DNA of 64,000 nucleotides from Spinacia oleracea (Eukaryota > Streptophyta > Magnoliopsida > Caryophyllales > Amaranthaceae): the NCBI RefSeq assembly GCF_020520425.1, contig NC_079491.1, positions 33,657,449-33,721,448 on the forward strand. Direction: 5' to 3'. Shown here one piece after another: positions 1-64,000 of this stretch. The notes beneath the pieces are model-generated. The model had not been told where the DNA came from. It was given only the letters and a program-made list of their open reading frames with translations, and ran no database searches. Made by a program: the position numbers and the translations under genes. Position 1 is the stretch's first letter. Every line of letters begins with the position of its first letter.

Positions 1-247
1 CATAGTAGTCAAACCCCACCATGGTACCACCCACTTAATAGAACAAATGCCATAAGTAAAAAAGGAGGTCCATTCGGCCTCGTCCTGGCCTTGGTGCAAG
101 TATTTTCGGTTACCCAAGGCTATAGGGCGATAATGTTTAGGATCGGCAAGAGCTTCCAAAAGTCTAAGCCGTTCCACGAGCCAAATCTGCAAAAAACGGG
201 CACGATCAAAAAAAATAATAAAAGAAAACGGTTCATGGGGCGCAGTT

Positions 248-299
248 TCAACGCCCAGGACCAGGCGCCAAAAATTCCAGCGCCCAGCCCTGGGCGCTG
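248..299. repeat. GC-rich palindromic pair
   Basis: Two adjacent imperfect copies of a palindrome. The second copy, at 279-298, reads AGCGCCCAG-CC-CTGGGCGCT and is self-complementary. The same motif recurs at 1163-1222 and inside the LTR at 3567-3623, flanked by TTCA / TGAAA. Confidence 0.7.
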
Positions 300-303
300 A
301 AAC

Positions 304-999
304 TCATTGTGTACGCAAAAAAAAACGTGTATACGACCGCAAGGAAAAATCGATTACCTGCAGTAATAGGGGGCTTCCCTTAAAATGTTCAGATTTGGCA
401 TCCTTCTTCAGCTCATCCGCACTCAGCAAAGTCTCGGCAACAACCAACGGCATAATAGAATAGCAACTTTCCATCTGGCTAATCAAGGGGATCAACCTTA
501 TGTCACCGAATGCGCCATTGTTATTCGACAGCAAATAGTGATTCAACAAACAAAATACAAGGGCTCGAATATTCAATTTCTGTTCGGTCATATTCTTACT
601 AGGCCTAAAGTGATGTTTTACAAGTTTTGCCAAGTTAACCTCGTCACCTACAACAATTTCAGCAAACATGTTATCATCTAGTCCTAGGAAAGCCCTTATG
701 GTTGTTTTACCCTCTTCAATAGTGCCAGGGGTAACAGGAGTAGCATTAGTAGGATAACCAAGGATCGCAGCAAATTCATCTGGCAAAGGACATATTTCGT
801 TGCCCCGAAAGGAAAAAACATGATGATCGGAGTCCCAAAAGCTTAGGGCAGCATGCAGAAAGTTATAATCAATATTAATTTGTTGTAAGCCTAAAAGTGC
901 CTCTAAGTGGTATTCTTTTAACAAAGCCTTTTCTGTGGTAGTAAGGGCCCGTAGCCAACGCCTAACAGTCCGTTGGAGTGAGAAAGTAGGGATCGACAT
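304..999 (-). CDS. DUF7745 / plant-mobile-domain-like protein, antisense frame of a Tat-like element
   Basis: An open frame of 231 codons without interruption. The central stretch with WDSDHHVFSF, then CPLPDEFAAILGYP, then TPVTPGTIEEG resembles the N-terminal part of DUF7745 proteins, relatives of the plant mobile domain found in many plant transposable elements. Family members are usually longer, so this looks like an N-terminal part, perhaps with later exons lost. The frame runs opposite to the LTR that follows at 3090, and a TATA-like box lies about 85 bp upstream of its start codon, so it could be expressed on its own. A cellular function is unknown. The domain call is by recognition of motifs, not by search. 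Confidence 0.6.
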   Translation of the reverse strand: MSIPTFSLQRTVRRWLRALTTTEKALLKEYHLEALLGLQQINIDYNFLHAALSFWDSDHHVFSFRGNEICPLPDEFAAILGYPTNATPVTPGTIEEGKTTIRAFLGLDDNMFAEIVVGDEVNLAKLVKHHFRPSKNMTEQKLNIRALVFCLLNHYLLSNNNGAFGDIRLIPLISQMESCYSIMPLVVAETLLSADELKKDAKSEHFKGSPLLLQVIDFSLRSYTRFFLRTQ

Positions 1000-1082
1000 G
1001 GCAAAAGCAATGAGTAATTAAAACACAGCAAAAAAGAGAGAAAGAAATTGAGAGTGGTGGAAAATAAGGACGTATCTAGCCC

Positions 1083-1092
1083 CTATATATAG
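1083..1092 (-). promoter_or_regulatory. TATA-like box for the antisense DUF7745 frame
   Basis: The minus strand reads CTATATATAG about 85 bp upstream of the start codon at 999. Position and sequence fit a plant core promoter for the antisense frame. No transcription evidence is available. Confidence 0.45.
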
Positions 1093-1162
1093 CTGAACGC
1101 ACCCGGTGACATCCTGATCCCATTCGGAAACGCGTTAAGAAATCCGAAAGTCAAATATCACC

Positions 1163-1222
1163 AGGAAAAGACTTCCAGCGCCCATGGCTGGGCGCCGAAA
1201 TGTTTAACGCCTAGCCTTGGGC
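1163..1222. repeat. GC-rich palindromic pair, second locus
   Basis: Two imperfect copies of the GCGCCCAGG/CCTGGGCGC dyad lie next to each other, with small mismatches, in an otherwise AT-rich stretch. They match the pairs at 248-299 and 3567-3623. Confidence 0.6.
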
Positions 1223-2049
1223 GCCAGAAATGCAGCCCAAGGCCCAGATTTCACAAAACGCGGAACAGGAAAGGACTTTAAACCGTGTTGCTAAACACGA
1301 GGCCCTATTGCAAGTAGGATCAAGCCCAAAAGCACCTTTAGCTCCCAAATAAGCAAAAATAAACATTAAAACTTGGTCAAGCTTAGACTTGTCTCAGAAA
1401 ATGCTTATGTACACTTTTCAAATCCGAATAAATATCATGGTCATTCTTCGAAACACCAAAAATGTGTGTCGTTAAGTCGTTGGTTTCCCAAATAAAAAAT
1501 GTTTGTCTGTCAAAGGATTAATCCGGGCCAAGCTAAAACCGGATGTCGCCTGAAAACTGAAGTCGCACTCCACGGCTTCGCTAAAGTAGCACACTACTAT
1601 AAAAGGTCGCTCGCACATACGAGCATGACCCCAAACATGATTACAAAATGCGAAAAACGACCGACGAGCCCCAGTGCTTGGGGGCTCGCGAAAAAATATA
1701 CTCCAACAAGGAGCGCACAATCAAAATCACATTCCCGGACTACGCCATACACCATCTCATGTTTGGATATCTCGAAGAAAAAAAGCAGGTTCGACCTCAG
1801 AGAAAGGTCGTCATTGACACTTGTGCATGGTCCTCTGATCAAAGACCAAGTAGTGGCAAAAATTGAGCCGTAAAGACTAGCTCAAAACCACGAAAGCAGA
1901 CGGTCGCAAGACAAAGGTCCGTCTAAACCCGTTGTCAACCCACGTTCAGGTTACAACTAAATCCGAGCATCCCTCGAAAGAATTCGCTCTTGCAAGAATG
2001 AATAAAAGAAATTCTCAAAAAAAGAGATCACGATGAAAAAATAGGAAAC

Positions 2050-2420
2050 TTGCCCATCTTAGTGGGCAGGATCGCGTCACGAACCACGCGAGTCCCAAAT
2101 TGAAAAACGAATTCAGGGGCGTCCACCCTCAGCGGACAGGGCTCGCCCACCCTCAGCGGGCGGGGTCTGCGTCACTAGCCGCGCAGGTCCTCAGTTTTCG
2201 AAAAATAGAATCTTCAAAAACAAAATGAAATAGGGGCTCGCCATCTTCAGCCGGCGGGGCTACGGCGCAAACCACGTAGGTCCTTATTTTCAAAAAATAA
2301 ACACAAACAAATTTCAAAACAGATTCGTCCACTTCTATCGGACGGGGTGTCCACCCTTAGCGGACAGGCTCGCCATCTTTAGCCGACGGGGCCTGCGTCA
2401 CTAACCGCGCAGGTCCTTAG
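2050..2420 (+). repeat. Degenerate tandem array in the element's 3' untranslated part
   Basis: Several imperfect units share the blocks CACCCTCAGCGGACAGG, CTCGCCATCTTCAGC and GCGTCACTAGCCGCGCAGG followed by TCCT(T/C)A. I can see at least four units spaced roughly 60-120 bp apart. Such arrays between pol and the 3' LTR are known for Retand/Ogre-type elements. The adjacent span 1000-2050 shows nothing else I can identify. Confidence 0.55.
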
Positions 2421-2436
2421 TCGCTGCAGCGATAAC

Positions 2437-2672
2437 TTTCTTTGGTTTTCCGTTTTTCCCAAAAACGATGTGAGTAGCCTTTGGTTTTCCGTTTTCCCAA
2501 AAACGATGTGAGTAGCCTTTGGTTTTCCGTTTTTCCCAAAAACGATGTGAGTAGCTTTTGGTTTTCCGTTTTTTCCAAAAAAAAGAGCGATGTGAGTATT
2601 TTTTTCTTTTTTCCAAAAATTAAAGTATTGGTTTTCCGTTTTTTCCAAAAAAGAACGATGTGCTGGATTTTC
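2437..2672 (+). repeat. Tandem repeat, 38-39 bp unit, about five copies
   Basis: The unit contains CGATGTGAGTAGCCTTTGG followed by TTTTCCGTTTT and CCCAAAAA. Unit starts (CGATGTG) are at 2466, 2504, 2543, 2588 and 2656, giving periods of 38, 39, 45 and 68, so the array degrades rightwards. Apparent minus-strand open frames here are products of the repeat and not genes. Confidence 0.85.
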
Positions 2673-3076
2673 CTTCGTTTTACGTCCCATAAAAACAAGG
2701 GGGTTTTCTCGTTTAGCTAACCCTAAAAATGAGAATCTTTAAAAACATTTTTACCTCGTGATTGGGCTTGACCAGGCCCAATTACACTTTACAACTTTGA
2801 TTTCGAAAACATCTGTAGCTACTCCCAATGACAAAGTGAGGGAGTTTCTACGCACCTTTAGATCCTTCCAATGACAAAGTGAGGAAGTTTCTATACTATC
2901 AGTTGACAAATCCCAATGACTCGTGAGGGATATGTCGACACTTCAAAGTGATGACCCTTAAGTCAAATTTTATCACTCGGGGGCTCGTGAGACCCTCGCA
3001 AAAACAGGTCACCGTGGCTTGTGTGACGCACTCCGTCTAATACTTTGACCATCGTCTTACTCCAAGACTCAGTCAA

Positions 3077-3089
3077 AGTGGGGGCTAAC
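3077..3089 (+). other. Polypurine tract of the Ty3 element
   Basis: The sequence GTGGGGGCTAAC immediately precedes the TG that opens the LTR. This is the expected place for the primer of plus-strand DNA synthesis, and it fixes the element's orientation as plus. Confidence 0.6.
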
Positions 3090-3566
3090 TGTAGACACCT
3101 ACTTTTGTCCCCATTCCCGAAAGGGAAAGGTTCGATGATGAAAACATAAATCTCTACTTGACAACACATCTCCTATAAAAATAACGAATCTCAATCACCC
3201 TTCTCGTTTCACCCGAAACCTGCTATTTATAGAAACCTGCTATTTATAGAAACCTGCTAAAAATAGTAACTGTCGTAAAGGGTAGCTTCTAAAAGTGGCA
3301 AGTCATAAAAGATAGAAACCTGTCAGAATTAGGTGTTGCACTCCAACATAAATCCTAAATGAGATAAAAAACTACGAGAATCCTATTCCTAATATGATTC
3401 GGAAATAAGAGTTACGTATTAATTAAAATCCTAACGAGCCTAGAGTTCGTAACGGGCCCAGACGCATTCCGTCATGAAATTGATACGCACCAAAAGACTC
3501 GATTAAGTCTCAAACACTACGGATTTCAGGAATCCGAATCTGACTAAGAAAACAGCCCAGACCCTA

Positions 3567-3623
3567 TTTTCAACGCCTGGCTCTGGGCGCCGAAATCTTC
3601 GGCGCCCAGGCCTGGGCGCTGAA
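3567..3623. repeat. GC-rich palindromic pair within the LTR
   Basis: The second copy contains GCGCCCAGG-CCTGGGCGC at 3602-3619, a perfect 18-bp palindrome. It lies about 80 bp upstream of the LTR TATA box, within what would be U3. Confidence 0.7.
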
Positions 3624-3700
3624 AATACCTGGGTACGTGTTTTTCCCTAATTCTTTGTGGATTAGGGCTCTGCAATTCTATCTTTCCACAAACTCTTTTC

Positions 3701-3708
3701 TATAAATA
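3701..3708 (+). promoter_or_regulatory. TATA box of the Ty3 LTR
   Basis: TATAAATA lies inside the LTR in plus orientation, the expected core promoter of a retrotransposon LTR. Confidence 0.55.
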
Positions 3709-4674
3709 TAGCCCAAGTTCGACGTGAAAACAACACACAATTCATATTCTGAGTATTGACTCCAACCCTTAGCCTAAGCCTCACGCTGCGAAATTGTTCA
3801 CGCGTTCTGTCGCAATCGATCCATAAATCGAACAGAAAGTATCCTGTCCCATAATTTGAGATTCGTTAAATAAAAAGGAGAAATAGCAAAGTCAAAGTGG
3901 TTAGTTTTCTGAGAACCGTGACGCACCTCTCAAGGGTGCGTCGTAATGTGCCCCTTTTCGATGATTTAATCGCTTTCCTCGCCCTTTTTATGAACTGTTA
4001 AACTAACTAAATCTGATTGTTCTACCACGCCTAACAAATATAATATTTTTGGGAAATTGGATTATCATGCTAGGTCCCTTAATGCTATTTAAATCAGATA
4101 ATCGCGATCGATCTAGTATTATATGTTGCATATTGCTAAAATCAACTCAGATTAGTTTAATAGTTAACGCATGTCCCTTCAGTTATTTATGCTGAGCTAG
4201 TAAGGATATCCTGCCTCTGGAGTTATCGACGAGCGAGTACTCCTCTCGGTAGTTACAGTCCCCCGAACCCTCAATCTCTACCTTGCGGGTGTATGTTGAG
4301 AGATCCCCACACCAGGGATCACAAGGGAACCTACGGCCGTCGTGGTCAAACATAATTGCACTCCCTTTATGTCACGATAACCGGGTTTTGTCAGTTTTTC
4401 TCATTGTCGTTAAAAACTGAATGGCGGCTCCTATATTACTAGTCAATTGGGTGTAAACTCACAGGAAATCCAATTACACTTGATTGAATAAAAAGAATCG
4501 TCGCACCCACGAGGGACGAGGTCACGCATTAGCCTCGTGCTTTTTCGACCCCCTCACATGTATAAAATTAATCATTTAATTCTTTAAAATGTTTATCTAT
4601 CAACTTTTTTTTTTTACTAATATAAAAGTTAATCAAAACTTGGTTAAAGTTAAAAAAAGGGTTAAAGTTATCTT

Positions 4675-4700
4675 GGTGTACAATAAATTTATTGTACACC
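4675..4700. repeat. Perfect 26-bp palindrome in intergenic DNA
   Basis: GGTGTACAATAAA and its exact complement TTTATTGTACACC lie end to end. The GTGTACA core recalls the termini of the inverted-repeat element at 42749-42911, so this may be the centre of a decayed fold-back MITE. The remainder of 4559-4946 is AT-rich with nothing else recognised. Confidence 0.6.
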
Positions 4701-4946
4701 TTATGCGCGCAAGACCTTTTGTATTTTTAGTTTAACTTTATTACAAAGTTTACTCATTGATTGTACTTAGTTATACGGAGTAATCGTGTTCAAATTCTTT
4801 ATTTATTTTAGTTTGTATTTTCCGACAATAATTTCTCAATCCTTAATCTTATGCATTCTGATCTCGTCCCACAATCAAGTACTCCGGCCCTTCATAACTT
4901 GAAACTCCTCTTAGTTACATAAAAGTAGGTGGATTATGTAATTAGT

Positions 4947-5133
4947 GTAATATATAACAACTTATGTATTATGAAAATATGGAGAAAAAGGGGAGAGAAA
5001 AAGAGAGAAACTAATTGTCGGTTGTTCTATTCATATATAGGCATATACGAAATATAATATATACGTACACATACATATATCATATAGGGGTAAGGGTATA
5101 ATGGGCATCCACCCTAATTTATATTTTATAACA
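4947..5133 (-). repeat. Short LTR of a minus-strand Copia remnant
   Basis: Read on the minus strand the segment opens TGTTATAAAATA and closes GTTATATATTACA, about 187 bp. The purine run AAAGGGGAG just upstream on that strand (plus 5134-5142) fits a polypurine tract, so this would be the 3' LTR of the Copia remnant at 5134-6870. No 5' LTR was found. Confidence 0.5.
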
Positions 5134-6870
5134 CTCCCCTTTGCATGTCCATTATCAAAACAATACAATGCCTTATAATGCGCATGAAATGCTGCCTCAT
5201 TAAAAACCTTATCATGAAAACCCAGTGGGAAAAACCATGGTTAAGGGAAAAGAGTGCAACGCGCATTTACTCCCCTTAATGACAACATCACTGAAGACCT
5301 TTGAGACGGCGCAATCCAATGAGGTGAATCAACTTTTTAAAAGTAGAAGTAGGAAGCGCCTTATATAGTAAACAAATCTGCCAAATTTTCACTTGAACGA
5401 ATCTGCAAGACATTTATCCATTCTTCTAAAGTTCATGAACGAATCTGCGCCTTATATAGTGAGATGCATGTGCTTTGTTCTATCACCTTTGATGTATCCT
5501 TCCTTGAGTTGTGCAATACATGTTGCATTATCTTCATATAAAGTTATTGGTGCCTCTTTCCCGGAGGTTAAACCACAATCTTCTCTTATATGTTGAATGC
5601 CATACACATTCACGACTAGCCTCATGGATTGCTAAAATCTCATAATGATTAGAAGAAGTAGCTGCAATAATTTGCTTCATAGTACCCCAAGATATGGCAG
5701 TACCTCCACATGTGAATAGATATCCAGTTTGTGATCGACCAATATGAGGATCAGATAAATATCCTGCATCTGCAAAATCAACTAAACCTTCCTTGGATAT
5801 ATTAGGAAAGAACAAACTCATATCTTTTGTACCTTATAGGTAACGAAGTACATGTTTAATCTCATTCCAATGTCTCCGGGTTGGGCATGAGCTAAATCTT
5901 GCTATTCACAGAAAATGATATGGCAGGTCTTGTATGACTAGCAAGATACATCAATGCCCCAATTGCACTTAAATATGATACTTCCGAACAAAGAATTTCT
6001 TCATCATCTTCCCGATGATGGAAAGGGTCCTCATCCACATCGAGTGATCTTACAACCATAGGGTTACTCAATGGATGAGCTTGATTTATGGAGAACCTTT
6101 TTAGCACCTTTTCTGTATGTGTTGTTTGATGCACAAGGATTCCATTCTTTAGATGCTCAATTTGTAACCCCAATTTTAAAAAAAAATCTTTCCAAGATCT
6201 TTCATTTCAAATTCTTTCTTTAAACATTCCACTGTCATGGCAAGAAATCTCTTTTGGAGTTCTAACAATGTTTAGATCATCAACATACACTGCAATTATA
6301 ACAAATTCTGATCCAAATCTCTTTATAAAAATGCATGGGCTAATATGATCATTCTTATAGCCTTCTTTCAACAAGTACTCACTAAGACGGTTTTACCACA
6401 TACGCCCAGAATGTTTCAATCCATAAAGAGATCTATTCAATTTGATAGAGAAATGTTTTCGAGAACTTGTTTTTTTTGCTTCTGGCAACTTAAATCCTTC
6501 TGAGAGTTTCATATAGATATCATTATCCAGTGGGCCATACAAATAAGCTGTGACTACATCCATTAAACGTAAGTCAAGTCTCTCTCTCATTGCCAAACTG
6601 ATTATATATCTTAAAATTGTTGCATCCACCACAGGAGAATATGTCTCATCATAATTAATACCTGGTATTTGTGAGAATCCTTGTGCAACTAATCTTGCTT
6701 TATATCTTTCAATTCATATCACCATTTTCATTTTTCTTTCGCACAAAGACCCATTTATGTCCCACTGGCTTTACATTTTCAGGTGTACGGACTACATGTC
6801 AAAATACTTCTCTTTTTACAAGAGATTTCAATACATCTTCAGGTGTACGAACTATCCATTTATAACGGTG
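5134..6870 (-). pseudogene. Copia retrotransposon reverse transcriptase / RNase H, decayed
   Basis: Fragments in changing minus-strand frames encode Copia pol motifs. 6393-6632 carries the reverse-transcriptase part (LRLMDVVTAYLYG, then YGLKHSGRMW). 5892-6173 carries the part after the active site, including SYLSAIGALMYLASHTRPAI. 5534-5821 carries the start of RNase H, with GYLSDPHIGRSQTGYLF. Stops and frameshifts separate them, and gag, protease and integrase are missing. The remnant cannot encode a working protein. Confidence 0.85.
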
Positions 6871-7082
6871 TTTTTTAAAAGCGGGTTTATGAAGACTGAT
6901 GTAATGCATGCTAGCTTTTAGCTTCTATTTCAGAGAGATGATGCCCAAAAAGCTAGAATATTCCAAATAAGAATTCCCTTTCTAGCAAGTACGCCCATTT
7001 TGATCGCCGGCAATAGCTAGTTGCTATTAGTATCACTAATCAACTTAATTAATTGTGAAATGATATCCTGGGAAGACTAATA

Positions 7083-7209
7083 GTCATAGACGGGAAGTGA
7101 TAAATCCAAGGAAATTTTTACTTCTTCCAAGGAAATCCACATTTTTTCAAAGATGATTTCCTTGGAAGAAGTGAATTATTCCTTGGATTTATCATTTCCC
7201 GTCATAGAC
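7083..7209. mobile_element. Small fold-back MITE with 9-bp target duplication (Mutator-type)
   Basis: The element spans 7092-7200 (109 bp). It starts GGGAAGTGATAAATCCAAGG and ends with the near-complement, so it folds into one long hairpin with a loop of about 16 nt. The flanks at 7083-7091 and 7201-7209 are identical (GTCATAGAC). A 9-bp duplication is typical of Mutator-like transposition. The stretch 6871-7082 holds nothing I recognise. Confidence 0.8.
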
Positions 7210-7230
7210 TCATAGTGATGCATTAAGTAT

Positions 7231-7590
7231 TACTCCCTCCGTTTCTTTTTGTTCTTTACGTTTGATATTTTTTTCACGCGTTTTAACAATTATTTAATTT
7301 GAATCGAAATTTCTCAATTTTTTTATTTAAACAAGATAAATTACGTTTATTTGTAATGTTTTCACTTTTATCAAAATTATGATATTGGGAAGTGAGAAAA
7401 ATTTAATGTCACAATAGAAAAGTGTGAGAGATTAAATGACCCAATAAATTTAAATGATTAAAATAATAATTGAACACAAATTTTAATAGAATACCAAGTC
7501 ATGTATATGATAATATAAAAGAAAATGTAAATAATATTTTGAAATATCCAAAAATAAAAACATAAAGAACAAAGAAAGACGGAGAGAGTA
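7231..7590. mobile_element. Stowaway-like MITE (Tc1/mariner type)
   Basis: Terminal inverted repeats start CTCCCTCCGTTTCTTTTTG on the left and CTCTCTCCGTCTTTCTTTG on the reverse of the right end, each preceded by TA. CTCCCTCCGT-type ends with a TA duplication are the hallmark of Stowaway elements. The interior is AT-rich and non-coding. Confidence 0.85.
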
Positions 7591-7796
7591 TATTCTAGGA
7601 TGAGGAACTTTATATAAAAGTTAGCACGACGTATTATTATTTGGTCTAAAAGTTATTTGTGAGTGGTTCAGTGTCACTTAATTTGTATGATCAAAAAGGA
7701 AAGCTTAGATTGCATGCAAACAAAATATTATACTCAGTGGGCTATACCACTTTACAAAACAAACGTGCATAAGTAACTGCAAACTCTTATTTAATG

Positions 7797-7870
7797 ATGT
7801 CTTGGCCTAGTGGTTAAGACTGAGGGCCTGTGTACAATAGGTCTCAGGTTCGAATCCCCCGCCCCCATTT
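7797..7870 (+). mobile_element. tRNA-derived SINE head
   Basis: An RNA polymerase III A box (TGGCCTAGTGG, 7803-7813) is followed 33 nt later by a B box (GGTTCGAATCC, 7847-7857). No tRNA cloverleaf is complete, because the acceptor ends do not pair, so this is best read as the 5' head of a SINE. The 3' end is not clear. Confidence 0.6.
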
Positions 7871-8098
7871 GTAATTTATATTGCCCTTGTAATTTTAGGA
7901 ATGCCAATATTATTTCAAAGTGCATGCCTACATATAAATTCCTCGTCGTTAGTTGTTTCTATCACCATTTTTGTTTTCTTAATTACATAATCGATCTACT
8001 TGACTCTTTACTATACCAGTTACCACCATATATGATCAACGACATTAATATATATAGCAAGATCAGGGAAGTATTTCCTAAAGTACAAGTGGAGAAAG

Positions 8099-8419
8099 AT
8101 GAGAGAAAATGTTGTAAAATCCTCTTGTTCAAAATCATGTTGTCTCCCATGGTTGTTCCCATTCAATAAACATGAAAGAAACATGGAAAGAAGACGAAAA
8201 CATATGCATGTCCGGACTGATGTCCCTAAAGGTCACATGGTGATGTACGTAGGAGAAAACATGACAAGATTTATAGTAAAAATAGGGTTGCTTAAGAAGC
8301 CTGGCTTTGTAGCTTTACTTGAATTAGCACGAGATAAGCTTGATGACTCTTCAACTCCATTGAAATTATGGATCCCTTGCGATGAATTCGCCTTCCTTGA
8401 TGTTGTTCGTGAATCGTGA
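8099..8419 (+). CDS. SAUR-family small auxin-up protein
   Basis: A single-exon frame of 106 codons, the usual size and structure for SAUR genes. The core runs VPKGHMVMYVGE, then RFIVKIGLLKKPGFVALLEL, then LWIPCDEFAFLDVV, matching the conserved SAUR domain order (VPKGH, YVG, RF.V, L.HP.F..LL, IPCD...F). SAUR proteins of the best-studied clade promote cell expansion by inhibiting PP2C.D phosphatases at the plasma membrane. The N-terminal 40 residues are basic and cysteine-containing. The HP of the usual L.HP.F motif is KP here. The gene is tightly boxed in by transposons on both sides; I see no lesion. Confidence 0.85.
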   Translation: MRENVVKSSCSKSCCLPWLFPFNKHERNMERRRKHMHVRTDVPKGHMVMYVGENMTRFIVKIGLLKKPGFVALLELARDKLDDSSTPLKLWIPCDEFAFLDVVRES

Positions 8420-8722
8420 GTCATGACGCTGCTGCCTGCAAAACTGTTACCAAAATGCCTTCTCTATTACTATTACCAAAATGCTTAATATTTTTAACAT
8501 ATTAATTGTATATTTTTAACATAGTCTCGATCAAAACGTGTATAAATTGTATCATTTTCAAAGTTATTGGTAAGCTTCGTTTTGGGTTTCATGTTGACAA
8601 AAATGTCGCACAGACAACAAAATAATGGTCGGGCCCGGGTTTATCGAGGAAGGAGAAAACCTACTCCGAATATGGAGGTCGCGGAACGATCCCAGGACAC
8701 ATAAAATAAGGCATGCGGTTTT

Positions 8723-8922
8723 TGTAGGAATTAGATTATTTATATTATTATTTTAATATATAAGCAATTTGTTAGAGGTTCTTAGAGTTTGTTAGAAGCA
8801 CAGACTTTGCCCTGTATATAAGCAAGCATCAGCTCAACTTTTCATTTATGAATAAATAAGATTACAAATCTAGTTTCCTCATTTTCTCTCCAAAATCTCT
8901 TTCGATCACTTGATCTTCTTTA
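8723..8922 (+). repeat. 5' LTR of the 8.7-13.9 kb Copia
   Basis: Begins TGTAGGAATTAG and aligns along its length with 13705-13891. It contains TGTATATAAGC, a probable TATA box, and ends just before the primer-binding site. Confidence 0.85.
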
Positions 8923-8934
8923 TGGTATCAGAAT
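8923..8934 (+). other. Primer-binding site (initiator Met tRNA type)
   Basis: TGGTATCAGA directly follows the 5' LTR and matches the usual complement of the plant initiator methionine tRNA 3' end. Confidence 0.75.
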
Positions 8935-9083
8935 TGAATCTCTCGCTTGAGATTTATGTTTCATCTTTCCTCTCAATTTGCACACTGAAATTGCGTAATT
9001 CCTTAAAGATTTGTTGCTAAATTTCTTGCGCAAACTCTAAAACTTGATCGAGAGAGCTGCAATCAGTTGATTTGTTGATCGCA

Positions 9084-10213
9084 ATGGTGACTGAAAATTC
9101 TGAAAACTCTGATTCTCAGCTAAACAATGGAGACATTGAAGGTAATTTTGATCCGTATTTTGTTGTTAATTCGAATAATCTGACTTCTTCTTTAGTTGTT
9201 GTGGTTTTCAATGGTATGAATTTTGTTCGTTGGAGTAGAAATATTAGGCGTGCATTAATAGCTAAGAACAAATAAGGATTCATCAATGGTGAAATATTGA
9301 AACCAGCAGTGAATCATAAATATTATCCTAAATGAAAACGTGTTGATTTTATGGTTGTTAATTAGCTGGATTTTAAGTTCTATGAACAATGATCTTGCTG
9401 AGGATTTTGGATACATTGATAATGTTGTGGAATTGTGGAAAGAGTTAAATGAAAGATTTGGCCAATCTAATGGTCCGTTGATCTATCAATTGAAGAAAGA
9501 AATAGACAATCCCAATCAGGAAAACATGACCATAGTTACATATTATGGAAAATTGAAGAAACTGTGGGATGAAATGCAGAACCTAAGAGCTTTTCCTACC
9601 TGTACTTGTGGTGCTTTAAGCAAGTGTAGTTGTTTGTTCTTGAAAAAGATGGCTGAATTTGAAGAAGAGGACAAGATGATGAAGTTTTTGCTTGGATTGA
9701 ATCGAGGTTTGAAGGAACAGTCACTAATGTGTTGTCCATGGATCCCTTGCCAAGCATAAATAGAGTGTTTTCTATGACTTAACAGATAGAAAAGCAAAAG
9801 GAAGTGAACAATATCACTCCTAAAGGATCTGTCACGAATAGTAGTGCTATGGCTGCACAAACTCACAAGGGTGGACAGTTTCAGAGGTTTGCTAGTGGAC
9901 TAGGAAAGAAGGATTGGAAAGAGTTAAAGAAGGAGAAGATGTACAGTCGTACAGAGTGTGTACACATTGCAAAGGATATGGGCATACAGTTGACCAATGT
10001 TTTAAACTCATTGGTTATCCTGACTGGTATAACTCTATCAAAGCATCTAAGGGTTCTCAATCAGGTGGAGGCAGACTTGCTGCTCATGTTCATTCTTCTG
10101 AAGTTGGAGATAATCCCTTTGATGATACAGTTGGAGATGTTGGAGTTGTGAGTAAATTCTATTTGTCAGGAAGTTATAAAAGCAATGAAGGGCAAGTAGA
10201 CACAGAATGGTGA
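9084..10213 (+). pseudogene. Copia gag, interrupted
   Basis: The frame starts at 9084 and is broken by a stop after ...IAKNK near 9275. It resumes at 9340-9759 with the gag-type segment YYGKLKKLWDEMQNL. A CCHC zinc knuckle, CTHCKGYGHTVDQC, is found in another frame at about 9950-10010. At least two frame changes and several stops make this non-functional. Gag would have packaged the element RNA. Confidence 0.85.
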
Positions 10214-10259
10214 TGTCAGTGGAGCTACTTGCTCTTATGCCAACTATGCAGGTATAATA

Positions 10260-12170
10260 TCTCACTCTTTCAATTGTACTGTGAATAAATTGGTTGATGA
10301 ATGCCCGTGGATTGTGGATTCTGGAGCATGTGATCATATGACATATGATGAAAATATACTGATAAACAAAAGAGTTCTTCACAGTCCTATTAAGGTTGGT
10401 AAAATATTAAGGTTGGTTTACCAGATGGGACTCATATGAGTGTTGACACCATAGGTGATACCTTTTTAGGTGACAACTTGATGCTGAAAAATGTTCTATT
10501 AGTCAAGGGTTTCAGGCATAATCTATTGTCCATTGGTAGATTAATTGAACACACTGGTGTGAATGTCATATTTACTGGAAGTGGATATTCTTTCCAGGAC
10601 CCTTCTAGTTCTATGCTGCTTGGTGCTAGAAAAAGGATACATGGTCTCTACTACTTTGTCAAACATACAGGGAACAAATTCTCAAAGGTTGTGAGCAATT
10701 CTGGTGTTACTTGCTAGGATCCAGGTTGCAGCACAGTGGCTAATGTAGTTGAGGATATTGTGAATGATGTAAACATGATTAGTTTGCCAAATAAAATTGA
10801 TACTAGTGTTTCTCAGCCTAAGGATGGTCACAGAAATAAACTGGACCTTTTACATGCTAGATTAGGACATCCATCTTTGTACAAAATGAAATATGTCAAT
10901 GCTGAATATTGTACAGGAGTTATAGAATACAATTGTGGTGTGTGTTACAATTCAAAGCATCATAAATTTCCTTTTCCTGTAAGTGACAACAAAGATTCTT
11001 AGTGTTTTGATTTGATACACATAGATTTATGGGGACCATATAGAGTTAGAAGCTTAGATTGTGCTTCTTATTTCTTAAATGTGCTTGATGATCACAACAG
11101 GATTACCTGGACCTATTTGTTGCATAACAAGATGCAAGTAGAAAGAATTGTATCTGAATTCATATCTATGGTTGGGACACAATTTACTAAGAAGATCAAA
11201 AGAATTAGGTCAGATAATGGGACTGAGGTTGTTAAAGAGTCGTGTAGAGCATTGTTTGCTAGTAACGGTATTTTGCATGAAAGGAGTGTTCCATATGTTC
11301 CTCAACAAAATGGCATGGTTGAGAGAAAACACAAAAGCCTTCTTGAAATTGCCAGATCTTTGAGATTTCATGCTGGTCTTCCAAAGAAATTCTGGGGAGA
11401 GTGTATTCTCACAGCTACCTATTTGCTCAATAAAATTCCTTCAAAGGTGTTAAACTGGAAAACTCCATTTGAGGTTATGTTTCACAACACTTCTGTTTAT
11501 GATAAACTCAGAGTTTTTGGTTCTCTTTGTTTTGCCTATAATACACAGGTCAAGAAGGATAAGTTTGATTCTAGAACAAGGAGATGTATATTCCTTGGAT
11601 ATCCTGCTGGATTTAAGGCTTTTAAGCTGTATGATCTTGATGCACACACTGTTTTTGTTTCAAGAGATGCGATCTTCTTTGAAAGTGTCTTTCCATATAA
11701 AATCTCTACTCAATCTACTACTTCAGTTTCTTCGTCTTCTCAAATAGTGCAATTTGGCACTAAATTTCCTGATGCAACCATTACTCCTATTTCACAGATT
11801 TCTCATTCAGTAGATTAGTCTCCAAATCATAATTTTTCACCTGAATCTCCTTCTTCTGAAACATATCTAAACGATACTGATCAATATTTTCCAGATAACA
11901 TTCCTTCATCACCCAATTCTATTTCTTCTAACAGTTCTGATCATGTTCATCAACCTGAACCTGAACCTGCATTAGTTCTTATTTCAAATCCTGCACTTGC
12001 TATTGGTCCTTTTGTCAGACAACACACTAGGAAAATTAAGCCTTCTACTGTCCTCGAGGACTTTGTTGGAGGATATGTCCCTCATAGACATGTTTCTTCT
12101 CCAACTAGCAGTGAATCTCTTACATTTTCTGTTAACTCATGTTCTCCTGATGTTGAGAATGATGACAGTT
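10260..12170 (+). pseudogene. Copia protease and integrase, interrupted
   Basis: The aspartic-protease motif PWIVDSGACDHM lies at about 10308. The pre-integrase region LLHARLGHPSLYKMK is at about 10850. The integrase catalytic triad is visible: IHIDLWGP, RSDNGTE and NGMVERKH (11012-11340). Stops split the region at 10717 and 11001, and another at 11818 ends the integrase frame. The linker 11819-12170, rich in Ser and Pro codons, leads to the reverse transcriptase. Confidence 0.88.
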
Positions 12171-12176
12171 GGTTGA

Positions 12177-13685
12177 TTGCTTGCACTTGACAGTTATGAT
12201 AACTGGGAATCCTTAGAATTTTCTTTGTGTCCTTCTCCTAATGATCCTAAGTATTACAATCAAGCTAGAAATGATGATAATTGGGTTCTTGCTATGAACA
12301 AGGAAATTGAAGCTCTTGAGAGTAATGACACTTGGAACCTTACTCCACTGCCTAAGGATAAAAAGGCCATAAGATCCAAGTGGGTTTATAGAACCAAACT
12401 GAATCTAGATTATGCAATAGACATATATAAGGCCAGATTGGTTGCCATTGGCTATCAACAGGTTGAGGGCATAGATTTCACTCAAACCTTTTCTCCAGTT
12501 GCTAAGTTGGCTACTGTGAGAATTTTCATTGCTCTTGCTGCTATAAGGGGTTTGGATTTATATCAATTAGATGTGAACAATACATTCTTGCATGGTTTCA
12601 TTGATGAGGAAGTGTATATGAAGCCAAGCCACCTCCTGGTTACATTAAAGCAAAGCCATAGGAAGTTTGCAAACTTAAAAGGTCTATCTATAGTCTAAGA
12701 CAAGCTTCTAGACAGTGGAATAAAGAATTGAGTAAGTTTCTGAAAACTTTGAACTTTGAGCAATCTAAACAGGATTATTCTTTGTTTACTAGAACTCATG
12801 ATGGAGAGTTTTTGGTGATTCTGGTCTATGTGGATGATATTTTAGTTACTGGAACTTCTATATCTTAAATAGAAGAGGTGAAAGCTTCACTTGATAAAGC
12901 CTTCACAATTAAGGATCTTGCCCAGTTGTCTTATTTCCTTGGCATAGAAGTGCACAGGAATGCCAAGGGAATTTTTCTCTCTCAAAGGAAATACATCAAG
13001 GATATTCTCATTGATGCTGGTATGGAGGATTGTATTGCTGCTCCTGCTCCTCTATCTTGTGGTCTGAAATTGTCCATTGATGAGGGAGATTTACTTGATG
13101 AACCTGATGTGTACAGAAGGCTTATAGGAAGACTCTTATATCTAGGAATCACAAGACCAGATTTTTCATATTGTGTTCAACATCTCAGTCAGTTTGTAAA
13201 TTCTCCAAGGGTTCCACATTGAGCATATAGTGATGCATATTGGAGTTTTTGTCAATTCAGCAGTAGATCACTTAATGTATATGCTGTGTTTCTTGGAAAT
13301 AATTTGATTTCCTGGAAGACTAAGAAGGAGCGTAGTGTTAGCAAGTCTTCTGCTAAAGCTGAATACAAAAGTATGTCAGCAATAGCCATTGAACTTGTAT
13401 GGATTCAAGGGTTACTTGAAGATCTTCAAGTCATTGTTCCCTTGCCCGTGTCTCTGCATTGTGACAACACTTCAGCTGAGCATCTAGATCAAAATCCTAT
13501 GTTTCATGACAAGACCAAGCATCTAAAAAGGGATATGCATTATGTGCGTGAACAAGTTGAAGATGGCTTCATATATCAAAACTGCCCATGTTTCGAGCTC
13601 TCAACAACTTGTTGATCTGCTTACAAAACCCCTTGCTTCCTCTCATCATCGAGTTTTATATGCCAAGCTTGGACTTATATCTAAG
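12177..13685 (+). pseudogene. Copia reverse transcriptase and RNase H, interrupted
   Basis: [23 protein letters not shown] and [12 protein letters not shown] mark the reverse transcriptase. The active-site motif YVDDILVTG is at about 12827, after a frameshift near 12650. RNase H is at 13286-13615, with SKSSAKAEYKSM and LHCDNTSAEHL. In-frame stops occur near 12867 and 13220. Function would be reverse transcription of the element RNA, now lost. Confidence 0.9.
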
Positions 13686-13692
13686 GTCCAGC

Positions 13693-13891
13693 TTGAAGGG
13701 GGAGTATAGGAATTAGATTGTTTATATTATTATTTTAATAAGCAATTTGTTAGATTTTGTTAGAGTTTGAAGCAGAGACTTTGCCTTGTATATAAGCAAT
13801 CATCAGCTGAACTTTTCATTTACGAAATAAGATTACAAATTTATTTTCCTCATTTTCTCTCCAAAAATCTCTTTCGATCACTTCTTCTTCA
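13693..13891 (+). repeat. Polypurine tract and 3' LTR of the 8.7-13.9 kb Copia
   Basis: TTGAAGGGGGAG (13693-13704) is followed by the LTR copy 13705-13891. The LTR begins TATAGGAATTAG, so its opening TG is mutated to TA, and ends TTCTTCA. Confidence 0.8.
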
Positions 13892-14064
13892 AGATGTGAG
13901 ATGAAATATTTCCCACGAAAATATTTTGCGTGGCAAATTGTTACGTGTGATGGTTATGGTACGTACAATCATGTTTTGGTTGTATACCCAGAGGGTCATC
14001 GAGGCATAAGTGGTCTTAGTAAGGTTGAGCTTTGTAGTAAGCTTTTTGGGATGAGGTTCAAGTG
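13892..14064 (+). other. Short open frame of unknown identity next to the Copia
   Basis: One frame reads through about 57 codons, containing AWQIVTCDGYGTYNHVLVVY and PEGHRGISGL, before a stop at about 14064. I do not recognise a domain. A second short frame ends just left of the Copia (about 8593-8703), so the retrotransposon may have split an older coding sequence. The following span 14065-14920 shows no gene. Confidence 0.3.
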
Positions 14065-14912
14065 ATCATGGAGTGATGGTTTGGAGGGGAAGATTGTTGT
14101 TGGTCCAGTCCACTTATGTTGCATAATTTATGCTAATTTACTTGTGCTTTATGTTTTAATTAAGTGAAAGCACAATTTTTCACTTTATTGATGTGTGGCA
14201 CAATGTGCTGGGTTAATTATTTGAGAAGCCTAGGGTATCCTTTGGATGGCTGATTGGGGAAGCAAAGGAGATAGAGAGTGTGAGATCAACACACACACGA
14301 AAGGATAGGAGAAAGAGATGAGAGTTGTTGACTTGTTGCACGAGTTTTCATGGACATCCTTCACAAGCTGTCAGATGTTTCTGAAATAATTGGTCAGCTT
14401 ATTGGAGACACATAGGGCCTCATTTAAATGGGTAGATCATCATTTTGGACTCCGTTTTTTCTGTGGGGACAAACCTACAAAATTGGATGATATTCTTCAT
14501 TTTTTATCTCTCAATTGTTGATCTATTAGGTATGGAAGTGGTTGTGAGTTATAAACCTTTGTATGACTGATTGGGTTGTTTTTTCCTCAATTTTATCATA
14601 AGAAGAGAAAGTGGCAATGGTAAACTCCTCACAAGTCACGTGGTTTCTACTCTTTATATATATTAAAGGATTTTCACGTATAATTCATTTCTGTTGTTTG
14701 CATTTTAATCTTCTACATTTGGTTGTTAATTGTTGTTCATTATTGGTTGATTGTTCGATGATTATTTGGTATATTATTTGTGGTGTATTGGAGTTTATTG
14801 TTTTGTTAATTATCTTATGAGTGATCATTGTAGATAGTTGATATACTACTAAACCTCAACCTTGAGATTGGAAAGTAAACTCCTTTCCAATAAGCCAAGC
14901 TTTGATTGGTAC

Positions 14913-14921
<9 letters not shown>

Positions 14922-14953
<32 letters not shown>
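14922..14953. repeat. TA dinucleotide microsatellite
   Basis: An uninterrupted run of about 16 TA units after TTATTTAT. Confidence 0.9.
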
Positions 14954-14955
<2 letters not shown>

Positions 14956-14989
14956 ATTGGTATTTAATTTGACAACATCTCTCGTGCAT

Positions 14990-15409
14990 ATTGTTCATTA
15001 TGCTAGATACATAGCATAGTACGGAATATGTAACATTTTTTAAGAGAACTAGTTGTCTTTCATAAATTTGGGAGGAGGGAGACATTAGCAATCTAATTGC
15101 AATAAATTTTTCATTTCTGGAAAATTCCTTCTCTAATGTATCCACGCATCTTTAGATTTTTTTAATCTATATAAGCGGCATTATTTTATTCACGGCTTCA
15201 TGAATATATCGTAATGCGAGCGTATCTTTCTTCTTATTTTTCTTGTGTTGTGCTTCATTACCACTCTTGGGAAGGTCTTCAAAGCAATCTTCCACGAACT
15301 CACATAAATCTTGAGAATGTTGATCCATCAAAGATAGGAAGTGTTCGTTGAGAATACGAAGAAGTTTGAGTTAAATTGCTTGTAGTCATATTTTAGCTCT
15401 GATACCCAA
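14990..15409 (-). pseudogene. Copia gag start with primer-binding site, fragment
   Basis: On the minus strand, TTGGGTATCAGAGC (plus 15396-15409) resembles an initiator-Met primer-binding site with one extra G. It is followed 5 nt later by an ATG whose frame starts MTTSNLTQTSSYSQRTLPIF, a typical Copia gag opening. A later frame (plus 15050-15145) reads MDTLEKEFSRNEKFIAIRLL, resembling the gag AW..L...F.GN.K.....L segment. The rest is decayed and the LTR could not be bounded. I see no gene in 15410-15969. Confidence 0.5.
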
Positions 15410-15969
15410 TTTATCAGAGATATATGAAGTATAACGGGTAATACGATCGAAAATACGAGATATATGTAAAAAATAATATATGTGAAATAAGTAGAGTACA
15501 AAACGACTCGGTTGCAATAAAAATATGCTTTTTGAAGCATTAAGTATAAAACAATAAAATTCCAAGAGCTTTGTGTCAATTCTCCATAGTTTCTAATTCC
15601 AATTGCGCGAAAAGGAACCCCAAATCAGTATATGAAAAGCAAAATTACATTTATGCACCCGGGTTCATAATAGACGTCCTACCTTAGAGATTATAAGATT
15701 AAAGCCTTACCATTTTCAGTGATCACAACTACAGGGTTTCCATGCATATTGTTGCTTGATGCAGTTCATTAACCGTCTCATCCCCCATGGCACGTTGTAC
15801 GTACAACCATATAGAATTAGCCTGCAAACATGAACCATAAAGGTACATAAAGGTTAATAAATCCCTCCCTCTTAGGTGTGGAAGAGGATCGTAGACGGGG
15901 GCCAGGAGAATCGAAATGTGACATATCGTACACATGTCATAACTAGGTAGATATATACATATATATATA

Positions 15970-16494
15970 GGGGGTTGCTAAATGCAGCATGATTTTACTT
16001 AACGCAACCCTTTTTTCTTTCATTTGTTTCATTCTGGAAAAAAAAAAACCTAACCCCCACTTTGATTGTTTTCTCTCAACCTTTTCCCTTATTATTTTTA
16101 TTCACGTAAACTTGAATTTTTTTAGTGTAACGTGTATGTGATAAAATTAGATACGTATTTGGATTGACATGGACGATTTTTTTTGAATTGGAAGACCTTG
16201 GAATTGAGGTAATATTCGTTTTTTCTGTTTTTTTCGAGTCACTTCATGTAACTTATATGAAATATACACTTCCATTTTGTACATATTGAACAAAACAGAA
16301 TTAGCTATTTCGTATAGATTGAACATAGTGGAACTAACTATTTCGTACAGATTGAACAAAATAGAGTTAACTATTTCATACAGATTGAACAAAATATAGT
16401 TAACTATTTCATACAGAAACCAAAGAATTAAAAAGGGTATTTCTGGTTTTATAGGGGTGCACCAAAGTAATTGAAGGTTGCGTATAGCAACCGT
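15970..16494. mobile_element. Non-autonomous TIR element with internal tandem repeat
   Basis: The ends are imperfect inverted repeats: GGGTTGCTAAATGCA on the left, and GGTTGCTATACGCAACC on the reverse of the right end. Both sides are flanked by TATATA runs, so the target duplication is unclear and the superfamily cannot be assigned. It contains the 33-bp tandem array at 16285-16416 and no transposase. Confidence 0.5.
16285..16416. repeat. 33-bp tandem repeat, four copies
   Basis: ATTGAAC starts occur at 16285, 16318, 16351 and 16384, an exact 33-bp period, with AACTATTTCATACAG-type sequence in each unit. Because 33 is a multiple of three, the minus strand shows an 11-residue repeat (LFNLYEIVNSI-like). 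I regard that as an artefact of the period and not as a gene. Confidence 0.9.
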
Positions 16495-16750
16495 GTATAT
16501 ATATGATGGTATGTTACTACACGCCCGCGCTCAATATCAAATTTCCATTTCACGTTATTAAAAATTAAAAAGATGATACCTTTTCTCCGATTAGTCTCCC
16601 AAGAGCTAAAATTACCAACAAAAAAGTGAAATTAGCATTAGTTGAATAATATAAAAAGATTAAATAAAAGAGAAAAAGGAAAAGAAAACATACGAAAGGC
16701 GATAGGGGAACTAGGAAGAGTCAGAAAGAGTAGTATTTTGAGAAACAGGT

Positions 16751-16759
16751 TTCCTATAG
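16751..16759 (+). repeat. Left 9-bp target site duplication of the MULE
   Basis: TTCCTATAG here is repeated exactly at 41113-41121. The bases on either side of the 9-mer differ between the two copies, so the match is exactly 9 bp, the length produced by Mutator-like transposases. Confidence 0.75.
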
Positions 16760-16843
16760 CAGCAACTTTTCGGTAGGACCGCCTTACAGGCGCGTGTAGA
16801 AAAGACCGCCTGTAAAACCACGCGCGCGTGGCTTCACGCGCGA

Positions 16844-16850
16844 TATAAAT
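16844..16850 (+). promoter_or_regulatory. TATA box of the MULE transposase gene
   Basis: TATAAAT lies 51 bp upstream of the transposase ATG at 16901 and is followed by a CT-rich leader, as expected of a plant core promoter. Confidence 0.5.
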
Positions 16851-16905
16851 CGAAATTTTTTCTCTCTCCTGCTCCTCCTAGATTTGAAGCTCCGGAACCA
16901 ATGAA

Positions 16906-16910
16906 TTTGT
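16906..16910 (-). repeat. 5-bp target duplication of the nested Copia, left copy
   Basis: TTTGT here is repeated exactly at 29922-29926, next to the other LTR. This proves the boundaries of the 13,011-bp insertion. Confidence 0.9.
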
Positions 16911-18290
16911 TGTTAGGTTATGATACATATGACAATTCATAAATCATGCGGAAAAACCATTTAGCCAGGAATACATATTATTTACACATAATCATATAGC
17001 ATAGTTTAGATGCATACTCTTTGTTGCGTGCCTTCCCTAGCTGCGCCCGAACCGAACAAGAACAAGTCTTTAGGACTCCAAGTGTCGTCCCTCCGTAGAT
17101 AGTCCACAGCACGTCCGGATCCGCCTTAAGATTGACCAACTAGAATCGCCCTTAAGGTACTAAAGATTTTCGGCACTCTTAGGTAAGAAATGTGTCTGAA
17201 TTTTCTCTCAAAAACTCACTTTGAATACTTGAATAATCTATGAAAATATGTGACCCTAGGCACTTATTTATAGAGTTATGGAAAGGGTTTTGGAATCCTA
17301 TTAGGATACTAATTTATTTAATTATAACCCTACTAGGACTCTAATTAAATAATCATTATCTAATAGTTTTAGGATTTAATCATACTTCGAATCCTGATTG
17401 CTTCAGGATTCCCACCCAAGCATTGCACGAGCAGCGTACACCCGCGCAAGCCTTGCGGCCCACGCTAGGCGCACAGCGCTCGGCCCACTGCTGTGCTCCG
17501 CGCGCGCGCCCAAGGCCTTGGCTGGGCCTGGCCTTGCGCTGGGCCTGGTCGAGGCTTGGCGTGCGCTGGTGCGCGTTGGCTCGCTGGGCGACGGCCTGGC
17601 TTCGTGCTGGGCCTTCGTCTAGCGGGCCTCGTCCGATGCTAATTCGTACGATACGCTTCCGATTAAATTCCCGATTCCGGAATTCATTTCCGATACGAAC
17701 AATATTTAATATTTCCGATTCCGGAATTAATTTCCGTTTCGAACAAATATTTAATATTTCCGTTTCCGAAATTATTTTCCGATTCCGATAATATTTCCGA
17801 TTCTGACAATATTTCCGTTTCCGGCAATATTTCCGATTCTGGCAATATTTCCATTTCCGATAATATTTTCCGATACGTACCATGTTTCCGTTTCCGGCAA
17901 CATCTACGACTTGGATAATATTTATATTTCCGATACGATCCATATTTCCGTTTCCGGCAATATCATCGTTTCCGGAGTATTCATTTCTTGCCTGTGACGA
18001 TCTCAGCTCCCACTGAAACCAAGATCCGTCGATTCCGAATATCAATAGATGGAGTATTTAATGCCATTAAATACTTGATCTGTTTACGTACTATTTGTGT
18101 GACCCTACGGGTTCAGTCAAGAGTAAGCTGTGGATTAATATCATTAATTCCACTTGAACTGAAGCGGCCTCTAGCTAGGCATTCAGCTCACTTGATCTCA
18201 CTGAATTATTAACTTGTTAATTAATACTGAACCGCATTTATTAGACTTAACATTGAATGCATACTTGGACCAAGGGCATTATTTCCTTCA
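16911..18290 (-). repeat. 3' LTR of the 13-kb Copia
   Basis: Minus-strand orientation, opening TGAAGGAAATAATGCCC and closing CATAACCTAACA. It contains a GC-rich block (about 17410-17640) and an array of ATTTCCG-type units (about 17645-17985). A 221-codon minus-strand frame inside is repeat-derived and is present in both LTRs; I do not treat it as a gene. The purine tract AAGTGGGAGAC lies just outside (plus 18291-18301). Confidence 0.95.
17645..17985. repeat. ATTTCCG short tandem array within the LTR
   Basis: Units such as CAATATTTCCGTTTCCGG and ATAATATTTCCGATT recur every 15-20 bp for about 340 bp. The same array is at 29276-29616 in the other LTR, and a shorter version is at 52265-52530 in the third, related LTR. 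Conservation across copies suggests it is an integral LTR component. Confidence 0.8.
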
Positions 18291-18301
18291 GTCTCCCACT
18301 T

Positions 18302-19155
18302 GTCCTTAGGGACAAGTGTGCATTTCCTAATTCCTTTGTCGCTCGATGCTTGCTCTTGAACATAAGGTAAGAGTTGTCATCCTTATTATGTCCAGAGGTG
18401 TTTCTCGGTTTCAGAGTTCAACTGATCAAATAAACAGATAATCATAGCCTATGATTCATCCGAGCACGGCCATGCATTTCACAGTTTCTAGCTCTCCGAG
18501 TGGCCTTGTACAACTTTTAAGCATCTCATCCCGATTTATGGGAGGACAATCCCAATCTTGCGATCTTGAGATTAGACTTCGTTTGATAGGTGATTACCTG
18601 AGCGTTGCCTTTATAGCCTCCTTTTACGGTGCGACGGTTGGTCAACGTCAAAGCAACCAGTTCTCAAACAAGTAATCTCAAATCACTTAGGTATTGAGGA
18701 TTTAGTGTCTAATAATTTTAATGAAATTTACTTATGACAGATTTTCATCTCTTACAGTAAAGTTTCATAGGTCTTGTCCGATACTAGTCTTCCCAAAGTA
18801 AGTATCTATGCAAATGATTATGACATTGCCATGTCCACATAGTTCAAGAAACAGAACTACTAGTCATCTTGCATTCTAATCGTCTAACGTTTTCTATGCG
18901 TCCAATTTTATAGAAAACTCCGACTAGGGACCATTTTCAACCTTTGACATTCAAGTTCACTTGATAGACATTTCTTAGTCACAGGACTGGTCCTGACAGT
19001 CTATCTTGAATATATCGTCAAATTGAAGGGACTCATCATTTAGTAAACCACAAATTAAATGGAAAAATGAATTCTTTTCATTTATTGTGAATGATTAACC
19101 AATAATGTTTTACAAAGATTTAAACTCTAAAACTTTAAAACATTAAACAGAGACA
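18302..19155 (-). other. 3' untranslated region of the 13-kb Copia
   Basis: Lies between the RNase H stop and the polypurine tract and has no open frame of note. The same sequence recurs with small changes at about 52838-53640 in the third related Copia, which supports its assignment. Confidence 0.8.
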
Positions 19156-20811
19156 TCAAAGCCATTCTCCAATATGCTTGATTCCCATAGCTGCAGTGTG
19201 CGAGTTGTGCTTCGCTTGCGGCAGAGGTTTAGTCAATGGATCTGATATGTTGTCATCAGTTCCAATTTTGCTTATCTCGACTTCTTTTCTTTCAACGAAC
19301 TCTCGTAGAAGGTGAAATCTACGAAGTACATGCTTGACTCTCTGGTGGTGTCTAGGCTCCTTTGCCTGTGCAATAGCTCCGTTATTGTCACAATACAGGG
19401 CTATTGGTCCTTTAATGGAGGGGACTACACCAAGTTCACCTATGAACTTCCTTAGCCATATAGCTTCTTTTGCTGCTTCATGTGCAGCAATGTACTCCGC
19501 TTCAGTTGTAGAATCCGCAATGGTGCTTTGCTTAGCACTTTTCCAGCTTACTGCTCCTCCGTTGAGTCAGAAGACAAACCCAGACTGTGATCTGAAATCA
19601 TCTTTGTCGGTTTGGAAACTTGCGTCCGTATAGCCTTTAACAATTAATTCATCATCTCCACCATAGACCAGGAAGTCATCTTTGTGCCTTTTCAGGTACT
19701 TCAGAATATTCTTGGCAGCAGTCCAATGCGCCTCCCCTGGGTCTGACTGGTATCTGCTCGTAGCACTGAGTGCATACGCAACATCCGGGCGTGTACATAT
19801 CATAGCATACATTATTGAACCAATCAATGATGCATATGGAATCCCAGTCATTCGTCTACGCTCATCAAGTGTTTTTGGGCACTGAGTCTTGCTTATAGTC
19901 ATTCCATGAGACATGGGTAGGTAGCCTCGCTTGGAGTCCGCCATCTTGAACCTATCAAGCACCTTATTGATATAAGTGCTTTCACTAAGTCCAATCATCC
20001 TTTTAGATCTATCTCTGTAAATCTTGATGCCCAATATGTACTGTGCTTCTCCTAGATCCTTCATCGAAAAACATTTCCCAAGCCAAATCTTGACAGAGTT
20101 CAACATAGGAATGTCATTTCCGATAAGCAATATGTCGTCGACATATAATACTAGGAAAGCAATTTTGCTCCCACTGACCTTCTTGTATACACAAGATTCG
20201 TCTGCGTTCTTGATGAAACCAAAGTCACTGACTGCTTCATCAAAACGTATATTCCAGCTCCTGGATGCCTGCTTCAATCCGTAGATTGACCTCTTTAGCT
20301 TGCATACCCTTTTAGCATTCTTTGGATCCTCAAAACCTTCAGGCTGTGTCATAAACACAGTTTCTGTTAAAACGCCGTTTAAGAAAGCAGTTTTGACATC
20401 CATCTGCCATATTTCGTAATCGTAATATGCAGCGATTGCTAACATTATCCGAATAGACTTTAGCATTGCAACTGGTGAAAAGGTTTCATCGTAATCCACA
20501 CCGTGGACTTGCCTGTAACCTTTTGCAACCAATCTAGCTTTGAAAACTTCAAGTTTCCCATCCTTGTCCTTTTTCAGTTTGAAAACCCATTTGCTTCCAA
20601 TGGCTTGGTAGCCATCTGGCAAATCGACCAAATCCCATACTTGGTTTTCAGACATGGAGTCTAATTCAGATTGCATGGCTTCTTGCCATTGCTTGGAGCT
20701 AGGGCTCGTCATAGCTTGTTTGTAAGTCGCAGGTTCATCACTTTCAAGTAATAGAACATCATAGCTCTCGTTCGTCAAAATACCTAAGTACCTTTCCGGT
20801 TGAGATTCCAT
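19156..20811 (-). pseudogene. Copia reverse transcriptase and RNase H of the 13-kb element
   Basis: The reverse-transcriptase part is intact from 20811 down to 19567. It has KWVFKLKKDKDGKLEVFKAR, then IWQMDVKTAFLNG, then SIYGLKQASRSWN, and the active site LYVDDILLIG. RNase H continues to a stop at 19156 but is broken by an in-frame TGA near 19566 just after SQSGFVF. Beyond it the frame goes on with typical Copia RNase H residues. The part that links it to integrase is displaced by the chromovirus remnant at 20814-23452. Confidence 0.92.
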
Positions 20812-20965
20812 GCGTAGATGATAATATACGTTACGATTATTTGTTTATAAGTCTATTTCTCCCTTAGAATATTGATGTACGTGACCTATTTGTGGGTTTA
20901 TATGATGTGTTATATGTGATAGTATGTCATGGTAGCACGCGCATGGCAAGGAGTAACACCATTAA

Positions 20966-21299
20966 GAGTTAGAGTTTCGGGGACGAAACTCCTTTTAAGA
21001 GGGGTAGAGTGTGATACTAATTTATTCATTTCTTTTGTACAAAGTAGTCGTATGTAGCTAACCTTGAAGTCTTAGGACGAACTTCTAGTTAGGAGGCCGA
21101 CCTTATTTTAAGGAGTAGTAGGTGTAATATGTCAAGTTTGTTGTTTCGAGTATCCATCATGAGAGCTAATATTAATGTTCGAGGGCGAACTTTGTTTTAG
21201 AGGGGTGAATGTAATTCCCCGAAGTTTTATTATAAGTGGGTCTTATCTGAGAGCTAACTGTAAAGTTCGAGGACGAACTTTGTTTTTAGGGGGAGTAGA
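20966..21299 (+). repeat. Repeated hairpin plus polypurine-tract units
   Basis: Three clear units and one degenerate unit each have a dyad followed by a purine run and an LTR-like start. The dyads are AGTTTCGGGGACGAAACT at about 20971, GAAGTCTTAGGACGAACTTC at about 21067, TGTTCGAGGGCGAACTT at about 21176 and AGTTCGAGGACGAACT at about 21263. The last, followed by TTTTTAGGGGGAG, precedes the real LTR at 21300. Confidence 0.75.
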
Positions 21300-23452
21300 T
21301 GTAATATCCCGAATTTTCGGGTATTTTCTAATAAATTATTTTGGTAATTTAAGATAACTTTACAATTAAAATAAAGTTTTAATGAGTTTTAACAAAAAAA
21401 AACTGAAACTATATTTTTCAGATTTATTTTATAAATTTTCTAAAATTAAGTCTCCTAGTTAAACCCTAATACCATAAATTATATATACCCTCAAATCAAA
21501 GAAAAAAACCCTACTACAATATACCTTGGCCTCACGCATCTCTGCCGCCCACCACCATATTATCATCTTCATCAAAACCATTCTTCTCTGCAGGTAATGG
21601 GTTTACTTTCAAGTTTTATGATTTTGAGTTTTGGACTCTTCCTCTTATTTTCTTTTTGAATTAGTTCGTAGGTAGTAATATAGCCGATTAGCAACAATTT
21701 ATCAAAAAAAAAAACTAAAGGGTGGCTTTATTCTTGTTAATACTCACCGACTTCTTTTCCATCGATTAGCAAACCTGCAAGCATTATTAGGCTAGTTTTG
21801 TCTATCTATATCATGCCTTATCTATATCATGCCTTGATTTATTAAACAAAATTAATTACTTTCAAATCAAAACGTGGACTTTTGTTCCATTGATCCCAAT
21901 TGCAGTAACATGTACGAATAAGCATTTGATTGTTTTCATATGAAAATTTATTTTGGTTTTAAAGGATTTCATTATCTAAAGCAATATTTTGGTCTTGATG
22001 TCATAGGATAATTAATTATCCTTATTGTTTGGGTATGGAAGTAAGGAAAATTTCAGAGCGGCTTTCTTGAAATATGAAGTCGTCAGTACTAAATGGATTG
22101 TATTTTTATCAATGTGTCTAATATACGCTAATTTAGGCTCGTTAATTTTTTGTAATTGTAGACTGAGGCTACTTAGGAAACACGCGAGGAGACTACTAGT
22201 TTGAAATACGCGCGTGTTTAAGGTAATTTTCAATGTCCATCATCTTTAGGTCCCATTAGTAAAAAATATTTTAGACATATATATGTGTTATTATGTGATA
22301 GGAAGATTAAGTGTTGTGTATATGAAATATGTGATTTGAGTATACGAGTATGTATAATATGGGTATCATTATGTACCTTACTTCCTGTAAACTGAATTAC
22401 TAATATTGAGTAACTTGAGCATAAATGTGAATGTGGGTGATAGTGGTCAACTGGTCATTATTTGTTGGAGTATAATGACGCATTAGTGAGTTGCGTAAGT
22501 GAACTAAGTGTAATGTGGACTAATATGATGCTGCAAGCAATAAGGTCGGACTGGTTATATTTCGGTTTCATGTGGCTACTTAATTATATTGTTTTGATCC
22601 TTGAGTTGGTCGTCTGTGTGTTTGGACCTTATTAAAATATTAATTACGTAAAGTGTAATATTAGAGGGAAAAGCCCGTAAGGGTTAGGAACAGGTTGCCC
22701 TTCTAGATGTTGTTCTATCGGTGCACTTTAGTGGAGACCCGGTAGGCTTCTAGTAGGTTTCTATTATTCTGTATTAAACTTTCTGCTTAGTCTTCCTCCT
22801 AATTCTATTGGTGCGCGGTCGCGGAGACCCATAGTCAATTAGTGAGGGGTGTGCACACTAGGGACATTCTGTACTCATCTTACTTTGGCCATTCTCAAGG
22901 GGTACGCGCGACCCTTAGCGTTCTTTTTCCCTCACTTAATTAATATTGATCTTTATGTGATAAGTCTAATAATGGAGTTATTAAATTGGTACTGGTTGTT
23001 TAATTGTCTATTTTATGTACTCAAAATGTTTTCAAACTAAAATTATTTATTTTACGGGATGGAGTTGGAATTACTCAGTTTATCTGATTTTTGGGAGTTC
23101 GTCTCTCTTGTCTCTTTTCTATTTATTTTTGCAGGTTGGTAAAGGTACTTGGCTACGAGTGAGGAGACGCTTAGAATAACCACCTAGTCAAGGGACAATT
23201 TTTATTTCAGTTTAAGTTTAAGTTGGTTTTTGTTATTCATTTTATGGGAATTGGTTGTAGTTTTTATGGGGCACCTTTTAGACCACTTAGTTAATTTTGA
23301 CTTTAATGATTTTAAATTGTTTTGTTGCTTTGCATTTATTTTCTATGGAGAATAAATGTAGCAGTGACACTCCCAAGGTTTGGACGATTGTTTTACGATA
23401 TAAAAACAGGGTTTTTGATTATATAAAAGGTCCAAATTTTGGGGGTGTTACA
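21300..23452 (+). repeat. LTR of the nested chromovirus
   Basis: Begins TGTAATATCCCGAATTTTCG and ends GGGGGTGTTACA, so the termini are inverted (TGTAAyA / TGTTACA). About 2.15 kb, the size range of Tekay-type LTRs. No coding capacity; short frames inside are ignored. Confidence 0.8.
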
Positions 23453-25767
23453 CTATATCTTTGCGATCTACGCGGGGTAACATTTCTAGATTGACCATGA
23501 TTCTCACCAGATTCTTCTAAAGATCTTTGAGTTTCATCCTGAATGTCATCTTGAGCATTCTCTAGAGTTTGTTGTTCGACTCGAATTTCTTCGAGGTCTA
23601 CTTTTCTCCCACTTGTCATTTTGGAAATGTGATCTTTCTCCAAAAAGACACCATCTCGAGCAACAAATACCTTGTTCTCAGATGTATTGTAGAAGTAATA
23701 CCCCTTTGTTTCCTTTGAATAGCCCACAAGGATACATTTGTCAGATTTTGGATGAAGTTTGTCTGAAATTAATCGTTTGACGTATACTTCACATCCCCAA
23801 ATCTTAAGAAAAGACACATTTGGAGGCTTTCCAAACCATAATTCGTATGGAGTCTTTTCGACAGCTTTAGACGGAGCTCTATTTATAGTGAGTGCAGCTG
23901 TATTTAGTGCATGTCCTCAAAATTCTAATGGAAGTTCGGCCTGACCCATCATTGACCTGACCATGTCTAGCAAGGTTCTGTTCCTCCGTTCCGACACACC
24001 GTTCCATTGTGGTGTTCCTGGAGGAGTCAATTCTGATAGAATTCCACATTCTTTCAGATGGTCATCAAATTCATAGCTCAGATATTCACCGCCTCTATCA
24101 GACCGCAGTGCCTTAATCTTCTTGCTTAATTGATTCTCTACTTCACTCTGAAATTCCTTGAATTTGTCAAAGGATTCAGACTTATGCTTCATTAGGTAGA
24201 CATAACCATACCTACTGAAGTCATCAGTGAAAGTGATAAAGTAGCTGAAACCACCTCTAGCATTTGTACTCATTGGTCCACATACATCTGTATGGATTAA
24301 ACCCAATAGTTCATTTGCTCTTTCTCCAACTTTAGAGAAAGGTTGCTTTGTCATTTTTCCAAGTAAACATGATTCGCATTTACCATAATCCTCTAAGTCA
24401 AATGGTTCTAGAATTCCTTCCTTTTGAAGTCTTTCTAAGCGTTTCAAGTTTATATGGCCTAATCGACAATGCCACAGATAGGTGAGATCTGAATCATCCT
24501 TTTTGGCCTTTTTGGTATTTATGTTATATACTTGTTTGTCGTGATCTAATAAATAAAGTCCATTGACTAATCTAGCAGATCCATAAAACATCTCTTTAAA
24601 ATAAAACGAACAACTATTGTCTTTTATTAAAAAGGAAAATCCCTTAGCATCTAAGCAAGAAACTGAAATGATGTTTTTAGTAAGACTTGGAACATGGAAA
24701 CATTCTTCCAGTTCCAAAACTAGCCCGGAGGGCAACGACAAAAAGTAAGTTCCTACAGCTAATGCAGCAATCCGTGCTCCATTTCCTACTCGTAGGTCGA
24801 CTTCACCCTTGCTTAACTTTCTACTTCTTCTTAGTCCCTGTGGATTGGAACATAAGTGTGAGCCACAACCTGTATCTAATACCCAAGAAGTTGAATTAGC
24901 AAGTATACAGTCTATAACGAAAATACCTGAAGATGGAACGACTGTTCCGTTCTTCTGATCTTCCTTTAGCTTCAAGCAATCTCTCTTCCAATGCCCCTTC
25001 TTCTTGCAGTAGAAGCATTCGGATTCAGAAGTGGGTTGACTGGCCTTCCTCTTTACAGATTTGGCGCCAGTTTTCTTAGTTGGGCTGGCCTTGTCGCCAC
25101 CTTTCTTAGCATTCCTCTTCTTTCCAGATTTCTTGAACTTGCCCCCACGCACCATAAGCACATCCTGCTTATCACTTTTGAGCGTCTTTTCAGCGGTCTT
25201 CAGCATACCGTGAAGCTCAGTGAGCGTTTTGTCCAGACTATTCATACTGTAGTTCAGTTTGAACTGATTATACCCGCTATGAAGAGAATGGAGGATGGTG
25301 TCTATAGCCATTTCCTGAGAAAATTGCTGATCCAGCCGACTCATATTCTCATTGAGTCCAATCATTTTGAGAACATGTGGACTTACGGGCTCGCCTTTCT
25401 TAAGCTTGGTCTCAAGAATTTGCCTATGAGTCTCGAATCTTTCGACTCGAGCCAGATCTTGGAACATGTTCTTCAACTCACTGATGATTGTGAAAGCATC
25501 TGAGTTGATGAACGTTTTCTGCAGATCCGCACTCATGGTGGCGAGCATTAGACATTTCACATCCTTGTTGGCATCAATCCAACGATTGAGGGCTGCCTGA
25601 GTGACCCCGTCGCCTGCGGCTTCGGGCATCGCCTCATCTAGGACATACTCCTTTTCTTCCTGCATAAGAACTATTTGCAAGTTCCTTTGCCAGTCAAGGA
25701 AGTTTTTCCCGTTCAACTTCTCCTTTTCGAGAATTGATCGAATGTTGAATGAATTGTTGTTTGCCAT
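23453..25767 (-). pseudogene. Copia gag, protease and integrase of the 13-kb element
   Basis: I choose the start at 25767 (MANNNSFNIRSILEKEKLNG), the usual Copia gag opening; upstream in-frame codons look untranslated. In order: gag, a CCHC knuckle CFYCKKKGHWKRDC, protease VLDTGCGSHLCSN, pre-integrase LWHCRLGHINLKRL, and integrase with IHTDVCGPM, RSDRGGEY and NGVSERRNRTLLDM. A TGA replaces the expected Trp at about 23917-23919 (after AELPLEF). The frame then continues through VSFLKIWGCEVYVKRL to RRSQRYS, where the chromovirus remnant cuts it at 23453. Confidence 0.93.
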
Positions 25768-28530
25768 ATTAAAAACTACAATTGAAAAGAATAAACAAAT
25801 AAATAACCATTCACGTTTTCTCTTAATAAACTTAAATCCTAGCATACATGCATAATTCAATGTTTATTAAGCATTTTATTCAAGTTATGTGTTCCGGCAG
25901 GTGTGAATAAAATGATTCCAAGATCCTAAAATCATTAAAGAACTAAGCACAGTTTGTCGACTTAATCCTAGAACATCTTAGGTAAGCAAAAGCCTTTTGC
26001 TAATAGTCTAGAAACTATTCTTGGTTGATAGGTACGTCTAAGAACTTATTAGGTAAACCTATCGATTTTGCCACGACATAAAAGGACTCCTTACTTATAT
26101 CGTTGAGTTTCACCAAAACTAACATGTACTCACAATTGTTTGTGTACCTTGCCCCTTTAGGACCAATAAGTAACACCTCGCTGAGCGAAAACTATTACTA
26201 GATTGATGTAAAGGATATCCAAGCAAGTGTATATTTTGGCATGGCACCTTTTAACTCAATTTTTAAGTTTGGAACTTAAGGCTCTTACTATGTTGGTTAG
26301 ATTTTAAGTGAACTAAAATCCTTAATCATGCAACATAATCAAGCCACAATCTTATGCATAATTAAGACATATTTAAAGCAATAAATAACTTAAAGCATGC
26401 ATAAGATAAATGTGATCTAGTATGGCCCGACTTCATCTTGAAGCTTTGACTTCAAAGTCCGTCTTGAAAATCTCCGTGGGAGGCACCATTTTCTTCAAAT
26501 AGGATAAGCTATAACTAATTACAACTATTTGATGGTACGCAGACCATATTTGAATTGAAAAATAACTTTGGTACTTTAGACCAATTACATTCAAATTAAT
26601 GGTGCGCAGACCATATTTTCTATCCTATTTGGGCCATACTAGTCACTTCATAACCTGCAAAACAGTACATATACAATATATACCATTCACCCATTCATTA
26701 TCATGAATGGCCCACATAGCTGGTTAGTAAAACACATTATGCATCACGTAAACATTTGCAGCAATTAATCAAGGGCACCAATAATCTACCAATTATTCAG
26801 TCCTTATTAATTCTAATCAAGTTGTTTTAACCTTAAGGATTTGTAGACCTAATCAAGAGTTTATGACTAAAAGGGCTCCCACTTAAACCAATAAATTCGT
26901 ATGCTTTACTAATTTTAAACATAAAAATGTATTTCTAGTCTAACCGGAAACATACAAATTTAATTAAAATTTAAAGCTCATATGAATTTATAATTGAATC
27001 CAAAAAGTTTAATTTAATTTCAGTCGTATTTAAATTAATTCATGATTTTAATTTTAGTAAAATAATTAGAATAAATAAAATTTATTATAATTACAATATT
27101 CAAAATTAAAATCCAAGAAAATAATTTAAATTATTAATTTTAAAATTAATTAAAATTACGTAAACTGAAAAATTTCAAATTAAACATTCAAAACGATCTA
27201 ATCGCAACGCAAACACCCTACGCATCGCACGCCCATGGGCCACACGCACACAGCCATCGCTGGCCATGTGCGCGCAGCCCATGCGCTCGTCGCATAGCTG
27301 CTGCATCTTCTATCGCAAGCCATCGCACAAGAGGTGCTCGCTGCGCGCACGCCAGCGCTCGACGCACGCGAGCCATCGCTCGCTGTGCGCGCTCGCCAGC
27401 GCTTGCTGCGCGCGCTCCAGCGCTTGATGCACGCGAGCCATCGCTCGCTGTGCGCGAACAATTGCGCGCGATCAACGCTGGGCGCAGCGCTCGTGGCACG
27501 CGAGCTTGCGCTCGCTGCGCGCGAGGCTGCGCGCGCTTGCGCGAGGCAGTGCGCGTTGTGGCGCAGCTCGCTTGCTGCCCACACGCGACTGCCATGCCTT
27601 GCCTTTCGCCCATGCCCATTCATCCATAGCTCGTGGCCCACGACACAAGGCAGGGCTGCTGCCTTGTGCTCGTGCACCATGCCCCTGCTCATTGCATTCG
27701 TGCCGCACGGGCGACGAGCTCCCTTGCTCGTCGTCGCATGCCCGCACTATACAACACCCCTCAAGGATAACACGATGCGTCCATTGCTTTGTGCGTGCAA
27801 GTTATATGAACGAATCGCATAAAAATTTAAAATTTATATTTAAAATTAATGACAAATTAATAAATAATATTAATTTCATAATTTTAGGGCGAAAAATCGA
27901 AAATTTATTATTCAATTGATTTCCGATTATTATGGATTCAAGCCTAGGTCATAAAAATTTAAAATTTATCATAAATTTACAATTTTTATGGTGGTTTTTA
28001 ATCATAGGTTTCTAATTAAATTATAATTAATTATGAAAATCAAATTAATTCTAAATTATTCTAATTTTCAACAAATTAATCATAATTACAAATTAGATTG
28101 CATAATTAACAAGGCTAGGCATTCAAACTTGTTAAACATATACAGTAGGTCAATCAAAAATTCAAGATTTATCAACAAGAATCGCAAATATTTAATTTAA
28201 CATCTTAAATTTACGAAATTTTGCATTCGAAAAACTAAAACCTTCGAAAAGTCATAGTTAGGCTTCGAATTTGAGAATTCTGGGTTCGGCAGAAAAAGAC
28301 TTTTTTTTGTCAAAATTTTAGAATGCCTTTTACATGCGGAATTGACACAAAAATCACTCGATTTGGATGAGTAACGAAGAAACTGCCGAAAAACTGCGTA
28401 CGTATAATTAAATAAACGCAATTTGCAATTAATTAACAATTACGAAAATTAATCACCCCTTCTAATTCTTGCAAATTTGTAATATTTAACCATGTCCATG
28501 CAATTTAGATTATGAAAATAATAAGAGCCT
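25768..28530 (-). other. Long leader of the 13-kb Copia
   Basis: About 2.7 kb between the primer-binding site and gag with no gene. It is AT-rich except for the GC-rich block at 27197-27800. Long leaders are known for Angela-like Copia elements. Confidence 0.7.
27197..27800. repeat. GC-rich, internally repetitive block in the Copia leader
   Basis: A sharp switch from AT-rich DNA to about 600 bp rich in GCGC, with recurring phrases such as GAGCCATCGCTCGCTGTGCG and CCAGCGCTTG. It is open in several frames on both strands, giving Ala/Arg/Cys-rich translations, which is typical of compositionally biased non-coding DNA. I do not call any of these frames a gene. Confidence 0.75.
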
Positions 28531-28541
28531 CGTGATACCAC
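28531..28541 (-). other. Primer-binding site of the 13-kb Copia
   Basis: On the minus strand GTGGTATCACG directly follows the 5' LTR end ...CTAACA. The TGGTATCA core matches initiator-Met-type sites; the next bases (CGAGG) diverge. Confidence 0.75.
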
Positions 28542-29921
28542 TGTTAGGTTATGATACATATGACAATTCATAAATCATGCGGAAAAACCATTTAGCCAGG
28601 AATACATATTATTTACACATAATCATATAGCATAGTTTAGATGCATACTCTTTGTTGCGTGCCTTCCCTAGCTGCGCCCGAACCGAACAAGAACAAGTCT
28701 TTAGGACTCCAAGTGTCGTCCCTCCGTAGATAGTCCACAGCACGTCCGGATCCGCCTTAAGATTGACCAACTAGAATCGCCCTTAAGGTACTAAAGATTT
28801 TCGGCACTCTTAGGTAAGAAATGTGTCTGAATTTTCTCTCAAAAACTCACTTTGAATACTTGAATAATCTATGAAAATATGTGACCCTAGGCACTTATTT
28901 ATAGAGTTATGGAAAGGGTTTTGGAATCCTATTAGGATACTAATTTATTTAATTATAACCCTACTAGGACTCTAATTAAATAATCATTATCTAATAGTTT
29001 TAGGATTTAATCATACTTCGAATCCTGATTGCTTCAGGATTCCCACCCAAGCATTGCACGAGCAGCGTACACCCGCGCAAGCCTTGCGGCCCACGCTAGG
29101 CGCACAGCGCTCGGCCCACTGCTGTGCTCCGCGCGCGCGCCCAAGGCCTTGGCTGGGCCTGGCCTTGAGCTGGGCCTGGTCGAGGCTTGGCGTGCGCTGG
29201 TGCGCGTTGGCTCGCTGGGCGACGGCCTGGCTTCGTGCTGGGCCTTCGTCTAGCGGGCCTCGTCCGATGCTAATTCGTACCATACGCTTCCGATTAAATT
29301 CCCGATTCCGGAATTCATTTCCGATACGAACAATATTTAATATTTCCGATTCCGGAATTAATTTCCGTTTCGAACAAATATTTAATATTTCCGTTTCCGG
29401 AATTATTTTCCGATTCCGATAATATTTCCGATTCTGACAATATTTCCGTTTCCGGCAATATTTCCGATTCTGGCAATATTTCCATTTCCGATAATATTTT
29501 CCGATACGTACCATGTTTCCGTTTCCGGCAACATCTACGACTTGGATAATATTTATATTTCCGATACGATCCATATTTCCGTTTCCGGCAATATCATCGT
29601 TTCCGGAGTATTCATTTCTTGCCTGTGACGATCTCAGCTCCCACTGAAACCAAGATCCGTCGATTCCGAATATCAATAGATGGAGTATTTAATGCCATTA
29701 AATACTTGATCCGTTTACGTACTATTTGTGTGACCCTACGGGTTCAGTCCAGAGTAAGCTGTGGATTAATATCATTAATTCCACTTGAACTGAAGCGGCC
29801 TCTAGCTAGGCATTCAGCTCACTTGATCTCACTGAATTATTAACTTGTTAATTAATACTGAACCGCATTTATTAGACTTAACATTGAATGCATACTTGGA
29901 CCAAGGGCATTATTTCCTTCA
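28542..29921 (-). repeat. 5' LTR of the 13-kb Copia
   Basis: Same length as the 3' LTR (1,380 bp). Differences I noticed by eye include C/A near 17547 versus its counterpart, G/C in TTCGTA(C/G)..., A/G in TTTCCG(A/G)AATT, T/C in GATC(T/C)GTTT and A/C in AGTC(A/C)AGAG. Confidence 0.95.
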
Positions 29922-29926
29922 TTTGT
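29922..29926 (-). repeat. 5-bp target duplication of the nested Copia, right copy
   Basis: TTTGT, identical to 16906-16910. The transposase exon resumes in frame at 29927. Confidence 0.9.
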
Positions 29927-30037
29927 TACTTGAATATCAAACAGGAAATACTGCAACAACAGAAACAACGTCAGACACAACTTCTGGAAAAACATCAGAA
30001 ACGATGTCAGACACAACGTCTGGAAGCAACACATCAA
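29927..30037 (+). other. Transposase exon 1, part right of the Copia
   Basis: Continues the frame opened at 16901. It encodes a Thr/Ser-rich N-terminus with a twofold repeat (TSDTTSGKTSE / MSDTTSGSNTS). It ends at a GT donor leaving one base, which matches the two-base start of the exon at 30598. Confidence 0.7.
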
Positions 30038-30176
30038 GTAATAAACTAAACACAATGGGCAAATAAACTAAATACTTTCATATGTTAACTAATTTTAGTT
30101 TTCTTTAACTAATTTTATGAATTTTGTAACTAATTGCTCCTAAACTGATTAAACAATTTAAAAAATTTGTAACTAA

Positions 30177-30510
30177 TTTTAATGAAAACTTTAACTAAAC
30201 ATTTGAATTTTGTAACTAATTATGTTTTTTCTTTAACTAAATAACTGAAATTTTTAACTAGTTAACCGGTTAAAACTAATTGCATTTTTTGGTAACTAAT
30301 GTCTTTAATATTTTAACTAATTACATTAACTGTTTAACTTTTTAAGTAAGTATACCACTTAACTTGGGCAAATTAAAATAATTTTAACTATCTCATTTCA
30401 GTTGTTAACTAATTCTAATGAAAACTTTAACTAAACATTTGAATTTTGTAACTAATTATGTTTTTTCTTTAACTAAATAAGTGAAATTTTAAACTAGTTA
30501 ACTGATTAAA
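30177..30510 (+). repeat. Intron-1 duplication, offset 237 bp
   Basis: A block of about 95 bp starting TAATGAAAACTTTAACTAAA at about 30180 recurs at about 30417 almost unchanged, including the following ATTTGAATTTTGTAACTAAT. It shows that the motif-rich DNA grows by local duplication. Confidence 0.8.
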
Positions 30511-33500
30511 AGTTTTTGCGTTATTTTTTTAACTAATTTCTTTAAGATTTTAACTAATTTCTATTGATTCTTAACTAATTTGTTTTTTATTTTACAGGTT
30601 TAAAAACTAAATTTGATAACTTAACAGAGGATGAAATAAGAGGATCATTGACTGGATATGAAGCACAAACCCTTGATGAAATGTTTTCTCTTTATCAAAG
30701 ACATTCAGTGTTGATCGGATTTTCAGTGAGGAAAGCTACAACAAGGAGAGTTCCAAAAACTGGAGAGCTCAAGGAACAATACTTTTGTTGTTCAAAGCAA
30801 GGAAAAAGAAGAGAAGAAAAATCAAAGAACAACGAGGAATTACCTTTACCATGTGAAAGCAAACCAAAAAAAGAGTCAAAACAAACAAGAAAACAAGATA
30901 TTATTAGAACGGGATGCAATGCGCAGATAAGAGTGAAGTTGAACTGTAGTGGAATGTTTGAAATTAAGCATCATGTTATTGAACACAATCATGATTTAGC
31001 AAGATTGTCACTGCAACACTTTCATAGGTACAAATAATTAAACCAAACACTTTCACTAATTCGTTTAATTTCCTAACTAATCTGTTTAAAACGTGAACTA
31101 TTTATATATTTTCATTAACTATTTGCTCTACAGGTCAGAAAGAAAAATTGATGAAGATAAGGCACAAGTAATTGAAGGGCTTGCTTTATCAGGAATACAA
31201 CCAGCAGATTCATACAGATATATGTGTAATGAATCCGGTGACCCGAAAGTGCTTGGCCACACATTAATTGACCACATGAATTTTTCAAGTAGATTGAAGA
31301 TGAAAACAATAGAAGGAAAAGATTCACAAGCAGTGGTGAATATGTTAATTCGCAGAGGAGAAGAAGAACCGGATTTTTTTTATCGTGTTAAGTTGAATGA
31401 GAAAAATCAAGTTATAGGCATATATTGGAGAGATGGAATGATGAAAGAAGATTATGATATATATGGAGACGTGTGTGTGTGTTTGACACGACCTTCAGAA
31501 CAAACAAATACAACTTAGTTTGTGCACCGTTTGTAGGCGTCAACAACCACTGGAGTAATGTGATGTTTGGATGTGCCTTTATTGCTGATGAAAAAACAGA
31601 CACTTTTGTGTGGCTATTGGAAGTATTTCTAGAGTCTATGGGAGAAAAAGCACCAGTAACTATCTTCACTGATCAAGATCAGGCAATGGCAAATGCTATT
31701 GAACAAGTAAGAATACCTTAACTAATTTGTTAATATTGTTAACTAATTGCTTCTTTTTGTTCACTAATCACTTACAAATCTTCACTAATTAATAGACACT
31801 CTTCTCTGATGTCTTCAGTAGTTTACTAAAAAGTTAAAATCATTAACTAATTCATATTAATACTTAACTAATACTATTCTGTGAATATAATAGGTATTTC
31901 CTCATACTAGACATAGATTATGCTTATGGCACCTACAAAAAAATGTTGTGTCAAGGTTTGGAGATTTAAAGGCTGACACGACATTCAAGGATACTTTTAA
32001 AAAGTGTTTATATGGCTGCTTCAATGAAGAACAATTTGAAACAACGTGGTTTGAAATGATTCAAACGTATGGGCTTCAAAATCATGAATGGTTTACAAAT
32101 TTGTACACCATAAAGGAAAAGTGGTGTACAGCTTTAAACAAAGATTTTTTTTCAGCTGGTATTTTGTCTTCACAAAGGTTAGTTACCAACTGAAATAATT
32201 GATATAAATATTTAACTAATTGGTATAAATATTTAACTAAGTATTTCGATTTTTTAACTAATGTCTTGCAATGCTTAACTAATTGGTGGAGTTGTTTATC
32301 TAATTGTGTTTTGTTTAACTATTTGATTGGTTTATTTAACTATTTGGTTTTAAAATGTAACTATTTCAGCATATTTATTAACTAATTGAATATTTTTCTT
32401 TTAAAAAGGAGTGAGAGCACAAACAATGCCATTGGATTTAAAGGGAACAAATCAACTACCCTAACGGAATTCTTCCATATATTTGGGGCAACAGTAGATC
32501 GGTGGAGGTATCAAGAAGATCAGAATGAGTTTAATTGCGGAAATTCAATGCCTAAATTAGATTTTCCAATGGTTGGAATGATTAAACACGCGGCAAGTGT
32601 TTATACGCTCACCTTGTTTCGAGATTTTGAAAAAGAATTCAAGTATGCAATGGGTTGCATATCAACTATTCATCACATGGAGGACAATTTCATTGGTTAT
32701 AAAGTACAACACGAATCATGGCCAGACCACACTGCAAAACATGTAGCATTTGATCCATCAACCAATTCAATTGCTTGCAATTGTAGAAATTTTGAAGAAT
32801 CAGGTTAGCTAATTCTGTTGACTAAATCTTTTAAAAAGTTAACTAATCGTATTCAATTCTTAACTAATTGATTCCTGTACTTAACTAAATAGTGTCAGTT
32901 TTTAACTAATTGATTTCAGTTCTTAACTAATTGTTTGAAAAACTTAACTAATTGTATTCATTTTTTAACTAATTCATTTCAGAAAGTTCTTAGATTTCAG
33001 TTTAATTTTCTTGCATTATGATCAAATATTGCTCCTATTACAACATGCAGGATGGCTATGTTTTCATGCAATTCGAGTTCTACATGTACATTCTATAATC
33101 AATATCCCAGAGAAATATATTTGCAAAAGATGGACAAAGTTTGCAAAAAGTGAAGTATGGAAGAGAGTGGAACAAAGAGAAGATAATGGTATTGAAAAAA
33201 GAAAAATCACTCCATGGCGTTACGAGATGGCAAGAAATTTTTACAATTTGGTTCTTAAATGTCAGGACAGTGACGAGGCAAAAAAGGTTTTTAACTAAAT
33301 GAAGGTTAACTATTACATACAAATTTAATACTAATTTCTATTAGAGTTTAACTATTTTTTTTAATTTTTTACTATTAGGTTCTGAGAGCTGCTTATGCAA
33401 GTGCTAGTGACAACATAAATAAAGTGCTAGAAGCATAAAAGGCAGCACAAAAAGATGCAGCTCAAAAAGAAGCAGAGGATGTGGCACCTACTTCATCATC

Positions 33501-34842
33501 ATCATCATCAAATGCACTTCTAGAATATCCTGGTCAATTTTCACAAATAACAGTTCAGAATCCACCACAAATAAAGACAAAAGGAAGAAGTAAAAGAAAA
33601 AAGGGACACTTTGAGGTCAGAGAATCATCAACAGCAGCTAAAGAATTCGGAACATTTCCAACAAAACCACAACTATTTTAAAGATTTGTGTAATTAATTG
33701 AATATGAACAGGAATTAGTCAAAGAAAGTGATTGTGTAGTGAAACTATCAGACAAAATATTCAAAGAGAAAACACAAATATTTATATTTGATTTTTAATA
33801 CTACTTCAATTTTTACTTCACATTATTTATTTATCTTGCAATTGTTTAACTAATTGCTTTGATTATTTAACTAAGCAGCTCAATTTATGAACTAAAGGCT
33901 TCCATTTCTTAACTAATTGGATTGCAATACTTGATTTAACCAAGTGTTCCATTTTTTTAACTAATGTCTTGCATTGTTTAACTAATTGGTTGAGTTGTTT
34001 GACTAATTGGTTCATTAGTGTGACTAAGTGGTTGGTTTGCTTAACTATTTTGTTCTAATGAACTGCACTAACTGGTTGGATTACTTAACTATTTGTATCA
34101 GAGACTTTACTAACTAGTTGGATTACTTAACTAATTGGATTACATTGTTTAACTAGATTACATTGATTAACTAATTGTTTCAATGACATCACGAACTAGT
34201 TGGATTACTTAACTAATTGTTTCAGAGATTTAACTAAATGTGCAACTAACAGTACCACATGTTAATTTGTTAGAAAAAAGAACCACTATCAACTAAAACC
34301 ACTATCACCTAAAATGTTTGGCAAATTTCACAACTAGACCAACTCCTAAGTTGATTCACTCGTCAACTTTATGTCTTTTCATGCTCGGTTCTTCAGTTCC
34401 TGATGTGGGGGTTGTTGTTGCAGTCTTGGCTCCACGCCTTGTCATGGCATATGTTTTAAGTGGTTCAGAAACATCTTCTTTGGCATTCTCTGCTGCTGCC
34501 TTCTGTGCCTTCTTCAAAGCAATAGTTTGTAGTCTCTTCTGCACAGCAGCAGCCTTCTTCTGTTTCAGTTGTTCTTGCAACTGGGCAGTAGCCTCTTCTT
34601 CTTGTTTACGCCTCTTTTCGTCTTCTTCTTTCTTCTTCTTCTGTTCTTTAATCTTCTTCAGTTGACGATCATGGATAGCGGGGGCAATACCAGCTTTCAC
34701 GGAGTTGAATCCTTCAATTTCCTTGAGCACATCTTGTTGAATTTGGTTCAAATCAGACAGAACTAAGGCACTACAAACCTTAGCTCTGCACTGAATTCTG
34801 CTTGAACGCTGAAAAAAAAAAGAAAAACAGACTAATTAGTAA

Positions 34843-35195
34843 GGAAAATTTGGTAATATTAATCCAACCTTTGGCCGGTTTTCTTTTATTAATCCCACCT
34901 ACGACATATTTTTTAATAATCCCACCTTTACTACCCAACGACTTTTATTGGGCTTAAGTGACCGATAACTGGTGAAAAAATCATCGAGATGGTGATGAAT
35001 TGATGATGATGACTGAATACATCTAGAGAGAGTACTTCCACGTAGGGATATATTACCGCCGACAATAGGTTTATGACGTGTTGGGCCCAATAAAAGACGT
35101 TGGGTGGTAAAGGTGGGATTATTAAAAAATATGTCGTAGGTGGGCTTAATAAAAGAAAATCGGCAAAAGGTTGGATTAATATTACCAAATTTTCC
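34843..35195. mobile_element. 353-bp MITE with long TIRs and 9-bp TSD in the ULP1 intron
   Basis: Terminal inverted repeats of about 95-100 bp start GGAAAATTTGGTAATATTAA. The flanks at 34834-34842 and 35196-35204 are identical (AATTAGTAA), a 9-bp Mutator-type duplication. It sits in the last intron of the ULP1-like gene, so it entered after the MULE did. It is non-coding. Confidence 0.9.
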
Positions 35196-35204
35196 AATTA
35201 GTAA

Positions 35205-35575
35205 TTGAGTTTCACAGTTAACTAATTTCTATAATATTTAACTAATTGTATTTCACAGTTAACTAATTGCCATATATACTTAACTAATTGTATTTCACAG
35301 TTAACTAATTGTCATGTGTACTTAACTAACTAACCAGTCTAACTAATTGCTTAACTAATTGAATTTCACAGTTAACTAATTGGTATAAATATTTAACTAA
35401 TTGTATTTCACAGTTAACTAATTTCCATATCTACTTAACTAATTGGATTTCACAGTTAACTTATTGCCATGTATACTTAACTAATTGCCATTTATACTTA
35501 ACTAATTTCCATATGTACTTAACTAATTCCCATATGTACTTAACTAATTGATTTCAGTTCTTAACTAATTGGTTG
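35205..35575 (+). repeat. Densest TTAACTAATT array
   Basis: I count 16 copies of TAACTAATT in about 370 bp, all in plus orientation. They alternate in a higher-order pattern of about 42 bp: TTTCACAGTTAACTAATT then CCATAT(A/C)TACTTAACTAA. A few decayed copies (TTAACTTATT, TTAACTAACT) are interspersed. Confidence 0.9.
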
Positions 35576-36642
35576 AATACTAAAATAAAATAAAATAATG
35601 TTTAACCAATAAATCTAAACAATTAACTAATTCTTTTAAAAACACTTAAAAATATTGAAAACACTTAACTAAAAGAGAATTACCTTGGAGAGATCACAAG
35701 TCATCTCCTCTCCGTCAAAAAAGTGCATTGCCATCAACAGAAAAACCCCACAATCTACATGATTAGGGGTTTTTGATCTTCCAGGGAAATCAAGATATGT
35801 CATTTCGAAATCTAAAAGCTCGGAAGCTGATGGATGATCAATTTCCATCAAGTAATTGTAGAACGCTTCAATCATAAAGGACATTATTGTCCTGTATATA
35901 GACAACACCTTCTTCGTAGAAATGACGTTGTCAACATATACAAGAGTTTTACTGTTGAAGTTGACAATTAGAAGAGAAAAGTGCTCCCCATAATGAATAG
36001 GCAAGTAAAACTGCAAAAAAATGAAGAAAAACAGAATCAGAAAAATCATAACTAAAAGACATAAAATTTTAACTAATTAATACAATGTCTTAACTATAAC
36101 CTATAAATTCATAACTATTAAGAATACAAACTTACCATGGAAACAGTTTTAAGATCCCATCGGTGGTCATTGATGTCCTCCACCCAATGTTTCCAACTAC
36201 TTAAAAGCTCTTCAGAAATTTGTTGTTCAGAGTCCATTGACTTCTCATTCGAAACAAGATCTTTTAGCTTGATCTAAAAAATAATAAAATAAATTTATTT
36301 AATAAATAGAGAAAAAACATAGTAACAAATTTTGGTGTAATGAATAATAACAAAGAAATAATCGTACCGTATACTCAGTTCCGAAATAGAAGTTACACCC
36401 TTGATAATTCAGCTCAAATTGCTTTCTATTTAATAGAATGGCCCAAGACTCGACAATATTGGATAAGATTTTCCTATCAGGGAGCAAACTTTGCATCTCT
36501 TCTCTTGTTATCTTATGAACCAAACCATAAACAAAAAGTTCAGCTCTGTTACACAATCATTAATTTATGTTAGTGTTTAAATAATTGATGTAATTTTTAA
36601 CTAATAGGTTCTTGTGCTTCACAATTTAGTTAAGTTGCATAT

Positions 36643-37160
36643 TTTTTAAGGCTTAACTAAATGACATGATTAGTTAACTAATACATGATATTCTCTAACT
36701 AATTGGTAAAAATTCTAAACTAATGACTATAAAATCCTAATTGATAACTAAAAATTCATAACTAATTTATGTTAACTATTTACTAAAAACTCATTACTAA
36801 TTGATACACATTCTTAACTAAAACTATAAAATGAATAACTAATTCAGAAACACAACTTACTTTTGATCAATAAAATCATCTTCATGAAAACAGAAGTCCA
36901 TTTTTAAGGCTTAACTAAATGATATGATTTGTTAACTAGTATATGATATTGTCTAACTATTTTGTGAAAATTCTAAACTAATGACTATAAAATCCTAATT
37001 GATTACTAAAAAATTCATAACTAATTTATTTTAACTATTTACTAAAAACTAATTACTAATTGATACAAATTCTTAACTAAAACTATGAAATGAATAAGTA
37101 AATACAGAAACACAACTTACTTTGGATCAACACACTCATCTTCAAGAAAACAGAAGTCCA
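36643..37160 (-). repeat. 258-bp tandem duplication including the end of ULP1 exon 4
   Basis: 36643-36900 and 36901-37160 align over their whole length, from TTTTTAAGGCTTAACTAAAT to ACAGAAGTCCA. The right-hand copy holds the true 3' end of exon 4 and its GT donor (37121/37120). The left copy is a decayed extra exon end plus donor inside the intron, with changes such as TTTTGATCAATAAAATC for TTTGGATCAACACACTC. Confidence 0.9.
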
Positions 37161-37339
37161 TAACCTCTTTTTCAAGCTTTGCCTCTTGGGAGAGAGTCTT
37201 AGGGTACCTAAGCATGAATGCAGATACACAGAAAACTTCTTCATCAGGTGAACCAAGTGCTATGCTGCAACAAAGATTATCATTTTCTGGTTGACGACCA
37301 CCAGATGTATCACTCGTTGAAGGAACAGAACCAGAAGCA

Positions 37340-37600
37340 GCATCATTCTTTTATCTGCACCGCTACCATCACCAACAGAACCAAAAGCAGGAGCGTTCTT
37401 TTCACCTGCACCACTACCAACACCGGCAGCACCAGAAGCAGCACCATTCTTTTCAGCCTCATCATTACCAGCACCGACAGAACCAGAAGCAACACCAACA
37501 CCATTCTTTTCACCTGCATCATTACCAGCACCGGCAAGACCAGAAGCAACACCATTCTTTTCAGATGCATCATTACCAGCACCGGCAGCACAACTGTTAT
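37340..37600 (-). repeat. In-frame Gly/Ala/Asn protein repeat in ULP1 exon 4
   Basis: Five imperfect units of about 18-21 residues of the type GAGND(A/E)xEKNGVASG, rich in small residues, probably a flexible linker between the DUF1985-like and protease halves. The last unit contains the frameshift: TTTTATCTGC on the plus strand where the other units have TTTTCACCTGC. Confidence 0.85.
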
Positions 37601-39883
37601 TTTTCTTCAGATCTTCAGCATATGCAACAATGGAGTCTATAATCTCCAAAAATACCGGATCTCCATAACCAGGACTATCTGACAATTGTTGTCTTCCCTT
37701 CTTTAACGTACTGATATGCTGCTGATGAAAATTGGAAACAATGTATAAATCCCGGCAATACTTTTTCAATGCTACTTCCAACTCCTTCACAAAAAATGAA
37801 AAAAATTAGCTAAAACTAATAATAGTATCAAACAATGTATAACTATTTAATTTAATAACTTAACTAATACAAGACACCATGTAACTAATTTCTTGAATTA
37901 CTTAACTAATATGTGTGACTGAAAAATAAAAAAATTGTTAACTAATTGCCTTAGTAGATTAACTAATTGGTATCAGTTCATCACTAATAAGTAGGATTCC
38001 TTAACTAAACCAAATAAAAATAAAATTGAAAAAAATAAATTGACTTACATCATCGCAGCTCTTTTCAATATCATCATTTGTCTGAAAACCTTCAGGAATA
38101 GCAAACTCAATCATCTTACTTCCCGATGCAGAATGAGGTATCCCCGACAAATCACCAAGAGACTTTGACAAAGGATAGCTCGTTAAATCAACAGCAGCTA
38201 GCCCAAAACCCATTTTCACCTCAGCAGCTACACGTTCAGATACTTCGTCAGGAGACCAATGTTGCACAAGCGGAATCTCCTTGGGCGGACTTACACCACG
38301 GAATAAAGCTCTTTGAAGATATATAATCTCCAAAAATTGTAAACAACCGCCAACTCTAGTATTAGTAATTTTTTCGTTCCACCTACATACAGCCAACCCC
38401 AAATGGTCAAGCACGTACTTGCACCAATTTTGTTTCGCAATTTTTGAAACATCCTCTACTGCCTTAAGAAGCTTAATGTCTACCAAACGGTTAGACGTGG
38501 GAGCCAAGAAAACACCTGTCAAACCAATCAGTTCATCACAAAAACAAATCAGTGAAGCAATTGAATAAATTAGTTAAGCATGCAGTTCAATTAGTCACAC
38601 TGAGACAGTAAGTAGTTGAACAATCAGTTCACTTAGTTAAAAACAGGAATTAGTGAAGCATTTCAAGCATTTAGTTAAAAAAATCAAATAATTAGTTAAA
38701 TTTTCATTACAATTAGTTAAGATGTGAAATAAAAATACTGAAAATTTTTCGAAACAATAAATCACTGAGAATATAAGTAGTTAAGTATTAAAAGAAACTA
38801 GTTAAAGAATAGAAGGAATTAGTGAAGCATTTTAACCAATTAGTTAAGGTAGAATAAATAATTAATTACAAAAATGGATTACCTAAAGCGTAAATCACAA
38901 ACGCACGCTTGAATTCGTCTCCGTACTCGTTAGTATTTGCAAGATAAATCTCCACCTCAGACAAAGAAGCAGATTGCACATTGTCTTTTTTGTTATATTT
39001 TCTAAACCACCTCTGGATCATTTCAAACGTTCCATCTCCCTCAACCCTCTTCCTGGGTGTTTCTTCAACATCAACACCTTTCACCAAGGGCAGCCTAAAC
39101 ACGTCATACACATCATAATCATATAGCTGCACACCATATTTCCGGCCTTCCCCAAACTGCAGCATATGACCAACACTGTTAAATTTCTCAAGAATCCAGC
39201 AAATAAGCTTCTTGTTAATACCAGGAAGACGAATAGACAGCAGGCCACCAAATCCAATTTCAGTTATGGCCTTGACTTGTTTGTCTTTCTCCTTGATGAT
39301 AGATAGCATATTAATGAGAGCTTCTGGTCTACAGATGGGTGTAAAATCCCTAGAAAAGAACAAAAGAACTTAAAACAAAGAACCAATAATGTAATAATTG
39401 GAACATAAGAGATATGACTAAATTAATAGGAAAACTACACTATTAGTTTCAGTCCATAACTAAATACATTGGATGTTTAACTAATTACTTGTACAATGAC
39501 ACTAATTGATGTCAAATCTTAACTAATTGGTTTCACAACTTAAAAAATTCAAATGAAAGTTTAGCTAGTTGAATTTACTGTTGAACTAATAGGTTTCAAT
39601 CAATGACTAATTAAACTAAATGTATAACTAATAGGTCTCAGTCAATGAATAAAAAGAGGATAAAATTTATACCTATCCAACTCAATTGTTTTACCATCAG
39701 GCTCTACATACTCCAACTTCACTTTTTGTGTTTTCTTTGTCCCTTTTCTGGACGGAACAGCCTCATACCCTACATCAGCAGCAACTTCTTGTGTCTGTTT
39801 CACTAAATCAGGATCTGCATTCTTAATATGAGGATCATCCTCAGATGTCTTCGCTGCATTTTTTGTTCTAGCCATTTTGATAC

Positions 39884-41005
39884 CTGAAAAAAATACACAA
39901 CGTAAGTCAACAAATCAAAATTCAAAAAACAAATCACTGAAAAACTAGAAAGTTTGTAACTATTTAGTGTGTATAGATAACTAATGTATGTAAATGTGTA
40001 ACTAATATGGTAAAATATGAAACTAATTCGTCTGTATAGATAACTAATTGGTTATAACTAATTTATGAAAACACATAACTATTTGAGTTGAATAGTTAAC
40101 TAATAGGTTAAAATATGTAACTAACATGTTAAAATACATAACTGAAACATACATGTTGTTAAGATATTCTTAATTGTGATTATTAATAAATAAAAAACTA
40201 AAACTACTGATATCTTAACTAAACAACCAAAATTCTAAACTAAAACAACAAAAATTCAAAAGCATAGCAAAAAATAAATGGGAAAAAGCATTTTCAAGCA
40301 GTTCCAAAAGAAAAACACATAAAAATAATGAATCTGACAACCTGAAATTCAAATAAAAAGTACGAAAAATGAAGTTCTAACAATAATAGCACAAAAAAGA
40401 GAACAATCGCGCAGTTGTAGAAGAAGAATCGCAAAACGTAAGCACAAATCTCAGAAAATCACAACAAATACATGAAAATCTTAAAAAATCGACGAAAACC
40501 CTAACATAAACGGAAAATCAAGAAGAATCATATAATCGATGAAAAATAGCAAAAATGAAGAACAAAAAATGCACAAAAACGCAACGACATTAAAGTAAAA
40601 CCTAAAAATCACAGTAAACCCTAAAATGAACACAAACCCTAACAATATACATGCATACCAAAATGTAGATTAAAAGCAAAATAAAACGAGTATACAGACT
40701 AAATTAAACTAGAAAAAGAGAAGAAAATCCAAAAACAACAAAAATTGAAAGTTAAATTGAAGGAAACACTTACAAAATCGAAGAGACAAAGAACAATAAC
40801 GGAGCTTGAGCCAATTTCGGAAGAATAAATAGCAGAATTGAACCAAAAACGACCAGAAGTGAAGCGTGATTTGGAAGAAAAACGATCGGCGCGAAAAGAT
40901 GAAGAAGAACCGTCACTTTCTCTCTCTTAAATGAGAACAGTGTGATTTGAAAATGAAACGAAAATGAAAATGAGGAAATAGATCAGGAAACCAATGTTTT
41001 TATAG
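39884..41005 (-). promoter_or_regulatory. Promoter and 5'UTR of the ULP1-like gene
   Basis: The minus strand has CTATAAAAA at plus 40997-41005, then a CT-rich leader exon. A GT donor (plus 40772-40773) and an AG acceptor (39884-39885) enclose an 890-bp 5'UTR intron rich in the TTAACTAATT-type motif. The start codon is at 39875. Confidence 0.55.
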
Positions 41006-41084
41006 GATCCGAATATTTTCGACCCGCGAGAATTTGGGATGTATTTGACCCGCGAACAGAACCCAGTATAAGGTGGTCTCACAG

Positions 41085-41121
41085 GAAAGACTGCCTTATA
41101 CAAAAGTTTGTATTCCTATAG
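41085..41121 (-). repeat. Right MULE terminus and 9-bp duplication
   Basis: The last bases GCCTTATACAAAAGTTTGTA are followed by TTCCTATAG (41113-41121), identical to 16751-16759. The end region also has an inner inverted pair, GTATAAGG...CCTTATAC (41069-41100). Confidence 0.7.
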
Positions 41122-41261
41122 ATTGTTATCCCGCACATACGAAGTACTTCGTATATAATAAGTGGTATAGTGATTTATCACCATATAATAAGTGGTAAAT
41201 TTTACCTGGTAATTTTTTGCTGTAAATATCAACTACAGTGGCATGGGAGAGAAGTAAGTGG

Positions 41262-41776
41262 GAGGAAGTATTTTCGAATATCTAATATATGTGGCAACAC
41301 ATATATCAGAGTAAATGATAAATAGCTAAAAGACAAAATAGGCAAAAAAAAGTACCATTCATGTTAAAAAAAAGTACCATTCTGACAAAAAAAAAAAGTA
41401 CATTTTTTGTTTAAAAAAAGTACCATTCGATTTCTTTTTGTCCTTTTTTCTATTTTATCTTTTAATATGATATGCATTTACGGAGTATAATTACATACTT
41501 CCTCCGTTCCAGAAATATCGCACCATGGTTGACTTTTACTCTTCTAACCATTACTTTGACTCTTAATATCTCAAATTGTGTCTAAGTAAAAATTATAAAA
41601 AATTAATATTTAGAAAATATATATCGATACGGATCTAACATGACCTCACATGAATAAAATTTCATTACGTACAAATCACAAAAAATGGCCAAAGTCGTAG
41701 TGTGAATAGTGTAAAAAATAAATGGTGCAATATTTCGTGAACGGATGAAGTATTAGATATCCGAAAATACTTCCTC
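41262..41776. mobile_element. Inverted-repeat element containing a Stowaway MITE
   Basis: GGAGGAAGTATTTTCG at about 41262 and its complement CGAAAATACTTCCTCC at about 41761 form an outer inverted pair with ATATCTAATA next to it. Between them lie four AAAAAAAGTACCATTC units (about 41340-41430) and a Stowaway at 41498-41750. The outer target duplication is not clear. Confidence 0.5.
41496..41752. mobile_element. Stowaway-like MITE
   Basis: Ends CTTCCTCCGTTCCAGAAATA and, on the reverse, CTTCATCCGTTCACGAAATA are flanked by TA on both sides. About 253 bp, non-coding. 41777-42748 shows only AT-rich DNA without a gene. Confidence 0.8.
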
Positions 41777-42748
41777 CTCAGTAGAAGAGTTTCCGGCCTT
41801 GCAACGAAGGTGTAAGAAGATGGAGCATCGGCCTGGTGCAGCTAATCCCAAATCATAAATTCATACGTCATAACCATTAACCGCAAAATTATGTGAATGC
41901 TTTACCCGGTACCCTAATTTCTCAAATCGGGTCTCCGTTTACATTGCATAATCCTTTCTGTATTAATTGCATCAAGAAAACAAATGTGCCTTAATTGAGT
42001 TCTCACTTCTGACTCAAGTCACTCAACTAGACAAATCAAATAAAAGTAGGCGAAAATAAGGAATATAAAGCCAGAAAATAATATGAGATAGGGAAAGTTG
42101 TACATTATTTGGGGGCTAAGCCAGCCTTTGTATTTGTTTTCTAAGGTTTGAGCAGAATATCCCAGTGGAAAATTGTATCAACTATATATAAAATTAAAGC
42201 TTCAAAATCAAATTTGAATGATATATGTTTAGTGTGTAATACTTGACTACTTTAGTGCGTAATCAATACGAAATAGGTTGTAATTAATATGCAAAATATG
42301 GGTATTTATATGCAAAGAATAACCAACGGCTACTTTTACAAACACGAAAACTATCCATTAAACATCAAAATGGGTACCTTAAACATATGGGTATTTGATG
42401 AATTAAGTTTCCAAATTGGGATATTTTATGTATTGGAATATTGAAAGTCGAGGTTCATTTGGTGAATTACGCCAAAACTCAGGAGTATTTCATTAAAACC
42501 GTTAACAATAATTAAACACTACACAATCATTTATGTTTCTATTTTTCTCAAATGGAACTCGCAGAAAAAGTTTTCATTTCTATTAAATCATCCAATGACG
42601 TCTCTCTTTTCATTTCACAGTATAACATCAAGGGCTAGTCGTCCATGTACAAGTTGGTAGGGAACTCATCTTCTGACAGGATCGAGCCTCATTAACAACG
42701 AAATGCTTGATAGTTGATTGGTTAACCTATGATAGATGTTGAATCCTA

Positions 42749-42911
42749 CTACATGTACACTAGTGCACAAGACATTTTGTACACCTTGTTTTCTATTGGT
42801 TGAAATGACATATTTATTGTCTTTCATTTTCATTTTTTAGTGGGTTTGATGATGTGTCAACAAATTAATGGTGGTGTACATGAAAATCTTGTACACTAGG
42901 TGTACATGTAG
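42749..42911. mobile_element. Short inverted-repeat MITE-like element
   Basis: CTACATGTACACTAGTGCAC on the left matches CTACATGTACACCTAGTGTA on the reverse of the right end; the similarity continues to about 40 bp. No convincing target duplication. Confidence 0.65.
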
Positions 42912-43823
42912 CATTTTCCATAGATGTTGGATCAGTAGTGTCTAAGAAGTCTTAATTGTACCATGCGTAAGGAATAACTGGTTACAAACTAGAGGGCCAT
43001 TATCACTGCGGTTGCTAAATACTCCATAGATGGTAATTACAAACTAGGATTGTATGAACATTACAGGATTCAAGATCTGGAAGTTGAGACAGGATGCTCT
43101 AGCTCTCAAAAATATGCTAAATTAAATTAATTGACAGCCATTGGCAATCTTCTTCTTTAGTGAAACTGGGTAGTGGAATTAAAAACATCACCATAGAGAC
43201 ATAAACATAATGTATTTTAATCTAGCACCATGTTCAAGCACAAAATTCATATTGGTAACAAACAAAATACTTCATGTATATGGAAGAAAAAGGACGAATA
43301 CTCAACAGGAATAATCTGACAGTAATAAACACAATGACAATGGAAATGGAAATGGAAAGAAAACGACTGACATTTCGTGAAAATTACTGGTAAACAATAG
43401 CTTCATTGCAGAAGGACCATACATGCAGATGACAATGTGACATAACTCATATGAGTGATGCCTCTTTGTTCTTCTGTGCCAATTCAAACAATTAAGACCT
43501 GTCCTATTCCCCAAACTCTCCATTATAATTAAAGTGATTAAAGCAATACACCCAAAAAGTCAATGATTCACTATATTTAGACTAATCTCCAAGCATAACT
43601 AATTAGTAATATGGACATCTCACTGCATCACTAATATTGCAAAGGATGACATGAAAATAACATACCAGCATAGAAGCTACAGAATCAATAAATCCATTGA
43701 AGCTCGGATGGGATTAAACGAAGAAGATGCTTCTCAAAGCTACATAGCTATTCCTCATCTTCTTTTTCTCAAAAAGCAAGTCCTTGAAAAGGCTAACCAG
43801 AATAAATAAATATATAGATATCA

Positions 43824-44078
43824 TCATATCAAAATAGACACATTTGCTAAGCAAAGGAAAATGGTGGCTTTAAAGTTTAAAGAGACTGAAGAAAACTTCT
43901 TAGACCAATTCCATCTACCTCTCAACTTTCCCCTCCATCTGCATTTCACGATCACCTCATAGTTAGCAGCATTATGGGCATCATCTATGACTCTATGCCT
44001 TTGATTTTCACCCCTCCCTTCTCCAAGGCCTCTCTCCCATGGCAGTGACCACCTTTGTCCAAGTGACAACAATTTTCC
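43824..44078 (-). pseudogene. Possible exonuclease-like exon fragment
   Basis: After an AG acceptor-like site (plus 44079-44081), the minus strand encodes about 85 residues including HRVIDDAHNAANYE. This resembles the HR.IDDA.N.A motif near the C-terminus of DEDDh (ERI1-like) exonucleases. No other exons of such a gene were found. Weakly supported; it could be chance. Confidence 0.22.
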
Positions 44079-46414
44079 TGCAACAAAAAAGCAAGAATGC
44101 CTTAAGCTATGTTTGGTTTGACATAACATTAAACAATGGAAATCACAATAGTTTATTAGTTTTCATTTATTTGGTTTTTTGCCAGAAAAGTTAGAGAGAA
44201 AAAAGAAATAGGAAATAGGGTGGATGATAGGAGAGGAAGAGGAAGGTAAGGACTCAGGAGGAGAATGTGCCTTCTATTCTTTGCAAAACTGTTTCCCATG
44301 GCTCCACTCTTGGGAGAACTAAGTTCCATCATTTAAAAACCAAATAGAGGAAAACGGGAAAATCGCTTTCCTGGAAAATGCCCCCAAACCAAACATTGTT
44401 TTAGTTACGTCACACCTTGCCAAGGCTCATAACCTTGGTAGGTGCAAACCTCCTTATTAAGTTCAATCCCCCATTAAGTTTACTAGAACAAATTTTAAAT
44501 ATTTGGGACTATAACAAAAATTGAAAAATAAATATCCAAGCTATATGTCAGAAGAACAGAAGTTGTCTGAAGAGCAAAAGCTTACTATTCTAAAAAGACT
44601 GTCCTCAATGTAATAACAATGTCACTAATGAGCAGCATCCTCCATAATAACAAATGTCACTAATGAACTGCATCCCAGGTTTTGAGCTTACCGCAATAGG
44701 ATATTAGGCCACGATAGCTGCAAACCATCTGCATTGTCCGTCAAAGTGGTTCTGTAACCGTTGTCTCAACCAGAACTACATCCCAGATTTAAAAAGACTG
44801 TCCTCGATGTAATAACAATTTCACTAATGAAAGAAAATTCTGCTGCAGCCTCAGCCCTCAAGGTCAAAGGACATTACATCCTTTAGTCAAATGCTTGGCA
44901 AAGTATCCATCCTAGAAATTTCTATTATGCAGCTAATTGTCAAATGCAGGGCATAATTGCAAAAGACACCATTGTTCAACATCATACTCTTTTCTTCTTC
45001 CCAAAGAATCCTCATTTGAACAAGATCAAACTGACCCAAGCCTACCCTAAGACACCAATTCAAACAGTATTCTCAGTATCATTCTACAACAGCCTTAGGG
45101 TGGTGGATAAAAAGACAGCCATACCTCTGATTCATTGGTCCTTGAAGAAGATCATCACAAGCAATAGCCAACAATTACCTTATTACAAAACAACCATATA
45201 TGGAAGCTTTGGCCTCTTGGACAATGTTAACATAGCAAATAAATTTATATTACGTGAACAGTATGTCATGAAAAACAAAAGTAAAACACCATAGCAAGCT
45301 CTGGTATCAAAGAGAACTAGACAGGATAAAAGAGTACAGTAACCAAACCAATAAACAACCGCAAAGCTAAAGCAGTGGAGGTATAAATTGTATAATGCAT
45401 GCGACTTAGCTTCCACCCCATCCCACCTCCCCCCAGCCTTTAAACAAAAGAGGCAGTTTGAAGGAAACATAAACAGAACTATAAGGTAAGGCAATAGAAA
45501 ATAAAGTTCCTACACCATGTACGCATCAGAATTATATCCTTAAATCTGGTTCCCACTAGAAGAAAAACATGGGATGATACAAGCAATGAATTCCAATTAT
45601 TCGAATCCATACCATACAAGCAAGCCAAAGTATTTATTATGCATTGTGACCTTACGCCCAATAATCAGGTGGCAAACTAGCTGGAATTTCAAGGGAATGC
45701 TGTAACCATGTTCTTACAGAGAATAAATTTCTCTGTTTAGGAAACAACTTCATGAATGCATAAAGGTATAAAACAAATAACAAAGAAGGTAAACCTGAAG
45801 TTCATAAATTGATAGAATATAAAAGAAGGATCTCCAATCCCACTTAGATCTAACAAAGACTTACCAGAGACACCCCATGAGGCCATTGAGTATCACACAT
45901 AGCAATGTTAATAGTTTAATACACTGTCGTCACTATCATTTCCCATAATTATTCTTCACTAGAAACACATGTCTGGTGACCCCCTTCATTTTATTTTGCA
46001 ATACAAAGAACTCCAATTTAGCAAAAACCAATTACCTCCGTAGGTCTTTCTGTCCTACATGTCTACCAAAACCCATAGGAGCCGCACACATGCTGACCTG
46101 GCCCCAACACTATTGAAAAATTGTTTCCTTAAAAACCAACCTACACCATAGTAACAAATGGATAACCATCATCCACTAACAAGACATGTGATATGCGTAA
46201 TAAAAAAGATGAATAATACTATAAATCCAAGCAAAATTTTCATTAGAATTGAGACCCCTTCCACCTTAGTAAAAGTAGAATTAAGGAAAAGCCCAAACTA
46301 ACATGGAAATTTCTAACAACTCATTCCTGCTACCCCCCAAACTGTTGAAATAAAGTATGATGAATTGAAGATGGATAGAGAACAATGACTTGAAAATAAA
46401 TAGAGGTGCAGGAC

Positions 46415-46438
46415 GGGGGGGGGGGGGGGGGGGGGGGG
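46415..46438 (+). repeat. Poly-G tract, 24 bases
   Basis: An uninterrupted run of 24 G. Others in the window are at 58119-58135 (17), 62674-62687 (14) and 63040-63059 (20). Exact lengths may be affected by sequencing. Confidence 0.85.
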
Positions 46439-47689
46439 TTGGTGTTCTGTAGAAAAATATAAGCAATGAAATAGTCAAAATACCTAACAAATACCCAAGG
46501 AGAAAAAAGACCTCTAAGATGAATTTCATGGGCATGGCATTTCTCTGCTCTGCGTTCTTTGTGAGGATTGCCAAAGCTAATTCCCTTCAATGGTGCCATA
46601 CAGCCACAAAAAATCATCACAAAGAAGCCAAAGGAGGCCAAGAATGACATATTGACATGGATTGAGGTTATTAACAGGATCCAACAGCATATGGTGCTTG
46701 GTAGAAAGGACTGGAAAAAGGCTACATACAGATGACCTCAAGGGATGATGAGATGATATCTTGGTCATGTAAAAATACCTTAGTACCTTACATATGGGAT
46801 TAAGGCTCTATGTTTGATCTTGTAAATGACCAAAACCGAAACACCCTTGTGTAATGGCTCTAAAAACCAAGTCCCACCTAATCTTTCTTCTACCCAGAAA
46901 CTCCATAGAGCAAGAACATAGAAGATCCCCCGTTGAACTCAATCTCCCCATGCACATGAGATTAAAGAAAGAAAAAGAAAAAAAAAAGAAACACATCTAA
47001 ATCAAATCAAAGAGCCTGCCAAGAAACACTATCTACCACAATTATGGCTGCCTATGTGCCAATTGCAAATGCTACATAAAGAAGCTCATATAACACATAT
47101 AGAGTTGCTTTCCAGATGAAATTTGACATGAATCATAAATCAATAAGAACTTCCTAAATGTTAGTTGATTTAGTTAATCCCATATAAACAGCAATAACGA
47201 AAATAGCACTCCAGAAATAAGCGAACACTTCCAGAAAAGTACAAGAACATCTAAGATATTTAAAAAAATGAATCATAATAAACTATCATCCTTGAGGTAA
47301 GGGCCAGTTCTATTTTACATTACATCCTAGCAACTTAGCATGTGCATAGCAAACAGAAAAGCAGAAATCCATCCAACAAGCAATGTTTATTAATAATAAC
47401 CCCAGAAAATGTTAGCATTTGAATAAATAAAAAGCATATAAACTCAAAATAAGTAAATATAAGTTAACTTGCAGATTGGGACACTGTGTATTCCACGTCT
47501 TATATTACTGGATGACAAGTCTGGCAACTGAAAGTAACACTATAACAGACTAAAGAATATAAGTTCAGATCATGTTAAATTACAAAATAAATGTATAACC
47601 ACCACAATACTCAAGGCAGAAACCCCTGATCAACCACCTAAATGTGGCATACCAATTAAAAATAAAAAATAAAGGGATTAATTATCAAC

Positions 47690-47850
47690 ACCTATGTTAC
47701 TCAGGTACTCGTGTCCAAAGCGAGTATATGTCCAAGAGTCTGACACGCTATTTTGTGATAAGTTTCCACGATGCTGGAGCAAAATGAACTGTTGGTCCTA
47801 CCCATGTTGACACTTGTCTGAGTGTCGAGGATCCAGAGCACGTACTTAAG
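47690..47850 (+). repeat. Dispersed repeat, copy 1
   Basis: Starts near CCTATGTTACTCAGGTACTC and continues to GTGTCGAGGATCC. The reverse strand of 62455-62640 has the same opening, CCTATGTTACTCGGACTCGG. A repeat with this opening occurs widely in dicots as far as I recall; its class is unclear. Confidence 0.5.
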
Positions 47851-48902
47851 GTTAACACAAGTCAACACTCAGCATGATCATCTTAACAGCCCTTCTCCCA
47901 ATCCAGGAATAGCATGTGTATTACTTAGACACAAACAGCTTGGCAATCAAATGTGTTGTACAGTTTAGTTTGAGCAAACACTGAACTAGTTCAACCAAAC
48001 AGCTCCTCCCAACCCATAAAAAGCATGTCATATTAGACACAAATGGTTTGGAATCGAACACGTATAATTTGGAATGAGGATTATTTCAAAGTTCCCTGGC
48101 ACAATTTTGGTCGAAAAACATTGGGACTAAATTACAACACTCAACTAACCACATTAAAAAACTTAAAAATTAAACCTCCTGTAAGTTCGCATTAATTGCT
48201 ACATGCACATGATCACTAAAGGCCACCTTGCCTTCTTTCCTACTCCACCCCCCGCCCCCATCCCACCCCCATAATAAAATACATTTTGAAAAATAATTCC
48301 CCCTTGACAATCAAACCAAGAAAAAACAGAAAGAATTTGTATAACATCAACTTTGTATATAAATAAAACTGAAAACAACTTTCGATAGCTCATGAGACAA
48401 AACCTTTTACCTTATGTTTCATCAGGAACAATTAAGTCAATGGACAAAATGAATGCTAGAAGAAGACCATGTTGTCAAGCAAACAAGTTTTGATCACTGT
48501 TTGAATATATTCAAGTTTAATACACACTCTCTCGTATTGAGGAGCTGCAAAGACTAACCTAATTTGTTCACCAAAGTACCACTAATTAAGCATGAATACA
48601 ACGGGCAAAACCCTGCTATATATGGCATCATTGCATAGATTCAAAGTAGGGCTAAAAAAGAATGGCAAGAAATATACACATGGATCGTGTCTCTCAAATG
48701 TACACAAGCAATATCTTGCCTCGTGGGATTGAAGTACATACAGCACATTGCTGAGCGCCGAATCAACTAATGATGCCAATCGTATCACATCTGCACAACA
48801 GGACCACACTTAACAAATGAGCCTGAAGGTCAGCACCAAAAACCCAATGCAAACAGAGACTGGGGCCAGCAGGTAACTTTAGTCACCTGATAACCCTTCA
48901 TA

Positions 48903-50258
48903 TCATCTAAGGCCCTGAATCAACCCCTCCAATTCCCTCCTCCCAAACCTTCTCCCACTTAAATTAGCATCTTTAGACCTCGCTGCAAAGTAAAATATCA
49001 ACCAAGCCACCATGAAATAAACCTCAACTAACGCCTGAAAAAACACTGCAAATGATCGTCCAAATATTCGGGCTAAAACCCATCTCATAAAAGCCCCACA
49101 CATAATCAACTCCAAACACTTCAACTGAATAGACTGATGAATCATTGTTGCTAACAAAAAACATCCTTCTTTCACGATTTCACGACCGCCCCCTCGCCTT
49201 GTATTTGCAATCGTGACCCACGAATCCACAGCAAACACGAATGAAACAATTGTGTCCATCAAGAACCAAGAAAACAGAAACCCTGATATCTCTTCATCAT
49301 AACCGGGTACCCAGGGCGAACTAACAGAAAAGGGCATTAATTTCAACCTTAAGAACAGCTTAAAAAACGAGTACTGATCATGAATTTCACCGAAAAACCA
49401 TAACCCCAAAATCTGAGTCAATGCATCTCTAACTGCCCACCTCATAAGAATAAACCCAGATAGCTTCTTCATCCCCAAATTCGACCCATTACAAATTGTC
49501 CCAAAAAAAGAAGCATACCTTCCCAACAAATCATTCACGACAGAGACAAACACTATACCAAGCGCCCAAGAATACGTAATAACAAACCCCACAATAACCC
49601 AACCATAAGCAGCTGAAAGCACACTCACAAGAAAGAACAAGGCTGCTGCATCACGGCGGCCCAATTCCAATCCCGGAACAAAGAACCGCAAATCCACAAC
49701 ACTTTCTCTCTCCTCCCCACCCATCTCCTGGATCACAATTCCGCCACTCGAATTAATACTGTTGTTCTTCTTCAACTTGGTTTCGTCTAATTCAATCCTC
49801 GAAAACCTAACTCCAGGGTTGAAATCATGGAGAGTGTACGAACTGGAATTGATGTTGGAATTCCTGTAATTGAAGAACAGGGATCGATGATCATCATCAT
49901 CGTCGCCGGAGAAAAAGTCGTCATCTAGGGTTCCGACACGGGTGAGGTGGAGGAATGGACGGTGACGACGGTGGCGAACGGAGGAAGAAGAAGAGGAGGA
50001 GATAGAATCGGAGGGGTTATGGCTGTTGGCGGCGAGGTTGATGCGGGAAAGGAGGGATTTGATGGAAGGATCACGATCAATGACAGAGGTGACGAAAACG
50101 GTGCCATTTTCAAGGAGGATGCGGAAGGAGAAGAGGAGGAGAGAGAGGAAGAAGAATGTTGGGAGGAGAGAGAAGAAAGTAACAGCGGCGCTACGGAGGA
50201 TTCCGGTGGTTGTACGGTGGTCCCATCTCGGCGGTGGATCGGCGTCCCTGCTGCTCAT
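48903..50258 (-). CDS. Multi-pass membrane protein of unknown function
   Basis: Single-exon frame. I choose the start at 50258 (MSSRDADPPPRWDHRTTTG), because upstream in-frame codons encode low-complexity Lys/Gln/Asn and look like leader. That gives 451 residues. A hydrophobic segment at about 23-45 (FFSLLPTFFFLSLLLFSF) is followed by a soluble loop with a Ser run, RHRRHR and an acidic DDDFFSGDDDDD. About five to six further hydrophobic segments follow, from about residue 200 (ALFFLVSVLSAAYGWVIVGF) to near the C-terminus (YFMVAWLIFYFAAR). No catalytic motif was recognised. It resembles plant-specific transmembrane proteins of unknown role. No lesion seen. Confidence 0.8.
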   Translation of the reverse strand: MSSRDADPPPRWDHRTTTGILRSAAVTFFSLLPTFFFLSLLLFSFRILLENGTVFVTSVIDRDPSIKSLLSRINLAANSHNPSDSISSSSSSSVRHRRHRPFLHLTRVGTLDDDFFSGDDDDDHRSLFFNYRNSNINSSSYTLHDFNPGVRFSRIELDETKLKKNNSINSSGGIVIQEMGGEERESVVDLRFFVPGLELGRRDAAALFFLVSVLSAAYGWVIVGFVITYSWALGIVFVSVVNDLLGRYASFFGTICNGSNLGMKKLSGFILMRWAVRDALTQILGLWFFGEIHDQYSFFKLFLRLKLMPFSVSSPWVPGYDEEISGFLFSWFLMDTIVSFVFAVDSWVTIANTRRGGGREIVKEGCFLLATMIHQSIQLKCLELIMCGAFMRWVLARIFGRSFAVFFQALVEVYFMVAWLIFYFAARSKDANLSGRRFGRRELEGLIQGLR

Positions 50259-50649
50259 TAGTTTTAAATTGAATATTTGTGGATTTTTTTTTTTTTTTTG
50301 GGTTTGGGTTTGATTGATTTTCTTTTGGGTAGAAATTTTTGGGTTGTTGTAATTGATCATCCAGCTAGGAAAGGAAAGAAAGGTGGCCAACAGTACAACG
50401 TCATCAATCAATTAATAATGAACAAAGTCAGATATTTTTAAAAATAATTTCCTGATTTTTTTTTTTTTTAGAAAATGTTTTGATTATACCATTTTGCCAC
50501 TTTGTTTTAAATCCCGTAATTGTGTTTGGTATGAATGTTAAAAAGGGGTGGAACGAAAACGAATAAGGAAAGGATAATGTTAACTATTCATTACTAGATT
50601 TGATGTTCGTGTAATATATGGGTTTAATACTTATTTGCTATTTAATTAC

Positions 50650-51135
50650 TTAGGTCCTGTTCTTTAGAAATGAACTGAATTGAATGCTTCTGAACTGAAC
50701 TAAACTGAACTTAACTTAACTGAATATTAGTAAAATAAATAATAAATTATAAATTATAAATAATAAATAATTAATGATTAATAATTATTAATTAATAATA
50801 AATAATAAACGATTAATAAATTAAAATAAAAAATAAAAAATGATAAAAAAAATTAATTAATAACTAAATGATAAATAATTATTAACTAAAGAAAAATTAA
50901 TAATTAATAACAATATAATAAATAAGAAATAAGAAATAATATATAGTAATTAATTGCTAAATAATTATAATAAATGATAAATATTAATAATAATTCATAA
51001 TTATTAATTATTAATAAATAACTAAATAATTAATAATTAATAATCCGTATTTAATTACTAAAAATAATAATAAATGATAAATAATTAATTATAGTAATTA
51101 ATAATAAATAATTAAATATATATATATATATAATA
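50650..51135. repeat. AT-only low-complexity region
   Basis: After GGTCCTGTTCTTTAGAAATG and several AACTGAA-type repeats, the sequence is almost only A and T (TAATAAATAAT-type) for about 400 bp, ending in a TA run near 51120-51131. It may be an expanded interior of a MITE whose right end is lost. 50259-50649 holds the upstream flank of the membrane-protein gene with poly-T runs. Confidence 0.7.
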
Positions 51136-51139
51136 ATAA

Positions 51140-51389
51140 TGTCTCTAGAGAGAGAACCTCCTCTTTCTCTCTAGATTTTTAGGTCTTCTCTTTTACTTCG
51201 CCTGTTTCTCTCCACCGTTAACCACCTCCGCTCTACGGTTTCGAAGCCATGGCGAGGAGACGGAAGGCACCGGCGAAGGTTGGTAAGAATGCAAAGAGTA
51301 AAGTAATTCCTAAAGCATCTAGCGCGAAGCCAGGGGGTTCGACGACAGCTCGAATTGGTAGTCCGCCAGTACCAAGAGCCGGTAGCTCG
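51140..51389 (+). mobile_element. 5' end of a LINE, cut by a Copia
   Basis: A pyrimidine-rich leader containing TCTCTAGAGAGAGAACCTCC is followed by an ATG at 51249. The frame runs 47 codons (MARRRKAPAKVGKNAKSKVI...), basic and Lys/Arg-rich like a LINE ORF1 start. It stops at the LTR border at 51390. The rest of the LINE is not found to the right. Identification rests on overall look. Confidence 0.45.
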
Positions 51390-52837
51390 TGTTAGGTTAT
51401 GAATAATACAATAATATAATTCATGCGGAAAAACCATAAAGCCATAATCCAAATTAATTGCCACATAGCCAATTAGCATAATTTAGGTTATATACAATGT
51501 GATGCGTGCCTTCCCTAGCTGCTCCCGAACCGAACAAGAACAAGTCTTTAGAGCCCCAAACGTTGCCCCTCCGTAGAAAGTCCACAACACGTTCGCATCC
51601 GCCTTAGGTTCAACCAACTAGGATTTTACTTAAGGTTTTACGTATTCGGGCTAGGCTATTTTATGTTCTCCCTTGAATACAAAGTAAGTAAAGAATATGA
51701 TTTTCAATCTTTGATGTGTATTTATTTATGAGGGCCTAGCCTCATATTTATAGGGTAGGAAATAAGGAGTTTGAGTCTTATTAGGAAAAGAATTACCAAC
51801 TCTACTAGGATTGAAATTCTTATCCAATTAGAATTGTAATATTAATTAAACTCTTAATCAAACCAATTCTAGTAGGACTAGGAATACTTAATTAATCCCA
51901 ACGTTACTTGGCAACTAAGTAATCGGACTTTTCTTGGAGCCCAAGACGAAGAAACCAACGCAGCCACAATGGGCCACCCTGGTGCACGTGCCTGCCTAGG
52001 CCCAGCCGCAGCCGCAGCTGGCCAAAGGCCCAGCGTGCTGCAGCCTTGCCTTGGCGGGCTGCATAGCTACCGCTGCCTTACTTTCTTGGCGGGATGCTAT
52101 GCTGTTGCTGCCTTGCTTGCTTGGCGCGGCCCACTGTGCTTCCAGGCCCATCGTCTGGGCGCTGGCGCTGGGCTTCGTTCTCAGCGTTATGCGCTCGGCC
52201 TTTGCTTGTCGAGCGTTGGGCCGGCTCCCTTGCCGGCTTGTCGCTTGTTGACCTTTCGATTCGTTTTCAGATTCCAGAATCCATTTCCGTTTCGAACAAA
52301 TATTTATGTTTCCGTTAATATTTCTGATTCCGGAAATAATTTCCTCTTCCGGCAATATTTCCGATTCCGGTAATATTTTCGTTTCCGGCAATATTTCTAT
52401 TTCCGATAATATTTTCCGATCCGATCCATGTTTCCGTTTCCGACAACATCTACGACTTGGATAATATTTATATTTCCGTCATGAACCATATTTCCGTTTC
52501 CGGCAATATCTTCATTTCCGGAATATTCTTTATTTTTTCTTTTGACGATTTCAGCTCCCACTGGAACCGAGATCCGTCATTTCCGAATGATCATAAATGG
52601 ATTACTTAATGAATAATATATTCACTTAAATACTTGATTTGTTCACGTACTATTTGTGTGACCCTACAGGTTCAATCAAGAGTAAGTTGTGGATTAATAT
52701 TATTAACTCCACTTGAACTGAAGCGGCCTCTAGTTCACTTGATCTCACTGAATTATTAACTTGTTAATTAATATTGAACCGCATTTATTAGACTTAGCAT
52801 TAAATGCATACTCGGACCAAGGGCATTATTTCCTTCA
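51390..52837 (-). repeat. 3' LTR of a third Copia, related to the 13-kb element
   Basis: Opens (plus strand) TGTTAGGTTATGAATAATAC and closes CATTATTTCCTTCA, co-linear with 16911-18290 but clearly diverged, 1,448 bp. It includes the GC-rich block (about 51960-52250) and a shorter ATTTCCG array. The purine tract follows at 52838. Confidence 0.9.
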
Positions 52838-55800
52838 GTCTCCCACTTGTCCTTAGGGACAAGTGTGCATTTCCTAATTCCTTTGTCGTTTGATGCCTGC
52901 TCATGAACATAAGGTAAGAGTAGTCATCCTTATTATGTCCAGAGGTATTTCTCGATTTCAGAGTTCAACTGATCAAATAAACAGATAATCATAGCCTATG
53001 ATTCATCTGAGCACGACCATGCATTTTTCAGTTTCTAGTTCTCCGAGTGGCCTTGTACAACTTTTGGCATCTCATCCCGATTTATGGGAGGACAATCCAA
53101 ATCTTGTGATCTTGAGGTTAGACTTCGTTTGATAGGTTACCCGAGCGTTGCCGTTATAGTCTCCTTTTACGGTGCGACGCTTGACAACGTCAAAGTAACC
53201 AGTTCTCAAACAAGTAATCTCAAATCATTCAGGTATTGAGGATTAGTGTCTAATAATGTAATGAAATTTACTTATGATAGATTTTCATCTCTTATGGTAA
53301 AGTTTCATAGGTCTGTCCGATACTAATCTTATCAAGTAAGTATCTATGCAAATGATTGCGACATTGTCATGTCCACATAGTTCAAGAAACAGAACTACTA
53401 GTCATCTTGCACTCTAGTCGTCTAGTGTTTTCTATGCGTCCACCTTTATAGAAAACTTCCGACCAGGGACCACTTTCAACTTTTGACATTCAAGTTCACT
53501 TGATAGAAATTTCTTAGTCACAGGACTGGTCCTGACAGTCTATCTTGAATATATTATCAAATTGAAAGGACTCATCATTTAATACTAAATCAAGATTAAA
53601 TGGAGTATGAAAATACATTTCATATATGATAAATGTTCAACCCTAGTGTTTTACAACCATGGTCCTCGAACCCATATTTAAAATAATTAATGGAATTCAA
53701 AACTATGTTTGATTTCCAGTGCCACAATGTGAGTGTTGTATTTCACTTGTTGCATAGGTTTAGTTATCATGCTTTGTCAATCTTAATATCCTTTTTCATC
53801 GAATGTCTTTCGAATAGGATGATAAGATCTTTTGAGTTTGTTTATAATGTGATCTAGTTTTTCTTACTTCAATAGTGGTTCTACGCATTTTGCAATGAAG
53901 AACCATCAAGGCAGCAAACATTCAAGTGCAGTGAAGAACTCTTAACGTAAACAACTCTATTTCATTGCTTCTTCGGCAATAAGTACTGTACTTCAACTGT
54001 ATAGGTTGCTAGTGATGCTTTGTTTGGATTTGCTTATCCAAGCAGTTCATGGATATGCAAAATACTTTTCGGCTGTATCTTAGAACATAGAAATTAATAT
54101 TTAATTTCCCACGCAACAACTCATGGTCTTCAATCCATGTTGCCATTTCAAAACACGATTCGTTGTAGCTCGTCCTTGCCAATGGTTAACTCCAAAGGGA
54201 TCTTGCTTGATCATTTTCCAGTGTTTATGCGTGTAGCATTGATATATAACATATATTTATTTCCTTGAATCAAGAACTATTCCTATGTACTTTTTCAAGT
54301 ACCATAAGTTTTTCTTGATCTCAATCTAGTTGATCTTTACTTCGAACAATAGAGATTGGTATATGTTCGTCATGCCTAAAGCCATACCCTACATTTTTGG
54401 CGATCCTTATATTATATCATACATGATAAATTCTTTTGCAGAATAATTCCCAATTGAATTCTATTCATGTAAATTTAGCTATCCAATTTCAGTAGATATT
54501 GAATCCAGCTAAATTCTTTGACATATAATATGGGTGAAGAATCTCATTAGATTCTTTGATGTTTAACTTAGTAAATGCTTATACATATTTCAAACATTCA
54601 TTACTTAGATTTATTCACATGGGTCGAATATCTCCAATGGAGTCTTTCATGTTTGATTTAGTAAATGCCATTACTTAATCCAAAACAGTATTCTAAGATC
54701 TTTTGAGTATAGATTTTAATATCCAGTATGTACTAAGTTTCGCCTTGGTCCATCATTGATGAATAATTTCAAATCTAAGTCATTAACATTTGATTGTTAT
54801 TTCACAATAGAGAGATATGTGTGTGATACACATAGGACCAATTAAGTTTTACATGCTCCCACTAAACTTCTTATACACCTATAAGAATCTTCTACATTAT
54901 ATGAAACTAAAATACTTATTAGCTTCACTAAAATACAGTTCCAATCCCCAGTTGCTTGCTTAAATCCATACTTTGATTTCATAAGCCAGCATTCATTTCA
55001 AGCATTATTTGGATCCACAAATCCTATGACATGTCATGTACATAGTTTATTCCAACATTTGATTAAGGAATACGTTTTGTCATCCAATTGCTATATGTAC
55101 CAATATGCATCATTGCTTGTATTATAGACTTGAGCATTATTATTATGCATGAGGTTTTAACACAATCTACGTCGTGAATTTGCTTGTAACCTTTAGCAAC
55201 TAATCTAGATTTGTGTGACAACACAATTTCATGTTTTGATGGTTTTTATCCTTAAAACCAATTTGCAACCAATAGGTGTAAATCAATATTGCAAACCAAC
55301 AAAATGTCAATTTTGTCATCAAAACATTGATTCTGTTTTATGGCCTTTAACCATTTAAAACATTGAGTCTATATATGGCCTCTAACCATTTTAGGGAATC
55401 TGGGTTTCGTCATAGCTTTCTTACAGGTCACAAACTCATTAATCTTCGTGATAATAGTTTGACTGCAAGTTGTAGGTTTCTTCACTATCTAATAGAATAT
55501 TCTCATAGTTTCATTGATCTGAACTCTATGCCTACATAGGTATAGAGCTTCAAACAATAGAATATCAATAGACACTTGAAAGTCCTTTGAATATTATGTT
55601 CTCTTTGAAGCACTTGTAAAGTCTTCTAAGAGATGTCTATTATTTAAAGCCACTTCTAAAGTCCTTAAAGAATAAGTGTTCGGATTTTCTAAAGAACTTC
55701 GAAAATCCTCCGGAATGTCCGTTTATGTTTGTTGTTCGCCTCGAAGACTTTCGAGGTCTATTTTCTCCCACTTGTCATTTTGGAAACGAATCCCAAAAGG

Positions 55801-56160
55801 ACACTATTTCGAGCAAACAAACATTATGTTCTCAAAAATCCGTGGTAGAAACAATACCCTTGTGTCTCATCACAATGAAACATATATCTATACTTGGGCC
55901 TTAGTTTGTCGAATAACAAACACTAAGCTCTCACCGAGTTTAGCAACTCTTTAGATATATATATAATTGAAAAAGTATTCTGAAATTATTTTTCAATAGC
56001 TTTGACGAATTTGGTTTAGTTTGGTGGTAGTTGAGCATTTTGTTTTAGAAATTATAGGAAAATTCTTTATGATTCATTATTGATCGAATCAAGTACCAAT
56101 TGACTTCGATCATTCCAATTTAGATATACCATATCTTATGGAGCTCGATCGTGAAATTGT
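52838..56160 (-). pseudogene. Decayed interior of the third Copia
   Basis: 52838-53640 matches the 3' untranslated region of the 13-kb element. From about 53700 onward the minus strand holds heavily mutated pol. The block at about 55725-55900 matches the integrase-tail region at 23565-23760 (TCGAGGTCTA then TTTCTCCCACTTGTCATTTT). No frame longer than a few dozen codons survives. The gag part and 5' LTR are missing, so the element is truncated near 56160. Confidence 0.8.
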
Positions 56161-56724
56161 GGGATTATAAAAGCGAAAGACCAAATGTTGGATTATTCGA
56201 ATATTTTATTTTTTTGATAGTCGGATTATTAAAATATATTTCCCCTTTTATTTCTCATTTGGATAGACCTGTCAAACGGGTCGGTCGAGTCGAATTATAA
56301 AAAATTACTTTGGGGGTACGGAATAATTCGCGCGGGTCAGTCACTTTCGGGTTCATGTTTATAAATGTTTGTTCAAGAACCAAAACTTTTAAGTTGAGAG
56401 ATTTTAAAATGTATATTATATTTTTATTAATTTGGTAATAAATATACGGAGTACAAAATATGCGCAGAAATTAACAAATATTCATACATAAGTTTATAAT
56501 TAGTCAAATAAAACATAAAATGGGGTATAATTTAAATCATATCATAATATTTTGTTACTATAAATACAACGATTTTCAATCGGTTATATAAAAAACGAGT
56601 TCGTTTAAATTTTGACACTATACTTTTCGGGCTAGAATAAAATAAATTACACGTTAAATATCTTATTTAAAGGCTTAATATTTTCGGGTCAGTCTGATTC
56701 AGGGAGAGTCAATTTTTAAAAGGT

Positions 56725-57006
56725 CACTAGACCGAGGGTTTCTAAACCTCAAGTGACTTGTGTCCACATGGACACAAGTGATCCAAATACAATCATCTTG
56801 AGTACCAATACATAATATGTCAGTACCAAAATGCAAAATTGCTTAGAAATACCACCAATATAAGTCATATGTGTTATTATTGGTATTCACATAATTTGTA
56901 TTGGTACTAACATATTCTATATTGGTACTCCAAATTCTGTATTGGTACTCACTTGTGTCCAATATGGACACAAGTCACTTGTGACAAAGACTTCCTCCAC
57001 TAGACC
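56725..57006. mobile_element. 264-bp MITE with 9-bp target duplication
   Basis: Element 56734-56997. Its ends GAGGGTTTCTAAACCTCAAG and, on the reverse, GAGGAAGTCTTTGTCACAAG are both followed by TGACTTGTGTCCA. The flanks CACTAGACC are identical (56725-56733 and 56998-57006), a Mutator-type 9-bp duplication. It ends about 135 bp upstream of the IDH start codon, so it may overlap that gene's promoter. 56161-56724 shows no gene. Confidence 0.85.
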
Positions 57007-57140
57007 AATAATTAAAACCAGGTTAAAAGAATATATTGGCTTCTCCGGATGTGCAGAGGTTCCATTTTTATTATACCCCGTCGACTTTCTGTGACACACA
57101 ACGCCACCAATCGAAACCCCAAAATTTTCTCTCTCCTTAG

Positions 57141-60135
57141 ATGAATTCAATGGCCGCTCAAATTTTGCGTCGAGCTGTCGGAAGCCACACCACCTCTTCT
57201 CTCCGACGTCAATTCTCCACCGCCACCCCCATCACCGCAACTCTCTTCCCCGGCGATGGTATTGGCCCCGAGATCGCCGAATCCGTCAAACAGGTCAAAT
57301 TTTCTCCCCTCTCTTTCATATTTACTTTTATCGAACTTTTTATTGGATCATATTTGTTTAAGATTCAGATTGCGAAATTTGAGTTATTGATGTTGATTTT
57401 ATACGATTTGTAGATAATTCTAGATAATTGGAATTCCGATATATATTTGAATTTATTAAGTTAGGGGTTTCGATATTTGCAACAATCGCAATTAAGGTTT
57501 ATTTCAATAATATTCCTCTTTGACGCTTCTAATGTGCATACTGATTTCTTCGTTATTCATAATAATATAATAAGTCGACATCTTAGTATCTGAAATTCGG
57601 TACTTTCAGCAAATTGCTGCCAGTATTATTTTTGTGGAACTAGTGCATATGTGCTTTCCCATCAGCTAATACAATCAATTAATGGCTCAGTATTGCATTT
57701 TTGTTGACTAAGTTGTTGAGTATGATTTAGCGCAGAGGGTGGAAATCTTGAGTATTGGAGATTGCTCCGCTCTACAGTCTGTACATCTTTATCGAAACTG
57801 TCTCAGTAATTGTATACGAGCATTTCATATTTTCACTTTGGATATTACACGTAAACTATATTGCTAATACTTACTCCATGGAAGTTTTAGATTCGTATTT
57901 TGAAAATTCTTTCATTCTATGTTTTGTTATTTTCATATTTTTTCTGTACAGGACAATACATGTAAACTGTATTTCTAATACTTACTAAACTTACTTTTTA
58001 TAGCTAGATTTGTATTTGAAAATACTTTCATTCTATGCTCTGTTTTTCTAGAAAAATTATGGTTAGTATTCTAATTCAAAAAGCGAAAATATTGAATATT
58101 TAGACTTGGTGGGGAGGAGGGGGGGGGGGGGGGGGTTATAGTACGACATACGATCTTCTCTTTCAGCTTTATTAGTTATATTGTCCTGATGCATATCAAG
58201 GAGACTATTGATACTGGTTGTATTAAGCTAATACAAGTATGCAGCTTTGTGAAAAAATATTTACTCGACATTTGGATGTATGTGAATTCTGTGAGTCTGC
58301 TTTAGGGATGAATAAATAAATTGTGTGGTTACCTAATTGCAGATTTTTACAGCAGCTCAAATACCGATTGAATGGGAGGAACACTTTGTTGGGACAGAAG
58401 TAGACCCTAGAACCCAAAGCTTTCTCACTTGGGAAAGTTTAGAATCTGTACGCCGGAATAAGGTGGGTCTTAAAGGTCCAATGGCTACATCAATTGGAAA
58501 GGGGCATCGTTCACTTAATCTTACTTTGAGGAAGGAGCTGAATTTATATGCCAATGTTAGACCGTGCTTCAGTCTTCCTGGCTATAAGACCAGGTATGAT
58601 AATGTGGATCTTGTCACCATCCGTGAGAACACTGAAGGCGAATACAGTGGACTTGAGCACCAAGTAAGTAACACCAAATTTAGATTTATGTTACTCGCTC
58701 CCGTGTCACAATGTTTGGCTAGTTGACTTTTTCATAAAGTTGAATAACGTGGTTAAAACCATTGGGTAGTTGTCTCTTCACGAGAAAACTGTAAAAATCA
58801 CATTTCTGCAAACCATTTGATGTAAACCGAGAATTGTTTTCTGAAGCATTTATTTTAAATCATCCCGAAAAGGAGTGGAAGACAAAGTTGTGAAACAGAG
58901 TGAGTTATATCCCAGAATGTCTCTAATGTTATTTGGTTCTAATGTATATGATACTAGGTGGTTAGGGGTGTGGTTGAAAGCATCAAGATTATTACTCGTA
59001 GCGCAAGTTTAAGAGTTGCCGAGCATGCCTTTCAGTATGCAAAAGCTCATGGAAGAGCTAGGGTATCTGCGATACACAAAGCAAATATCATGCAGAAAAC
59101 TGATGGTCTTTTCCTACAGGTTGTTCAAACATTGCATGTTAACTTTTGTTGCACTACCAAGTTCTTATTGCTTTATTTTGTTCATGTATTTATTTGTTTC
59201 TTTGATGCTCTCAGTGCTGCAGGGAAGTTGCAGAGAAGTACCCTGAGATCAAATATGAAGAAGTTGTCATTGACAATTGCTGTATGATGGTACGGTTATT
59301 TTTTTTAAACCATATAACTGTTTCTTTTATCATTGTAGAGGGAACGGCAGAATTTCTAGAAAATGAAATTTCACTCATTTACTCGATGCAGTGGCTCATA
59401 TACTAAGTATATAAACACATTTAATTTCCATGCAAAGAGGGGAAGTACACATTTAATTTCCATGCAAAGAGGGGAAGGGGGAATCTTGTGGTGAATGCTG
59501 TATTTTTATATCGTGTCTTCCAAACTCTCTGAATAAGTTTTTAAGAGGGACTAGGTCAAACGTGATGGGAATTGTTGTTGAGGTCTGCAATCTAATGTGG
59601 AGTTCAAAGTTTCCCTGTATACAGAACTTCAATGCTTGACGATGATATATTCAAGTTAACTATTAGGTTTCGTTACCTAGAGTATTTGGTGCTGAGATTC
59701 TTTGTGTTATTTATCTTGCACCCTCTCTTTCTCAGCTTGTAAGCTTTCTTTTTCTTGTCTAAAGCTTAAGGCCCAGAGAAAAGAACCATTGTGAGTATAG
59801 GCTAGGCTATAGAACAATATATGTATTAATTATTTCTTTTTTCGAACAGCTTGTGAAGAATCCTGCGCTGTTTGATGTATTGGTCATGCCTAACCTCTAT
59901 GGTGATATTATCAGTGACCTCTGTGCTGGTTTAATTGGCGGTTTGGGTTTAACACCAAGGTGAGGCTGTTCGTTTCTCATGTCTGAAGACTTTGAGCATT
60001 TGTATGTTAGATAAATCATTTGTATGGTAGTATTAAAATCTAATATAACACATCTCATGCAGCTGTAATATTGGGGAGGGAGGTATTGCTCTAGCTGAAG
60101 CTGTGCATGGCTCAGCTCCTGATATTGCTGGAAAG
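57141..60135 (+). CDS. NAD-dependent isocitrate dehydrogenase catalytic subunit, mitochondrial (5' six exons)
   Basis: Oxidises isocitrate to 2-oxoglutarate with NAD+ in the TCA cycle, in a heteromer with regulatory subunits. Exons: 57141-57293, 58343-58663, 58958-59119, 59215-59289, 59850-59959 and 60063-60135, all phase-consistent, about 298 residues. The first 25-30 residues are an Arg/Ser-rich mitochondrial presequence ([20 protein letters not shown]). Visible motifs: [69 protein letters not shown] and the signature [20 protein letters not shown]. Residues around [10 protein letters not shown] fit the catalytic rather than the regulatory type. The last 65-70 residues (after GSAPDIAGK) are not found before 64000. 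Confidence 0.92.
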
Positions 60136-60231
60136 GTTAGCTTTATACAGTAGTACTGTCTATGATGCATCCAAAATGTTTTTTGTATTTGTAGTATGTC
60201 TGTATATTTGTTTGTGTGGGCGTGCATAACT

Positions 60232-60277
60232 GTATATGTGTGTGTGTGTATAAATGTGTGTGCGTGCACGTGTATGT
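60232..60277 (+). repeat. TG-rich microsatellite in the IDH intron
   Basis: Runs of TGTGTG broken by TATAAA and GCGTGCACG. Confidence 0.8.
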
Positions 60278-61884
60278 GAAGCAAACTTTCACACTGATTG
60301 AGAATCACAAAATTTATGTCCTTGGCATGAGTTATACAATATCATTATCCAAACTTGCATATGGTGAAGAATGTCGTGCTCATGGATGCTTTCCCTCTCT
60401 TTGCGGTTGCAATTAACAGCTTCTCGTTGCACCTTTTGACCTGTTTATTTTCATCCAAATTGGATCACGAGATATTGGCTGGACAACTATGTTCTTTTTA
60501 AATATATATTTGGCTTAATCACAGTAAGTTAATTACAGTGAGGATTAATATATGGCAATTAGTGTTACCGGAAATTCTGTACATTTTGGTACTTGAAATG
60601 GCTATGGGATTACAAATTTGCTAGGTGGATTTGTTTGTTTAGTCTGCAAGAGTACCGTTATTCTGTTTATCATTTAGCATGTTCCAGAACTTCCATTGAG
60701 AGAGCTTTAGCCGGGGGAGTGAAAGAACTTCCCTTGATCAGCTGTTTACCGAGGATAATCATTCTGTAGTTCTATTTGGCCCGTCAACAGCCTTCACTCA
60801 AATCTGATACGTACTCTAGATTCTTGTACAAAACCCTTTGTTATTTTTCCTGAGTGTTGGTTGGGCTATTTTGTGCCACTGTATTTTAAGCCTCAAAATC
60901 GTCTTATCTCCCAATACGACGTGTAATGGTTGACACAGTGAGAAACATGTTGGACCTCGTAAATGCTTATAAAATTTCTTACGCTGTTGGTATGACCTAC
61001 ATTTTCTGACACCTTAAACACCAAAAATTTATGCTGAACAGTCTTTTGGAGCTTGTTATGCTGTGCTCCTCTTTTTCTGATTTTGAACATTTGTCTCCTA
61101 ATAAATTATTTTACAGACAACCTATACTTTGAATTGTCATCACAACAAGCCTTTGCCAATAGAAATGTCTGTTAAGCTGTTGGCACAAGATCATTTTTTT
61201 TTTTTTTGAAAACATCAAATATTTGTTGATCATTGTAATGAAGGTGCATTTTTGCCACTAAATACATTCAGAAAGATGGCTAGCAAAACGTTGCAGTAAG
61301 AACAAAGACCGAGTTAACATCAAAGCCACGCGGCTTTCGTGGACAGGCCCACCTGCTAAATCAGATCTCTATCTCTACTATTAAGTAAATTTCCAATGTG
61401 AGATTGAAAGGAACAATCTAAAAATAGAGGATTTGTTGTTGATTGAAAGGAACAATTTGTCAAGGCTGAAGGTAGAGGGTTCATTTATTTAAGAATAGTT
61501 AAGTGAAGTGGCCATAGAGAGATGGAACCAAATGGATGGGAAAATCTATGGCATTGAAATTGTTGATTGAAAATAGAGGAGTTTCTGTTTTTTTTTTGGG
61601 GTGCGTGGGGGCTCTCAAGATATGCAAGATGGTAGCTGTTTTGTATAGTCTCTGTACATCAAAAAGAAGGCAAGGATACGTTGTTTATTGTTCCTTTATA
61701 TATTTGCAAAAGCTTCATTTACTTTTTTTTGGCAAATAAAATTTTGTTAATCACCAAAAAGGAAGAAAAACAAACTACAAGTCCTCAAAACAACAAAATA
61801 AAGAAAAAGCTTCATTTACTTGAGGACATTGAAGCTATCCTACTACTTTGCATAAACTAGTCCTTCAATTGAGATGTTGTGAAA

Positions 61885-62164
61885 TACTCCCTTAGTTTTT
61901 TTTGTTGTTGTACCCACTTCCCAAAAAGGGGTGTTTTTTGGTTCTATCTACTTTATTCTACTTTTGGTATACATATTTTACCATCTTACCCCTTTTCCCA
62001 CGATAATTACACATTTCTATCAACTATGTTATACTATACCCACTGTTACCCCGCTACCTCTTTCTTACTTTCTTGGGTTTTCCACCTTTTCTTACACCCA
62101 GTCACCTCTCCTCGAAACAAGAGTCTACGGTAATTTGGGTAGATAAGAAAAAAAGGTTGGAGTA
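61885..62164. mobile_element. Stowaway-like MITE, diverged
   Basis: CTCCCTTAGTTTTTTTTGTT on the left; on the reverse of the right end CTCCAACCTTTTTTTCTTAT, each flanked by TA. The inverted repeats are imperfect, so the call is tentative. Confidence 0.5.
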
Positions 62165-62454
62165 TATTTTTGGTGGGAAATATTAGAGATATTGACCTTT
62201 CTAATGCATTTCCTTTGTTTATTCATCTGAAATGTTCCCCAATTTCCATCTTCATTTTCCTGCTTCATATATGTAACTGTGATTTCTCTAGTTCATTATC
62301 CTTGAAATCCTAAAATACCCTTGAATCACCAAATTATAAAAGGATATCCAACTGTAGTGGACTGGCCTAATTAAGAGGGGTAGTGTTGGTGTTGTGCTAT
62401 GAGTTTGTTAGGAGATTATGTTTTTTTTGAGGAAATGTAAAAAATTATGTTACT

Positions 62455-62640
62455 TGGACTTTTAATTTTATCCCAAGTACTCATGGTCGGGTCCTTGACA
62501 CTTGGACATGGGTATGGACACTGGACACTTCATTTTGGACCAAAATAATGAAATCTTTTCACAAAAAAGCCGAGTAGGACACCTGACACGTACCCTTGTA
62601 CGGTATGGGTACCCGAGTCCGAGTAACATAGGTTAAGATT
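62455..62640 (-). repeat. Dispersed repeat, copy 2
   Basis: The reverse strand opens CCTATGTTACTCGGACTCGG, as at 47690. The interior is related but diverged. It lies in the IDH intron. Confidence 0.5.
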
Positions 62641-62673
62641 AGCTTAGAGAGGAAGGAAAAGAGTTAGAGGAGA

Positions 62674-63085
62674 GGGGGGGGGGGGGGTAAGTGAATCAGA
62701 AATGCTATAAACAGAGGACTAGAGGAGATAAGAAAGAGAAATTATGTAGATATTAGTGAGAATTTCCTTTAGTGTGCTCAATGAAGAACTATTGGAGATG
62801 AGTTCTGAATTCTGTTGTTGGATGATATCAGGTGGAGGTTGATTTGGTGTTAGCCTGTTTGGAGCTTGTGGTTTGGAGAAATATGAAGAGCAATTAATGT
62901 TTGCTGTTGTGATGGAAAGGTGAGCTATGTGATTTGGGTTTATACTTCAGAAATATAGTATGAAGAAGTGAGTTCAGCTATGGAAAAAAGGGGTCAGAAA
63001 ATTGTGTTAAAGAATGGTGGACTTTGAACAATGGTTGAAGGGGGGGGGGGGGGGGGGGGAAGGGGTGGTGGTGGTGGTGGTGGTA
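62674..63085 (+). repeat. Two poly-G tracts and a GGT microsatellite
   Basis: 14 G at 62674-62687, 20 G at 63040-63059, then GGTGGTGGTGGTGGTGGT at about 63065-63082. The rest of 63086-64000 shows no gene. Confidence 0.8.
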
Positions 63086-64000
63086 GTGAGATCGGGCTGC
63101 TATAAAGTGTAATCATACTCAGGCCCTATGCCCCTACCTCATTTCTCTTGAGTGGACTAGTGCTGGAGGTTTGTCGGGGTGAAGAAATCAAGAGGGTCAT
63201 GCCTTTGATGGTTGCATGTGAGCTTAGTGTTGGAGTTCTTGGGTTTTAAAACTGGTGAATGCCATTAAGCTAAGATACTACCTCCAAGTTCACTCAGTTT
63301 GCAAGTTTTAAAAGGGATCGGGGTGAGAGTGAAAGAGCTACGAGCTCGTGGAAGGGGATTAAGTGTAATGTTATACGGTCATTGCGGAAAGTGGCAAATG
63401 TTGTCTACCTTATTTCTTAGCAATTTGGCTGACAAAGAATCAATGATACAAATCAATCCAACCAACTCCTAATCTGAGGTAGCTGTAGAAAGGAAAAGAA
63501 CAAAGATTTTATCATGAGAGTTTCAGCTGCTACACTAATTGAGTTTGTTGGAATATCGCAAGATCTCCAACCAATTCATATGGATTTTCGTGGGTGACCA
63601 AAATATTACTTCTTAGTTGATTGCAAGTTCTATATGCGGTGTGTCTGTTTTGTTTGTTATCATTTAGGATGGGATTTCATACTCAAGTGTTGTGCTGAAA
63701 TAACCAGAGAGTTAAGCAAGACGTGTCATGTGTGGAGTGTATATTTTTTCGGGTGGGAGAAGTTGCAATGAAGTGGGATAAGCAGGAGGGTTTGGTCTCT
63801 CAAAGAGTTAAAAAAGCAATAACAGTATGACAAAATGCTTATACAAAATAACATAATCTTTGTCAAAACTGTGCTACTAATGATTCGATTATTAAATTTG
63901 ATGCTTTGGAAAAAAACCGTGAGAACTTTTAATGCCACTACTCTTAAATGTTTGGCAATACCAAAACTACAACTGGGGCAGCCTTTCCAAATTAATTTAG

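Follow-up and report, generated by a model that had tools for sequence, protein, structure and literature searches.

A spinach Mutator-like element with a phased motif in its non-coding DNA and a candidate VANC-type self-recognition protein

The closest described counterparts of the locus analyzed here include VANDAL21 (Hiun) of Arabidopsis, which encodes the protein VANC21. As described in PMC5735166, VANDAL21 carries same-orientation tandem arrays of a short motif, YAGTATTAY, in its introns and intergenic DNA and none in its exons; its ends are degenerate, and its protein contains peptide repeats. For the related protein VANC6 of VANDAL6, that paper gives another motif, AGTTGTCC/AGTTGTAC, which was derived from methylation loss, and reports in vitro binding of a motif-dense region. 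KIU (Kaonashi) genes belong to VANDAL/MULE elements that carry a ULP1 (C48) domain, and they are reported to recognize specific motifs in relatives (review PMC13317346). Plant mobile domain (PMD) proteins, found in MULEs and as MAIN/MAIL1, are the subject of PMC5418596 (2017), which states that PMD function remained to be determined and that anti-silencing had been suggested as its role in MULEs.

A Mutator-like element (MULE) in a 64-kb stretch of spinach DNA (the window) shares with VANDAL21 the tandem arrays, the degenerate ends, the peptide repeats, and an element-encoded protein whose predicted fold matches. It differs in its Caryophyllales host, in the FAR1 domain of its MURA transposase, in its ULP1 domain, in having only two genes seen, and in its motif, TTAACTAATT here or ATAGTTAC in another spinach family, as the original prediction had anticipated in calling the motif unlike that of VANDAL21. 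The spinach motifs lie on a 21- or 20-bp lattice; the available part of PMC5735166 contains no lattice statement. As with VANC6, related proteins go with different motifs (families A to D versus F). Titles and abstract beginnings among the matches listed mentioned neither the spinach motifs nor a link between PMD and the VANC fold.

The element and its two genes

The limits of the MULE, 16760 and 41112, find support in an exact 9-bp target site duplication (TSD), TTCCTATAG, which lies on both sides (16751 to 16759 and 41113 to 41121) (Table 1). Its ends, CAGCAACTTTT and TACAAACTTTT, match at 8 of 11 positions. VANDAL elements likewise combine a 9-bp TSD with TIRs that are degenerate or absent, and a C48 domain in the second MULE gene is as in ULP1-carrying (KIU-like) MULEs. 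The element was not filed as a VANDAL, since two genes were found and not the three-gene vanA-vanB-vanC layout; no third gene appeared among frames of ≥120 amino acids, a scan that a small-exon gene could escape. The nested Copia element has RVT_2, rve, and gag domains, LTRs (16911 to 18290 and 28542 to 29921) with 5 mismatches in 1,380 positions, and a 5-bp TSD, TTTGT, read by eye. The arms of the MITE-like insertion (111 nt) are 95% complementary, and the insertion matches another spinach locus, L013, over 292 bp at 92%.

Table 1. Features of the element and its motif arrays (window coordinates)
Feature	Positions	Strand	Remarks
Mutator-like element	16760..41112		Split by two insertions, one Copia and one small MITE; exact 9-bp TSD
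Nested Copia LTR element	16911..29921	-	In exon 1 of the transposase gene; outside the system
MURA transposase gene	29927..33681	+	FAR1, MULE DDE, and SWIM; about 7 exons
Phased TTAACTAATT array, MURA intron 1	30085..30580	+	7 exact copies; 21-bp spacing
Motif copies, MURA intron (31707-31892)	31718..31852	+	3 exact copies
Motif copies, MURA intron (32179-32406)	32212..32387	+	3 exact copies
Phased array, MURA intron (32804-33050)	32860..32974	+	5 exact copies
Phased array, spacer of the two convergent genes	33846..34218	+	6 exact copies
PMD-like and Peptidase_C48 (ULP1) gene	34356..39877	-	Codes for the candidate self-recognition protein (VANC-like); convergent with MURA
MITE-like inverted-repeat insertion	34843..35195		No motif; outside the system
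Densest phased array, minus-strand gene intron	35218..35632	+	16 exact copies; TRF 21/42 bp; antisense to gene
Further minus-strand gene introns	36069..37968	+	Exact copies at 36069, 37938, and 37959; many degenerate copies (AACTAA counts)
Tandem 51-bp repeat	37326..37588	-	17-residue peptide repeats, variable middle of minus-strand protein; from TRF and P0001 sequence
Sole inverted-array intron	38568..38847	-	All 4 exact copies on the minus strand; AACTAA 6 times in reverse, never forward
First coding intron, minus-strand gene	39477..39528	+	2 exact copies
Minus-strand gene 5′ leader	39878..40300	+	Degenerate copies: AACTAA 10 forward, 0 reverse; exact copies 0

The presence of a MURA transposase and a ULP1-like protein in one MULE, claimed from the sequence, was borne out by Pfam matches to FAR1 (E value of 1.1e-17), MULE (7.4e-28), and SWIM (2.7e-4) on the plus strand and to Peptidase_C48 (PF02902; 1.9e-11) in the minus-strand exons at 34356 to 36551. 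The apparent MURA start is the ATG at 16901, left of the Copia element, and this MURA copy is broken by a frameshift near 31475 to 31485 and a stop near 33436. The minus-strand copy shifts reading frame within its repeat exon (TRF period of 51, 5.1 copies), and the annotated protein, P0001 (553 amino acids), stops ahead of the C48 exons; going by the sequences of relatives such as P0010, the PMD and C48 exons probably form one gene.

P0001 matched the PMD profile alone (E value of 8e-6, below Pfam's cutoff). For DUF1985, which the original prediction had named, P0001 itself gave no match; among 27 relatives, 20 matched PMD and 11 matched DUF1985 at an E value of ≤0.1 (best, 3.9e-4). A profile search for additional relatives that scored the 8,000 best word-sharing candidates listed at least 22 proteins, 18 with a name and 4 with none; the 18 we take to be all from Caryophyllales plants, and no Brassicaceae VANC was among the matches listed. 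A sequence-profile search of PDB did not find VANC21, its three matches up to an E value of 10 having other names. The predicted fold of the minus-strand protein agrees with the VANC21-DNA crystal structure (PDB 9lnj) and points to sequence-specific DNA binding by the PMD-like domain, where PMC5418596 describes PMD function as still to be determined.

A phased motif in introns and spacer

The ten-letter word TTAACTAATT occurs in 49 exact copies in the window versus 0.78 expected, with a peak of 3 in 100 shuffles. All 49 fall within 30085 to 39528 and in the non-coding DNA of the MULE (5,818 bp; 8.42 per kb), while none lies in its exons (5,172 bp), the Copia element (13,010 bp), the MITE (353 bp), or the rest of the window (39,647 bp); exon limits for these counts were splice sites judged by eye, good to a few bases. 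The claimed restriction to introns and spacer, sparing exons, Copia, and flanks, was thus confirmed, whereas the further claim for the 5′ UTR intron stands for degenerate copies (10 AACTAA in the leader) and fails for exact ones. Shuffled non-coding segments yielded a mean of 0.32 copies and a maximum of 3 (300 shuffles); chance or base composition was ruled out as the source of the density by these dinucleotide shuffles.

The copies recur every 21 bp, i.e., two helical turns, on a lattice that crosses introns of both genes. Orientation is likewise regular, with 45 copies on the plus strand and 4 on the minus strand, the latter confined to the intron at 38568 to 38847. Lattice and orientation rule were additions to the original prediction. 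A role in RNA, with the CTAAT-like word serving as a branch point or splicing enhancer in AT-rich introns, would suit the intronic location, and the word resembles plant branch-point words. Most introns of the minus-strand gene, however, carry the word antisense, and the spacer between the genes holds it at high density, which leaves such a role with a negligible chance of being correct; as a splicing signal, the word was ruled out by its orientation.

Tandem duplication plainly contributes to the arrays, and a 21-bp minisatellite might have expanded neutrally and been copied into introns with no binding function. Such an origin would account for the L013 array (157 copies of a 21-bp unit, away from detected coding elements) and for the tests of selection on the motif, which were significant in 2 of 4 comparisons and not in families B and D. 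It is nevertheless quite improbable: conservation in the element contrasts sharply between motif core and linker, families keep the core while their linkers vary, the lattice spans the introns of both genes, a distant family has another word in like places, and dinucleotide shuffles fail to reproduce the pattern.

Related families and competing readings

Spinach control DNA (15 stretches from evenly chosen places on two chromosomes; 150 kb) held 3 exact copies of TTAACTAATT, and with ≤1 mismatch its density was 0.35 per kb versus 9.9 per kb in the element. These stretches, which do contain two motif pairs at 21 bp and one at 42 bp, ruled out a host-wide feature; neither they nor the window flanks approached the density that would have counted against self-recognition. 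The proposed host-genome search gave genome-wide enrichment and phasing of TTAACTAATT against a reversed-letter control.

Motif use is reciprocal at 17 PMD loci: TTAACTAATT is dense at 10, ATAGTTAC at 3, both at 0, and neither at 4, in line with the expectation that related families pair other proteins with other motifs. Family F carries ATAGTTAC at a 20-bp period in sites similar to those of TTAACTAATT here; its PMD protein has diverged, yet the predicted fold matches. The two words share a TAGTTA core and differ in flanks and spacing (AT-TAGTTA-A per 21 bp; A-TAGTTA-C per 20 bp). No dense array was found in the stretches examined for families E and G, and two relatives (L029 and L030) have mixed motif orientation.

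The motif could instead be an internal site that MURA recognizes through its FAR1 zinc domain, or that another host or element factor recognizes, and serve transposition or transcription while the PMD-C48 protein does something else. The MURA proteins of this element and family F also diverge (43 to 61% identity by segment; 40% in the FAR1 domain), so the motif change tracks the transposase as well, and one locus (L010) combines the motif and MURA remnants with no PMD in the 10 kb covered, although its transposase match is truncated. However, the termini, where a transposase must act, lack exact copies (none before 30085 or after 39528), and it is the PMD-like domain, the part covered by modeling, whose predicted fold matches that of a protein with a known structure in complex with its target DNA. 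We regard the FAR1 reading as unlikely.

The phased arrays might also be chiefly a target of host silencing, as a small-RNA source; VANDAL non-coding regions are RdDM targets too, according to PMC10398659. This would leave the pairing of family-specific words with a VANC21-like fold unexplained, and the 20-bp lattice of family F misfits a fixed 21-nt register; we give it very little credence.

Proposed self-recognition and its meaning

VANC-like self-recognition, as first proposed, gained from the predicted VANC21 fold, from the different phased motif that family F pairs with a diverged protein of matching fold, and from the genome-wide pattern; non-coding motif density, tandem orientation, protein-motif pairing, and peptide repeats are further VANC-type features of the locus. 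We consider it probable that a VANC-type system for self-recognition and anti-silencing resides in the element and that in this system the minus-strand protein reads the word. Its N-terminal PMD-like domain, with the predicted VANC21 DNA-binding fold, would recognize AATTAGTTAA/TTAACTAATT. A 21-bp repeat would align many protein molecules on one DNA face, and therefore only dense arrays, mainly those of own-family copies, would be occupied, presumably cooperatively. Occupancy would strip silencing marks, with loss of DNA methylation as the likely outcome, and permit transposase expression; the ULP1-like part may contribute, for example through deSUMOylation. Paralogous families would have drifted to different protein-word pairs, such as that of the distant family F with ATAGTTAC every 20 bp.

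A broader reading is offered tentatively. PMD may at root be a VANC-type fold for sequence-specific DNA binding, and FAR1-type MULEs of Caryophyllales may carry diversifying PMD-C48 proteins, each paired with a separate core-plus-flank word that recurs on a lattice of two helical turns and is read as a face-aligned array, a self-address for removal of silencing; free-standing arrays would hitchhike on the same protein.

If the proposal is correct, the function of PMD would become directly testable, and two natural protein-word pairs with a matching fold in one genome would open a recognition code to experiment. TAGTTA-core words with differing flanks and spacing would provide new addresses for epigenome editing. 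Sequence-specific anti-silencing of transposable elements would operate in spinach, in a FAR1-bearing type of MULE, and plant transposons beyond Arabidopsis may mark themselves for rescue from silencing.

A two-gene Mutator-like element

The window belongs to an 894-Mb assembly and contains a Mutator-like element whose ends are only degenerate (8 of 11 identical) and which carries two convergent genes. The plus-strand gene encodes a MURA transposase with matches to the FAR1 (E = 1.1e-17), MULE (E = 7.4e-28), and SWIM domains. The minus-strand protein, 100% identical to the annotated Spinacia oleracea protein P0001, has an N-terminal domain resembling the plant mobile domain (PMD; E = 8e-6, under Pfam's cut-off); the gene also encodes 17-residue peptide repeats and, in downstream exons lying beyond the end of annotated P0001, a Peptidase_C48 (C48, ULP1) domain (E = 1.9e-11). 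The PMD-like and C48 exons were placed in one putative gene because relatives such as P0010 have both. These matches bear out the original prediction of a MULE encoding a MURA transposase and a ULP1-like protein. By eye, the minus gene of this copy has a frameshift within the repeat exon.

Features of the window
Feature	Position (strand)	Basis or remarks
Mutator-like element	16760-41112	Exact 9-bp duplication TTCCTATAG flanking each side
Copia element	In MURA exon 1	1380-bp LTRs, 5 mismatches
Repeats of the nested Copia LTRs	17663-17935 and 29294-29566	Own 18/36/73-bp repeats (AATATTTCCGATTCCG)
MURA frameshift	near 31475-31485	By eye; copy broken
MURA stop	near 33436	By eye; copy broken
MITE-like small inverted-repeat insertion	34843-35195	111-nt arms; inside array-bearing intron
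ULP1 exon	35684-36013 (-)	By eye: apparent His, Asp, and Cys of the usual triad retained; apparent Asn at the position of Gln in P0010
Intron with array inverted as a block	38520-38887	The sole such intron
Open frame, 502 aa	48903-50411 (-)	Motif-free flank; DUF7813 family match, E = 1.4e-188; probably a host gene
Open frame	304-1017 (-)	DUF7745 match, 25 bits, just under the Pfam cut-off of 26

Among the spinach loci fetched for comparison, L011 and L012 contain stretches that resemble the Copia LTR repeats (translations, by eye), and L013 has, near its array, a stretch 92% similar to the MITE-like insertion.

Distribution, phase, and orientation of the first word

Every one of the window's 49 exact copies of the ten-base word TTAACTAATT falls within the 5818 bp of non-coding element DNA, a density of 8.42 per kb. 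The exons (5172 bp), Copia (13010 bp), MITE (353 bp), and flanks (39647 bp) have none, the distribution that had been read from the sequence at the outset. Allowing at most one mismatch, densities per kb were 9.9 (element), 0.23 (flanks), and 0.35 (control); the control comprised 15 evenly placed stretches of two chromosomes, 150 kb in total, with 3 exact copies. The proposed check of density in the host genome also gave an excess, with 36,434 occurrences versus 16,185 for a reversed-letter control.

The copies are phased. Allowing up to two mismatches, plus-strand copies in the window form 84 pairs at 21 bp, 64 at 42, 43 at 63, 23 at 84, and 17 at 105, and no other distance within 130 bp exceeds 10 pairs. 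In ten array-bearing loci, exact copies no more than 45 bp apart behave likewise (63 pairs at 21, 50 at 42, and at most 8 at any other distance), and exact 21-bp pairs number 13,983 genome-wide versus 0 in the reversed-letter control. When the position 21 bp on from each of 45 exact plus copies was inspected without requiring the motif there, core columns agreed at 0.69 to 0.89 and linker columns at 0.24 to 0.56, with a sharp drop at either end of the ten bases, indicating that the word, not the linker, has been retained. Two turns of B-DNA span 21 bp, so neighboring copies lie on the same side of the helix.

The word is on the plus strand in 45 of 49 copies, across the introns of both genes alike, and thus matches the sense strand of one gene and the antisense strand of the other. 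This argues against a role for the word in splicing and for its recognition as DNA.

Related families and a second word

P0001 has at least 97 exon-level matches in the spinach genome (78 of 1253 candidates scored), from which ten loci (L029 to L038) were picked across the identity range. Nine of them (L029 to L037) carry dense TTAACTAATT arrays (8.0 to 22.7 per kb), with PMD identities of 61 to 97% among these loci and the window. Relative to the PMD gene, the arrays lean the same way in the window, L031 to L034, L036, and L037, are reversed in L035, and are mixed in L029 and L030. Across families the core is constant and the linkers vary. Between element copies, the window differs from L029 at 1/192 motif and 27/757 linker positions (p = 0.013) and from L030 at 3/192 and 48/775 (p = 0.004). 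The trend is the same, though non-significant, in families B and D (p = 0.27 and 0.25).

P0012, a distant relative, has at least 106 matches (77 of 1318 scored). Three loci of this family F (L039 to L041), 25 to 34% identical to the window's group, contain no exact TTAACTAATT and carry a second word, ATAGTTACT, phased at 20 bp. Counting copies with one mismatch at most, its density is 11.0 to 14.5 per kb, against 0.31 in the control. Reciprocally, ATAGTTACT occurs at 0 to 0.45 per kb in the TTAACTAATT loci. One family F copy, over the 15 kb examined, has the convergent PMD-C48/MURA layout of the window element, with 85 copies of ATAGTTAC, 84 of them outside exons (approximate limits), and no TTAACTAATT; exact 20-bp ATAGTTAC pairs number 3,327 genome-wide versus 4 in the control. 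A comparison of related families for ULP1 proteins paired with different motifs had been proposed, and family F carries such a different word. Another F copy (L042 with L039, G000:C1:92095800-92106799) has a long insertion within its PMD-C48 gene; the 16 kb read around this copy yielded no MURA match. In the reading direction of the PMD gene, a TAGTTA core is common to both words, usually preceded by T and followed by A in four profiled A-D loci and preceded by A and followed by C or T in two F loci.

Among 17 PMD loci in all, ten carry the first word, three the second, none both, and four neither. L038 (39% PMD identity to the window's) has no dense motif array in the 2.5 to 3 kb fetched. Family G has at least 71 matches, and its three chosen loci (L046 to L048, 36 to 37% identity) have no dense array within the 2.5 to 2.6 kb fetched. 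At these four loci, either the arrays have decayed or the word is located elsewhere. The first part of the chromosome 1 list supplied five array sites; the 10 kb retrieved at four of them (L009, L011, L012, and L013) contained no match to PMD or MURA. L013 (G000:C1:5698000-5707999) holds, at 3843-7151, a 21-bp array of ~157 copies of the unit TGCTTAACTAATTGGTTCCAT, with some off-lattice spacings. The two families lacking dense arrays in the fetched DNA and these four sites both weigh against the self-recognition reading. The four arrays may be non-autonomous or hitchhiking; their VANC6 counterpart would be AT9TSD1 (PMC5735166).

A candidate self-recognition system

The Arabidopsis anti-silencing proteins VANC21 and VANC6 target short motifs arrayed in the non-coding DNA of their elements and cause sequence-specific loss of methylation (PMC5735166). 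The spinach element likewise has word arrays in its own non-coding DNA. It differs from VANDAL21 in its two genes and FAR1-type MURA, and we do not claim it as a VANDAL. A review (PMC13317346) credits a 2022 paper, on eudicots by its title, with reporting motif recognition by ULP1-carrying VANDALs, so the spinach case may not be the first. Neither these spinach motifs nor an equation of the PMD with the VANC fold turned up among the titles and abstract openings listed in our literature search.

The FAR1 domain of MURA, rather than the PMD domain, might recognize the word; the transposase also varies between families, so co-variation alone cannot choose between the two domains, but the predicted fold of the PMD-like domain, which matches the VANC21-DNA crystal structure, weighs towards the PMD. 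The data show the distribution, phase, orientation, and reciprocal family words, together with this predicted fold. For a study based on sequence alone, the VANC-like mode of action put forward in the original prediction has good support. By comparison with VANC21 and VANC6, the PMD-C48 protein most likely binds the phased word. The lattice suggests side-by-side, possibly cooperative, binding on one DNA face, so that specificity would come from density and phase rather than from a single ten-base site; demethylation would then follow, and the protein would reactivate its own family.
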